DNA of 64,000 nt from Mesodorylaimus sp. YZB2_4. Lineage: Eukaryota > Nematoda > Enoplea > Dorylaimida > Dorylaimidae. Under the pieces are notes generated by a model, which saw only the letters and a program-made list of their open reading frames with translations, made no database searches and had not been told where the DNA came from. The translations under genes and the position numbers were made by a program. The stretch covers positions 62,001 through 126,000 of the forward strand of contig JASANH010000389.1 of the NCBI GenBank assembly GCA_030248295.1, in the 5' to 3' direction. Below are positions 1 through 64,000 of the stretch, one piece after another; the first letter of the stretch is position 1; every line of letters starts with the position of its first letter.

Positions 1-20
1 AGCAAACTTGCATTACTTAC

Positions 21-254
21 TTGCAATACGACGTGCTTCCCATCGATAGCACCTAAGCACCCTGGAAAGTTCCACCTTTCTTGGAACCGATAAGCAATTT
101 GTTCCCACTGATCACGCGTGGGAGGAGTCAAGTAGCGATCCTTCAAGACCGTCCAGATCGCTAGGCATGTCTCGTGGAAAATCTTGACAGCCGTACAATA
201 TCCGATGCGAAATCGTTTATGCTCGAATTTGATCAAGTGACCACTCGCCAACAT
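21..254 (-). mobile_element. PIF/Harbinger transposase fragment (HARBI1/DDE_4-like), partial
   Basis: The minus strand reads open for 78 codons from an ATG at 254 to a good splice donor (GTAAGT at 20-15). The peptide begins MLASGH and contains FRIGYCTAVKIFHETCLAIW, then a W-x-x-I-A-x-R-F stretch and WNFPGCLGAIDGKHV. FRIG..T, the ETC-AIW helix and W-FP-C-GAIDGKH are landmarks of PIF/Harbinger DDE nucleases; the D of AIDGKH is the first catalytic aspartate of that family. The protein would continue in an exon beyond the left edge, and the N-terminal part upstream of 254 is not recognisable, so whether the copy is active cannot be judged. It lies directly downstream of the decayed channel gene. 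Confidence 0.8.
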
Positions 255-1170
255 CCTTCAAAAAACGAAAATTCTTATGTCACTGGTTGGCACAATGACA
301 AAATTCCATCTAGCTAATTCTACCTTCAATATCCCAATCAACCAGCTCCGGTTTACGGACACCCAGGAGTATAAATCACGCTTAATACGCAAACTTTGCG
401 TATGCGTATTTTGTACGCAACCAACTGTACGCCTTACTAGGAGCAACCGCTGAGCTCAGCGATTCCGATCGAAGAATGACTGGTTCGTATTTTCCGGAAA
501 AGGTTGATACGTATGGCTCGCTTTTCGTCAATGATTTTAAGTTGCTAGTGCTGGTAGTGGATGTCGCCGTGCTATCAAATGAATGCTCGATCCGTAGTTG
601 AGTAAGCGGCATAAGGCGTCGGCGGCATCGACGATAGCTTTGTTGTCATGGAAGCGATTTGGTGCTGATGAAACACGGATGTTCCTGTTTCTCCATTTAC
701 AGCTATTGACTGATCCACAACATCTACAACATGCGTATGATTGAATAACCAGTTGCTACTCTCTCTTGCTAATGCCCCAAACACAAAAATCGCAATGAAA
801 GCCTAGCTCAGTGGGACTGACCTGACTTTTTAGTCACAAGAGAAGTCCAAACTTGATTCGCTCCGCTTCTGAAGATATGGCTGGTTGGCGGCATAGCCGT
901 TGGGAAGCTACTTGAGACTTTTTGTGGCAGGCTGCTGATATGTGCAGGAGCGGTTTCCATGGGGTAATTCATGCTCGCAGTCGCTGACCCTCTAAAATAT
1001 GCTGGTGTTATATTAAATTCGGACCTTTACTGAGTTGGTCGAGTGTGAGCTACATGTTCGTCGATGTTTGATGTGACCGTTTTTATGGAATGCGTCGTAA
1101 ACAGTTCCTTCATTAATGGTGATGCCTCTAAAACTTAGCCACTGCTAACCAGGCTTATCACAAATACAGT
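255..1170 (-). other. Degenerate Ser/Thr/Pro-rich tract, possible remnant of a mucin exon
   Basis: The related genes at 15112 and 32248 have their mucin exon immediately after the intron that starts here at 1170. In this copy only short broken open stretches on the minus strand follow, for example 612-382 and 968-810, which are moderately rich in Ser, Thr and Pro. No long exon and no channel C-terminus are visible before the left edge. A small TACGC-rich repeat sits at 388-428. The mucin origin is an inference from position and composition. Confidence 0.3.
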
Positions 1171-4100
1171 GTCATTCTCACCTATGGTTATCACTTGCGG
1201 AAGCCTTACTGCAACTGTGTTGCACTGCTGCTCTATTCTCCACTCACGGTTAATCACATTCGGAGAAACATATTGGTCAACGTAGGTCCAGTTCCACTCA
1301 AGAGCCATTGGCGGGCACACCATCACCACAGATGGCACTCCTGTGGCTGTAATATTAGACATAAATTGGCTACTTGACAGATGAACGGCAGACGGAGCGA
1401 CATAGCTGTCTAGATTTTTGAGTATGGCAACAACCTGGGTGTGATTATTAATATTTCCACAGCTGTCGACCACAATCCACATGCGATTTACTCAGGGAAC
1501 AAACGCCTGCGTTCAAAACTTCGTCGTTGTAGGTCAACTGTTTGTATGGTGAACAAGGCTGATCCAAACTAATCGCAGCAGTTGGAGGATACGAGTCGTT
1601 ACTTGGAGCTGTAACTGCACTGAGATCGCAAGAATAGAACTGGCTATCAGCAGCATCGATTTTTGGGATGGCACTAGCTAAATCCTCATCGATTAGTCCA
1701 TCACCATCGTCATCGAGAAAATTTCTAACTTCTTCATCCACCCAGCCATCGCAATCATTCTCGAGACCGTCAGGCGGATTTGAATCAAGTGGCTGATTGC
1801 AGTAAAATGAAGATAAACCGACCAATCGGCCAGCTATGTAAGCGTATGACGTGTAATATCCAGTGCCGTAAACTGCAACACTAAACTGTGATGTCGATGT
1901 GAGTTATTTTGAATATTTCTGACATGTTCGAGCAGGTGATAGTGATAAGCACTAATGTTAATATCTGGTATAGGATGACCAGAAGATGCGTTTAGAAAGG
2001 GGCGGCCGTTTAACAGTAGACCACCCGCTTTGATTGGTGAGACAACGATAGTTATGTAGTCGAGATCAAAAGACTTTGGCAAAGGACAGACGAGAAAAGA
2101 ATAGTAATTTCGGAAGGAGTCGATAGATGGCACTAATAAGAGCGATGGGTCGATCATCTCGTCTAAGGAAATATTGATTATAAAATGCAATAAGGCAGAA
2201 GCTTTGGGCTCATAAGAAGCTTACCAGTATACTGCCCGCTAACCATTATATGGGCCAACATAAGCGGCTTGTTCGAGGTCAAATACAAATATTCGTTTTG
2301 ATCCGGCAATATTGCTTGAACTTCGAGCTGTTTCAGCGTGATCAAATCCGTATATCTGGCACTGCCCGTCACATTCACAATCGTTTCGTCCATCAATGCG
2401 AGGATTTTGTAAAATTCATATATCTCGTTGTAGTCAGTATAGCATGCTGATTCTGTTGGAAATGAGTCTCGCGCAAATGATGTTAAAATATACTGCGTAC
2501 CGGCAGCTCTTGCTGGTGGTAACTAAAGCATTGAAGGCTTTAAAATTTCGAAAAGAACTTGAAGAAATTAGAGTGAAATGACCATTGCCTCCCATTTATG
2601 CTCACGTGTCGCGCGAGACAAGTTTGGTTAAGCTTGTGATAAAGTGCCTGAGCCTTAGACTACATAAATCGTATTCTCGCATACATACCTGCATACCTAC
2701 CTACATACATACATACATACATCGCATTCTCGCAAACACACCTGCTCGATTACCAAATCGCAACCCATACATTCGGATGGATAAAACAGGCAGTCGTGGC
2801 CAGTAAATACCGCTACAGGGAAATTACTTTTGACGATTGTGCCAGATGCGTCAAAATCATAAAGTTGTGCAGTAGTGCTATGACGTCCATTTCATTCGCA
2901 CGGTAACTGTTATGCGTCCCATTTCCAAATGACACTTGTACTGAAGTGTCTGCCGTTGTAGCTACGATGTAGAGCAGTCCGAAATTATATCCGCCATCTT
3001 TCACTCCCATCACCACATATTCCGTATCTAATACGTCATATGGGAATAGCAAAGTACCATCGCTGGATTTCCATGCCGTTTGCATGCTGTACACCATGGA
3101 ATCTTCTTTTCCTTCTATCTTGTAACCAGTCTCGTTCGAATCCAAGGGCATATCGACAGTGTATGGTAGGATGTCATCAATCAGTATTGTCTGCGTAGGC
3201 AAGCCGGCTTTGTTTGATATAATGACTTTAAATGGGGTCTCCGAATCTGCTACCAGAAATAGGGTTTCTTTGAGGCTCGTCCTCGGGGTCCTTACTCAAT
3301 GAGTGCGGGAAAAATGACGAGTAAAATATGCGGCCAATATGATCAGGGGTGCCAGGTGCGTAGTGCCTCGTAATATTGACTTGTGTGATTCTGAAGTATG
3401 TAAATTGGGCCATTTAAGTATCCTACTGTTTACGGGCCTAAAATCAATTTCAGATCCAGAGTTCCTTTTCCAAAGCTTACGTTTTCTGTAAATTGCGTTC
3501 CAATAAGGGACAAAAACTCAGCATACAATCACTCTTTTTTAAACTATCAAAAACTGGATTGTTTTATTTCCTAGATTGCTTGCACTTATCTTTGTAGCCA
3601 ACACCCTACTAGTTATAGCCGTATGCGGCTCGTGCCTGTGTTATCATTTCACGAAGGCTCAACAAAACTAATCTACCGGTGCTAAAACAAGTCAGAACAT
3701 GATGTTTACCTCCTCCAAATAAGTTCGATCGTTTTTTTCTGGACACAGCTCTCTCTCTTTACGACGCGTAAAATTTGTTTTGCTGCCACTTCTTGATGAT
3801 TTTCTTGCCTGCGACGTCGAAACGGTTTTCTGATTCACTGTACTGTGATCATCTTGCAGAATTCTCAAAACTGATTCGCTGTGATCGCGCATCTGAAAAT
3901 GGGAACTACTGTACAGCTCTTATCGCCAGCTCCGTCCTTTTGTAGCTCTCTTTCTCACAGTCAGCTCTGTAGCGTCAGCCTTTTGAGTCACTTACCTCTG
4001 CATACAACTCTTGCACATATTTTTGTATGGCTGACATTTTATAAGGATTTAAATTTGAAATTGATACGCCAGGAAACTCTTGAGGCGCTGCTTCCATCTA

Positions 4101-4430
4101 CAAAATACCAACAAACTTGAGTCATTTGAAATCAATCATTTGCTCTTTACTCACAGTTACTGTGGTTTCGATAGGATACTGGAGAAAATACAAAATTGAT
4201 TGCATCAATGAAATAAAAAAAATCAATGAAAAAGTTAAAGCAACGATTGACCAAATAAATCTCAAGATATTTCTCTCAGCAGACGCTATAATAGCAAGTG
4301 GCCTTATGCTGGATGCTGCAACCGCTTCATTGAAGTTTCCATTTTTGTGGTCCGTCAGCGATATTGCAGCACAGCGTGGTTCAATGTTGTGCTTTGCGTG
4401 CAGCTTTTTTTGAATAAGTTTTTCCTTCAA
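1171..4430 (-). pseudogene. Decayed copy of the giant IgGFc/mucin DEG/ENaC-like channel gene
   Basis: Exons follow the order of the two intact paralogues. The first membrane segment and LQYPIETTV lie in 4430-4155, followed by a 102-nt exon at 4097-3996 with FPGVSISNLNPYK. A polar exon occupies 3892-3710. The IgGFc-like domain is at about 3400-2747, the next exon at about 2520-2220, and the Asp-rich exon at about 2190-1171. Frame breaks are visible by comparison with the paralogues: near 3268 (one extra base), an 8-bp near-duplication at 2863-2878, two shifts near 1940 and 1890, and one near 1490. The Asp-rich motif (ENDCDGWVDEEV, DDDGDGLIDEDLA) is still well preserved, so decay looks fairly recent. 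The mucin and channel C-terminus are absent from the window. Assembly error could explain one break but hardly five. The start at 4430 is only the first ATG of the open frame; the paralogues begin closer to the membrane segment. Confidence 0.82.
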
Positions 4431-4949
4431 ATAACCCCGTAAACCACGGATTGCTGACTAAAGTATTGACATTCTGATTATATGGTAGATCTAGCCAAAA
4501 GCAATAAGGCTTAAAAAATGGAGGAACGTTGCATCCGGTGCTACTGACGTTAAATTCATCGCACCCAGTCCTATGGGAAACATTTTTTGTCTTCCTGGTC
4601 ATTATCTTAAAACCCTGTTTGGAAAGTAGATCATGGGAATACATTTCTCCAAGAGCCCAACCAGCAATTTTCTGGGGCTGGGAAAATACGTCGACTTATT
4701 CTTACAACTAGATGTTAGAGACAGTATATTTTAAAGATATACTTATAGTGCGAATAAAGCTTACAGTTTTTTGAAAATCCATCGACTAAAAACGAATTTT
4801 AATGATTTCCACGGCACTTTCACACCCTACAGTATGAAGTAGACAAAGGATATAATACAGGTAGTACACGAAACCACATAAAAAATACCAGTGTACAACA
4901 AACATTAAATGTATACAGTAGCTGCTGCATGCTTGTGCGTAAACCTCAT

Positions 4950-5221
4950 ATACCGTAAATACTCATTTAGACTACCCTCCTGGTACCGATTTATTAACCC
5001 CTATTACACTGCAATTTCCCTGGGTTGTGTGGGGTACAGTATGACAAAATTAGTCCGAGAAAAGAGGAACTTGTGCGTGGTATCCCACCCCATGAAACTC
5101 TGTCATTAAGTGTTCGACAGAAAGAAGGGTAAAGAAGGAGGCCCCTGCCCTCCAAATAATTTCACTTGCTGGACCCATTTGAAATAATTTCCCCACGGTA
5201 TTATTTGAGAATTTACGGTAT
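4950..5221. mobile_element. MITE with ATACCGTAAAT terminal inverted repeats
   Basis: Starts with ATACCGTAAATACTCA and ends with TGAGAATTTACGGTAT, an imperfect terminal inverted repeat around about 270 bp with no coding capacity. It lies between the pseudogene start and the 3' end of the intact gene at 15112-5339. Superfamily not assigned. Confidence 0.6.
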
Positions 5222-5338
5222 CAAATGAAAAAATTGCTTAAACCTTTTTAAAAAAGTGGCATGGGTGCTCAATCGCAAAATTTTGGGTACGCTTACAAGA
5301 GAAGGTGTATTCGAAAATATTTCTTGGTCTCCCTCGCT

Positions 5339-8300
5339 TTATTTCATCTTCTCATAGATCGCCTGTATCGCGAAGACCACTATCTCGAATACTGAGAGCA
5401 CGCACATATTCAGCCACATTCCCACGTTCGCGAAAATGTCTGATGCTAATTGGAAAATCTAAACGAAGTCAATCAAAACTGGTTACTACCTTTACTATTC
5501 ATTCTTACATACCGTGTATTGGGCATAACCAATGATTCGTGTGGTGGTCATTGATCCATAGTAGACATCCACACGGCTGTACGTTTTACTAGAGATAAAG
5601 AGTATTAAGATTCGGTATTCAAAAAACAGCGTCAAGATGACCTACTGTAAGTGTTTTTTACATGCAGTCGCTTCAGCGTCTGACTTGCCTCCGCACATGG
5701 GAGGCTAACGATAAGAAGAGTGAGAAGTACTCGCACCTTGTCAGAATCGAAATCCTAAGCAGTTTTACCTCAAAGCTGGGGGACGGCCAAAGTGCTTTAG
5801 TTTCTGCAGGTCTGTAGATCGTCGAGCTAAAGCAGAAAACGGGTGAGCAATCGATTAACTACCTGCCAGCTGATCGTACCTGCATGCGGGCAGACATCCG
5901 CAGTTGGGCATGGACACGAAGCTAGCCGCCTGCTCAATGACTGCATCAACACACGCTTCTGAAAGTGGGCTTTCAATTAAGCTCTTCTCAGCTTGCGCAC
6001 ATCCTTACTTTTGGTTATGCCGCAGTGTACGCTGCCAGCTGGTACAGGATAAAGTGGATCCCCGCAGTTGCATTCTTGGATAACCAGTCTCTGGTAGCAG
6101 CTCACCATGCAAGTCTGACGAAGGAACGATGGGCCGCATGCTTTATCAAGAGTTACCAAAACTTTACCTCGAGGGAGTAGGACTTGTTCGGGTATAAAAT
6201 AGGCCCTTTTGCTGTCGTGTTTGTATAACATGCCTTGTAGGGTTCGCCTGGCAGCATGACCTGGGTCTAGAAAAATGACGGCTGTTATTCCTCGTCAAGT
6301 GATGCAGTACCCGCCCCAACAGGGGACCACTTACTTTGCTTATCGAGAAACTGTAGTATTCTCCAGAAGAGCAAGTGATGCCTGACATGCCCATTATTGG
6401 CTCTTCATCCGGTTCATGAAACATAATCTTGTATCCACTGCTCAAAATATTAGGGAGGAAATCGCTTGAGGGCATGTGAAACACCATCCTCAACCCCATC
6501 GTCGTCCCGCCTCTTTTTGTGCTACGGCTTTCAAATTCAGGCAGGAAAGTGAAGCAGTTTCCATAAGCCGGATCAAGGTACGGCCGAATTTCTCTGCACA
6601 AGAAGTAAAGACAGCATGTGCTGATTGCGGGTGCAAATATCCTACTTGGTAAGATTGCAAAGGCGGCCTCCATATCGACACCAGAAGATAAATTCGCTCA
6701 TTTGATAACCCAAAGAGTAGCGGAGGCTGTGATTTAATGCACTCGCGAGATACGGCAGGGCATCTTGCAATTGGCTAGACCAAGGAAGCATACCCGACAA
6801 ATCAGGAGGCTGAAATAGAACTGCCCTTGACAAAATCATAGGCGGAAATGCTAGAACCTTACTGTGGGAATGGCAGGCATTCCTTCGCCTGCACTGGTAG
6901 TTGAAACACTGGTCGTTTCTTGATGCAATGATTTAGGTTCGAGAAATTCTTGTTTTGCTGGTGTTGATGATGGGGAAAACGAGGCCAGGAGCTGCTTGGA
7001 CTCGGCAGACTCACCAACTTCAAAAATATCACTTTGAGGAGAAGTGGTTGTTGGGATCGCCATCCAGCGTTTGCGATCAATGAGTGTCTGCCTCCCTGTC
7101 GTAGAAGTTTGATCAAAACCAGAGGGGGTTTTGCGGGAGCTTGAATTAGCTTGTGTTAATGATGGCAGAACTGATCTTCCCGCTCCTGCGCTAAAGTCTG
7201 GCAGGCCTATTGTCGGGTCTCGCACGCTATGCCTCGAGGGGATTTGGCTAGGCGTTGTGGTTAGGAGGTCATAAAAACTTTGCGAAGATAGATGGCCATC
7301 TGCCAGCGGGGTAGCAGCAGTGGTGCTTCTGTGATCAGGGCAGAGGAAGGGGATGCCACAGGGCTCAATGGTTGTAGGCCTCACAGATTGTTCTCTTGTG
7401 AGTAATGCAATAGGTGTGGATGTGGCTAATTTTGGATATGACTCAATCGGTGGATTTTGTCTTGTGGTTAGCGTCGATTTTAACTGTGATAGTGCTAAGA
7501 ACAATTTAGTTTTATTAGAGGATAGACAGGTGGTAGAAGTGGTGGCCTCCAATTCATCTTCAGCGACAGAAGGAGTGCTAGAGAGGACATCTGCCCGCAA
7601 GATGGATCTTGTCATTCTAACCAGACTCGCTGTTTGAACATGCCCGCTTATCGCATCCGCGAGCGGCGTCTCATATGTTTGGGGCTCCTCACGTCCTTGT
7701 GGAGTATCAAATACTGGCTCGGTCGGAATCTTCTCTTCGGGCCATGCAACTGTAGTTGCAAGGAATTGACTCTGTGATAAGTCGAGGAAAGATGTAGTGG
7801 ATGCTGTGTTTGTTAGGGATGTGATGCCAGATGCCATCGCTCTGTCCTGAGGCATCTGGAAGCTTTTCCTGGTCGAGCCCTTACGCCTGCGTGAAAAGCC
7901 ACGCTCACGACTAGTAGTTGTGTGCATTGTTTCCCAAAACGAAACTGCCAGAGCGCTGCTCGTATCCGAGGTGTGTCCTAGCCGTTCAGTGGAGGTTGGA
8001 CTAGCCAATATGTCACTATAATGTTCGGTCGGCTCACGATCAGAAGTGGGGCTAATTGTGAGAGCTGGGAATGCAAGCATAACTGGGAGCCTGGTCTTCG
8101 GTTTCAGGATCCTAACTTTTGTGATGCTGCCAGTGGAAACATCAGGAGTTGTCGTTGCTTCTAAACTCGTCGGCGAAGATGACTTAATCATGTCAGATAA
8201 GGTAGAAGTAGTGGATGAGGGGAGCAAGGAGGTCAGAAACTGGCTGGACTTTGCGGACTCGCCAACCTCAATAATATCCCTTTGGATAAAAGTGGATGTT

Positions 8301-11300
8301 GTAACCTCCATCAAGCCTTTGCGATCAATTAGGTTTGTCGTCTCAAGAGAGGTGCTGCCAAGCTCTTCTGTTACTATAAGAAGATGTGGATTTTCTGATC
8401 TTGAAAATGTGGAGGTCTGGGTCTCGACGTCAGTGGCTGATAAGGATGTTGCGTCTTGTGAAGAAACACTTGATTCTTGAACGAGCCAAGAGGTTGTTGT
8501 TGCTTCTAGCGTAGTAGATAGCAATGGTGCACGAGACTTGGGTGTTGTATTGGTTGTGGGCAATGGCGACGATTCAGACTCTGTTGTTGGTAAGATGTAC
8601 GATTCGCTTGCGCTTGTTTGGGGTTGACTAGAGGTGATGACGGATAGGGAGTCCTGTCCGCTAGCAGTCGTATGGGCTCTGGTTGAGGTCATAGCAGATG
8701 TGGTCGCAATGTAGGGAGTAAATGCAAAATCGGTTACAAAAGCGACTGGTGGGTTGGTTCTCTTTTTTTTAATTCGCTGGACACTTGCACTAGTAACAGC
8801 CGCAGCAGAGGTTGTTTCTTTTGTAGTACTAGATCCGGCCATGTTAGCTTGATCTTCAGTCCTGGTGATAGCTGAGTCAGTAGAAGAAAACGATGTACTG
8901 ATTTTTTCACTAGTAACTTGTGGAGGTTCTGTCATAGTGGAAGAGGAGGGTTGCGATGTCGTGCCTGTTACTAGATTTGAAGGTGAGAACGCCGAGGGCT
9001 CGATTGCCATTGCTGTTAGCTCATTTCTTTTTACAGTCTTTGTTTCAGAGCTGCTAGTTTCCGTTGACACCATTACTTCTGTGGTAGCAACAGTCGATGC
9101 ACTTGTAGTTGAGTCATCTGAGGGCATTGTAGATGTTCGAGTTAAAGGCGTAGGTGTGACTTTAGTGCTTCTTTCAGCGGCTGTTTGAGATTTTGTCGAT
9201 GTTGCTTTTACTTCTGTGGTGATACGCGAAGTGGTGGGTGAGTGATCTGGGGGCACTGCAGCTGTAGATAGCGAAGGTGTGACTTTAGTTCTTCTTTCAG
9301 TACTTGGAGGCTCGGTAGATATTGCCAAAGGTGCTGTTGCAGCAGCAAACTGGCTTGGGAGCGTTGTAGGGAACGTACTTGAGTACACAGTCGACTGTTT
9401 GGGAGCAGATGTTGCTGGTTGGCTTATGGTTCGTGTCCTTGGTTCCCTGACTGTTGCTGCTGCTCGGGCCGAGGATTGGGGCAGCGTTGCAGACGAAGTT
9501 ATGCCAATTGTGGTAGTACCTCTTTCACTAATTAGTGTTGTTGTCATAGGCACAGGCAAGCTGCTCGTTGAGACAGATGGGGATGAACTCACTCTTAAAT
9601 TAGCTGCCGTAAGCGGGATACTGCTGCTTGTGCTGGTGCTCGTTGTATGAGGGCTGCTGGTCGCAGCTGTCGCACTATTCGAGGCAGTGTGCGTTTGTTT
9701 GAGGGTAGAAATAGTTTCAGCAGGAGTGTTAGTTGTGGTGTAGGTTTCAGTACTTAAAGTACTATTGCTAGGGGTGGTGCCACGAGAAGTAGTGGCGGAG
9801 TTGGGAGTTGTATGAAGAACACGAGAGTTGGTAAAACTAGGAGTTGTGTGCATAGAAGTCTGTGCTTTCGTTGAGTTTACCACCATGGCAGCCGACGAAA
9901 TGGTTCTTCCACTGCTGCTGCTCGTTTGCGTCTTTGTACTCTTTACCATTTCTGTCGTAGTCGCAGATGAAGACGCGGTTGTGACTGTAGTTGAGTGCCT
10001 GATATATGATGCTGATGTATTTGTACTCACGCCTAAGCTGGTTGAAGAAAGCTGTGTTGAAACCCAGAAGATGCCGCTTGTCGCTGGAAGTGTTGAAGTT
10101 TTTGTTGCAGCCGTGGTTTTCAAGGACGACGCGGCGTTTGTCGAGCTGCTCGTGATCAGGTCAGGTTTCGAGGTAGTACTTGTTAACGCGCTGGTCGTGC
10201 TGCTACTTGTGGCCAGTGTCGAAGTTGCAGCTGCATTAATGGTTGTTGAAGGTGTTGTGACTATTGTCGAACTGCTGGTGGGCGTTGCAAGCGTCGTGGT
10301 ACTCGTATTTGCGGCTGTTCGTTGAACTTGGGTGGTGGGGCTGCTGTTTTCAAGGACAGTTGAAGTTCCTTCTAAATAAGTAGGTGCTGTGGGCGACATA
10401 TTTTTAGTCGAACTGATCGAGGCTACAGCAGCCGGAACAGTCACCGCGCTGCTGCTCGTAGTTGTTAGAAGTTCAGAGGCGGCTGTTGAAGGCGTTGTGG
10501 CTTTATTCGACGAGCTGGTGGCCAATCCAGGTGCCGTGACTATTGTCGAACTGCTGGTGGCCGTCGTAGTACTCATATTTGCGGTTGATCGTGGAACCTG
10601 GGTACTGCTGCTGATCGCAGGAAATGTTGAAGTTGTTGAATCAGTAGCTGTCGAGGGTAATGTACTTTTAGTCGTACTGCTCGAGCCTAATGGTAAGGCA
10701 GCCGTAACAATTGCCTCACTGCTGCTCATAGTTGTTGAAAATGCAAAGGCGGTTGCTAAAGACGTTGCGGCTTTAGTCGACTCGCTGGTGGCCAATCCAG
10801 GTTCTGTGGTCCTTGCTGTCGAGACTGGTGTCATACTGATACTAGCACCTGTGAAAGGAGCAGTCGTGGTCATTGAAGACGTTGCGATTTTAGTTGGCTC
10901 GCTGAAGACCGTTGTAGATTTTGTGGTGGTTACTTTGGAAACAGATGTCGTGGGGAGTCTTGAGGTCGTAGCTGCATTTAAAGTTGTAGTTTCCGACGAA
11001 ATAGTAGTGGTTGTTCCAAACTCCGTGGTGCTAGAAAGGAACGTTGTCGTAATTTTTGGTGCTACAGTCGTGGATGCGACGCTGGTCATGTCTGGTGTCG
11101 TTTTTACTGAGATTGTACTCGAAACCATCGCAGTTGTCGACATCGCTAAAAAGAGAAAGAGTATATTGGCCGACTTTTTAATGCAATGGAACAAGAGCAC
11201 TGTACGCACCAATATAAATGTTTTGCTCCAGGAAGATCATAAGATCGGAGCATTCTGATTCAACGGTCCAGTTACGGATGACATGAGTTTGATTTAAAAA

Positions 11301-14300
11301 TGTGTCAACGTACGTCCAGTTCCAACGCACAACATCGGCGCCAACAGCAGTAAAACAAGCAGCGGTCGCACTTGGCACTCCAGTGGCAGTCGTATTTGAC
11401 AGGAGTGAAGGATTTTCGAGGTAAGCCGTCAGAGGGGCTGTATAATTGTCGAGCGGTCTGGATATATTTATTAGCTGCACTGATGAGTTGGCTATATTGC
11501 CGCACTTGTCGACGAGGTTCCATTCTCGAATAATGGTCGAGGAGCAAGTGGTCGAGTTCACTGTGTCTTGATATGTCAGGTTGTATGGCAGGCATCGCTG
11601 GTCGACAGTTGCCACAGCCAATTCAGGCTCGGATGCATTCTGTGGCGATGGGGAAGTCCATAAATCGCACGACACTAACTGACAGTCAGTCACATTGACT
11701 ATTGGAACAGTAGCGGCCAGGTCCTCGTCGATCAATCCATCGTTGTCGTCGTCGATGAAGTTTCTCACTTCTTCATCGATCCACCCATCGCAGTCGTTGT
11801 CCAATCTATCAGGAGGATTCGTGTCGGCTGACATATTGCAGAAATATGAAGCAGAATTCAGTAGTCTACTAGCTGTGTACGCATAGGAGCAGTAGTAGCC
11901 CACGCCATATGCAGTCACGCTGTACAGAACGCTGACATCTGGATGAGCGATTCTAAATGACTCTAATGACCCCGAACAAGTGAACGTATAGTAAAAGGCA
12001 CTCAACGAAGAGCCTGGAATCTTGCCCGCTGATGCGCCAAGAAACGGTTTGTTGTTTAACAGCAGGCCAGAAGCTTTGGTTGGGTCAATAATAACTGTCA
12101 AGTAGTGGCTGCTGTACTTCGGATTGCACGACACCAGAAAACAACCAGCTTTGAATGAATCTGTTGGGGGTATCAGGAGCAAGGATGGATCAGAGTCGCC
12201 ACCTGCACATCACGTCATATTTTATGGCCATGCATATTTTTTAAAGCTTTGAAACTTACCAACGTAATTTTGTGATGGCATTATTTGAGCTACCAGGATT
12301 GGCTTGCTTGAGGTTAAATAGGAGAGCTCGTTTAGCTGGGTCATTACGTGACGAAATTCACCCGCTCCAAGTGTGAACGTTTCATTAGTCACTGTTCCAT
12401 GGCGCGTGACCATTGTACCATCCATAGTAGCCAGTACTTTGAAGAGCTCAAACCGCTGCTTGCAGAATGTGGCGTTTCGGCAACACGTTGGTTTGCCAGT
12501 CGTCACACTTCTGCGTTTAAAAGGAACCAGCGGATATTTCATTCCGAAAGTAGTTGTGGGAGGGAGCTAAAATATCAGAAACGGTTAGCACAGTTCGCCA
12601 CAGCCGTTTTGTGATGGTTTTTCCCAGCAGGTTTCGCAGCGTGCTGGAGGTCACAAAACATGACTTTCAGAGGAAGCTCGGTAGGTGGGTGAGTACCAGG
12701 TTTTCCTATCGAGTTGTGGAACATACAAACGCATGTACAGCTCTGTACAACCACGAGAGTATCCTTATTTCCAAAAATGTTTGCTGGGTGAGGGACCGGC
12801 TCGGTCACCAAAAAAGATATAAGCTGGATAAAGAAAAGATGCCAGGACAGAGTGCATGCCTTCCTGAATATCAGCAACGTATTTGAGCAGAGGGTGGAAT
12901 CCTAGATTGTTCTTGCATCGTGTATTTTTATGGTGCATTGCAGAAATGAGAACCTTAAAAAATTCAAGAAATTTTTAGTGGTAGTGTCCACATGAGCACA
13001 TGTAGAGGCTCGACTGGCAGTCGATACTCTGCACGAAGCCGGCAACTAGGAACGTCACTCGTCAGGGTGACGTTTTAGCCATGTACTAGGTCGGAAGACT
13101 TGGTACATGGCTGGTCCAGTAGAAGTGTTTGCCATTTATTCATTGTCATTCTTTGTTCGGCAACCTCCCGCCTACAGTACGCCTGCCAGGCATGGTTACA
13201 ACATGCACCGAACGAGCATTATGTACAGTATATGTATGCAGTACAGAACGCTTCGAAGACGAAACGGCAGGGTGAAAGTGCCATAACGAAAACAGATACA
13301 AACTGCATGCAAATACTCTTCATCATTTAAGCTTACTTGCTCATAGACGATGTCGAAGGCGAAGCAGCCAGGCGGATAACTTAAAGCGTCACTTGCTGTG
13401 AGGACCGCGACGGGTGCGCTAGACTTAATTTTAACGCCTGTGGCATCTCCAGGGAAAGCCAGCTTAACCAGATCGTACTCATTCGCAGTTTTTGTGACCA
13501 TGGTACCATTGACGTAGGTAATGGCAATCGATGTCCCATTCGCAGTGGCTACAATGTAAACGTAGCTCATGCTTAGCTGGAATGTGTCTTCGGGAGTGTA
13601 GTCAACGCCAGCAACCAGGTAGTCCGTGCCAAGTGTGTCAAGTGGAAACAGCAAGGTACCATCCGAAGTGTAACTTCCGATATGCATGCTGTAGGCCACG
13701 AAATCGTACGCCGCCTCTATCTTTATGCATGCTTGAGCAGAGCTGAGCGGGATGTAGACCAGGTTCACTTTTGTGTTGTCGATTGTGACGGTCATCTTCA
13801 AACCAGTGGCTCGAGCTGTGATGTACACTGGGAATGGTGTGGCCGAATCAGTGGCTAACATTAGCTGCTGCTGAGGATTTTGACCGTAATACGCAGATAT
13901 GGAGTTCGGAAAAAAGGCCGTGTAGAACACTTTGCCCTCATTGTCATAGCCTGTAAATGTGCCAAACATGGTGTTCGTGGCTCAAAGAACAGAGAGTGAG
14001 CTAGTCGTAAATGGTAACTGACAATGAGTACATGGCCTCATACAGTATTCCTACCCACCCCCCGCTTAGCGCGCAATTGATGCGCCTTATATGTACTGTG
14101 TATAATATCCTGATCGGGTCAAATCTACCCGCCGAACCTTCCTTTGGTGACCTTCCTGTTACCCAGTCTCTGCTGGGTACTGACGGGTAGCCAAAATACG
14201 TATGTACTGCATGCGGGCTTTTCATTCATCAAGGTATTCGCTTCCCGAACAAAGGCTTTTCACTTAGCTTTCGAAATTGCAATACGAAGCCAAAGCCAGT

Positions 14301-15112
14301 TTAAAAATTTCGGAATAAAGAGGAGGTGTGACTGTACTCGCCTTCATATCTTAAGGCGTCTGCCTCTCAGGCTGGGCGCGCACTAGAGAATAGGGTTCGA
14401 CTCACGCCCTGGTAAAAAAAATAGTCAAATATGTGCTCCTTTCCCCTCGAGTGCTTCTTATGGTGCTTGGCGATGGATGAAGCATGACATGACATCGTAT
14501 AGACCATATTTTGGGAGCGATATGCACACCCTAGTGCTATTAACAAGCCATCCTTGTAACACTGCTCTTACTTATGGCTCGTGGCCTCCTGATCGCCTGT
14601 TCATAAAGTTCTTGAAATGAATCTCTTTTTTCATCCGTCGTCGCCGGCTCAAGGTTCTTTGGTCCCGTTTTCAGGTCTTCAATGATTTGCTGGCTTCGAT
14701 TTCGGATCTAAACAATGCAAGATTTTGTACCTCAACCTTGTATTGTCGAGCTGTGCGGACTTACAGTATCGTAAAATTCTGGGGCTTTCTCTCGTATTGC
14801 TGAGACCTTGTAAGGATTCAAGCTGCATACGGATACGGCTGGAAATTCTAACGGATCACCGTCGATCTAAACTTCGAGTTTGAATTCCCACAGCAATAAA
14901 CTGAACTTATTATGTAAACTTACTGTAATCGTAGTGGCCAGAGGGTATTGGAGAAAGAAAAACAGCGATTGGATGAAGAAAATGAGGAAGAGAACAGTGC
15001 AAAAGACCACTGCGAATGACCATAATGCCTTAATAGCTGCTTTCTTAGCCTCAAGCAAGAGCGACACGATGCGAAGACTGGACCGAGAAAACGATCGCTG
15101 CAAGTCATCCAT
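5339..15112 (-). CDS. Giant DEG/ENaC-family channel with IgGFc-like, metal-binding-like and mucin ectodomain (copy B)
   Basis: Fifteen exons join in frame: 15112-14924, 14866-14765, 14707-14572, 13950-13337, 12566-12260, 12202-11210, 11145-6863, 6809-6646, 6593-6335, 6266-6168, 6114-6009, 5958-5880, 5826-5737, 5588-5513, 5458-5339 (7,617 nt, 2,538 aa). All donors are GT. Domain order: short basic N-terminus, membrane segment ending FFLQYPLATT, channel motif FPAVSVCSLNPYK (exon 2), IgGFc-binding-protein-like region (exons 4-6) with SDGTLLFPLDTLGTDY, Asp-rich segment LDNDCDGWIDEEVRN, Ser/Thr mucin of about 1,430 residues (exon 7), then the canonical ectodomain: GYQMSEFIFWCRYGGRLC, YGNCFTF, CYQRLVIQECNCGDPLYP, NCGCLPAC and WPSPSF. 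The second membrane segment is GMWLNMCVLSVFEIVVF. The family forms trimeric amiloride-sensitive Na+ or acid-gated channels in the plasma membrane. Odd points: the pore G-x-S is N-M-C, and the mucin sits inside the channel ectodomain. Ligand and gating are unknown. Confidence 0.85.
6863..11145 (-). other. Single mucin exon of copy B (about 1,427 codons)
   Basis: One uninterrupted 4.3-kb exon encodes mostly Thr, Ser, Ala, Pro and Val, the composition of an O-glycosylated mucin stalk. It is flanked by a CTTTTTAG acceptor and a GTAAGG donor in frame with the IgGFc/Asp-rich part before it and the Cys-rich channel ectodomain after it. It has no Cys-rich von Willebrand modules, so it is mucin-like by composition only. 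Two basic-proline motifs (about 8730-8785 and 8065-8115) interrupt the low-complexity sequence. Confidence 0.85.
14336..14480 (+). repeat. tRNA-derived SINE-like repeat, copy 1
   Basis: Contains AAGGCGTCTGCCTCTCAGG (box-A/anticodon-like region resembling a tRNA-Arg body), then GGTTCGACTC (box B) followed by CCTGGTAAA and a tail with TTTCCCCTCGAGTGC. Related copies at 36615-36740 and 46425-46555 share the same order. It sits in intron 3 of the channel gene at 15112-5339. Confidence 0.6.
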
Positions 15113-15570
15113 GGCTTAAAGAGAAGCCAAGTAGATTTTGACGCACTGTACTGGGCGCGTAGGAGTTAGGAAACTAAATCCGACCAAATGCTGGGTCATA
15201 CTTAAAAAACGAGTGCCAAATAGAATTTTAATGCTCAAGGGCTCTAATTGGAGGAAACGGGTGGGGGGGGGGGTGAATAATTGCAATTATCTATTGTAAT
15301 TGGAATAATGCTTCGATTGAGCAGTCACAGACATTTAAAAAGATGATGAGACGGGTGAACGCAGACCTTTTAGTTGCTTGGAAAAAAGAATTTCTGACTT
15401 TGATCTTTTCAACAAATACATACCTAGATCTTTCAGGCCAAAGAATTAGTTGGGAGTTTTTATATTCCCTGTGTAGTATTTTTCAGCTAATTGCTATCTA
15501 ACAGCATCTATTCATTGTTCAGCCACCGAGTGAGTGTTGTGAAAAGGAAAGCTGGCCATGAGCACTTGTT
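15113..15570. other. 5' flank of giant channel copy B; no gene seen
   Basis: No exon recognised. Contains a G-run (about 15264-15272). A promoter for the gene at 15112 should lie here, but no convincing TATA or initiator was identified. Confidence 0.5.
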
Positions 15571-17165
15571 CATCACGGCCGGATCGGATCCGAAAAATCA
15601 CCATCCGAAAATTCGGAATCATCCGATCCGAAATTCTGAGCCGATGGTGTTTAGAAAACCGCTGGGAAACAAACAATTATAAAATTTTCTCCAACCCCTC
15701 TGTAGTGTAATGAATGAGATGTGATCAATATTTTACATTGATGCTTTCTTATTCCTGCTCACAAATAGAGTTACAAGTCATCTTGTCGTTGTTATTATTT
15801 TAGATCAGAGAAAACATGGATGATCCACATTTTGCAAAAAGTTTGGAGTCAGTCGACAGAAATATGTGAGTGAGGAGTGGAGTATCCATTTTTATAAGAT
15901 AATTCAAAGTTACGGCAACAGTCATTAATTTTTCCCAACATTTTTTCTATGTAAGCAATCATGAATGAACGCAAACACCACCAAAAAAACCTAGTTCTCC
16001 AAAACTTACCAGTCCAGTATTAGTGCATGGCCCTGGTTGCCTTCAATACCTTGTTATTGCCCAAGTGGTTATAAATAGTCAAGTGTGGTTTTAATATTTT
16101 TTGTTACAGTAGCTAGGTTATCACCTAATCTAGCCCTACAGTATGATGATCCAGAAGCTCAAACTTAGCAGCTAATTCATCTTTTCTGGTATCCTTATAC
16201 GGACAACTAACTTCCGCAAGTTTTTTCAGTCCACGAGACCTGTCTTTGTAAACAAAATAATCATAAGTATCGTAACTGACAAATTTCTTTTCGCGCTGTC
16301 AACCTCCAAATAAGCAGCATTATTCTGAAAGCCCAGATTGTCATTCCTACATTTGGATAGTCTAGGACTAATTGTTCCTTGTTCCTATATTGACTTTTGC
16401 TGGGTGCCAGAGGTAAGTGTCAATTTTCCTTTCGATGAACCTTTCCAAGTTAGCTTCTGGTAAAATCATTGAGGCCAAGTACTACATCTCTGACAAATAG
16501 TAGCCACAGATATTCTGCCGAAATATGAAATTTCTGAGATCTGAATCTTTCCCTTCAGTCCACCAATGTGATCTCTGACACACGCGCAGTTTCCGTGCCT
16601 ATCATTGCTAATCCGGAATCCATATATTTTCAGTTTATCAACTACGAAATGCATTAGCTCCTTTCCTGACCCCCGCCTGTTAATGATTTTAATCAGCAGA
16701 AGTTTACTCTTTGCTCGTTTCAGTGTTGCACCTGACGCTCGTTTATACAGTACACATCTTAGGCATGAAAATTCGTTCTATCGATTTAGAACATCCAGTC
16801 AGCAAGTTAGTGTCATCTGCGTGATTGCCTAGTTTTCTTTCGCATCCTAAAATGTCCATGCCCCTTACTGTATGTTTGTCCGGGTGTCAAAAAATTTTGC
16901 GCCTGTCTTAAGCAGTCATTCATGAGCAGCATGGATCCTCTTTACTTTATCAGGTTGTAAAGTATCCAGTGATCCACGATGAGCTGTGTGGCAGCCTTGA
17001 GAGGGGTGCTGCTTGTGCCTTGGCACAGTGATAATAAGTGCGGTACTGTTGTTTATCATGGGGAGGCCTTTCGAAAAAGTTGATGCGTTATTCATTGTTC
17101 AAAGAAATACAAGTATTTCACTTGATCCGATCCGGAACTCATTCGATCCGATCCGATCCGGTCGT
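15571..17165. mobile_element. DNA-transposon-like element with GGATC-repeat ends
   Basis: The left end has TCACGGCCGGATCGGATCC and the right end, read in reverse complement, has CAGTCACGACCGGATCGGAT, giving terminal inverted repeats built of degenerate GGATC pentamers. About 1.6 kb lies between; only short open stretches are present and no transposase motif was recognised. No clear target duplication was found, so the boundaries are approximate. Confidence 0.5.
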
Positions 17166-17645
17166 GACTGTACATATGTCGATTGCTGATAAAATTGTGC
17201 GTTTTGCCTGTATTAGCGTTTTTTAGCCTAAACTGTTACAGAGCAATCGAGATTCTACAATTCCCCTCATCTATTGGCCACCTCATTTTTTGCGCTGGGA
17301 AAAGCCCCAGTGGCCTATTGACCGTGTGCCTGAACAGTATTTAAAATCCTGAACCGCGAACGACCCACTGCAAGCTAATCATGTGGTCTGCTTATTGACC
17401 TTACTTTTTCGTGATACTTCCCGTATTTTTTGGCCGCAAATGGATAGATGCTGTTAACCTTTGTCGCACTAATAGCATTGGATGGAGTTTCCGATCACGA
17501 GGAAATACAAGAATGCCTGTTTTCCTATTTCTACTGTGTGCTCGCCATAGTTTACGGCTTGCAATAGAATTGGCTCAATGGCCTGGATGGCATTGAATTG
17601 GATCAGTGGATTACAACGCGAGCGCTACATATGAGACAAGCACCG
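17166..17645. other. Spacer between two repeat elements
   Basis: About 480 bp with no recognisable gene, RNA or repeat; only a short meaningless open stretch near 17411-17596. Confidence 0.4.
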
Positions 17646-17654
17646 TTGTAAGTA

Positions 17655-18772
17655 GACTAGTAGACAGGTAGTTACGGGTCGGGTCGGGTCTGGTCGGGTC
17701 AGCTAAATTCCGGGTCCAGTCACTTTATTGAAAGATCGGGTCAGACGGGTCAAAAATACTGCAGTTTTGCAAGTTTTTGAATATAAAGAAGTACGATAAG
17801 TACGGTAGTACGAAGTGCAGTAAGAAGTCTTGGGTATATATCTGGTTGGAAAAGCCTGGAATTTACTCTGTGCACCAATAATAACTTCCTTGGCTCATTG
17901 ACTCCTTGGTCATGTTACATTGCGAAGCAGTTTCAGCTGTGTTCAAAAGTCATATATACCCTTACATTTCTTCATCAGGTGAAGGTTCTGGCAGGAGCTT
18001 GTTTCCAGCATAATATGACCTTGTAAGCAGTATCTTTTGTAAAAACTAGATGCATACTCCAGCATGGGTTAATATATGTTGGCGTATTCTTAGTCCAGCC
18101 TATTTCTGGCTCCAAACTTATGCAACTAGTCTTTATTATTCAAGCCTATTATTCAGACGGTTTAAATTTTGCTAAAGGCTATAATCTGTTTCCTTTGAGA
18201 ACATACACGCCTTCCAGGTTTCGCGTAGTGCCGCGTGTACATTCCCAAAGAGAACATAGTAGCGTAAACGCATACTGTACTCATACTCATAGCTTACTCA
18301 AACCTAAACGGTAATTCGCACTCTGCAGGTATAAACTGTTTTCTTCGGGAATATACACGCCTGCCGCGTTAAAGAATAGTTCGCTGTACATTCCCAAAGA
18401 AAACAGATAATAAGAGACACGACCATCAAACCAATACAGACCCTATCCGCTTTTAGACCTACTAAGGTTTCTAAATTATTTGGCCAGCTTTGTGGGAAAT
18501 AGGAACAAATGCTGTTCTGAAAGGATTTTTAGGATTACCAGGGAATCACTGAAGAAGAAAATTCACGTGCGTACAATAAGGGGGCTTTTATCGAAATATC
18601 TCCACGCAGTCACCTTTACACTGAAGTCACCACATTTTGGCAGGAATTGTGCAAAGTTTTTATCTCAAGGAGCTTCCGCGGCTTATAACAAAGTCGGGTC
18701 AACCCGACCCGAAATTTCGGGTAAGGGACTTTCGGGTCGGGTCGGGTCAACTCGACCTGATCCGGTGTCTAG
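17655..18772 (+). mobile_element. GGGTC-repeat mobile element, copy 1, with 9-bp flanking duplication
   Basis: A 1,118-bp element whose ends are runs of GGGTC (near 17670-17720 and 18690-18760) is bounded by direct repeats TTGTAAGTA at 17646-17654 and 18773-18781, a hAT-compatible duplication size (8 bp plus a chance match). The inner sequence matches the reverse complement of 30020-31200, showing it is a dispersed element and not local low complexity. No transposase was recognised, so it is probably non-autonomous. Confidence 0.65.
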
Positions 18773-19034
18773 TTGTAAGTATGCTGCTACAGTAGGCTAT
18801 TCGCAGAATGCTAATAGGTTTCTTGAGTTTGTCCTCTGAAAATTTCTTATTTACTCGCGGTGCCTTCAGCTGTCTTCAGGCATGCTGCAGTACATTAGAC
18901 AGAGGAGTGGTTTTATCACACATCACAATTAATGAATAGTGTTAAGTATACCATACACGGCGTAAGATAGGTCACTAAAAGCAAACGTTTCGTTTTCCTC
19001 AAGTGCCCCCCAGTGCATTCTTTGCCCATGTGCT

Positions 19035-22000
19035 CTACTTGATCATCTGATAAATGGCCAATGTGGGGAAAACGACCACCTCAAAAATTGAAATAGCGCA
19101 CAAATTCAACCAGAATCCAATGTTTGCAAAAGTGTCGGAGACCAGTTGCAGCATCTAAAGAAAATCTTGCTATGAATGGCTGGACTGCTGCGATAAAGCC
19201 TACTCACCGTATACTTCGCGTATCCAACAACACGGGTACTGGTCATAACCCCGTAATATATATCCACTCGACTGTGAGTTTTCCTGCAGTAAATGTCGAT
19301 TTCAATTTCGATTGCGGAATTAAAAACAAACTCTCCAACCTACTTCAGTTTTTCTTTACAGGATTCCAAATTCAGCCCTGATTTCCCTTCACACGTAGAC
19401 GGCTAAGGAAAGGCTATCAATTTTGATCTCGCCTCCCTCATGCAAACGCTGCAAAACCTACCATGAAGCTGGGCGATGGCCAGGCTGCTTTCGTCTGTTC
19501 CACGTTGTACATGGTGGAGCTGTAAAAGAGACCAAGATACAATGATGGTCGTATTTCATTCATCAGATGGTCCATACCTGCAAGACGGCTTGCACTGACA
19601 GTTGGACGTGCTGATGTAATCTGCTGCCCTGCTTGCAGCATCGTCAACACACGCTTCTTAAAAATCCATGGTTGGGGATCACCAAAAACGCTAAAGATCA
19701 ACCATTTCCTACTTTGAGTAATATTGCAGTGCACTCCTCCTTTGGGTAGTGGGTAGCGCGGGTCTCCGCACGAGCACAAACTCACGACCATCTGTTGGTA
19801 GCAACTGGCCATGCATGTCTAAAATGATGGGGTGTGAGGCGTGGAGTTTCCAATTATAAAAGCTAGATACTTCAATAGAATAAGATTTATTGGTGTAAAA
19901 AGTTTCTCCTTTAGTCGTTGTATTCGTGGAACAGGCTTTGTATGGCGCTCCTGGCAAGGTCACCTTTGTCTGGAACGAGAAAATAAACATACGTTTCAAA
20001 TGTTGTACCTAAATTTACTTTTTTGATCGAAAAACTGTAGTATTCGCCAGAAGAGCAAGTGATTCCAGCCATGGCCATAACGGGTTGCTCGTCAGGATCG
20101 TGAAATAACAGTTTGTATCCACTGCTCAGAATGAATGGCAGAAAATCCGAAGAGGGCATGTGGAATACCAATTTCAGTCCTAACTTTTGGCCAGCCCTTC
20201 GTGAAAAATGTGTGTTTGCAGTGGGATTGAACGTGAAGCAGTTACCGTAACTGGGGTCCAGGAACATTCGCATCTCTCTGGAAAAGTTAGGTATACTGTA
20301 ACAATGAGCATGCTACCACTGGGGGTCAATTTGTGCCTTACTGGGAAAAATTGCATTTGCGATCTCCATATTTGCATAGAACAACGAATTCGTCCATTTG
20401 ATATCCAAGGGAGGAAAGTACAGTGCTGTTCAAGTTCAATTCACTGATAAGGTAGGGCAGCGAGTCCTCCATTTGACTTGCCCAGGGCATAGTGTCAGAA
20501 AGCTTTGACGGCTAAAAAGCACCATATTTTGCTGTAGTTTTCCGTCTAGTCGCCCATACACTGTATCTTACAAAATGTCACGTTGATTAGGCAGGGGGTA
20601 CTTACCATGGGAATGCTTAGGTTACTTGACAGCTCTGCTTCCTCTGGTGGCAGTTTCCTCTGTGGGTCCTTTTCTGTTGTGGCCATGTCTCTGGCCGGTC
20701 CTGCAGTTGTTACGTGGTTGTGATTGTCGTAGTTTACAGCACTCGTAGTAGTGGCCAAGGAGTTCAGAGCTGGTTTAGTAGCGTGAGGTGATGATGTTTT
20801 TAAGATCTCGTGAGGTTGATCCAGTGGCACCTCCTGTTTTTTCAAGGGTGTGGATGGTAGAAATGGGGCAACCGACTCAAGCTCTGTTAGAGGAAAGGTC
20901 TGTGGAAAAAAGAAGCTTTTGTTTGTCATGGGAATAAGCTCATTTACTGAAATGCTGGCATTCTGTGATAGTTCAGAACGATTTGCAGTTGTGGCGATTG
21001 GCTGAGAAATGTAGGCATGATCAGTCATCTGCTTTTGCTGGCTTTCCGTACTGGGTGGGGACCATGATGGGATTGGAAGTGTGGATGTGTCAGATGTAAG
21101 GTCGCCTGGTAGTGAAATGCTGGTAGCGGCTCGCGCTATGTGTGCAGGTGGTGTCGCAGTTAACGCCATAGCTGATGCATGGGTACTACTGTTCGAGCTG
21201 TCTGCTGACTCTCCTGATAATATTTTAGGAGACAGCTGTTCGGTTTCTTGTAATGATAAAGTTGATACGAGCGTTTCCTCCCCCAAAGCAGTTGGATCTT
21301 CTGTTCCAAAGGCTAACGACACGGAAAACACGATTGGCTCATTTTTTGTAATTTCAAGGGGGAGTGTCATTCTAGACTGTTCCAAATGAGCCATTTCAGT
21401 TATGACTGTGACTGGCGGCAGCTCACGCGGCGAACTACGCGAGATTAGGGAGCCCACTTTGGTAGATAAATGTTCATCAAATCTTTCAAGACTCGGGTAA
21501 TTGTTGTTGGTGGTTGGCGATGCAGCTTGAGGACTAACCATGTCCCGTAAATCGGTGGTGACATGCGGCATAGGCGCGTGGTCGGGTATTGAATTGCGTG
21601 ATTTAACTCGTGTTCTTGTAACGTCAGGAGTACTTGAAGCAGTCTCGGTTTGTGCCTTCGTTTCTCTATCTGATTCGATCACTCTGGCTGGTGAGGCACT
21701 TGGATTTGGTGACGACTGCTCTATTCGGCGGGGCAGTTGCTCAGTAACCGAGTCTTTTGATTGTGCATTTGAAATAAGTGTGCTGACTGACCCAAGAATG
21801 GTTGTGGTCAAAGGTTCCTGTTCTCCCTTAGGAATGGTTGCAGAAGAGGTTGCCGGGGTGGAGGGCCACGTTTTGACGTGTGTCAGTGGTGATGGACCAG
21901 ACACTGAATAGGTCAAATCAGAGCTTGGTATTGACTTGGTCGCCCCAGAAATTGTGGTTTTCGTTGCACTTTGATCGCTTGAAACATTTTCAGAGAACGA

Positions 22001-25000
22001 GGTTTCTAGAGACGACAGGGACGACATAGCCTCTTTTGCTGTCACCATTGCCTCTGTTTCACTTTTTCGACCATCGTCAAATGCTGTAGTCAAAACAAAT
22101 TCTTCAGAAGTACTGGCTGCACGATTAGTAACTGTCGTTGCATTTATCATTGAACTTGAAGTGGTGATTGAATTTTGCTTCAATGATTCACTCGCAAACT
22201 GCGAAGACATGCCTGCTGACATCAGATGGCCAGAGAATCGTCTTTCCAGGTCAACGCTTGCGGAATGGTCAAGCGGGCCTGGGGTCGAAGCTGTGGTTCC
22301 CACCATTTCAGTTTTTGTCTCTACATACTTCTGTGCCTCGCCTTTAGTGCTAAGAAGAGCCTGCAGGTCCGTACGTTGGCTTGTCTCAAGCGGTTGACCT
22401 GAGGCTTGGTCGATACTGATTGCGACCTGGTTCGACGAAAAGTCAGCTGTCTGCAAGGCAGCGCTGTGTGCTTTCTCTGGAACTCTAGTTGTGACTTGTG
22501 CGGCAGTCTGGCCGAGCATATTCGTTTTAAACGTACTGATTCCTGCACTAAGAAGAGTCGTTTGAGAGGGCAGCTCCAGGGGGTTTGCAGCAGGGGTTCG
22601 TTGTTTCACGATTCTAAAGGAGCGTGATGTTGAAGTAGACAGTAACTCTTCTGTGGTATAACGGACAGGCAGCGTATCGTTTGGCATAGATGTCTCTGAA
22701 AACTCAGTAGTAGCAAGACTAGCTATTCTGTCAGTCTGCCTTGCTGTTGTTGTTTTAAAACTTTCAGCAGTCTCGGCAAAGGTGGGCAATTCTATGGGGA
22801 TGGCAGCACGAGTTCTCAACTTCCCTAATCGTTTCGGTGGGTGCGTTGTGGTCGTTGAGTGTACTAGGTTCCCTTCAGTCTCTATTGTAACCCCTAGTTC
22901 CCTAGTTGAGGTCGCTGCGCTGGTTTCAGGCTGCTCTGGGAAACTGCTTTCTATGCTCGCAAATGAATTGGCCATGCCTGTTATCTCTGGAGTGGCAGCA
23001 GAAGATAAAGCTTGAGCAGCTGAGCTTGGAATGACTTTATTTCTGCTGGTCATACCTCCTTCCAGTCCTGTATTACTAACTTGACTCTGTTCAGTGTTGC
23101 TGCTCAAAACATCTTGAGGCTCTCCTGAAGATGCTGAGCTCGTTGTGACAGAGTTTGATATGGTCTCGCCTAAGGTAGAACTGGTTTTCAGCAATGGGGA
23201 GGGGGTCATGGGCGCTATTACAGGAATTGGAGTGGGAGACCTTAGTTTTCGGGCCCTCCTTGAGGATAAGGTAGGGGTTGACGTTGACGTAGACAAACTT
23301 GTTGCTTCCTCCAAGGTTGACACACTCGTTCTTACAGTTTCTGCAGTTGATGGTAAGGGTGCCGAGGGCTGTAGTTTCATCGTGTGGTCTGGGGTTATGG
23401 TGATAGGCGAGAATTCCTTACGAGTACTTGTGGTTGCGTTCAAAGCAGCAACATCGGCTGTCAAAAAAACCGAAGTCAAGATTGCTGTGTGTGATGTTGT
23501 AGAAGTGTTGGATGAAAGAAATTTACCTGTTTGCTCAGTGTCGCTTCGACTTGTCGTGCTGACATGCCCTGATACGGTCATGGCAAAGTCTCCGTTTTGC
23601 ACACTTGAGGTTTCGGTACTCAGAATACTTCCTTCCATTTGAGCGGTACTGGTACTAACTGCAGAGGAGACTGGAACTGTTTTCGCTGATCTACTTGTCT
23701 TCATGGACGACTCACTTGCAGTTGAATTATCACGGGCTGTTCTGAAGGTCATTGTGTCTGCGGCAAAAGTGGTGGTAAGTTGGTTAGTGGTGGTGATGAG
23801 GGTCTTGGTCAGGTTATCTGAGCTTCGGATAATTGTGGGTGTGCCTGTGTTTGTTGCAATGGTGGTAATGGCTGGTATTGTGGCCGCGATAGGAATAGCA
23901 GGAGTTGGTGTAGTGATTGAGACCCAAGTAGTGGCAGCTGGCATTCTTGTGGTTGCGGGGGTCACTGTAGTGCGAGGTAGAGCTGAAGTGCTGGAGGTCG
24001 TACTTGTGGTAGGCAGAGATGTAGTGGTGGTAGCTGGAAATGTTGTTGTGGGGGATACCATGATAGTGGTAGCTGGAGCTATAGTAATAGAGGTCATTTC
24101 GATGGCAACTGGAATTGTAGTAGTGGAGGTCACGGAGTTGGTAGTTGCAGTTGTTGCAGTAGGGGAGGTCACTGTGGTGGCAGGTGCTGTTGTAGTGATG
24201 GAGGCCCTAGTGGTGATAGTTAAAGTTGTTGTAGTGGTGTGGGCCCCAGAGGTGATAGCTGGAGTTGTTGTAGTGGTGGGGGCCCTAGCGGTGGCAGCTG
24301 AAGTCGTTGTAGCGGTGGAGGCCCTAGTGGTGGTAGCTGGAGTTTTAGTGATGGAGGGCACTGTAATGGTAGCTGGAATTGTTGTAGTAGTGAAGGTAAC
24401 GGAGGTGGTAGTTGGAGTTGTTGCAGTGATGGAGGTGACTGTGGTGGCAGGTGCATCTGTAGTGATGGAGGCCCTAGTGGTGATAGTTGGAGTTGTTGTA
24501 GTGGTGGGGGCCCTAGTTGTGGTAGCTGGAGTTGCTGTAATGGTGAAGGCCCTAGTAGTGATAGCTGGAGTTGTTGTAGTGGCAGAGGTCACTGCGGTGG
24601 CAGGTGGAGTTGTAGTGGTGGAGGCCCTAGTGGTGGAGGTTGCTGGAGTTGTGGAGGTCACTGTGGTTGCAGATGGAGCTGCTCTAATTGTGGAGCTCAT
24701 TGAGGTGGTTGGCGGATTTGTATTGGTGGAGGTCACGGAGGTGGTAAGTGGTATTGTCGTGGTGGTGGAGGTCGTACTGGTCTCTAGGGAAGTAGTCGTA
24801 ATCGTAGTAGTTGGGACAGCCGTCGTTATGATTGTGGTAGTTGAAACATTGCTGTAAATCGTTGGCAAAGTTGATGAAGTGGTTGTCGAACCTACTGCTT
24901 CGCAAGCAAAAGTTACATATTAACTGCAGAAATGCAGGTCAGGGAACACAAGACAAAAACCACATACCTAGCACAATGTCTTGGTCCACATAAACCACAA

Positions 25001-28000
25001 TGCTAGAGCATGTTGACCGAATTGCCCAACAACGATGGACCAGTGTTTGGTTAATAAAGGTGTCAATGTATGTCCAGTTCCAAAGCTCGAATGCCTCCAT
25101 CTCAGCAACAGTAGAGCAAGCATCGGTGACAGCAGGCACTCCAGTCACGTTTGTATCTGACAGAAAAGATGTATCTTCCAGGTAAGCTGTCAGAGGCGCT
25201 GTGTAATTTCTTAATGGCCTGGATATATTTATTAGCTGCACAGCTGAGTCGGCTATATTTCCGCACTTGTCGACGAGATTCCATTCTCGAATAATGATGG
25301 AGGAGCAAGCTGTCGCGTTCATTGTGTCTTGATATGTCAGGTTGTATGGCAGGCATCGTGGGTCGACAGTTGCCACAGCCAATTCAGGATCAGATCCATT
25401 TTGCGGCGAGGGGGGAGTCCATAAATCGCACAACTCTAACTGGCAACCAGTCACATTGATTACTGGAACTTCAGCAGCCAGGTCCTCGTCGATTAATCCA
25501 TCGTTGTCATCGTCGATGAAATTCCGTATTTCTTCGTCGATCCATCCATCACAGTCATTATCAAGTCCATCAGGGGGGCTAGGGTCGGATGTCTTGTTGC
25601 AGAAATAGGAGCTAGGTCCAAGCAATCTCCCAGCAGTGTACGCATAAGAGCAGCTAACGCCTAATCCGTAAGCCACTACACTGAACATGACGCTGATATC
25701 GGGGTGCGCAATCCTGTATGAGGCCGGACTTCCATTGCAGGTGAACATATACTGATACGCGTTAAGCGTCGTCCCAGGAATTGGATTTGGCGTTACCGCA
25801 CCAAGGAAAGGTTTGTTGTTTAGCAGCAATCCAGTCGCTTTTGAACTTTCGATGACAACAGTCAAGTAGTGTTTTGTAAACATTGGGTTGCATGAGACGA
25901 TGGAGTAACTTTTACCAAACGCATCTGATGGAACCACGAATATCAGAGATGGATCCGACTCTTCGCCTACAATCAGGACATGAGAACAGAAAAACATCTG
26001 CGGTTTTTTGGTGCTAAGTAAAAGGGTTGTGAATATAGAACGTTTTGGTAATTGGTTCATGAATTTGTAGTCGATTTTATGGTGCATAAAGACAATGGGT
26101 TGTGAATATATGGCGGTTTTTGTTATTTGTTCATCAATTTGTAGCATTCCAGTTATATTCTTTCAGGGCATACTTAATATCCTCAGTTAAAATTGACTGA
26201 TTTCAGAAAATACTTCGTAAGCTAATTGCAATGGCTTGCTAAGGAACGGACAGAAACGAGAATGCGGGTTTATAAAAAGAAATTGGAATCAAAGATCTCT
26301 CAAAACAGCGAGAGAAGTCGAACATAACCAAGGACCTCGTATTATCATAACCACGGGTTGCTAAAAAGAAAAATAAAAACCTCTTTGGGCGCTTTGTGAG
26401 GTTATGTGAAGAAGATGCCGACCTTCTTACTGAGAAAAGACGACTTTCATCGTTGAAAGGTCTTTTTTGAGGTAAGTTTATTATTTAAAATCTAGTAGCT
26501 CCTGTTAGACACGAAATACTCTAAATTCCAGTGAGGTGTACAGTAAATCCATTGCTGAAAATATCCTTAATGTACTATGGCAGCCCACAGACTCCCATAC
26601 TACACTACTCATACTCCTATAATGCTGCATGTCTCTCAGTAAACGATATCTTCGTGTGATATGCTTACCTGTATACTGTGCGCTCTGCATAATATGAGCG
26701 ACTAAGATTGGATTGTTTGAAGTCAGGTAGGAGTATTCGGTCTGCAGTGTTCGAACGTCTTTGTACTGTCCTGAATTCAAATTAAAGGACTCATTGTTTG
26801 AGCTTCCATGACGATGCACTCTTGTTCCATCCATTAACGCCAAAACCTTGTAAAACTCGTACGGCTTTGAGCAGTCTTGATAATTCCAGCAGCACACTGG
26901 CTGGAATAGGAAGGAAGCTTGATGCTGAAATGGCGTTAGCGCAAATTTCATGCCAAATGTCGAGGTCGGTGGCAGCTAACAATAAAGATATAATTATAGC
27001 GAGACGTCCAAAATCACAGTAACTCCTCCATCGCATCCCAGGTTGGCCTCCTTCAAAACCTTATGTCTCAATCTCTTTTATTGCCAAGGTAAAACTGATA
27101 TGTGAAACAAGGCGGGGTGCTTTCCTGTTTCTTCTCCATAATTATGCTCTCCTGAATTATTTTCTCCTAATCTCTTCAAAAGCGCCTTTTCTTAGGATGC
27201 TGTAGATACAAGTGGAGCCCTACGAATAGGAACGTATATACTTTATATACCGAAGAATCCGTTTACAATGCACTTGTTCAAGATTCTGGGAGTGCCCCCA
27301 ATGTACCCCACCCACTTGCAGTTTATCCCCAGGTCAGTCCCTTTGAAATCGTACAGCCCAGATCAGTGGGGATGGATATGGTATGTCTGTTAAAGGAATA
27401 CATACAGTACAGGACAGGCGTACCTGATCTACCACAACATCGCAATATTTGCAATATGACGGATAAAATAAGCAGTCACTACCCGTCAGAACTGCAACAG
27501 GCTTGCTTGAAGATATTATCATTCCAGATCTATCCGAGTAATACTGCAATTGGATAACATCCATCTCCTGCAGAGCATATGAACTCGAAACGCCTCTTGT
27601 TGACCTAATATTCACTGCAGTTTCGTTAAATGCGGCAATAACATATACTAATGAATCCATGGAGCCATATGTAAATGCGCTCAATACCATGTATTCGGTC
27701 CCTAATACGTCAACCGGAAATAACATGGTACCATCGGCTGTTCCATTCCCAATGTGCATTGTGTAAGCTACGAAGTCATACGGCCCAGATATTTTTACGC
27801 CAGGACAGGCCAAAGCGTCGTCAGAAATATTGACCACGAATACTTGGGAGTTATCGATTGTTATTTGTGTTTCTTGGAAGATTGCGGAAGTTTTGACTGT
27901 AATGGTCACGACAAATGGCACTGCTGAGTCGGTTGATAGCATGAGTTGTTGTTCGGGAACGCTCTTCGCCATTGAATTCGGGAAAAAGGAAGTATAAAAA

Positions 28001-31000
28001 ACTTTTCCAGTGTTGTCTGGAGCACCTAAAGGCAACGGTGGCAAATTCATAAGCAAGTTATGGCAACGGGGAAAAACAAGCCTGTAAAATGATGGCAACA
28101 CCAGGGAAGTTTAATGGTTGAGAGTCGACATGTCGAAATGTCTGTAAGAATCGACACCGAATCAGCCAACATTGAAAAATGACCCCGCTATATTATTATA
28201 TACTGTATCTCGAAAGTAGATGCCATCAGGACCACGAAAACGATAATCATTTCGCGGCCAGATCAATAGTCATGGAACAGGACCCGTTCAAAAATTGTTG
28301 GTGTCCAAAAATGGGGGATTTGAAAAAGCCCTGATAGCTCAACTAATATGCAGTCGTGCAACTAACAAATGCGTGAATGAGATGAATTTTAGTGAAAATT
28401 CTTGCATGACCTTTTGTGTTCGATCCAATTTTGTCAATAATAGAAAGAGGCTGCTTTCTTCAAAACTTCAAGGGTCTGTAGAGAAAAAGGTGCTCTTTTT
28501 AATGAGGCTCGTCCGAATCAGTTTGGCCACATATTAGATGAGCTATTGAGGTTTTTTTTCAATACCCGCATTTTTTGGACACCAAAAATTTTTGAATGGG
28601 TCCTGTTTCATGTATATTAGATCCATACCTGGAGGTGAAACGATTATCGTTTTCGGGGTCCTCATGGCATCTGCTTTCAAATTATGTATAATATAGGGGG
28701 GGGGGGGCGAATCAATTTTCAAGGTTGGCCATTTTTTGGTCGAATCAGTCGATTCTTACTGACAGTGCCTCTTAACAGCTTTCCATTCTACAGCAGGGGC
28801 ATTTCGTCCGAACAAATTTTAAACTCAGCTATGGTTCACTAACAAACACTTGTTCCAAGCTTTACTGACTATGACTATTATAGTATTCTCGGCAGTTATC
28901 ATCGGCAGTTACTTAAAGTTTTCATGCATGGAACCCGGAGGAGAGACCTACCCATTTGACCTCATTGTGCAGGAATGAAATGAATTTTTTCTTTTTATTG
29001 ATTTCGAGCGATGTAAACTGATGGTAAAAATACTCTAACCAGCACGACTTTGACAGACCAGTCTCAAATACGCACTGCAGCACAAGACTGTAGGTGACCC
29101 TTTACATACGTACTGCAGGTCCCCCATCGCATACGGGTATATGTAGTTTTGCTTAGAGGACTCTATGTAATGGACACAACTTTACACCATGCGAATCAGT
29201 GCTTGAGGCACTTGAACACAACGTCAAACGAACATTAAATTAACTATTCCAACACCATACAGTAGCAGGGGTAGAAAACGAAGGGAGTTGAAATTGCACA
29301 TTGGCGTGCGAGCCAGCGTTGCCAGATGCAAAAATGAAAACTCGCTGCCAGGGACCTGAAAATCATCTAAAATTCCGCTGCCATATCTAAGAAATCCGCC
29401 GAAAATTTTTCCTCGAAAAAGCGATTTTTTAGCGACTAGTTTTAAATAAAACGCGGAGTAGAACAAATAGCGTTCACTCACACATCGCCCACAATGTGCA
29501 AGTCAATTTCAAGTGGGCCATGCTAGGGGCGAGGGACACCGGAAGGGCAAGGAGACCGAAGGGCAAAACGGGACGCCCTGACGCCCCCGACCACCTTACT
29601 CTGTCTAAATCTTATGCAAAGTGTGCAAGTTAGAGCACACAATACTGAAGGATGAGGAGCCAAGGACGAGCCGATCAAGAACCTGGGAGGTACGTGTGCC
29701 TGGCAATGGTCTAAAAAATTATTGCGTTCCCTATTTCATGCAACCCCACTCGTATAGTCGACCTTTCAGATCACAACACGCGGACAAAACTGCATCACGT
29801 CTTAGAAAAAGGGCATGCCGCTTTAAAAATGGTCGCACACAGGTTGCTGTAACCAGATTCACACCAATCCGCCAGAATCCGCCAAAAAACCCAAAATCCG
29901 CTGCTTATCCCGCTGTCGGGCAAAAAATCAGCCAGATCTAGCGGATTCTAGCTGCATCTGGCAACGCTGGTGCGAGCCCGCCTGGTGCATATTATTTTGA
30001 TTGACAGTTACATATTGTAGATAGACACCGGATCAGGTCGGGTTGACCCGACCCGCCCCGAAAGTCCCTGACCCGAAATTTCGGGCGGGTTGACCCGAAA
30101 TTATAGCAGCTGAAGTTCCCTGAGATAAAAACCTTTCACAAATCCTCAGAACATGCGGTGACTTTGCTGTAAAGGTGACCATGTGAAAAGGATGGAAGGG
30201 TTTTGATTATACGCACCCGAATTTTCATGTTTTGTTATCCCTAGTACACCTTCCAAAACAGCGTTCCTTCATAACGTTATTTCCGACTATAGTAGTCTAA
30301 TTATTTGAAAAATACCTTGGTAGATCTAGAGCGACTAAAGTCTGTCTGCTAGTCTTTAGCAAGATTTAATCAATCCAAATAATATTGACTACTTGCATGA
30401 ATTTTGCAATCAGACAGGCTATACTTGCTATTTGTAGGAATACCTATAGATATTGACACACCCAAGAATATGCATCTAGTCTTCACAAAAGGTACTGCTT
30501 ACAAAGTCATATTGTGCAGGAGTCATATAGCTCGTCAGAACATGGCTACTGATGGAGGAATGTAGGGGACTAAGACTTTCTAACACAGCGAACTGTTTCG
30601 CAATTGTGACGTGAATGGTGGTCGAGGGGACTATTATTGGTGCAAATTTTTTGTGGTTTGGGTTCGGACTGAATCGCAGGCTTTTCCAGCCAGGTCCCAA
30701 GACTTTACTTGTCACATTCAGGAATCAAATGTGATTGCAGATAATCCAACGACCTGCTATCAAAGATCATCAAGTCCTTCTCAGACTTTCGCTAGTCCCA
30801 CCCATTTATCAGAATTGCTAAGACTGTTAATAGGAGCTCTGAGATATCGACCTTTCCTTATGCAGAAATTACTCGGAAAATTCGCTCATTGTCACATCTT
30901 GCAATTTGTCTACATTCTTAAAAGTTACGCAGAATTAAAACATTGTAATGCAAGGCTCTATATGTACATGCATGCATGAGGCAAAGTCCGCAAATCCTGG

Positions 31001-32248
31001 AGTTAAACAGCTATGAAAAGGTTTTTGTAACTGTCAATAGTAGAAACTAGCAAAATTGCTGTATTTTTGACCCGTTTGACCCGATCTTTCAAAAAAGTGA
31101 CCCGACCCGATTCTGACCCGGCTTGACTCGACTCGAAATTTAGCTGACCCGACCCGACCCGACCCGACCCGAATATACCCGACCCGATCCGGGGTCGAAC
31201 TGTAGACACCGCGACCCGCTCATCAGTGATCTCATAGTAGATTACGGTATGCGCTGGCTCGTTAACATTTTTATGTAGTCTTGCATGACTGAAAGTCTTG
31301 AGTGATTGTCAGTGAAAGAGAACTAGGGCACCATCAGGAAATACCTCTACGTACCTTGAAACCGAAGCTCTAATTAGTTGGAAGGTGTGCCCCTGAATCA
31401 AGACCCCCCTCCCAGCGCTTGGGCTACTGTAGCGCAATGATAATATTGCGTCAGCTCCCATACAATCGCTTCGTAATTTAGTCCAAGGTTGGTGTGAGAT
31501 GACGGCACAGAGGAAAACAGATAAAATTTGACAGTTCGTTGCAGCGTGGCGTGGAAGCTACTGGTGTCAACAAAATTTGAGATCTGACGCGCAGGTTATT
31601 GAAAAATTGTATGCGCTTGATCGTGAGTGGCGCGCTGGATATGTCAGAAACTTCTGAAATCTAGAACTTACTTTTCAACGCTTGCACAGCGCGACGTTTC
31701 CGGATTAAAGGTTTTCGCTTTGAATAGTCATCAGAGATTGCGGTCAGGGACTGAGTGGGTGATTGCGAAAGATAGGACTGCCTCGGGTTGCCGCTTTGCG
31801 CTTCTCGAAGGATACGTTCGCTCTGGTTGGCCACCTACAGTATACAGAAAAGTTAGACTTATATCAGAGAATATAGGTCACAGACTGTAGGTCTCACTAC
31901 TCACTGCATTATATAATTGGGGTACAGTTTTCTTGATAGACGAGAGTTTGTAAGGATTCAGGCTGCAGATAGAGACTGATGGAAACTCCAAACGGTCCGT
32001 GTTGATCTGAAATCAATATGATTCTTTTAAGAAACTCAACCGCCACCAAATATCCTTACGATGACAGTGGTGCCGACTGGGTATTCGAGAAAGAATATCA
32101 GCGATTGAACGAAAAATGCCAGGAAAATCGACAGACTAAGTATGATAGCAAGTGCCCAAAACGCTTTGCCGGCTTGGTGCTTCGTTTCAGCAATGACTGC
32201 TGCCGCCCGAAGACTTGATCTTAGAAACGACTGCTTCACTTCATTCAT
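19035..32248 (-). CDS. Giant DEG/ENaC-family channel with IgGFc-like, metal-binding-like and mucin ectodomain (copy C)
   Basis: Fifteen exons join in frame: 32248-32060, 32006-31905, 31834-31672, 28025-27424, 26975-26669, 25966-24968, 24894-20606, 20511-20342, 20277-20019, 19969-19871, 19818-19713, 19656-19578, 19519-19448, 19283-19208, 19154-19035 (about 2,543 aa). Exon 13 needs a weak donor (GTTTGC) to keep frame; the better GTAGGT at 19461 does not. Start at 32248 (MNEVKQSF) is chosen because it aligns with MDDLQRSF of copy B. Domains match copy B: membrane segment ending FLEYPVGTTV, FPSVSICSLNPYK, IgGFc-like region, LDNDCDGWIDEEIRN, mucin of about 1,430 residues, GYQMDEFVVLCKYGDRKC, YGNCFTF, CYQQMVVSLCSCGDPRYP and NCQCKPSC. 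The second membrane segment is GFWLNLCAISIFEVVVF. Eight of the channel-core exons have the same length as in copy B (189, 102, 259, 99, 106, 79, 76, 120 nt). Intron 3 (31671-28026) is swollen by at least three mobile elements. Confidence 0.83.
20606..24894 (-). other. Single mucin exon of copy C, with a coding minisatellite
   Basis: A 4.3-kb exon of about 1,429 codons, Thr/Ser/Pro/Ala rich. Its N-terminal part (about 24780-24030) is a decayed tandem array of short units resembling TTTTPATTTRAS, visible in DNA as repeated CCCTAGTGGTGGTAGCTGGA-type units on the plus strand. The C-terminal two thirds are non-repetitive mucin with four basic-proline motifs (about 23215-23265, 22775-22830, 22575-22620, 21563-21613). 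Confidence 0.85.
28144..28759. mobile_element. Foldback/MITE element with GTAAGAATCGAC ends
   Basis: Begins GTAAGAATCGAC and ends GTCGATTCTTAC. About 180 bp at each end are inverted copies (for example CGAAAACGATAATC near 28236 and GATTATCGTTTTCGG near 28640). It lies in intron 3 of channel copy C, and its ends match the larger element at 33525-35834. Confidence 0.75.
29314..29969. mobile_element. hAT-like non-autonomous element with perfect 8-bp target duplication
   Basis: The element starts CAGCGTTGCCAGATGCA and ends TGCATCTGGCAACGCTG, an inverted repeat of the CAG...CTG hAT type. It is flanked on both sides by GTGCGAGC (29306-29313 and 29970-29977), an exact 8-bp duplication typical of hAT insertion. 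It is 656 bp long with no transposase and lies in intron 3 of channel copy C. Confidence 0.88.
30020..31200 (-). mobile_element. GGGTC-repeat mobile element, copy 2 (inverted relative to copy 1)
   Basis: Starts CACCGGATCAGGTCGGG and ends in a long GACCC array with CCGATCCGGGGTCGAACTG. The body is a diverged reverse complement of 17655-18772. TAGACACC occurs at both borders (about 30022 and 31202), which may be the target duplication or part of the terminus. It lies in intron 3 of channel copy C. Confidence 0.65.
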
Positions 32249-33524
32249 TTTTTGCGAGTACAATAAACTGAACCCGCGAACCGCGCTGATGACGAAATGT
32301 AAAGACTAAATCTTGTAAATTCGCCAAAGACGATTCCAGCCAAGTTGTGTCACCTAGTGCCTCAATCAAACGCTGAGGCCACGACTTTTGTAAACCTTGG
32401 TACGAACGATGGACCCATTAGTAATTTAAATTTGACACGCGCACTATTGGAGGCCACTGGCCGGTATCCTTAGCGGCTTGCATGGAAACGTTTGGAGGTT
32501 GCTGCGTAGTATAGACAGGCTGATTGTTCTCTCCAGATTGCCAGGTAAAAGTTGCTAATAATGTTACTGTATATGTACATAGAGTTCAGCGCTACATACG
32601 TCAATGTCGTTTTGATTGCTCGATTCTTGATGATTAAATAATTTTCACACGGCGTACTGCATTAGTATAATTAGCTAGAAAATGGTAGAATCGTGATTGA
32701 TTTCGTGCGTCGAGGTTCTAGTCCGTTCGTTCTTTTGCTGCATGGGGTTGAGCTTGAGTCTGCGCCACTTGTACACAGTGCTGCACTATCCTTGCCCTCC
32801 TTGCGTCGCCACTGACTGGTAAAAAGGTCGGGAAAACGCATAGAACGTCTGAGAAAAATTCCGCCAACTATTTGGACTTGTTGAGAGGAAGACTTTGGAT
32901 TTATGATGAAGAATACCACAATAACGACACACTCACGAAGCAGCCAGCAGAAAAGAGGCAGGAAGATTTTTGGTGTGTTGGGAACAACATTCATTTTTGT
33001 GTAGGATATGCATTACTACAGTATCTTATGCTTTTTTAAATGAACATTAGCAAACCTCATCGACAGAAAAAATGCATGCTAGAGCGACATTCTCGTCAAA
33101 CAGTAAGCCAAACGTCACACGCATGTCACACCGAACCCCCATCTCATAACACCTTTGTCGCGCCATCGTTAGAGTGAATTATCCGTACGGTGGCGAGTAA
33201 TGTACAAATTGGATGGAGATGGTGTGTTCTCGTCGTGCTGTCTTCCGTCAACCTATTGTGCTATATACAAAGTGAAACCCGCGGGCGATGAAGTGTTTCA
33301 GGGCGTAAATATCCCTGAGCCACGACAGGTTTATGAAGTGCCATAGATGGCGGACGCAAGCGCTCGATCTTACTTGGCACAAGCCATATTCGACCTGTGT
33401 GCCTCGCCGCCGTCGCCAGAGCTGGAGGAACGACGAAATTTCAAGTCCAACCTACAGAAAGGCTGTTATAAAGGCACCTTGACAACACTGTAAATTTCGG
33501 AGGTGTAATTAAGAGGTACTGTTT
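32249..33524. other. Upstream region of channel copy C; no gene recognised
   Basis: About 1.3 kb of single-copy-looking sequence with no exon I can support. Short open stretches (for example 32994-32671 minus) have no recognisable motif. Regulatory sequence for the gene at 32248 would lie here, but no clear promoter element is visible. Confidence 0.4.
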
Positions 33525-35834
33525 GTAAGAATCGACTCCGAGTCGGCCAACCTTGAAAAATGACCCCCATGTATTATTACATATCTCGAAAGTAGATGCC
33601 ATAGGGACCACGAAAACGATAATCATTTCACGGCCAGGTCACTATTCATGGAACAGGACCCGTTCAAAAATTTTTGTTGTCCAAAAAATGTGGGTTTCGA
33701 AAAAACCCTTATAGCTCGACTAATATGCAGTTGAAAAGATTCGGGCGCAGCTCATGAAAAAGAGCACCTGTTTCTTTACAAACCCATGATATCTTGCATG
33801 AAACAGCCTTTTTCTATAATTGACAAAATTGGATCAAACACAAAATTTCATGCAAGAGTTTTCACTGAAATTCATCTCATTCATGCATTTGCGCGGAAAA
33901 GCACTTTATTTTAAAGTGATTTATGTAAAAAGATATGGGCTTTCAAATAAGACTATCCGCGACAAAAAATAAGTGGATCGGAGATTGTCACGACCCGTCC
34001 GAACACAAAAACAACCTACCCGGCGCGCAAATTTCAAAATTCCCGCACTTTTTTTCGGTCGTCTGCTGTGAGCGCCGGCGGCTGCTCCTCAAATTATCTC
34101 TGCTTAGCGATTTTGACGTTTTGTTTTTCTTGATTAGGAGTGTACAATCAATACTTTCGTGTACAGAAAGTTTGTGTTGTTAAGGTGCATTGTAATGTAA
34201 TAAGAAGGCTTATCGTCGGATTTGCGAATTGTGGTGTTATTGCCGTTGCCATCGCCTTATTTCGACAATACATACTGTATTGCTGATGGTGATTTCATCG
34301 ATCGGTATTTACTTTTCCTGCAACTTGTATGATGGAATAAAAGTCCTTATGTACTGATTCTCTGCGTTTTAGGGCTGCAGGATGTGCAAGAAACAGCACC
34401 TGTGCTGTAGTAAAACGGATTCCAAGTCACTTGGACGGTTTTCAGCCATCAAGACCAGACCGACAAGCGAGAAGAGCTCAATCTTAATCATCATTTGGCC
34501 TATTACCATATCGACTCTGTCCTCAATCGATGAAAATATGCCCGCTAATGTCTTCGATCAATGCAAAACGAACTTTCGGTTGAATTTGATTTCTGGGTTT
34601 TAATATCTTTGTTGAACCGCGCTATTATTTATTCAATGTATTGGATTAATGCCATTTCTTGTGTCATCTCACGTTCAATCATCTGAAACACAAATTAATA
34701 CAAAGCGAATACTGGGCTGGCACAACACGAAATTTACAATATAGCGATATGCTATGACGCCTGACAAAGTCATATATATAGATAATTCTTCTCCTACCAT
34801 CAAAAGCCCCATGAACCATACAGCAAGATGTCTTAGAACGCAAAACAAAATATTGAAAATGGTAATCACTAATTTGGCACGCGGCTCCTACTTTGCTGTG
34901 AGTAGATGAGGGAACATATTCGGCATTGCTGGAGAAACACATTCTTGTCAATAATAAAATAGCCGCCAAATTAATCCGTATGCTGGAATCAAATTCAAAA
35001 GACCGTTCCAATTTGACTCGGCAGCTCCATGAAGCAAAAAAATTTCTTTGTCTTGAACTTCGAACCCATCTAGCAAATTTTGTCCAAAAGCCGAGGATCG
35101 ATGTATGAAATAAATAATAACCGTCCGAAATCTGCATTTTTGCGGAAATTTTAGTAAAATGTAGACAATGTGAGAAGAGCAAATATTTTCAACAAACGAA
35201 AATATCGAAAAGCACACATAATCAATCCAAATAAAACTATTGCATTTGTTTAGCAAAGATATTTGAGGAGCGGCCGCCGGCGCTCACAGCAGACAACCGA
35301 ACAAAAAGCGCGGGAATTTCGAATTTTGCGCGCCGATTAGGTGGTTTTTGTGTTCGGACGGGTCGTGACAATCTCCGATCCACTTACTTTTGACGTAGAT
35401 GGTCTCATTTGAAAGCCCATCTCTTTTTACACATATCACATTAAAATAAAGTGCTTTTTCGCACAAATGCATGAATGAGATGAATTTTAGTGAAAACTCT
35501 TGCATGAACTTTTGTGTTTGATCCAATTTTGTCAATTATAGAAAGAGGCTGTTTCATGCAAGATATCATGGGTTTGTAGAGAGAAACACTTTTTTTTTAT
35601 GAGCTGCGCCCGAATCTTTTCAACTGCATAGTAGTCGAGCTATAAGGGTTTTTTCGAAACCCACATTTTTGGACACCAAAAATTTTTGAACGGGTCCTGT
35701 TCCATGAATAGAGACCTGGCCGTGAAATGATTATCGTTTTCGTGGTCCCCATGCCATCTACTTTCGAGATATTTAATAATATAGAGGGGTCATCTTTCAA
35801 GGTTGGCCATTTTTTGGTCGAATTAGTCGATTAA
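33525..35834. mobile_element. DNA element with about 580-bp terminal inverted repeats
   Basis: Left arm 33525-34107 and right arm 35253-35834 are near-identical inverted copies (shared landmarks GTAAGAATCGACT, CACGAAAACGATAATC, GATCGGAGATTGTC, GCTGTGAGCGCCGGCGGC). The outer part of each arm also matches the short element at 28144-28759. About 1.15 kb of non-repeated DNA lies between the arms, so this may be a fuller member of the family or one that captured host sequence. The right terminus is cut at GTCGATT, where the TTAA-flanked element begins. Confidence 0.75.
34900..35108 (+). CDS. Possible exon inside the long-inverted-repeat element, unknown protein
   Basis: An open stretch following a TAG splice-like site encodes about 65 residues of helical, Lys/Leu-rich protein containing LLEKHILVNNKIAAKLIRML and ending PRIDV before a stop. 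Codon usage looks coding, but no family was recognised. It could be part of a transposon protein or a captured host exon. Upstream continuation and splice phase could not be settled. Confidence 0.25.
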
Positions 35835-36164
35835 CCCGTAGTTGGTAGAACTCTTGGGTCCACAGACCCAACGCATGTTATAACACAGGGCGAAACGGTT
35901 TTATCTGCATATCTCGACAACCAGCCATTATTTTGCAAAACCGTTTGGTAGTATCATAGGTTGATAGGTAGGACATGCTAGTACCAAAAATTATCGAAAT
36001 CGATCAAGCGGTTCCCAAACGGCGGCCCGAAAACCCCAAAAAAGTGCCCAAGAACAATAATAACTTCAATTGAAACATGAATCGTACGAAAGGAAGAACT
36101 ATCTTCTATCACAGGCATCGTACAGTTGCTACTTGATGCTGCAAACAGTGAGACCAACTAGGGG
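35835..36164 (+). mobile_element. TTAA-flanked 330-bp MITE, left member of head-to-head pair
   Basis: Preceded by TTAA at 35831-35834. Begins CCCGTAGTTGG and ends CCAACTAGGGG, so the single arm has its own short inverted ends. TTAA targets and CCC...GGG termini are the pattern of piggyBac-type elements. No coding capacity. Nearly identical in reverse orientation to 36177-36506. Confidence 0.7.
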
Positions 36165-36176
36165 CCCCCTAGTTAA

Positions 36177-36506
36177 CCCCTAGTTGGTCTCACTGTTTGC
36201 AGCATCAAGTAGCAACTGTACGATGCCTGTGCTAGAAGATAGTTCTTCCTTTCGTACGATTCATGTTTCAATTGAAGTTATTATTGTTTTTGGGCACTTT
36301 TTGGGGGTTTTCGGGCCGCCGTTCGAGAACCGCTTGATCGATTTCGATAATTTCTGGTACTAGCATGTCCTACCTATCAACCTATGATACTACCAAACGG
36401 TTTTGCAAAATAATGGCTGGTTGTCGAGATATGCAGATAAAACCGTTTCGCCCTGTGTTATAACATGCATTGGGTCTGTGGACCCAAGAGTTCGACCAAC
36501 TACGGG
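36177..36506 (-). mobile_element. TTAA-flanked 330-bp MITE, right member of head-to-head pair
   Basis: Flanked by TTAA at 36173-36176 and 36507-36510. Begins CCCCTAGTTGG and ends CCAACTACGGG. It is an inverted, almost perfect copy of 35835-36164; only the 8-bp CCCCCTAG and one TTAA separate the two, so together they form a palindrome of about 680 bp. Confidence 0.7.
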
Positions 36507-36614
36507 TTAAGGCTTTTTCAGTCTCTGTGTTATAACTCTCAGCTGTTTATCTCTTTTGATGGGGCTCCGTCATTCTAACACTCAGGGGGTTCTTACTTCA
36601 TCACGACTCGTGGT

Positions 36615-36740
36615 TGGGTGGGTGGGTGGGCAAGGCGTCGGCATCTCACGCCAGATGCGCAGTTATGGGAGTGTTCGACTCGCGGCCTGGTAAATCATTC
36701 CCCTGTAATGTGCCCCTTCCCTCAAATACGCATGAGCGTT
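36615..36740 (+). repeat. tRNA-derived SINE-like repeat, copy 2
   Basis: Contains GCAAGGCGTCGGCATCTCACGCC, split here as AAGGCGTC and TCTCACGCC, then GTTCGACTCGCGGCCTGGTAAA and a tail with TGTGCCCCTTCCCTC. Same layout as the copy at 14336 and, in reverse, 46425-46555. Box B (GTTCGACTC) is intact. Confidence 0.6.
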
Positions 36741-37218
36741 CGATGATGTGGTGGAACATGAACATCACCAACCTGTGGAGAAAACTATGTAAGCCGGTAT
36801 TGATTAGCCGAAGGTTTAAAATTCAGATACCAAATCTCGACTACTTTCATGTTGTCGAGATAAGTCACACTGCTTTTATGACCAAAGTTGGTCAGATCTA
36901 CATAGTGAACAAAAAACTAACAATAGTGAGTTAGCTCATCGCCCTCTTTGCTGACCTTTCCTCCCACCTTGTCCATTAATCATCACAACATTTAAAATTT
37001 AAATGCCAATAGGTGGGCCCATGTTTGGCATGCGAAATCAACAAAAAACGATTCTGAGCTTTTTATGAGGCGACAAAATAAGCATACAGAATAGTTCTTA
37101 TTCACTTCCAATTTTTCACATATTCTATTTAACATGCATGCACCTGCTCAATCGCGCTATTTGGAGCGCAGCTCTGTTGTCTGACGTTTTGTAATCCTTG
37201 TTCCAGAAAAGGAAAATC
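36741..37218. other. 5' flank of the secreted Cys-rich gene
   Basis: No gene seen. A TTCCAG acceptor-like site (37201-37206) sits 13 bp before the ATG at 37219; in a nematode this could be a trans-splice acceptor, but it could also be chance. Confidence 0.35.
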
Positions 37219-38113
37219 ATGATGCCAGCTAAAGTCTCGCCTTTGCTCTTCTGGATCTTCATAATCCAGGTTGATCCAGTGCTGTCACTTAAGTGCAGCT
37301 GCAACTCGATGAGTACGCCAAATCGCCGCTGCGATCATCCAGAACGCAGAATAGAAAGAGGCCTTTGGACTTGCAGTGATGACAAAACATATGGATGCGT
37401 GAGAGAACATAAGGTAAGTTGACAACTCATGCACAAAACTCTGTTTTTCATCTGATTTTTTCAAGGTATTGTACGCACTCAATGCAGATAATAGTTCGTG
37501 GGAGGGAGTCCGCATTTTCAAAGACGATTCGTGCGATAACACCACCGCGCAGTACCCCTTCCATCTTGACATTCGCATTTCCTACTCCTTTGACGGGAAT
37601 GCGTCAGTGACCATCAAAAGTCGCTGCAATGACTCCGATTATTGCACCCGAAGAACCTTGACCGACGAGATGTGCCAGGGAAGCTATAATCTTACCGACT
37701 ATTTCAAGGCATTCAAGTATGAGCCTGTAAAGTGCTATTGCAACGACGGAAACAAGGAGAGGTGGTCAGTTCGAGATGAGTGCATTTGGATGAACCAAGC
37801 GCAATCCGAATCGAAGCAAATTTGCTCGTGGGACAAATCTACTTGCGGTTTCGACATGTCAGCGTCCACCGAACATCATGGATCGCACAATTATCGAATC
37901 GAATGCCACCAGCCTACACTGAATTCGTCATCTTTCAGATGCCTTCTGGCATGCAAATCATCCGATTTCTGCAACGATGAGATTTCGTTCATCAATATTT
38001 ATTGCGGCGCTTTAGCCTTATTTAAAACCGAATTTGATCAGCCTTCATTGACAAGTCAAGTTTCTGCGAAAACACATGCATATAATTTGAGCGATGACTG
38101 CAAGACCGAATGA
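37219..38113 (+). CDS. Secreted Cys-rich protein with possible tandem three-finger-like modules
   Basis: Two exons (37219-37413 and 37466-38113) give 280 aa. A signal peptide is clear: MMPAKVSPLLFWIFIIQVD followed by a small-residue cleavage region before LKCSCNS. The mature protein has many Cys in repeated blocks: CSCNSMSTPNRRC, RCNDSDYC, CYCND and CLLACKSSDFCNDE. The pairs DSDYC and SSDFCND resemble the C-terminal CxxxDxCN end of Ly6/uPAR or receptor-type three-finger domains, which suggests two such modules. No membrane segment is seen, so secretion is likely. The intron 3' end is TTTTTCAAG, slightly unusual. Homology beyond the fold-like pattern was not recognised. Confidence 0.65.
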
Positions 38114-38189
38114 AGAAACAAATTGATAAGTCAGATTAGGTGAACTGAAGGTGAATGCATTATGTCAGTCAGGATGCTACATGGTTACA

Positions 38190-38312
38190 GTTGGGTGCGT
38201 ACAAAATACGCATACGCTAAGTTTGTGTATTACGCATTGAAATTTGGATGCGTATACGCATACGCCTTCCACCTGATGTACGCATATACGTATACGCAAA
38301 CTCGCTTGTACG
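38190..38312. repeat. TACGCATACGC-rich palindromic repeat
   Basis: Successive alternating purine-pyrimidine palindromes (GCGTATACGCATACGC and relatives). The left part is the reverse complement of a tract at 388-428, so it is a dispersed repeat. Confidence 0.5.
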
Positions 38313-38550
38313 CAATACATGCAAGGCCTTGATATATGCTGCTTGAGCCAAATTATAAATTATTGGGAATTTGTTTCACCCGACGGTGGCGATAGATAGG
38401 ACTGATGCACCTACATGACTGGCTGATTGTGAGCTTTGTTGCCATAACCTTTCAGTCCAGCATCCCTCAAACACGCAAGTGAGGCAGTGCGCTAGAAGAC
38501 TAATTGTAAGAGTAGTGGCAGTGTTCGCTTCGACGCACTGACTCACTCTC

Positions 38551-38577
38551 TGCTCTCTGCTCTCTGCTCTCTGCTGA
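38551..38577. repeat. CTCTCTG microsatellite
   Basis: Four near-perfect copies of a CTCTCTG-type unit. Confidence 0.7.
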
Positions 38578-38826
38578 TGTACTCTCTGCTGAATATAAGC
38601 TGAATGCCGTGCCAAAACTTTTTAAAAAGCTTTTGAAAATCTGAAATCCAACTTTCTGAAGCGATTTTTGCAAGATCCCACATTAAATCAGCAACTGGAA
38701 AATAACCTGGTTGATAACTGGACGATCCTGATGGCTGGAACAGTAACAAGCAAGGAGTCTCATGAATAAAACATTGAAAAGAAAAATGTCACATCTCAGA
38801 ATGTGTTCGATTTCAATCACAAAGAA

Positions 38827-38880
38827 ACTTTTATCTTAACCCCTTCGCTTTATTAAAAGCGAAGGGGTTAAGATAAAAGT
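38827..38880. repeat. Perfect 25-bp hairpin containing TTAACCCC
   Basis: Bases 38827-38851 and 38856-38880 are exact reverse complements around the 4-nt loop ATTA. Each arm contains TTAACCCCTTCGC, recalling the TTAA/CCC ends of the MITE pair at 35835-36506. A second GC-rich hairpin (GGGGTCCTGAGGACCCC) follows at about 38925. Confidence 0.8.
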
Positions 38881-38949
38881 TTAAAGCAAATTCAGCAGAT
38901 TCAGTTTAACCCGCCTAGGACCATGGGGTCCTGAGGACCCCAGGTGACT

Positions 38950-41530
38950 TCAACACAGTGGTATATACTTACCATTGGGGTTTATTGAACCCCGCACAGA
39001 AAAGATGCGCAGGTGTGGGCAGAAAAAAAAGTGAAAGTGAAAATAAAACCATCCGCTAAAAAGCAAATTTAAAAGTACTAAAGCAAATTCAGATTTTATG
39101 GCAACATGACAAACTAAATGACAAATTTGATTCCAGAATTAGTTTAGTGAGATCCTGAAAATGGAATATCTTCACTGCTAGTGCAAATGAAGACACGAAT
39201 TGTTGAGTCAGAAAAAGTGAACATTGAAGCTACGTGCATAACATGATAGTCAAGTTATGCAAACTTGTGTTCCAATATTTGGAAAAAGCTACTTTTAAGC
39301 ATACATGCTGTACTGCACAGGAAGTATGAGGCCCAGGAGATCATGTTGCCACCCTCGAAAGTCTACAGCGACATGTAATTACTGAATCTTCTCGCTTGTT
39401 AGGCAGGCGCAACAGGAATCAGGATTTGAAAGAAATCTGAATCAGAGGTAGAGCGGAGATTCTGAATACATACAACAGACGCTTATTTAGAGCATCATAA
39501 ATGTAGCAGGTGTTTTAGTATCTACTGTGTATGTAAGATGCCCTTGTACACATGACAGGAGGCTTTGTAGCGTAAAACTTTTCGATAACCGCGGTCTAAG
39601 AATTCTGTCTCTGAAAAGAATTTATCAGCTGGCAGAGACACAACCAAATAAAATGAAGCCATTCCTGTCTGTGGTGCAGCAGCGTCTGTCTGTGCGTCAC
39701 GCCTAGAAGCACCTCAACACGAAGTCTTGCACTCGACACTGACTTCCTCGGACGATGGCGGGTGGGCTGTGGACATGTCGGGTTTGGCTCCCATCTCTCC
39801 ACTCACGATCAGAGCATCTTGCTCGCTCCTAAGCAACATGGGTAGACGGACGCCGAATCACTGCGCCATCGCGGCCAACTCTCTGCGTTCTCAGGGAGAG
39901 GATGAGGATGCTCTCATATTGACCCAAAGAGGAGAGCTGAATGATAGGTTTTCAGACAGATCTTTTGAAAGTCATTCGTTTGAATTATTCTACAAATCGT
40001 TTTTTTAGCAATAAGCTGAAATGAATAGCGTCAACAAGTTTTAGTTCTGTTCAGTGCAGTGCTTTAGACAAAAAGTTTGCGTATCATTCATCAACAACTA
40101 GCAAACATTCGTTTAAAGGTATCCGTTCATGTGAAAAGCTAGGACTCAAAATTTGTTGAAATTCAAAGCATATTTAGTAAATAGGGTCAGAATACTTTCG
40201 AGAAACATAATTTCCAGCCTGGTCACTCCATTCGCTGACCGCTGGTATTTATTTTATTTGAAGAAGTACCCTCCCCCTTATCAGTTTGGAATGGATATAA
40301 TCGAAACGTGTGCGCGCAAGGCGGCCGCCGGGTGGTCCTGCCCTATCGTCAGCACGGCCGTTGGTATAGTTTATGTTAGGGAGCAGCATTTGAACATGAA
40401 ATGCTTCTCGAGTGTCCAATAGTTCGCATCTTGCATTTTGACGAACATCATGAAATAACCCTTGGATTTTGGCGGACAGAAGCTGTTGCACCATGCATTG
40501 ATGATCTGTTGGCCGAATTGCTTGGTATTGATTTTGTTTTGCCTCAGATTTATTGGGGATTATTTATTTCGGTACCTGCGACTGTGGTGCGAGTCAGAAA
40601 ACTCCTTGAGCCCTGGATACACGTATGTATGAGCTTACGTTTGTGCTGGTTGCCACAGAACTCCTGTTTTAGTTTTCGTTTGGATGATGTTCCTTAGTTC
40701 GGCAACTTTACGGGTTCTGCAGCAGCTCTACATACCAGCTGCTCCTACTGCTTGGCCAACTTGTGACACACATAAAAGAAGTGAGGCGAATTTTTGTTGG
40801 CTTTTGTGTTTTTGATTCTGTGACTCCTGCATCGTGTGAGATATATACCTACTCGTTTACTTGTGTACATTTAGAAAAGTCTCTAGCAATGTCGAATGCA
40901 CAATAAAATACCAAGCATCGCTATCACAATACATCAAAAACCCAAAGACAAATCGTCATCGTCGTTCATAAGAAAAGTCCTTCTGTAGCTCGTTTGAAAA
41001 CGCGTAAAAAGTAAACTCAGTGATAGAAAGCAGTGGCTTCATCTTTCGAAGCGCGTCGTGCAGTACTCACATTTTTATCCCATGGACAATTCAAGAGCAG
41101 GCGTTATTCGGGTTATTAGCCATTCCACATCGAGTATATCAGTCCGCTGCTTCCCGACGACAAAGCTTCTCAGTAAGTTGCTTTCCATCCGCTACTGCTG
41201 TCCGACGTCGACAAGAAAAGTGCCGATCCCCGTACGAGCCAACGTCGACCAATTTGTGACTTGGTGTATCCTGAAGCGAACACTTCTTGCAGTCGGGGAC
41301 ATTTTCAGAATGAGTTGAATTTAAGTAATCCTTTTCAATGTAGTTTTCCCCCTTCAAAAAAGTCCTGATGTTGACCTCATCCCCCTTTTTCATTTAGAAA
41401 ATCCTAAATCGTTTAGTGTTTACTCTGCGCGGAGCGATAGAAAGCCTAAAACTTCATGTCGCTGTTGTAATTTACCAAATGGTACAACACATGCAGGAAC
41501 ATACAGCATAGTGGCATATTATTATCATGT
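38950..41530. other. Gene-poor stretch
   Basis: Only short, unrelated open stretches were seen. One part (about 39600-39790) includes CTTCCTCGGACGATGGCGGG, shared with repeats at 58965 and 63625. Nothing else is supportable. Confidence 0.4.
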
Positions 41531-41553
41531 AGCATATTCTTACCTGGGCCGGC

Positions 41554-41934
41554 CTAGCTCCCATCCAACTGTGGAGCTCGCTCTTCGTCCACCAGCATTC
41601 GCAGCCACTCAGCAAAACCTGCTATTGCCACATCGTCGTCACTTCTAGATAAATTCATTATTTCAAAAAAGGTTCAATATTTTTTTCTTTCTTTCTATCA
41701 GTCCTCATACACGCCAGTTTTACGTGGACTGAACCATCCTGGCCATGGCCCCACTACTACTGTTATATGGCCTAGTAGCTCGTCGGTTCCGCTGGAAAAT
41801 AGGTGTTGATCGCGACCGGCGTGCGCACCCTGGTTTTTGACGGCGCGAGTGACGAAGGAACGCACAGTGCGAAGAGCAGTGGGGAAGCGCTGAGCCTTAG
41901 TGGACACCACTTTGATACTGAACTCATCAGACAC
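41554..41934 (-). CDS. Possible coding region of unknown function
   Basis: Two minus-strand open stretches have protein-like composition: 41934-41698 (begins MSDEFSIKVV) and 41658-41554 (MNLSRSDDDVAIAGFAEWLR, ending LDGS and a stop). I could not join them with a convincing intron in frame and recognised no family. They may be exons of one gene or chance. Confidence 0.2.
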
Positions 41935-42575
41935 TCTAGCTGCTCATCAAACTGAGCTTGTTGCACCCATCTTGCATACCGTAGGTCTCAGGTTCACTGC
42001 GCGACCTGAGGGCGTACCGAATATTTGAGCGACCTGAGGGTGCTGGGTATTTGAGTATTTATGGTGTTGACCGTGAGTCTTCCTCACAGAGATCGGTACC
42101 TACTATATATGGCGGCTAATTTGAAGTCGCAAACCAACATGTTTACGAACAGGATACACACGAAACGCATGTCTGACTAGATGCAAAACCCAATAAATAA
42201 GCGCTTCTGGAATTGTTCCTTCAACACACCATCGATTTTCATTTATTCGTTGCCCATATCTCACACGGTTCATGCGCTGATTAAAGCCCGCACGAACAGC
42301 TCATTCGCGCAGGCGTGTCGCTCCTGGATAAGCCTTTTTCTGCTTTGTTAGGCCCCTCTGCCCAGTAGGCGACAGGTCACGTTTAACTAGTGGCGGAGCA
42401 CGAAGGAGACAGAGAGAAGCGCCATATACAGCAAATTTGTACATACAATATGGGGCGAGACTTACACAGCACACAAGCAAAGGAAGCTTATCAGTCAATA
42501 TCGATTTCCGTTTTACCAAGCAATGCATTTTCATTTTCATCGGTGCCGTGGCACAATGGTTGCCTGACAGTTGCA

Positions 42576-42908
42576 TTAACTGTCTTTTTTATCCCCCGCT
42601 CCGCTGGATGTATCCGGGCTGACCGTGGATCGTAATTTTGCTGGCACGAATGTTGTTGTCTTATGGAGTAATCGCGATGTCGTCTGCAGATAAGCGGACG
42701 ATATCCTAGGCGGGTACTCATTCGCAGCCTGATCCAATGACATTGTTGAACACGACATGGAAGACTCAGCGGCAGGTGCACCTACAGAAAAGTTGTGACT
42801 CGAATTGAGTTCCTGATTGAGTTCCAAACCCGAGTGTTGGAAGCTTAAACCACTGCTGACCAGTTGGCCAGACGCCTCTAATATTTTGCGCATAGCTTTC
42901 TTTTGCAC
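42576..42908 (-). CDS. Possible Ser-rich exon of unknown gene
   Basis: Open for 110 codons just after a TTTCTAG acceptor-like site at 42909. The peptide is Ser/Gln rich with EASGQLVSSGLSFQHSGLEL and no recognisable domain. No partner exon was found. Confidence 0.2.
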   Translation of the reverse strand: MQKKAMRKILEASGQLVSSGLSFQHSGLELNQELNSSHNFSVGAPAAESSMSCSTMSLDQAANEYPPRISSAYLQTTSRLLHKTTTFVPAKLRSTVSPDTSSGAGDKKDS

Positions 42909-44142
42909 CTAGAAACATATTACAATTTTTGGTTTCTCAAAGTTCGACTTAACGGTAGGCGATGTTTCCTTGTCAGCTCCTAGTCTCGATTTACCTCTAC
43001 CGCTCTCCCAGCCTGGAACGCAGACATATGTAGGCCTACACAAGCAGGCACGATTACTGGTTATAGAAATAATTAGGACAAGGTGTCCCGTCTGGCCGGC
43101 GCCAGGCCAAGCGGTTCACCAATATGCTGCCATCACATTTGCATACTTCACACTGGCATCACTGCAACTGTCTAATAGTTTTCATAGAACTTTCAAAGGC
43201 ATAAGAAATCAGTCCAAGCAGTTCTACAGCAGGTATCGCATGGAAAGCTAACAGCTAGTAACTATATGCACCTTGCTGCACTAGCTGACAAGGGACCATA
43301 GGGGCATCGTTATCAGCTAATATTACCTTTCGTGCAGATAATAATCGCGGGTTCTCTACTTTTGAACATTTTAGTCGGCTCTAGAGAGGGCAAGGACATA
43401 TGAATTAGCCCTATCTGATATATAAAAAGACGCTGAATCGAACGTTATCATCCATATCACGTGGTGGCAACGCATTATTGCGCAATACGTTCAAGAAAGG
43501 CGGTAATTTATCACGCATTCAGTACACCGTGGTAGGTGCACGTCAGGAGAGACGGTCGATGTGGTTGCGTTGACTGAACATGCTCATTTTGAACAGACAC
43601 GGCAGGAAATGGTCGACTGCCCTGCGAGTCGTGATTGTGTTCTACCTCTATTGGCCCACATCGCCCACTACAGTATCATTCGATTTGTCATTTTTCAATC
43701 CGTAATGTGAGCTTGTGCTGGGTTGGTTGTGTCCCTGACATGGGCGGCAGGAAATTACCAATAGGGTAATCAAACTGTCTTCATGGCTCCTGTCACACTT
43801 GGATGAGGCCACTCGTTCCATCGTGAGCTTTTGCGCTGCTTTTAACCCCACCTTGGAATCGAAAAGGTTCCAGACGGTGATAAACAGAAAATCAAGATCG
43901 ATCGAGCACTTTTTTGCTGAACAGGACTTCGTTGGCTTACGCCAGAAAACGATGATGATAAGAGAAAGAATACAGTAGGTTCCAAGGCGGTCACTCGACA
44001 CTTTTTCTAATTAACCCAACCAAATAAACGCTTTTTATCAAAACGAAATTGCAGCACATTATCCTCTCCTCAAAACTGAATTTCTCCGTAAAAAATCATT
44101 TAAATGTGCTATCCTCTCCTAGATCGCCCGAAATCATATAAC
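42909..44142. other. Intergenic stretch; nothing recognised
   Basis: About 1.2 kb of AT-balanced DNA with short open stretches only. Confidence 0.4.
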
Positions 44143-45635
44143 TCATAAAATCACTTCCAATTCATCCCCGAACTGTTGCCACGCCTCCTCGAGCAGATCC
44201 TCAGTGCATCCCGTCTCGCGGACACTGACGACCACACGACCACCCTCGGCTCCGAAGAAGGCGCTGGCCCGCTTGCGTCGAAGAGCTACGTGGAAATCGA
44301 GGATGCCGCGGTCGGAGACTCCGGAATTGTTGATGAAGAGGGTGTGGACGCGAGGGCAGCACTCGGCCACACTGAGCAGGCACTGGTCGTCGACGTTCTC
44401 GCTGCACACGCCAAACACTCGCAAGCGCGGGCACGCTCGGAGCACTGCCTCGATGGCCGACACGCTCATCTTGGGCAGAGTCCAGTTGTGACGAAAGAGC
44501 GGCGAGTGGGTCTTTTCCGTATTCAGTTCCAAGTGGAGCAAAGGAGGCGAATGGAAGCCAAAGTGCTGGGCGCAGGAGAACATGAACTCGTCGCCCACCG
44601 ATTCGACCAGCTCGTTAAAGATGATACAACGCCAGTGCTTACTGCCACGCACGATCCGTGCGACCTGCTCCTCGCTGCCCTTGCCCCCGAAATCGACCAC
44701 GATCGATCGCAGGGAGGCCAAATCTGCCAGCGGCGAAAAATCGGTGACGTGCACGGAATTGCGAAGCTCGAGCTCCCGCAATCGACTGAGGTTGGCCATC
44801 AACACGATGTTTTCGTCGTGCAAGTACTGGCACTCGATCATCAGCGAACGAAGATTGGCAGCCTTCTTGAGGATGGCGTTGAGGCAGCCCGTCGTCCACC
44901 ATTTGTTGTTCAACGCCTGCAAAAAGTCAATTTGAGTGGCGAAATGCACTGGTCACGCCTCACCTTAAAGTGCGTCATCCTCGTGAATTTCAGATCGAAG
45001 CTCAATTGCAAATTGCTGATTCGCAGGGCGGTCGGGGGATGGGCCCAGAAGGTATTGAGGGCGTCGGCCACTCGGTATCGCTAGGTGAGCATGTTGAAGG
45101 ACAGGTCGGCGCCGGACGAACGAACTTCCATAAAATTGGGCCAGTATTTGACCTGATGCAGGGCCCGCACGTCCACGATTTCTCCACTCACGTCCAACAT
45201 CTCCACTTTGGGCCACAAACGCACCAGGTGACTCATCAACTCGTTAATAATAAACACGTGTAGCCGAGACGGGTGCGGCAGACGACCCTCGCCGCGTCCA
45301 CGTCGGACGTGATTGCGGAATACCAGGCGGCTCACATTCGGGTACATCTCGGCCAACCACCTGGTCATTTTCGTGACCACGTTCGTCCTCAACAACGTCA
45401 GCCCGGCCAGGTCCTCGCGATGATGGAACACGGGACGCTCGATGAATCGATCCTTCATCACCAAGTCCACGTAGAAATCGGACAAGCGCAGAGTGCGCAA
45501 CCCCGCTCGAGACATCACTCCAATCGATCGCCACTGAAGACACGTCTGCGACGCCGCCCACGAATCGCGGCCGCCAAGGTTGGCAAATATATTTCGAACT
45601 ACAACGTCGGGCAAGCGCGCACAATTTTCGCTCAT
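44143..45635 (-). CDS. F-box/LRR-type protein with an in-frame TAG
   Basis: Exon 1 45635-44964 and exon 2 44916-44143 join in frame (48-nt-class intron, GTGAGG...TTTGCAG), 481 codons apart from one stop. The start MSENCARLPDVVVRNIFANL is a typical F-box N-terminus (LP...V...IF..L), followed by leucine-rich units such as LRTLRLSDF, LSRLRELELRNS and VHTLFINNSGVSDRGILDF. F-box proteins bind Skp1 and recruit substrates to SCF ubiquitin ligases; the LRR would bind substrate. Codon 185 is TAG (45083-45081) between NMLT and RYRVADAL, with coding continuing in the same frame. Explanations: recent nonsense mutation (CAG to TAG), sequencing error, readthrough, or a 45-nt in-frame intron ending at that CTCACCTAG with a weak GTTCGT donor. 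The gene is much GC-richer than its surroundings. Confidence 0.75.
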
Positions 45636-46424
45636 CTTTGATAAGTTTCCAAATCTAGCAGGCAAACATTCAAGAAAAGAACTACGATCGATCTGTAACT
45701 GACCTCTTTGTAATCGTGATTCCAACGCGATGCCAATCGTCGCACCCACCAGCACAGCAATGATGTGTCGTGGGCCGCGTCTGCTTTACACTGCATGCGG
45801 CCGCACAAGTCACGTGACTTGGCTGCTGTTATAAGCAGTTCAATGGGTCTCACCGCGAATGGTAGAGACTTTAAACTGGTTCTATGTAATTCAGGCGTGT
45901 CTGAGGTTGAACCAGCACGCATTGTGCGATAACCACTCCAGCCCCCTCCTCAATTCACATGGTTCCTTTAGGAGGTGGCTGGATCCTGACTTTTGTTCAC
46001 TTTAAGAGATAACTAACTTTTTATTTGGCCAAGGATTTCAGAGGCGAGAAAGTTTAGACCGTAACTAGTGGTGTAATAGGCATGTGCGGCAAGGTTGTGT
46101 TGGCTTCCTTAAGGCAGCATTACACAGAACCCGGAGCAATGTATTCGCGAGGCATCGCTGGTACTCTCCACGCGAGGCAGAACCCCGCTGAGATGTCTCG
46201 GGTTCGTACGACTAGAAGGCCTGCCTGCTGGACTGTTTTTGAGACCATCCGCTCACCGTGTTGCTTTCTCTGATTACTGAAGGGAGTGACTATGTAGTGG
46301 ACTTTTTGCACCACGCAAAACCCCAGGGTGGCTAACAAAGTCTTCCGGCCTAGTCCATGGCTGCAACGGGGTGACGCTCCCAGCTGCTGGCTGTTTCTGT
46401 TTTACCAAAGCACCAAGCGCACTC

Positions 46425-46555
46425 GAGGGTGAAGGGACACAATATACAAGAATTTATTTCGAGTCGAACACTCGCCCATAACTGCGCACCTGGCGTTAGA
46501 GGCAGACGCCTAACCCACCAGGTCGCGACCCGGCTCTGTATCGATTGCCAGTCCA
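46425..46555 (-). repeat. tRNA-derived SINE-like repeat, copy 3
   Basis: Read on the minus strand it has GTTAGGCGTCTGCCTC, GCGCAGTTATGGGCGAG and GTTCGACTCG, then a tail with CCCTTCACCCTCGAGTGC. Same family as copies at 14336 and 36615. Confidence 0.65.
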
Positions 46556-46930
46556 GCCTCTACAATATATTGTAGTAAAGTTTTGAATCAGTTTTCTTTT
46601 TTATTACCCTCATTAGCTTCGACAAAATTGGCAGGACTTGCTCACAATCGAGACGACAAGACGAGCAGCCGTCGTAGAGACTATGGGCAAAATGTGATTG
46701 TCATCTCGCCAGGAATTCGAAGTTTTATCTGACGCTAGAGCGCTCGTTTAAGCTTCTGTGTCTGCTTCACCTACTGTACTTCAATAATCTCACAAAAATT
46801 AGACATTAGACTTGACTAGCTGCCCCTGTAGTGGAGACATGGCGCCAATTTTTAGCACGGCATTTTGATTTAGGATGACTTGGAATTTTGAGCACTCCTG
46901 AAGTGTTACTGTGTGTAAACTGTCTTCAAG
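46556..46930. other. Intergenic; nothing recognised
   Basis: No gene, repeat or regulatory element could be supported before the minisatellite. Confidence 0.4.
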
Positions 46931-47790
46931 ACCATGGGTTGGCCCTGACCAGTGTAAGCGTGGGGCCGATCCCTGCGAGTGTCATCCTTACCATGGGTTG
47001 GCCCTGACCAGTGTAAGCGTGGGCCCGATCCCTGAGAGTGCCATCCTTACCATGGGTTGGCTTTGAACAGTGTAAGCGGGGGCCCGATCCCTGTGAGTGC
47101 CATCCTTACCATGGGTTGGCCCTGACCAGTGTAAGCGGGGCCCGATCCCTGTGAGTGCCATCCTTACCATGGGTTGGCTCTGAACAGTGTAAGCGGGGGC
47201 CCGATCCCTGTGAGTGCCATCCTTACCATGGGTTGGCTCTGAACAGTGTAAGCGGGGGCCCGATCCCTGTGAGTGCCATCCTTACCATGAATTGGCCCTG
47301 ACCAGTGTAAGCGGGGCCCGATCCCTGTGAGTGCCATCCTTACCATGGGTTGGCTCTGAACAGTGTAAGCGGGGCCCGATCCCTGTGAGTGCCATCCTTA
47401 CCATGGGTTGGCTCTGAACAGTGTAAGCGGGGGCCCGATCCCTGTGAGTGCCATCCTTACCATGGGTTGGCCCTGACCAGTGTAAGCGGGGGCCCGATCC
47501 CTGTGAGTGCCATCCTTACCATGAATTGGCCCTGACCAGTGTAAGCGGGGCCCGATCCCTGTGAGTGCCATCCTTACCATGGGTTGGCTCTGAACAGTGT
47601 TAGCGGGGGCCCGATCCCTGTGAGTGCCATCCTTACCATAGGCTGGCACTGACCAGTGTAAGCGGGGGGGCCCGATCCCTGTGAGTGCCATCCTTACCAT
47701 GGGTAGGCCCTGACCAATGTAAGCGAGGGCCTGATCCCCGTAACTCCTATGCTCACCACGGGATACCCTGACCAGTGTATGTGTGCCCTA
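46931..47790. repeat. 59-bp minisatellite, about 14 copies plus a degenerate one
   Basis: Units start ACCATGGGTTGGC and include CTGACCAGTGTAAGCGGGG, GCCCGATCCCTGTGAGTGCC and ATCCTT. Unit starts lie at 46931, 46990, 47049, 47108, 47166, 47225, 47284, 47342, 47400, 47459, 47518, 47576, 47635 and 47696, giving a period of 58-61 bp. A decayed unit follows near 47755. Two unit types alternate (CCCTGACC versus TCTGAACA), suggesting higher-order duplication. Confidence 0.93.
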
Positions 47791-48621
47791 AACCAAGTAG
47801 AGTGCAGCAGCGACACCTGTCGGCGTACGCCCAGAACGGCGAAAAACGCCTAATGGTTAAACGTACCATATCTTACAAAAAATCCATAAAACCTGTAGTC
47901 TAATGTATCAGTAAAATGCCAAGATCTTAAACAATTCGAAATACTACGTGAAAAATCCCTTGGACTGCACGTGGAAGAAGTTTATCGTAAAAATGCTGGC
48001 GTCCGAAGTTATCCAAGGATGGGCATTTTGGAGACCCGTGCTGAGACGAAGTGCACTCTAGAATCTACTGTATGTAGGAATTCTGGAAAAAGTGATATTT
48101 AGATTCAGCCACTCGCATTTTGCAGAAAATTCTTGATTGCAAAGGGGGGACCATCGAAAAATGAAAATTTCGCTTCTTAAATTATTGAGATAAGGCTATC
48201 TGAGAAAGGCATGCCAGAAAGACAAGAAAGTCAAGTGACTTGGCTGGAAAAGCTATAAAATGCCTAATTTCACCCAGCGAATTCATTCGTAGCCCAAGCG
48301 CGAGGAAAAGTCTGCGACCAGAAAATTCTCAGAAATTTTTTGAGGCTGGGAATAATTATGTTTTCTTACTGAACCTGATTTTATTTTCAGGTGACGCTAA
48401 GCTCACGGCTTTGATAAAGTAGTTTAAGCTACAGAATGGCATGGAACGACCAAGTTCAGCGATAATGTTCTCCGCGGAGCACATGTCAAAGTTAACGCAG
48501 AACGCGCATCCGACATAGCCCCAGATTATGGTAATGCCTTCATTTATGAACACACTTTATTGCAACAATGTTATAAAGGCGATACTTGACATGAATTCTA
48601 GTCACTTTTATCAATGCTGTG
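47791..48621. other. 3' flank of sugar transporter; nothing recognised
   Basis: No coding region supported. Confidence 0.4.
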
Positions 48622-51095
48622 TCAACAACTAGAACGGGCGCAGGAAGAAAGAAATTTTGGCGCATTTTGTTCAAGCTCGTTGGATATGTCTCTATATTCA
48701 CGGCCTTTCGTTTCTGGCGCGCAGAAGTAAATAAATGTTCCAAATATCAATAAAAATGAAAGGTACAAAAGGAAGGAAAATTCGTTTACCGCGTCCTAAA
48801 AAAATTAAGTTACAGTGACTGGAACGCAAGCTTCGACTCCCCTCACACCCTGCATAGCCCTGGCATACTCAGTTGCGTCCATGCTTACTTTCCAAGGTAA
48901 GAAAGATACGCCAATTAGAAAATTGGCGAACCAATTCATTAATACAGCCACTGTATTCGCTTTTCCACGCGCAGAATGCTCAAAAAGCTCGCTGACGAAG
49001 AACCATGGAATATTGCCTGAACAGGGGTGCACTTTTACGCTTTCTTTCCTTGATGTCAACGTTGCTTTTGCTCTTCAGTAACACATACCTGGACCAATAG
49101 CAAAGAAAACTACGAAAATGTATACCAGCGCGATGGAAGCGTAAGCAGCGGCAGATTGGTTTCCAGTTTTAGTCGCCTTAAATTGAGAAGAGGAAGAAAA
49201 GAAATAATGCCACATCTATTGATCATAAGGCCATATAAGCTTACCAAGACATGCAACGTTATAACAAGGCAGATACTCATAACCGACATTCCAGCCATGC
49301 CCACCAACATTAGTACGCGACGACCAAATCGCTCGACAGTTGCCGTAGAAATTAGACTTATAATCACCATTGTCACTCCGATACCCAAAGTTGCCCCAGC
49401 GGCCATATCTTGGCTCATTTTCGCACCATCGCGAAAAATAATTGTTGAATAGTACAGAGCCTGAAGACGAAGGCTTGTAGACTGATGTATGCTCACATCC
49501 TGATCTGACTGCTGGGATGGTATTTGAGGAGAGAGCAAGGTATTGCAACTCCTTCTCTGATATACCCTTCTGGGGACTGACTGAAATAATAGGACTCTAC
49601 AGTATCATATACGTAGACCCTTTTATCTGGACTTGAAACTCTGAAGTGTCCCCTCGAGTTGTCAATCAATACCTACAGGAAGTGCCACACAGATGGAGAC
49701 GTACATTATTTCATTTAGGTCACCTAATGCCTTACATCAAAAGATCAGGGCAAGTAAGGCCCTTGTCGATTTACAGCCAAGTTTATAAATGCACTTACCA
49801 CGACAATGCCGGAGCATTGCTGAGATAGCATCATGACAACAGCTATGATCAACCCCCACAGGAGGGCGGGTTTCCTGAACATATCCGCAAATGACACTTG
49901 TGGCGCGGTGTTGATCTTCTGCGCTTCTTCCAACATGGCTTTCATTTCTTCAGTAACATCACTCGTTTGGCGCAGGCGGGTCAAAGCTAGAAACGACCAC
50001 ACGTTTAGCACAGCTCAATAGTTAAGCCAGGAGCTTGGTCTAAACCAAAAGATCATTCACCAGCAGCAGCTTCTTCCTCTTTCTGCCTTATCAAAAGTAA
50101 ATATTTCGGACTCTCAGGACAGAACGGTAGTGTCGCCAGTTGCCATACTGCTGGCAATGCAGTCAGTCCTAAAACCACGCACCATTTTTGCTGTGTCTTT
50201 GCTTCACAAAACCCTGACGTTACCTAAAAGAACCGGCCACAATGCTGCTGTTCCAAGAAGCTGTGGCAAGCCGAGTATTTGCGAGGTAAGGATAGCAGTG
50301 ACGACCACCAATTGGTTGACACTACCCAACATCCCACGGAGATGTAAGGGGGCGATTTCTGTCAGGTACATTGGCGCTAATCCAGTGTTCAAGCCTGAAA
50401 GGTGCTGTTGCATCATCGCTTTGCACTTTTCCTGCACAATGGCTCCCTGAATGGAGTAGACGCCGAATCAGTCGACTTTGCATCCACATACAGAGGCGTC
50501 AAACAAGCACTGAACAATATATAGCTAGGCTTATCTCGTCTTACACGCTCCGTCTCAACGCGCCTTACGTAGTTCGACTCGAAAGCTACTTTCCTAAACC
50601 TACCGCAGTTAAATCCGATTAAAAACCGTCCTACAATCAACAGTGCGAATACATTTGTCGACTTGCTTATGCCCATCAAAACGGCCGCAACGATGGCTAT
50701 ACAATTGTTCAACAACATGGCACCTTTCCTGAAACAAATCCAACATTATCCACCCTTTGACTCAACAAATGAGACACTCGCCTGCCGAATCGGTCAGCCG
50801 CAAATCCGCATAGGACACCACCAAACATGCCTCCAATGGCGAATACAGCCACAATCCAAGACCATATTTCGTTGACTTGAGGTTGGCTAATTGTTCTTCC
50901 GTATAAACTTGGATAAGACTCATTTTGAATCCATGCTTGGATGAACTAAAAAACCATTCCAGGGTTTCACACTTGAAATGGAGGTGGTTAGAATCTTACT
51001 TCTGCAGGAGAATTGATGACACCAGTATTATACCCAAATAAGAACGAAGATCCACCAGCTGCTGCAGAAACGGCGAAAATTAGAGCAGAATTCAT
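48622..51095 (-). CDS. GLUT-type facilitative sugar transporter (MFS)
   Basis: Ten exons join in frame to 485 aa: 51095-51000, 50945-50782, 50728-50604, 50394-50224, 50168-50061, 49986-49799, 49460-49245, 49176-49089, 49016-48889, 48795-48622. The length is normal for class I-like GLUTs. Signature motifs: [11 protein letters not shown] after the first membrane segment, [60 protein letters not shown], the LSQQCSGI helix, [37 protein letters not shown] and the terminal PETKG. Members move hexoses or related solutes across the plasma membrane without energy input. The intron between exons 2 and 3 has an AG|GCGAGT donor, a probable GC-AG intron; the nearby GT at 50777 would break the FGRKG frame. 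The substrate cannot be told. The canonical QQxSGIN is QQCSGIV here, which may affect specificity. Confidence 0.92.
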
Positions 51096-51855
51096 TTGAA
51101 GGCTGCAAAGGAATCCAAAAAAACGCAAGATTCTCTCGAAGATTTAAAAACTCACCAAGTCTCCCTCATTTTACCTGTTATCACCTAATTTGACGGAGCT
51201 ACTGCGTCAGAATTTCTTCGGGCATTTCACGATTACGATAAGAGCTAGACGTAGTGTGATAAGCGTTTGAGAATGAAAAACGGTGTAGTATAGCTGGTTA
51301 GGCGGCATCGGTGTGTACTAGGGCACGAACGTAGGCCAGGTATGGATGCGCGTGGAGTACTTACTCGTACACGACCATTCTTCTCGCAACTGGTTCTGAC
51401 AGCTCGAGCCAATGCGAAGTTGACAAACGGATAAAGGTGAACGGGACTGGGCGTCTAGAATTCTAGAACTGTTTTATATGCCAGGCGATTCATTTGTGTG
51501 CACAGCAGGCAACAAAACCATTGAAATAGGCGCAGTTTTGGCGAAAAACACTTGAATTTCTAGCTGCGATTTCTGTTGGCTGATTAGGCATAGAGACTAG
51601 GTGCAGATTGAAGGGAAATGAGTAACTGGTTCGATTTTACGTCACAGGAATGATACGGTGTTTGGTGAGGAACGAGACAGGTTCTTTGGGGCAGGTTGAC
51701 AGAGCGGGTTGTCAAGTGGTGGTGCAGGCAGCGGTCTCATCTCAAATGGTGTAGATCACAAATACACAGTTGGTTATACTGGCTTTACTACAATCTACTT
51801 TCACATTACTACTCACTACCGATCATAAGCATGCAAGTCATTTCAGCAAAAAAGA
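51096..51855. other. Intergenic between transporter and collagen
   Basis: About 760 bp with no gene. It should hold the transporter promoter and the collagen 3' UTR, but no clear signals were identified. Confidence 0.4.
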
Positions 51856-52892
51856 TTAGGCCTTAGCCGCCTTCAACTTCTTGGCCCTGTTTCGGCGAGG
51901 GCAAGGGCAGTATTGAGCATCCTTGCCTGGGCCACCCGCATTGCCTCGTGGACCTGGTGCTCCGTTCTCACCATCTCTTCCCGCAATTCCTCGAACTCCT
52001 GGTGAACCAGCTGGACCCTCCTTGCCAGGAACACCATCGCGTCCCTTATCACCGTCCTTGCCGGGTGCGCCTCTGTAAGAGATAGAATAAGGGTGATGTA
52101 CAGTATGTAAGGAAGGTTATTTAATGCACTTACGGATCCCCGACAGGGCCGCGTGGACCAGGTTCGCCCTTATTTCCACCTTCAGCATCGGCTCCTGGAC
52201 CGCCTTTCTCGCCTGGTCGACCAGCTTTGCCTGGCTCGCCCGCTGGTCCATCGGGACCAGCAGGTCCGAGCGGTCCGGGATTGCCAGGATTGCCGTTTGG
52301 ACCAGTGTAACCCTTGGCACCTTGAGCCCCCACAATACCTTCTCTTCCTGGATCGCCTTTTGGTCCAGGCTCACATTTGCGGCAAGTTCCATAAGTGACT
52401 GGATGAACTTCGATCAAAACACCTGCCGGGCCTGGCTCGCCTTTGGGGCCGTTTGGTGGGGGTGAAATGCCGTCAGCTCCAGGCTCTCCTGGTGGGCCAG
52501 GTGGACCCGGTGGGCATGGATTATCTGAAAATGAACAGCATTTTCGTGAATCCGCACTGGTTAAAAACCTGTCCAAACTTACCGTCATAGCAGTGGCAGT
52601 GCCCTGGTTTTTCAACCTGGCTTCCCGCTCCACCTTGTCCTGCAGGTTTCTGCCCTTGAGTGAGGGCCACACGGGCCACACGTTGTTTAGCCACCTTGCC
52701 AGCCTTGACAGCTACGATTTTTTGCCAGGTGTCGTCGGTGACCATCTTAAATTCGCTCATGCCTTCAGCCAAATCGTACTTGATACTTGAGCCTTTCTGG
52801 AACAGCATCGGCAAGGTCACACAAATAGCCAGCAGGGCCGTTAAACTCAAAGTGACGGCTGCAGCGGCCAACACATCAGTCGAAGTAGGCAT
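51856..52892 (-). CDS. Nematode-type cuticle collagen
   Basis: Three exons (52892-52583, 52524-52134, 52072-51856) give 305 aa, the usual size of nematode cuticle collagens. The N-terminus has one hydrophobic segment ([19 protein letters not shown]), then a conserved-looking [11 protein letters not shown] region as in the nematode cuticle collagen N-terminal domain. Gly-X-Y blocks follow ([13 protein letters not shown] onward), interrupted by Cys-bearing breaks (CHCYD, CRKCEPG, YCPCPRR). The protein ends with a basic tail KKLKAAKA. Such chains trimerise, are secreted by hypodermis and are cross-linked in the cuticle. Start 52892 (MPTSTDVLA) is preceded by a TATATAAG box. There is no obvious RxxR cleavage site close after the hydrophobic segment; KQRVAR may serve. 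Confidence 0.93.
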
Positions 52893-52949
52893 TTTGACTT
52901 GATTCGTTTTCTGGGAAAATGAACTGATACCTTCATCTCCAAGACCATT

Positions 52950-52962
52950 CCTTATATAGGCA
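52950..52962 (-). promoter_or_regulatory. TATA box of the collagen gene
   Basis: CCTATATAAGGAATG on the minus strand lies about 60 bp upstream of the collagen ATG at 52892, a spacing that fits a TATA-driven start with a short 5' UTR. Confidence 0.6.
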
Positions 52963-53331
52963 GGGACCGCCACACTCGTGATGCAACCAGTCACGGTTGG
53001 GTAAGATCAACAAAAGGCATCGGACAAGAATATCCGGTTTATTGGGGGGACAATACTTGATGGACGAAGGCCGACAAGAGCGATTACAACCAGTTTTATG
53101 ACAGCGCCAACCAAAACACGCGTGACGAATATGGGGCGTTTATACTTATTTCGTAAGTGGAAGGTTGGACCACCTCGAAAGAATGTCGTAAAGAACGCAC
53201 GACTAGGCAAATTAGGGCATGAAAAACGGGGAATCATGAAAACAACGAGTGAATCGGGATGGTTTACTCGATTCGGCCTGTCCAACGAACTGAAACGCGG
53301 TCAAGACCATGTGATCCTAATGGACAATAAG

Positions 53332-54023
53332 GAGGGTCTTAGGCATAGGACTGTTGTGCAGTGGAGTCCAGTACTGTGCATGACACCGTTGCTCCAAGCT
53401 CGGATATTGCCGTTATACACAGTTTTTGCGCACAGTCAAAGTTGGCACAGAACTTATGCCGCACCCTGTAGATATGATAATCTTTGTTGGAGCATTTACG
53501 CAATAAATACGAGCACAGGCGCGCCCATTTTGTGCGTGAGGATCATCCTGTTGCGCCATATTTTTGGGCGTGGTTACGGAGGACAAGAAGCTTTGTACCT
53601 TGCGCTGCCTGCTTAATTTTTTCATGCCTGAGTCAAAAGATGCAGCAGAATCTTTTCCAGTCCTTATTATTGGTGGATATGCCATTTATAGCTATAATAA
53701 GTGATTGGGATGAGATAATACAGATACAGATACAGATACAGATTTATAGCTTACGAGAGCGTCAAATTCAAGTTACCGCGAGCATGAGCTCGCTTTCGTG
53801 GGTGGACAGATTGTATACATGACATATGCAAATCCAACTAGTTGGGAGGTGTATAAGGGAGTGTTTGCCCTCTTGGTTGGTGAGTGTGTGCCGTGTCACC
53901 TCGGGTGCGGGTGATAGTAAACTCTGTGCGCTCACTGTCCAAACAGTAGATTGACCAGTGATTATGCACAAAGCTAAAAACCCAGAGCACCCAACCCACA
54001 ACAGTCCTATGCCTAAGACCCTC
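53332..54023. mobile_element. Element with perfect 27-bp terminal inverted repeats
   Basis: GAGGGTCTTAGGCATAGGAC... at 53332-53358 is exactly inverted at 53997-54023. The 692-bp span shows no transposase and no obvious target duplication. A GATACA microsatellite lies inside at about 53718-53743. Confidence 0.6.
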
Positions 54024-55256
54024 GTTGCGACTCCGTGCTAAGGGTCGATTCCAACCGGCTTTAATCTAGGTCTATAAAAAGGCACATAAAAACTGAGGGG
54101 ATTTACGATAGCCCAATAAAAGATACAAAGGTTCGACATATCTTTTTTTGACAACTCTAAAATTGTAATAAAAAAGTATGTTCACCACTGATATAAATGG
54201 TGACAGCAATGCATCGCATCGGTTTTCATACCAGCCTCTTTCGCCACCAGTCTCTCAAACAATGGAATACAAAAAACCTGGCACAAACCCTGACTTCTGG
54301 TCTGCGCCTAATCTTAGGCTTAAAAAACCAAGCTGCATCTCTTTGTGCGTTATCCGACCAACTCTCATAAATAGCAAAACTGCCTCCAGCCTTCTGGTCT
54401 CTGCGCCAACTGACTAACGTCAGCTCAAATTTGTTCTAATTTTCTCCTTTGCCAATTCCGAGCAACTTCCATTCTATTTTATTGCTCGGCAAATGACACT
54501 TCGGGGAAATTTACGAAATTGATTTTACCGACTAATCTTTCATAACGATCAGAAAGCCGGCTAAAAAAGTAAATCGCCTTTACTTTTCGTGCTCTCTAGG
54601 TGTCGGAATTCGCTGCTTCTCAAAAGCTCGAAACGATGTGACACGTTTTTTTGATTCGGCCAATGCTCATCGTGGCGCCTGGCAATGTGGCTAACTTTAG
54701 CTACTGTTACGATGAAGCAGTGTCTGCTATGATTGCTACCAGCGTCAGTCATGTCGAAGCAGTTTTGTGGAAACAGACCTGTGAAAAGCTTCTTGTCCAT
54801 ATTGCCTCTGACTGTGTGAATATCAGCTATAGATCGCGAGAATCCGAAAATTGGCGAAACATTATTTTGAAAGCATTCTGATATCAGAAAAATTTCCATA
54901 ACGAACTCTATTAATTTTCTTTTGGCAGATTCAGCAATTTTATCTTTCGATTTAGACAAACGGAAGAAAACCTCAAAAACGCAACCAATTCACGTGCAAG
55001 TCACGTGAAGATATCCACAAGAACCCATTCTAAACCAGAATACCTATCATAGTCGAGACGAATAACTGTGCCTGCGGGATTTGGAGACTGCCCAAGATGG
55101 GCTTATTGCGGTAATTGCTTGGCTGTAGAACACATACTTCGTCTCGACCATCCTCTGCTCGGGCCTCCACTCATCGCGTGACGTATTCGTATGTGCCATA
55201 AGGCCTCATACTCCTCGTTCCTGAACCAGTCTGGTGCCAAGCTGTCAAGCTTTAAA
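54024..55256. other. Upstream region of channel gene D; nothing recognised
   Basis: About 1.2 kb with only short open stretches. No exon, RNA or promoter motif could be supported. Confidence 0.4.
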
Positions 55257-57930
55257 ATGAATGGAACCGATCACGATAAAATACTTCAAATATTTTTACA
55301 GCGTTTCGATAAAATCGAAGCGCGAATTTATTCAATGGAAGAACACCTGAGACCGTTTGGTCTACAACCAACATTGACCAGAGGTATGCCGTGTCAAGTG
55401 TGGCAGAAGCAGTGTGACAGGGTTTCTGTTTAGGCAGACTAGTGCACGAGCTTGCGGACAACGTGTCTTCCTTGGTCGGATTGAGAGAAGCAATCACCTG
55501 GCGTCGAAGGTCAATCAAGTACACTTGGGCCACGTTATTGTGTCTGGGCCTCGTAGCTACCACATATTATATTTATAATACAACGAAGGAATATCTGGCC
55601 AATCCGACCGCCACAAATGTGAGTTATATCTGGAATATTTGTTTGGCTGTGCGTAAAGTGTGTATACCAGCCCGAGAGGGCGAACCCAATTCGGACCCAG
55701 GAGACGCTACAGGGCAATGGTATGTTGGAATCGCGAGTAATTTTGTCGTTTCAGTGTCTACAGTACAGGAAACATGGACTAGCCCCGTGACGCTTTCTTG
55801 CTGTTTCACTTCCGCCAAAGACGAGGTATCGAGGGTGGGTCTTTATAGCTACAGAAAAATGTGTAATCCTGACTAGCACGTAACGCTTTTGTCTCAAAGG
55901 ACATGGAAAATGGGTTCCATAAAACCCAAGTGTAAATGCTAAAAAGCTGTTTGTACCATTGAACGAGCTAGTCTTAAAACGAAATGGCAACTAGTTGGAA
56001 CGGGATGATCACCCAGACGCATATAAAACTAGCGCGAAAGCGGAAGTCATCCAGACAACAGTCAAACTGATGAACTGGGTAAAAACTGATGCGAATTCTC
56101 TCGCTGGAGGTGATGTCGGTCTGATTAGCTTGAATGCTTTGACACTTGTGAATAGACCTAGTAGTTGGCATACAAAACGCGGCATACAAACAACGTCGGA
56201 CTTTCGGCACCGGAGGTTTCTTTGATGAATTATATATTTGTATATATATCGATATTTATATTAATCGATATTAATCCCCCCTTTCCCGGGGGGACATTCC
56301 ACCTTACTATTGGGGAACTTTTGCACCCCCCCGTACTGGGAAAGGGGTTCAATCCATCGCCCCCATACTGGCGAACTCGGATACCGTCATCAGATCTTCG
56401 ATGACTGCTATCCTACCCGTGCTCAGTTAGTCGAGCCGGGCTAAACTCTGACACCTCTTATCGATTTATATTCGAAAAAGAGCGCCGCCACACATGGTAT
56501 AATCGACCATGCATGAATGGAACCCAAATTCGAAACCCTGCTGATATTTAGCCACTCAACTACTTCTAGCCGGAGCTGATTTCGTAGCTTCTTGTGTTTC
56601 CAGTTGCGCCCCGAGGAGGCAATCAGCGAGGGACATGCTGAACTCGAAAAGTTTCACCAGCCCAAGTTTCAGCTTTACAAAAGTTTTGTTTTAGGTGGAG
56701 TTGCAACGAAAGGCTGAGTATGAGTATCCTTCGCTGGTACTGTGCCCCGGCGCCTGGGTCGATACTGATAAGGCACTGTTCAAAGGTCTGTCACTGGATG
56801 CCCTCAAGTATTCCCTGGCATATCTGGACAACTACGCAGTGGACGACACAGTCAATATCAGCGAGGCCCGTGCCCAGTTTTACCGATTCTATGACACAAA
56901 TAACTACACCTGTCTTCTCGAATACTACCGTGATATGGCCATTGACCTGACACCAGCCAATTCAATCCTTGCTTTCGCCATGAGCGCTTCATCCTCGTAC
57001 CTGTGCACTGGCTGCGTCGATGTTTCGCCAGTCGAAAAAGTCATCGTGGAAGATTCGCTGTGTTACGCATTTTCGTTGAAAGCAGCTGACGCAAAGCACT
57101 TTCGAACTTGGTCTACAGCCCCTGAAGTATACATAAAAATACAGGATTTGACACGTGGCGTAGTCAAGGTGTCTCCGAATTGGAAGGCTTATTTAATGGG
57201 CGATAAACATTTGACGCAGCCTAATTTCCCGTCCATAACTGTGGAGCCTTTTTCAGTCACTACCCTAAAAACCAGCGCCCAGAGATTCGTCACGTTGGGT
57301 GTAAACGGTTTGCAATGCTTGGAATCACGTCTCGTAGAGGCTAATTATTCAGCCGAAAGATGCATTGTCAAATGCTTGCACAAAATATTCAACCAAGCAT
57401 TCAACTGCAGCGTTTTTACGTATTCTGCAAACGATGATTTCAGATCACATTTGCATTATTGCAACTATTTTGAAAATCTTCCTGGAACGAACAGAAATTT
57501 CTTAGATTTTTTTGCAGAAAATGAAACTGATCTGATCGGATCGAAAGAAGGCGAAAATTGTATTAAAATATGCCCTCACACTTGTGACAGAACTATTTAC
57601 ATATCAACATTCGATTCAAAATTTACAATAAATTTGGACACGTACAACATTACTGGCTTTGCCCGCAGCCGCAACATGTCATTCGTTGCGGTCAATTTGG
57701 ACAACACAGCCATATCACAAGGCGGCATTCTTACATTGACTGAAGTGAGCACCTTCTCATTCAGCACACTGGTTAGCAATGTTGGCGGCACGTTGGGCCT
57801 GTTCGTAGGCGGAACCATACTGACCATATTCCAGGTGGTGTTGTTCTTGGTCAACTATGCACTGGATATGAAGGAACAGAAGAGACGCAAAGAGAGACAG
57901 ACGGTTGGCCGCCACGCGTCAGTGATATAA
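55257..57930 (+). CDS. DEG/ENaC-family cation channel, normal size (gene D)
   Basis: Exons 55257-55383, 55434-55618 and 56695-57930 join to 515 aa. The N-terminus is an amphipathic cytosolic helix (ILQIFLQRFDKIEARIYSME), then membrane segment 1 (WATLLCLGLVATTYYIY) and the motif EYPSLVLCPG in place of the usual FPAVTIC. The Cys-rich ectodomain includes LCYAFSLKAA, CIVKCLHKIF, FNCSVFTYSA and CPHTCDRTIY, with many N-glycosylation sites. Membrane segment 2 is VGGTLGLFVGGTILTIFQVV, matching GGxLGLFxGxSxLxxxE. The pore motif is G-G-T (57808-57816) instead of G-x-S, and the terminal Glu is Gln. The family forms trimeric Na+-selective or acid/peptide-gated channels; ligand unknown. Intron 2 is about 1.1 kb. 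A close paralogue follows at 59993. Confidence 0.87.
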
Positions 57931-58780
57931 TGTACTGTGGTGTTTTCAAAGAAGACGCAAGCATGGCTGTACATTTAGTCAGACGTATGATCTTGTACAG
58001 AAAATCAATTTTTAGTCAGATTCACCAGTGTGGGTGCAGAACTTCAAAGGGACCACGCCCAGGGGTAGTAATCCATGGGGATATAAGTAAGTATTGAAGG
58101 TGCAATACACTGGCAGAAACAGCTGTAACCTAGCATAGCAGGCGGTGAAGAGAATGTCGGCGGGAAAAAGAAAGAAAGGCAAGGCTCGCGACTATACCTG
58201 CGGCTGAAACATCAACCTGAGGGACTGACGTTTTCCAACCAAGGGAGATCGGGTACTCTCTTCATGTGGCCATGGCCCACCAGGCGCCGTGGTTACACAG
58301 TAACAGCAGTCTCGACTATCGGCGTCAAAGCCAGGTAAGGCACCATAAGGCTAACGGGTATCACACTTCACCATGCAACCCGGAGAGGCTACCATGCAGA
58401 GTACTGTACAATATCATTATATGAATAGTGCTTGAGATAGTCAGGTGTGCGAAGTTGAATGAAGGCAGCTCAATTGAAATAACGCAAGCCGTTCGCAAAG
58501 AGTGCATCCTTGATAAGGTTTGAAATATCGTAGGGTCTAATGATCGGCACTATCCCGCCTGGCCCATGTAGCCGGTCACTGACTTCCGCCTGGCCGGCAA
58601 GTACATCAGTGACCTAAGGGCGATGGCCGACAGTTTCGCCTGGCCGAAAAAGGAATAGTACCAAATTAGTACCGCGCTCTGACGCTTGAGCAAGCTTTAG
58701 AGCACATTAATATCACATATTTGTCAAGAAACAAAAGCGAATAAATCAAATACGCGGAGGCCCCTACCCTAGGAAATTAG
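57931..58780. other. Spacer between the two tandem channels
   Basis: No gene recognised. CCTGGCC/GGCCGG-type short repeats appear near 58557-58652. Confidence 0.4.
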
Positions 58781-58782
58781 CG

Positions 58783-59095
58783 GCCGCGGTGGTGAAGTGA
58801 TTCGTCATGTCTCTCCGTATTGCTTGGGAACGAGTGGCTGGACTCGTCCGGGTTCGATCCCCGGTGATGGAGGTCGAAACCATAAACCCTCGACAGAAGC
58901 CAAACGAGGAGAGAGTCTCGGCTGTCGAACACGGACAGAGGTTACAACCCACCCGCCATTGTCCGAGGAAGCCGGTGTGCAGGTCCAGGATGCCCTCGCG
59001 TGGAGGTGCATAGGGGCAACTCGCTTAGGCGCGCAGTCTTGCTTAGAAGTTTTGGCTGCTGGCTGGCTTTAGGCAAAAAGGGGCTTCGGCCCCAC
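58783..59095 (+). repeat. tRNA-derived SINE (second family)
   Basis: The head has TGGTGAAGTGATTCG (box A-like) and CCGGGTTCGATCCCCGG at 58848-58864, a perfect 5-bp T-arm with box B. About 230 bp of unrelated body follows, including GAGGAAGCCGG, and a tail GGGGCTTCGGCCCC then T/A-rich. Parts of the body recur at about 39740-39790 and 63480-63650, so this is a dispersed family and not a tRNA gene. Confidence 0.65.
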
Positions 59096-59992
59096 AAATA
59101 TTTTTCGTAAAAAACTATTCTAGAAGACTGACGACATACAGTGGCTCAAAAAAGCATTAGCCTTCATCAATAACGGCATCATGCCTTCTTTGATCGGTAT
59201 CATATCGTGGCCTAAAGAATATGCGCTTTGCACCAGCATATCAGCAAATCAGCATTGATTCTGACATATTGCCGTCTCGAGGTCGAGCCAACTCTCCTCG
59301 CTGATGAATGATCAAATCTGACCAGGTGAAGCATTGTCATGTATACTGTTGCGGCTAATGTGAGAAACTGTGCAGTTTCTGTAAATCGTTAATTTGCTTT
59401 CATGGCTAGCCTTCAGGAAGGTTGGTTATACGAGGACCAGGTAGACTAACACACTCGGCCAGGAGATGCACAATCTAATAATCGAGTTAAAATAGCTTTT
59501 GACTCCTTTACATGGCAACTGAACATTAGGTCATGTTGCTTCTCATACTGTAACTGTACGAATACTATAACTGTTCATATTGCTTTTTTGAATCCATTTT
59601 GCCGTTCTTCGCAGCCTGCACTCTGACTTCTTGGTACCGATGCGTCACCCATCGCCTCCGTCTTATCCAACTCCTTCCCACAATAACATCAAATCATGTG
59701 TTTCTCTCGATGAGGCGTAGATCAAAGCAACATAAACTTATATCCTCTTTCTCATATATGTTACAGTGAAAACAGGAAAGTGAGAATGACACATTCTTTT
59801 CCCTCCCCGCCGCTACTGCCTCCGGGCTATTAGGCACACAGACGTAGAACTAAATAAACGAGATGCCGATACTAAAAATGTGATATATACACCCGTAGAT
59901 TCGGAAAGTTTCGGTCTGAGTTCTACTTTTCTTCATCGTACATACTGTTGACAGTGCGCGTTGAACTTTTATTCGGTTTATCCGCTGAGGGA
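59096..59992. other. Upstream region of channel gene E; nothing recognised
   Basis: About 900 bp; no exon or RNA gene supportable. Confidence 0.4.
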
Positions 59993-61622
59993 ATGGACAA
60001 AACGGACTTTACCACGGAGACTGTGAAGAATTTTCAATATTATAAGACTTTGGAAACCAGATTGTTTTTACTAGAAGAACAATTTCGATCACTCGGATCA
60101 CAGCAGCCGACAAAACGTAAGATATCAGGCATTTGGCTCAATAATTGCTGCAAATCGTGTAAATTTTAGACAAAGCTGCTTTTGATCTGGTGAACAATGT
60201 GTCAGGTATGGTGGGCCTGAAAGAAGTAGTGACTAGTCGATACATGACCATAAGGATAACGTGGGGCATACTGTTCTGTCTCGGTCTTCTGGCCACAGCC
60301 TATTACATATTTGCTACTACGCAGGAATACCTCGCAAATCCGACTGCTACAAATGTAAGATTGTGATGGAGTTTTGAAGCGCAGTTTTCTCAACTCTTCG
60401 ATTCCAGGTTGAACTACAGAGGCAATCGGAATATATCTACCCGTCACTGGTCCTGTGTCCTGGTTCCTGGGTCGACACCGAAAAGGCCCTTGCAAAAGGG
60501 TTAACCAAAGACGCCCTTAAGTACGGCCTGGCTTATCTCGACCGATTTATGGTTGACGGTAGCGTCAATGTGAGCAAGGCGAAGAGAGATTTTGAAAAAT
60601 TCTTTACTTCTCATAATTATTCAAGTCTCCTGGATTTCTACAAAGACGTGGCCCTCGACATCGAACCATCGCCAGGGCAAGGTGAACTGAGTGCTATGTC
60701 CACCTCCGGGTATTTTTGTGTTGGGTGCAACGAAAGCACGTCGGTCGAGAAAGTCATCGTCAGAGACCTGATGTGCTATGCATTCTCTCTGAAGGCAGCT
60801 AGCACACGCAATTTTCGAATGTGGGACGCGGCAGCCCCACAAATTTTGGTCCAAACACAAGAGAAGTCTGATGGGGTTGGCGGAGTGACTTCGAATTGGA
60901 GAGCATATCTAATGCATGACAAGCACATCCTGCAGCCCAATTATCCATACCTGTCGTTGGAAACCTTTTCCGTCACCACTCTTAAAACAGCAGTTCAGCA
61001 TTTTTTGCTGCTGGATGACGATAATTCGAGATGTTTGAGCCAAGCCGAAGTACCCGCCAATTATACTGCTGAAAAGTGCACACTCAATTGTTTGCACCAG
61101 TTGTTTCAAAAAACTTACAATTGTAGCGCTTTTTTCTATTCTGCTTACGACAAAGCTACCGCCCTTTCTGATTACTGCAATCATTTTGAACAGAAGCTTC
61201 CTGGAGCGAATATATCATTTTCGGATTACATCGATAATGAAGAAGTGGCCTTGACGGAGTCAAAGGGTGGCACGGAATGCGTTGACCAGTGTCCATACCC
61301 GTGTCACAGAACCCTCTTCACTTCCACTTTGGATTCTAGATTTACCATAATGCTAGACGCGTCCAATTTCACCAGCAATGCGCGTAAGCAAAACTTGTCA
61401 GTCATTGTAGTCGCCGTGGACAACACGGCCATATCTCAAGGCGGTATTGTAACATTGACAGAAATGTCAACATTTAGTTTTAGCACTTTGGTCAGCAATG
61501 TTGGCGGCACATTAGGTTTATTTGTTGGTGGAACAGTATTGACACTCTTCCAATTAATTTTATGGTTCGTTGAATACATGCTAAATGCCAGCGAAACTAG
61601 GAAAGTCAGGACATCGACATGA
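59993..61622 (+). CDS. DEG/ENaC-family cation channel, normal size (gene E)
   Basis: Exons 59993-60116, 60170-60354 and 60408-61622 join to 507 aa, with the same three-exon structure and phases as gene D; exon 2 is 185 nt in both. Membrane segment 1 is WGILFCLGLLATAYYIF, then EYIYPSLVLCPGSW; the ectodomain has MCYAFSLKAA, CTLNCLHQLF, YNCSAFFYSA and CPYPCHRTLF. Membrane segment 2 is VGGTLGLFVGGTVLTLFQLI with pore motif G-G-T at 61527-61535. It is a tandem duplicate of gene D, clearly diverged at protein level but strongly conserved around membrane segment 2. It likely forms homo- or heterotrimers at the plasma membrane. An AATAAA signal lies at about 61723, 100 bp past the stop. Confidence 0.87.
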
Positions 61623-61722
61623 TTTGGTGATTTGTAATGCGTAGAATGTATCCATGTCATGTTGTGGACTATTGTTCAGGATTACGAATAATTTCGCCAG
61701 GTGACCGACCAGTAAAGAGTCT

Positions 61723-61728
61723 AAATAA
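61723..61728 (+). terminator. Polyadenylation signal of channel gene E
   Basis: AATAAA about 100 bp after the stop at 61622, in AT-rich context. Confidence 0.5.
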
Positions 61729-62251
61729 ATACTTTAACTCCCATGCAGGCACTGCATGCACATTTCATGTCACAGCTGGTGTGGGTCATCGTCTATCCAA
61801 ATCGAAAGGTTTTTTACATGGCTTGTGGAATCACTGTGGAAATAAGGGGTTTTGTGTGCTGCTTTGCTTCTTGGCAGCAGAATTATCAATGCAGTGGAGG
61901 GCTCACAATAAACTCCATACTCGACGCCTTACTGCAGTACTGTGCTACAGTATGTATGTATGTATACTGTGCGCGTGCTACATGATCCATGTGAACGTTC
62001 CACTGACGATGAGAGGTCCACCTAAGAGAACACAGAGCATACATACGTCCTAAGAATATAGAGAGACAATAAAACCGAACTAAATGTCTAGAAAACATTT
62101 CTAAACCATCGTATGAGCCCATGAAATATCACGAGGCACATTCTCACATTACTCCGGGATACTGGGAAACTCTTGGCCACGTGCACATTCCTTATCAATG
62201 TTCCAGTAATTCTTCAGAAAATAATACTGTACTCGAAGCATTATCCATACG
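61729..62251. other. Intergenic; nothing recognised
   Basis: Short open stretches only. Confidence 0.4.
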
Positions 62252-62677
62252 TACCGTATTTCCTCGAAATTCTCCCCGGACAGAAATTTTTTCAAATGGG
62301 TCCGAGACGGGGGGGGGGGGGGAGAATAAAACTCAAACATTTTCCCGATGCCATAATAGAAAGATAGACAACAAATACCGCTAACTTCGTTTATTTCAAT
62401 ACTTCTCGTCCCGTATTCATGCTAATCATAGCCGAATTCAATCAATATGCACGATATCTTCGTCTTCAACCTCGTCTTCATCATCTGACTCTTCAAGGAA
62501 AATATTTTTATCACGTCAACACTCATATCATTCACATTTTTCACACCTGATGATGCTGTGCGGCAATTCAAATTCGTCCCCGGGGGAGGATTTGCAGAGG
62601 GGGGAGAATTAGGGTTCAATCGGGGTCTAGACGGGGGAGAATAACCAGAGGGGGTAGGATTTCGAGGAAATATGGTA
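62252..62677. mobile_element. MITE with TACCGTATTTCCTCGAAAT ends
   Basis: Left end TACCGTATTTCCTCGAAAT, then CTCCCC (62252-62277); right end GGATTTCGAGGAAATATGGTA (split ends, 62657-62677). G-runs with GGGAGAATAA lie inside each end. 426 bp, non-coding. Confidence 0.6.
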
Positions 62678-63475
62678 TGTGCTTGGTATTTCGATGAAAT
62701 GGTCCTTCACTAAATATTCGCTACCATCTCCCCGAAATTCAAAGTATGGATAACGAACATTTGGATAGTAAGCGAGGCCTTGACAAAACTAATAGAACTG
62801 AATTTCTTGCAGTGATCGATGTAGAGAATCCCATTTCTGTCAGGGCCAGAGCTCTCCCAGTTCATAAAGCTTGCTCCAGTTGTTAAGAATTGATCGCTCA
62901 GCAATCATTGGAATTTGCACAACTTCCTGTAATTACAAGTGCGATAAATTTTTTCAAATGGTCAGATTTACTGTAAAAAATGGTTCGCCTACAGTGGACT
63001 GTTGCTGTAAAATTAAATGGACATTTTTTAGGGGTCAGTCTTATAGGTTCTATCCATAGCCCAGTACTCCAATGGGATTCGAATGGCCGCAACGTGCGCT
63101 GTTAGGAAAGCTCTGCTAAGGCCACAAGCTGCTGTCAATCCACGAACTGTAAGGCTAAATGGGTGGTATTAATGAGGACGAACCGCCCGGGCCGAGGGAG
63201 GGTCTGCCTCTCACGCCGGGGCGCAACGGGCGATCACCGCGGGCCAAACAAAACCCCCCCCCCGCAAAAAAAACGAACGCAGTTCGGCGCAACCATGCTC
63301 TCTCACAGCTTTACTTGGCACTAAATGTTCCAAATTCAGGCAGCTTATAGACACAAGCGGGAAGGAGTGAGTCAGGTAGATGGGAAAGGCTCCTACTCGC
63401 GCCGCTATTCTTTTACTCCCTGGAATCTGCTCATACGCCGTGACCCATGCTGATCGTGAGCGTGCATACGAGTGT
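62678..63475. other. Spacer, including a GC-rich tRNA/SINE-like patch
   Basis: No gene seen. A GC-rich patch at about 63180-63245 (GGGTCTGCCTCTCACGCCGG) resembles the 5' part of the tRNA-Arg-like SINE family, but box B is not intact. Confidence 0.35.
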
Positions 63476-63479
63476 AACT

Positions 63480-63660
63480 TTTACTCTGCGGCTTTTTCTG
63501 GGCTTCAGCCCGCTTTGCCTATAGCAGTCAATCCGTCTGTGCTGGGACAGAGCAGTGCCCCTCTGTGCGTATCCAGTAGGAGCACCCGACATGCGAGCAT
63601 CCTGGACCAGAGCCCGACTTCCTCGGACGGTGGCGGGCGGGCTGTGAGCCCTGTCGGTGT
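63480..63660 (-). repeat. Partial copy of the second SINE family
   Basis: On the minus strand it carries CGTCCGAGGAAGTCGGGC, GGTCCAGGATG and GGGCTGAAGCCCAGAAAAAG in the same order as the 3' half of 58783-59095. Confidence 0.5.
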
Positions 63661-63785
63661 TCTACAGTCGAGACTCAAATGCGTTGACCAATGACTCAAG
63701 TTTTGGTTCCAATGGTCCACGGGGGGGGGGGGGGTTTGGACTGGCTGTCGGTCTCCATCGGATATGAATGCTTGCTGCACCATGG

Positions 63786-63953
63786 TTAAGTGGCTCGTTG
63801 GACTTCCGCTGTCAGCCTACCAACGTCCTCTTCCGCGATTGGCTTCTTGTCGAAATACTTGCTGGCGCTCTTCTTCTTTGAAGCGATACTGTAGGTTCCG
63901 CCGTCAATGATGAACAATCAATATACGTAGTACTCGATGGAAAATTTTCCGAC
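63786..63953 (-). CDS. Possible C-terminal exon of a gene running in from the right edge
   Basis: The minus strand after a CTTTTAG acceptor-like site (about 63954) encodes GKFSIEYYVY, then an in-frame TGA, then LFIIDGGTYSIASKKKSASK and KYFDKKPIAEEDVGRL up to a TAA at 63788-63786. Composition is protein-like, but the internal stop means either the true exon starts later, the gene ends at YYVY, or the copy is broken. Family not recognised. Confidence 0.25.
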
Positions 63954-64000
63954 CTAAAAGTCCTTGTTAAGCTTTTTGCCCCAATTTTCGCTTCTTCCTC

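Follow-up and report, generated by a model that had tools for sequence, protein, structure and literature searches.

Can a DEG/ENaC channel subunit carry a giant matrix-type module inside its own polypeptide, and would such a protein still act as a channel? This question is raised by two minus-strand genes, A (15112-5339) and B (32248-19035), in a window of 64,000 nucleotides from the nematode Mesodorylaimus sp. YZB2_4. The initial annotation of this locus described 15-exon genes with frames open for about 2,540 codons. It placed the genes correctly and on the right strand, with the parts in the right order and of about the right length. The exon number is 16 in each of our models, which were built from genomic DNA and comprise 2,547 (A) and 2,558 (B) codons from start to stop, with no internal stops. 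An in-frame TAA lies two codons upstream of the gene A ATG. The features are as follows.

14924..15112, minus: gene A exon 1; ATG, short cytosolic N-terminus, TM1 (hydropathy peak at residues 29-47)
14765..14866, minus: gene A exon 2; FPAVSVC motif, ends in phase 0 (exons 1-2, ASC 47.9 bits)
14572..14707, minus: gene A exon 3; 45-residue linker with RRPR
13337..13950, minus: gene A exon 4; IgGFc_binding, first part
12260..12566, minus: gene A exon 5; IgGFc_binding, middle
11210..12202, minus: gene A exon 6; IgGFc_binding end (seen in the joined cassette), acidic motif, HYR-like stretch
6863..11145, minus: gene A exon 7; mucin-like, 1,428 residues, 48% Pro+Thr+Ser
6646..6809, minus: gene A exon 8; channel ectodomain restarts, phase 0
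6335..6593, minus: gene A exon 9; YGNCFTF region
6168..6266, minus: gene A exon 10
6009..6114, minus: gene A exon 11; Cys-rich region
5880..5958, minus: gene A exon 12; Cys-rich region
5769..5826, minus: gene A exon 13
5646..5704, minus: gene A exon 14; 59 nt, addition to the 15-exon model
5513..5588, minus: gene A exon 15
5339..5458, minus: gene A exon 16; TM2, N-M-C instead of G-x-S, stop codon
32060..32248, minus: gene B exon 1; ATG, TM1
31905..32006, minus: gene B exon 2; FPSVSIC motif, ends in phase 0
31672..31834, minus: gene B exon 3; 54-residue linker with RKRR (residues 142-145)
27424..28025, minus: gene B exon 4; IgGFc_binding, first part
26669..26975, minus: gene B exon 5; IgGFc_binding, middle
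24968..25966, minus: gene B exon 6; IgGFc_binding end, acidic motif, HYR-like stretch
20606..24894, minus: gene B exon 7; mucin-like, 1,430 residues, 45% Pro+Thr+Ser
20342..20511, minus: gene B exon 8; channel ectodomain restarts
20019..20277, minus: gene B exon 9
19871..19969, minus: gene B exon 10
19713..19818, minus: gene B exon 11
19578..19656, minus: gene B exon 12
19462..19519, minus: gene B exon 13
19344..19402, minus: gene B exon 14; 59 nt, addition to the 15-exon model
19208..19283, minus: gene B exon 15
19035..19154, minus: gene B exon 16; TM2, N-L-C instead of G-x-S, stop codon
1183..4337, minus: broken third copy; portions matching TM1 and IgGFc (piecewise tblastn, E up to 0.01)

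Every one of the 15 introns has GT-AG borders in both genes, and the two paralogues agree in phase throughout. Joining B as 15 exons produced an internal stop after exon 14, and by simple arithmetic A as 15 exons, with the correct exon 11 end, has a total length that is not a multiple of three. An added exon of 59 nt (5704-5646 in A; 19402-19344 in B) closes the frame in both genes. It has equal length and phase in A and B, a donor starting with GTAGGT in both and a matching Cys pattern. An 8-nt exon with the same acceptor fits A and B alike, and each of the further alternatives fits one gene only. Intron 3 measures 621 nt in A and 3,646 nt in B, where it could conceal a gene boundary. We conclude from the models that a channel-cassette-channel architecture is really present in the DNA of both genes, with the parts in the order first annotated: TM1, FPxVSxC, IgGFc-like region, Asp-rich motif, mucin and Cys-rich ectodomain.

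The channel core comprises exons 1-2 and 8-16. Exons 1-2 alone, the TM1 part, matched the ASC family (PF00858) with 47.9 (A) and 50.0 (B) bits, and the core without exons 3-7 reached 205.7 and 222.3 bits, against a Pfam cutoff of 23.6. Each core match is one stretch, covering profile positions 17-455 (A) and 5-455 (B) of 455. The ASC search suggested by the initial annotation therefore gave matches above cutoff at the TM1 end and in the joined core, and the proposed DEG/ENaC gene with an added ectodomain is borne out by an insert in the finger region that is intact in both paralogues. Hydropathy analysis revealed one hydrophobic segment near each terminus (residues 29-47 and 2524-2542 in A; 29-47 and 2535-2553 in B) and no third one between them in either protein. 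The best NCBIfam model was degenerin TIGR00867 with 259.3 (A) and 256.8 (B) bits, under its curated cutoff of 598.45; the ENaC subfamily model TIGR00859 gave 190.6 and 210.3 bits, under a cutoff of 428. By profile, the subunit is nearest to degenerins. ENaC beta (best E 1e-40), alpha (2.6e-35) and gamma (1.3e-33) were the closest solved structures, and all three alignments jump around the insertion point (beta from 115 to 235, alpha from 151 to 274, gamma from 117 to 248). These jumps indicate that the insertion point is the ENaC finger/GRIP region. Because about 34-40 residues of the channel core itself fall inside this gap, the core is not simply a finger-less ENaC.

The cassette of exons 3-7 spans 2,111 (A) and 2,120 (B) residues. 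Its exons 4-6, when joined, matched IgGFc_binding (PF17517) with 143.4 (A) and 170 (B) bits against a cutoff of 25.6, confirming the second domain for which a Pfam search had been suggested; gene A exon 6 searched alone gave no IgGFc match. The Pfam-defined domain begins 141 (A) and 151 (B) residues past exon 2, of which 45 and 54 lie in exon 3, and no obvious signal peptide was seen by eye ahead of it in the exon 4 frames. The acidic motif in gene A exon 6 (DNDCDGWIDEE / DDDNDGLIDED) had been called metal-binding-like, a label that is weakly supported, with MopE (PF11617) at 12-16.3 bits and HYR_4C (PF23237) at 11-16.7 bits, each under a cutoff of 27. By eye, similar motifs resembling MopE repeats occur in proteins of three Deltaproteobacteria records. 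A contig scan for a bacterial origin of the cassette reduced 317 pattern matches to three confirmed loci, with translations read by eye; both patterns lay within the acidic motif, which makes the scan blind to IgGFc relatives without it. Three viral contig scans (22, 600 and 600 pattern matches) revealed no relatives. A PDB profile search with the cassette gave no credible match (best E 0.46), and AlphaFold models of single exons had a mean pLDDT of 34.8 (exon 6) and 51.6 (exon 4), too low for the models to be of use.

Exon 7 contains no stop in its frame, where its base composition predicts about 60 (log10 P near -27 in A and -26 in B), and the other five frames of the region hold 20-132 stops. 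With 48% Pro, Thr and Ser over 1,428 residues (A) and 45% over 1,430 (B), it classes as a Pro/Thr/Ser-rich, mucin-like region, at close to the 1,430 residues first estimated. Searching each mucin from a point 400 residues into it onwards, we found internal repeats at positions 1735 and 2151 in A (score 27.5, shuffled maximum 18.9) and at 1476 and 1548 in B (22.5, shuffled maximum 17.3). A basic motif R-x-x-K-x-R-T/S, seen by eye as shared between both mucins, was dropped: a hand-made pattern matched fully three times in B (shuffled mean 0.003) and never in A, and the best score of an unbiased 16-residue A-B comparison, 14.9, fell below the maximum of 30 shuffles, 17.6.

Purifying selection acts on the channel exons (pN/pS 0.28 for exons 8-16) and on the IgGFc exons (0.38 for exons 4-6); exon 3 is more weakly constrained (0.61). 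A dN/dS of 0.16 for the mucin exon was set aside because the A and B mucins do not align. Fourfold third positions of the channel core are identical between A and B at a fraction of 0.24 over 85 sites, which marks the genes as old paralogues whose core fourfold sites are randomised. The third copy retains its TM1 and IgGFc parts in the A/B order, with frame changes in the stretches that correspond to exons 4 and 6, and no channel part of it was found within the window. An ORF at 254-21, transposase-like by eye, was considered as a transposon in this copy and received no Pfam support.

The pore signature of both subunits has changed. The GAS-belt motif G/S-x-S in TM2 is absent and replaced by N-M-C in A and N-L-C in B, at a site that aligns ungapped with gamma ENaC and receives a three-residue gap in HMMER's beta ENaC alignment. 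The cytosolic His-Gly before TM1 is absent from exon 1 of both genes. Since both motifs are lost in both copies, conduction by A and B subunits appears doubtful. The missing GAS belt speaks against it: the nematode channels DEL-9 and UNC-105 lost their currents when this belt was deleted (excerpts of PMC10424705). According to the same excerpts, oocytes with EGAS-1 to -4 showed no more current than controls. Two other channels within the window retain G-G-T. These data are in line with a membrane mucin derived from a channel, in which the pore would no longer conduct and the DEG/ENaC fold would be only a membrane anchor, trimeric and two-pass, for an adhesin of the glycocalyx. We regard this as a tentative possibility, however: TM2 and its surroundings are under purifying selection (exon 16, pN/pS 0.25), human gamma ENaC itself reads S-C-S at the G-x-S site, and the Asp before TM2 and the Glu within it are invariant between A and B. 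Read by eye, these two residues may occupy the positions of ASIC1 Asp433 and Glu451 (residue names from excerpts of PMC10148893).

The alternatives considered here are not mutually exclusive, and one that we rate no higher than the anchor is that each gene makes two products. Phase-0 introns flank the cassette in A and B, after exon 2 and before exon 8. A transcript that skips exons 3-7 would stay in frame and encode an ordinary subunit of 436 (A) or 438 (B) residues with a near-complete ASC match, the giant form being minor or stage-specific. However, this frame neutrality is weak evidence, because 37 of 105 exon runs are likewise frame-neutral in both genes, and the conservation of exons 4-6 implies that the cassette is in use.

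An improbable reading is a protease-gated channel of the ENaC type, whose cassette would be a giant inhibitory tract cut out at the linker and the mucin. It draws on the insertion point within the finger/GRIP stretch and on polybasic sites in the linker that follows TM1 (RKRR in B, RRPR in A), which resemble site 1 of human gamma ENaC (RKRR) and turtle alpha ENaC (RSPR) in excerpts of PMC8791634. The same excerpts, however, give two cuts as the requirement for ENaC activation, and B has a single furin consensus R-x-K/R-R, A none; the looser R-x-x-R, with nine sites in B and three in A, is no rarity in B. That TM1, IgGFc/mucin and channel exons are separate genes joined by mistake is very improbable: models from genomic DNA alone and the long intron 3 of B leave room for it, but the channel exons lack a TM1 of their own, A and B each have a single hydrophobic segment at either end and share all intron phases, the corresponding intron of A is short, and the broken third copy repeats the TM1-IgGFc order.

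The explanation we favor, with about even confidence, is a DEG/ENaC subunit that is coupled to the matrix, probably has a regulatory or anchoring role and carries a giant cassette in its finger region. In such a subunit exons 3-7 would have replaced the finger; the channel fold would trimerise, with a large glycosylated loop from each of its three chains facing outward. By binding to mucus, glycocalyx or the cuticle matrix, the loops might link that material to the finger and palm of the channel, and the subunit, non-selective or non-conducting alone, would presumably be regulatory and partnered with ordinary subunits. The A and B proteins may plausibly be tethered to mucus, glycocalyx or cuticle. 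The mucin had originally been read as a stalk, but in the uncut protein it connects the IgGFc domain back to the channel core and forms a loop closed by the channel at both ends. It would become a stalk only by cleavage ahead of the mucin, for example at RKRR (B) or RRPR (A) in the exon 3 linker. A protease cut there would free the IgGFc head at the tip of the mucin, with the remainder still joined to the pore-lining half. A bolder version, which we consider rather unlikely, is a channel turned matrix-binding mucin: a trimeric platform for three adhesive loops without selectivity and lower-gate motifs, in which the linker cut would yield IgGFc-headed stalks and change both adhesion and the state of the channel assembly that holds them.

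Compared with known systems, A and B share TM1, FPxVSxC, the Cys-rich ectodomain, TM2 and a near-complete ASC profile with DEG/ENaC channels, and differ from them by the 2,111/2,120-residue finger insert, the lost G-x-S and His-Gly and the missed cutoffs of both subfamily models. In nematode EGAS proteins, EGF modules sit in the ectodomain. EGAS combine EGF and ASC domains (excerpts of PMC10424705), and like them A and B add ectodomain modules to an ASC core. The comparison with EGAS made by the initial annotation is nevertheless loose, as a Pfam scan that covered exons 4-6, the mucin and the core gave no EGF match, and A and B carry IgGFc_binding and mucin instead. Transmembrane mucins also have a long Ser/Thr/Pro-rich ectodomain in a membrane protein, with the mucin as an N-terminal stalk, whereas that of A and B is internal. 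FCGBP shares the IgGFc_binding domain and carries VWD repeats; in A and B the domain lies within a membrane protein, and the Pfam scan of exons 4-6 and the mucin yielded no VWD match. One paper title terms FCGBP a mucin-like glycoprotein. The inhibitory tracts in the finger/GRIP region of ENaC alpha and gamma, which make the finger a regulatory region in these relatives, share the insert position and a polybasic site after TM1 (excerpts of PMC8791634). Unlike them, A and B lack a second furin consensus and have an insert about 17 times the 119-130 ENaC residues skipped. An Ascaris "IgGFc-binding protein" was not used, since the excerpts of PMC4046973 give apolipophorin as its best match. To go by titles and the opening lines of abstracts, the open-licence papers listed contain no description of a DEG/ENaC protein with an IgGFc domain or mucin; those pairing ENaC and IgGFc concerned human mucosa, tear and cancer topics.

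Tethering of DEG/ENaC channels to the matrix is a proposed model for touch, and in the cases given in excerpts of PMC10148893 the tethers are separate proteins, MEC-1, MEC-5 and MEC-9 for MEC-4 and the collagen LET-2 for UNC-105. In A and B, by contrast, a matrix-type module is predicted inside the channel polypeptide itself, an architecture that would physically link the channel fold to slime or cuticle outside the cell. If the genes are expressed as read, the tether idea would become directly testable through one covalent loop, and a channel fold could shed its pore signature yet persist for another role.

The exons of both genes were joined on the minus strand by GT-AG sites; paired values below refer to gene A and gene B, respectively. 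A 15-exon join of gene B was rejected, since it contains an internal stop in frame. Enumeration of the splice options revealed that in both genes the stretch from exon 13 to exon 15 requires an additional piece whose length leaves a remainder of 2 on division by 3, and an acceptor common to A and B there serves two candidate exons of 59 nt and 8 nt. The 59-nt exon was preferred because of its donor GTAGGT and the similar peptide P..C.GKS......CK..L in both copies. With this exon, gene A (15112-5339) encodes 2,547 aa and gene B (32248-19035) 2,558 aa, each with a single terminal stop, GT-AG introns throughout and identical phases; exon length modulo 3 is equal in 16 of 16 exons. The long open frames of the initial annotation were retained, while its count of 15 exons has to be raised to 16.

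The channel core is encoded by exons 1-2 and 8-16. The Pfam search for ASC that had been suggested as a check gave matches in exons 1-2 alone (47.9/50.0 bits) and in the joined core, where ASC is recovered as a single stretch (205.7/222.3 bits). Hydropathy analysis revealed only two hydrophobic segments per protein, one at each end. The nearest solved relatives of the core are ENaC beta, alpha and gamma, followed by FaNaC and ASIC; TIGR00867 (degenerin) outscores TIGR00859 (ENaC), both below cutoff. Around the site of exons 3-7 the alignment skips 119 (beta), 122 (alpha) or 130 (gamma) ENaC residues, and 34-40 residues of the core occupy this gap. We take the skipped stretch to be the finger/GRIP region. 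The domain names follow PMC8791634.

Exons 3-7 form a cassette inserted into this core. In gene B, consecutive parts of IgGFc_binding fall in exon 4 (profile positions 1-118), exon 5 (118-207) and exon 6 (203-297). In gene A, exon 4 by itself matches profile positions 1-118 and exon 6 by itself gave no IgGFc_binding match in Pfam, but exons 4-6 joined cover 1-261 of 297. The IgGFc-like region reported previously was recovered by Pfam in both genes (143.4/170 bits for joined exons 4-6). It is followed by the acidic motif PPDxLDNDCDGWIDEE...DDDNDGLIDED and then by a HYR-like stretch that stays below the Pfam cutoff. Of the "metal-binding-like" motif described earlier, the Asp-rich sequence is indeed present, while its resemblance to MopE stays below cutoff. 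A comparison of the cassette with solved structures gave no credible match.

Exon 7 is stop-free over 4,283/4,289 nt, where about 61.5/59.3 stops are expected; stops number 62-85 in each of the remaining two minus frames and 20-132 in those of the plus strand. The predicted mucins comprise 1,428 and 1,430 residues, in agreement with the initial estimate of about 1,430, and differ by 2 residues in length despite the lack of a credible alignment: identity is 26% over 1,316 columns, a value that does not count as evidence of alignment for sequences of such composition. P, T and S together account for 48% (A) and 45% (B) of residues, with 3 and 0 cysteines, and a Pfam scan of both mucins found no family. 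The gene A mucin (exon 7, 6863-11145) has an internal repeat at residues ~1718-1760 and ~2134-2176, with the units NLIDRK...DIIEVGESAKSSQF and TLIDRK...DIFEVGESAESKQL. One plus frame over exon 7 has only 20/21 stops. Two long open frames lie antisense to the mucin exons and are probably a shadow of mucin composition:

23643-24857, plus strand, open frame of 404 aa
10380-11258, plus strand, open frame of 292 aa

Comparison of A and B gave pN/pS values of 0.28 (exons 8-16), 0.37 (exons 1-2), 0.38 (exons 4-6) and 0.61 (exon 3); dN/dS of exons 4-6 was 0.15. Fourfold third positions of the core are identical at a fraction of 0.24 (85 sites), which equals random expectation, and hence A and B arose by an old duplication. 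Within exon 6, fourfold identity rises to 0.79 in each of two 19-site windows, starting at A residues 602 and 652, and is 0.60 over 20 sites from A residue 702. This jump relative to the core suggests recent gene conversion across the acidic motif and HYR-like stretch (11210-12202, 24968-25966).

Further features of the window

1183-4337, minus strand, third copy, covering the 5' half of the gene and disrupted by frame changes
37418-38110, plus strand, Cys-rich ORF of 231 aa that matches no Pfam family (E up to 0.01)
44146-45785, minus strand, F-box gene whose LRR-like part scores below the LRR cutoff
46931-47779, tandem array of a 59-bp unit, ~14 copies
49113-50745, minus strand, sugar transporter gene
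53006-52524, minus strand, ORF matching the nematode cuticle collagen N-terminal domain, a match that marks the window as nematode DNA
55418-57930 and 60163-61622, plus strand, two more ASC genes in tandem, highly divergent from A and B

The third copy contains TM1, IgGFc and acidic parts in the same order as A and B, with counterparts of exon 4 and exon 6 each in three pieces and two frames, and FPGVSIS in place of FPxVSxC. Exons 8-16 had no match in the window outside genes A and B (E up to 0.01). The tandem ASC genes keep G-G-T in TM2 and, by eye, have a phase-0 intron directly 5' of the FPxVxxC equivalent, like A and B.

TM2 reads VGMWLNMCVLSVFE in A and IGFWLNLCAISIFE in B, compared with LGLFVGGTILTIFQ in the window's other two channels and LGLWMSCSVVCVIE in gamma ENaC. 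Aligned to these, the G/S-x-S site holds N-M-C (A) or N-L-C (B). The HMMER alignment to beta ENaC instead places a 3-residue gap at this site, and the motif is absent under either alignment. His-Gly ahead of TM1 is also absent in A and B. According to a review, both motifs are strongly conserved across the family and have been linked to gating and selectivity (PMC10148893), and GAS belt deletion abolished DEL-9 and UNC-105 currents (PMC10424705).

Since the channel fold closes the cassette at both ends, the mucin of the uncut protein is a loop and not the stalk proposed initially. The linker exon 3 (45/54 residues) carries RRPR in A and RKRR in B, resembling ENaC RSPR and RKRR; according to PMC8791634, RKRR is site 1 of human gamma ENaC and RSPR occurs in turtle alpha. 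By analogy, the linker may correspond to ENaC cleavage sites; the A and B proteins combined contain only one strict furin consensus. Matrix binding, glycosylation, trimerisation and any current are putative properties of the A and B proteins.
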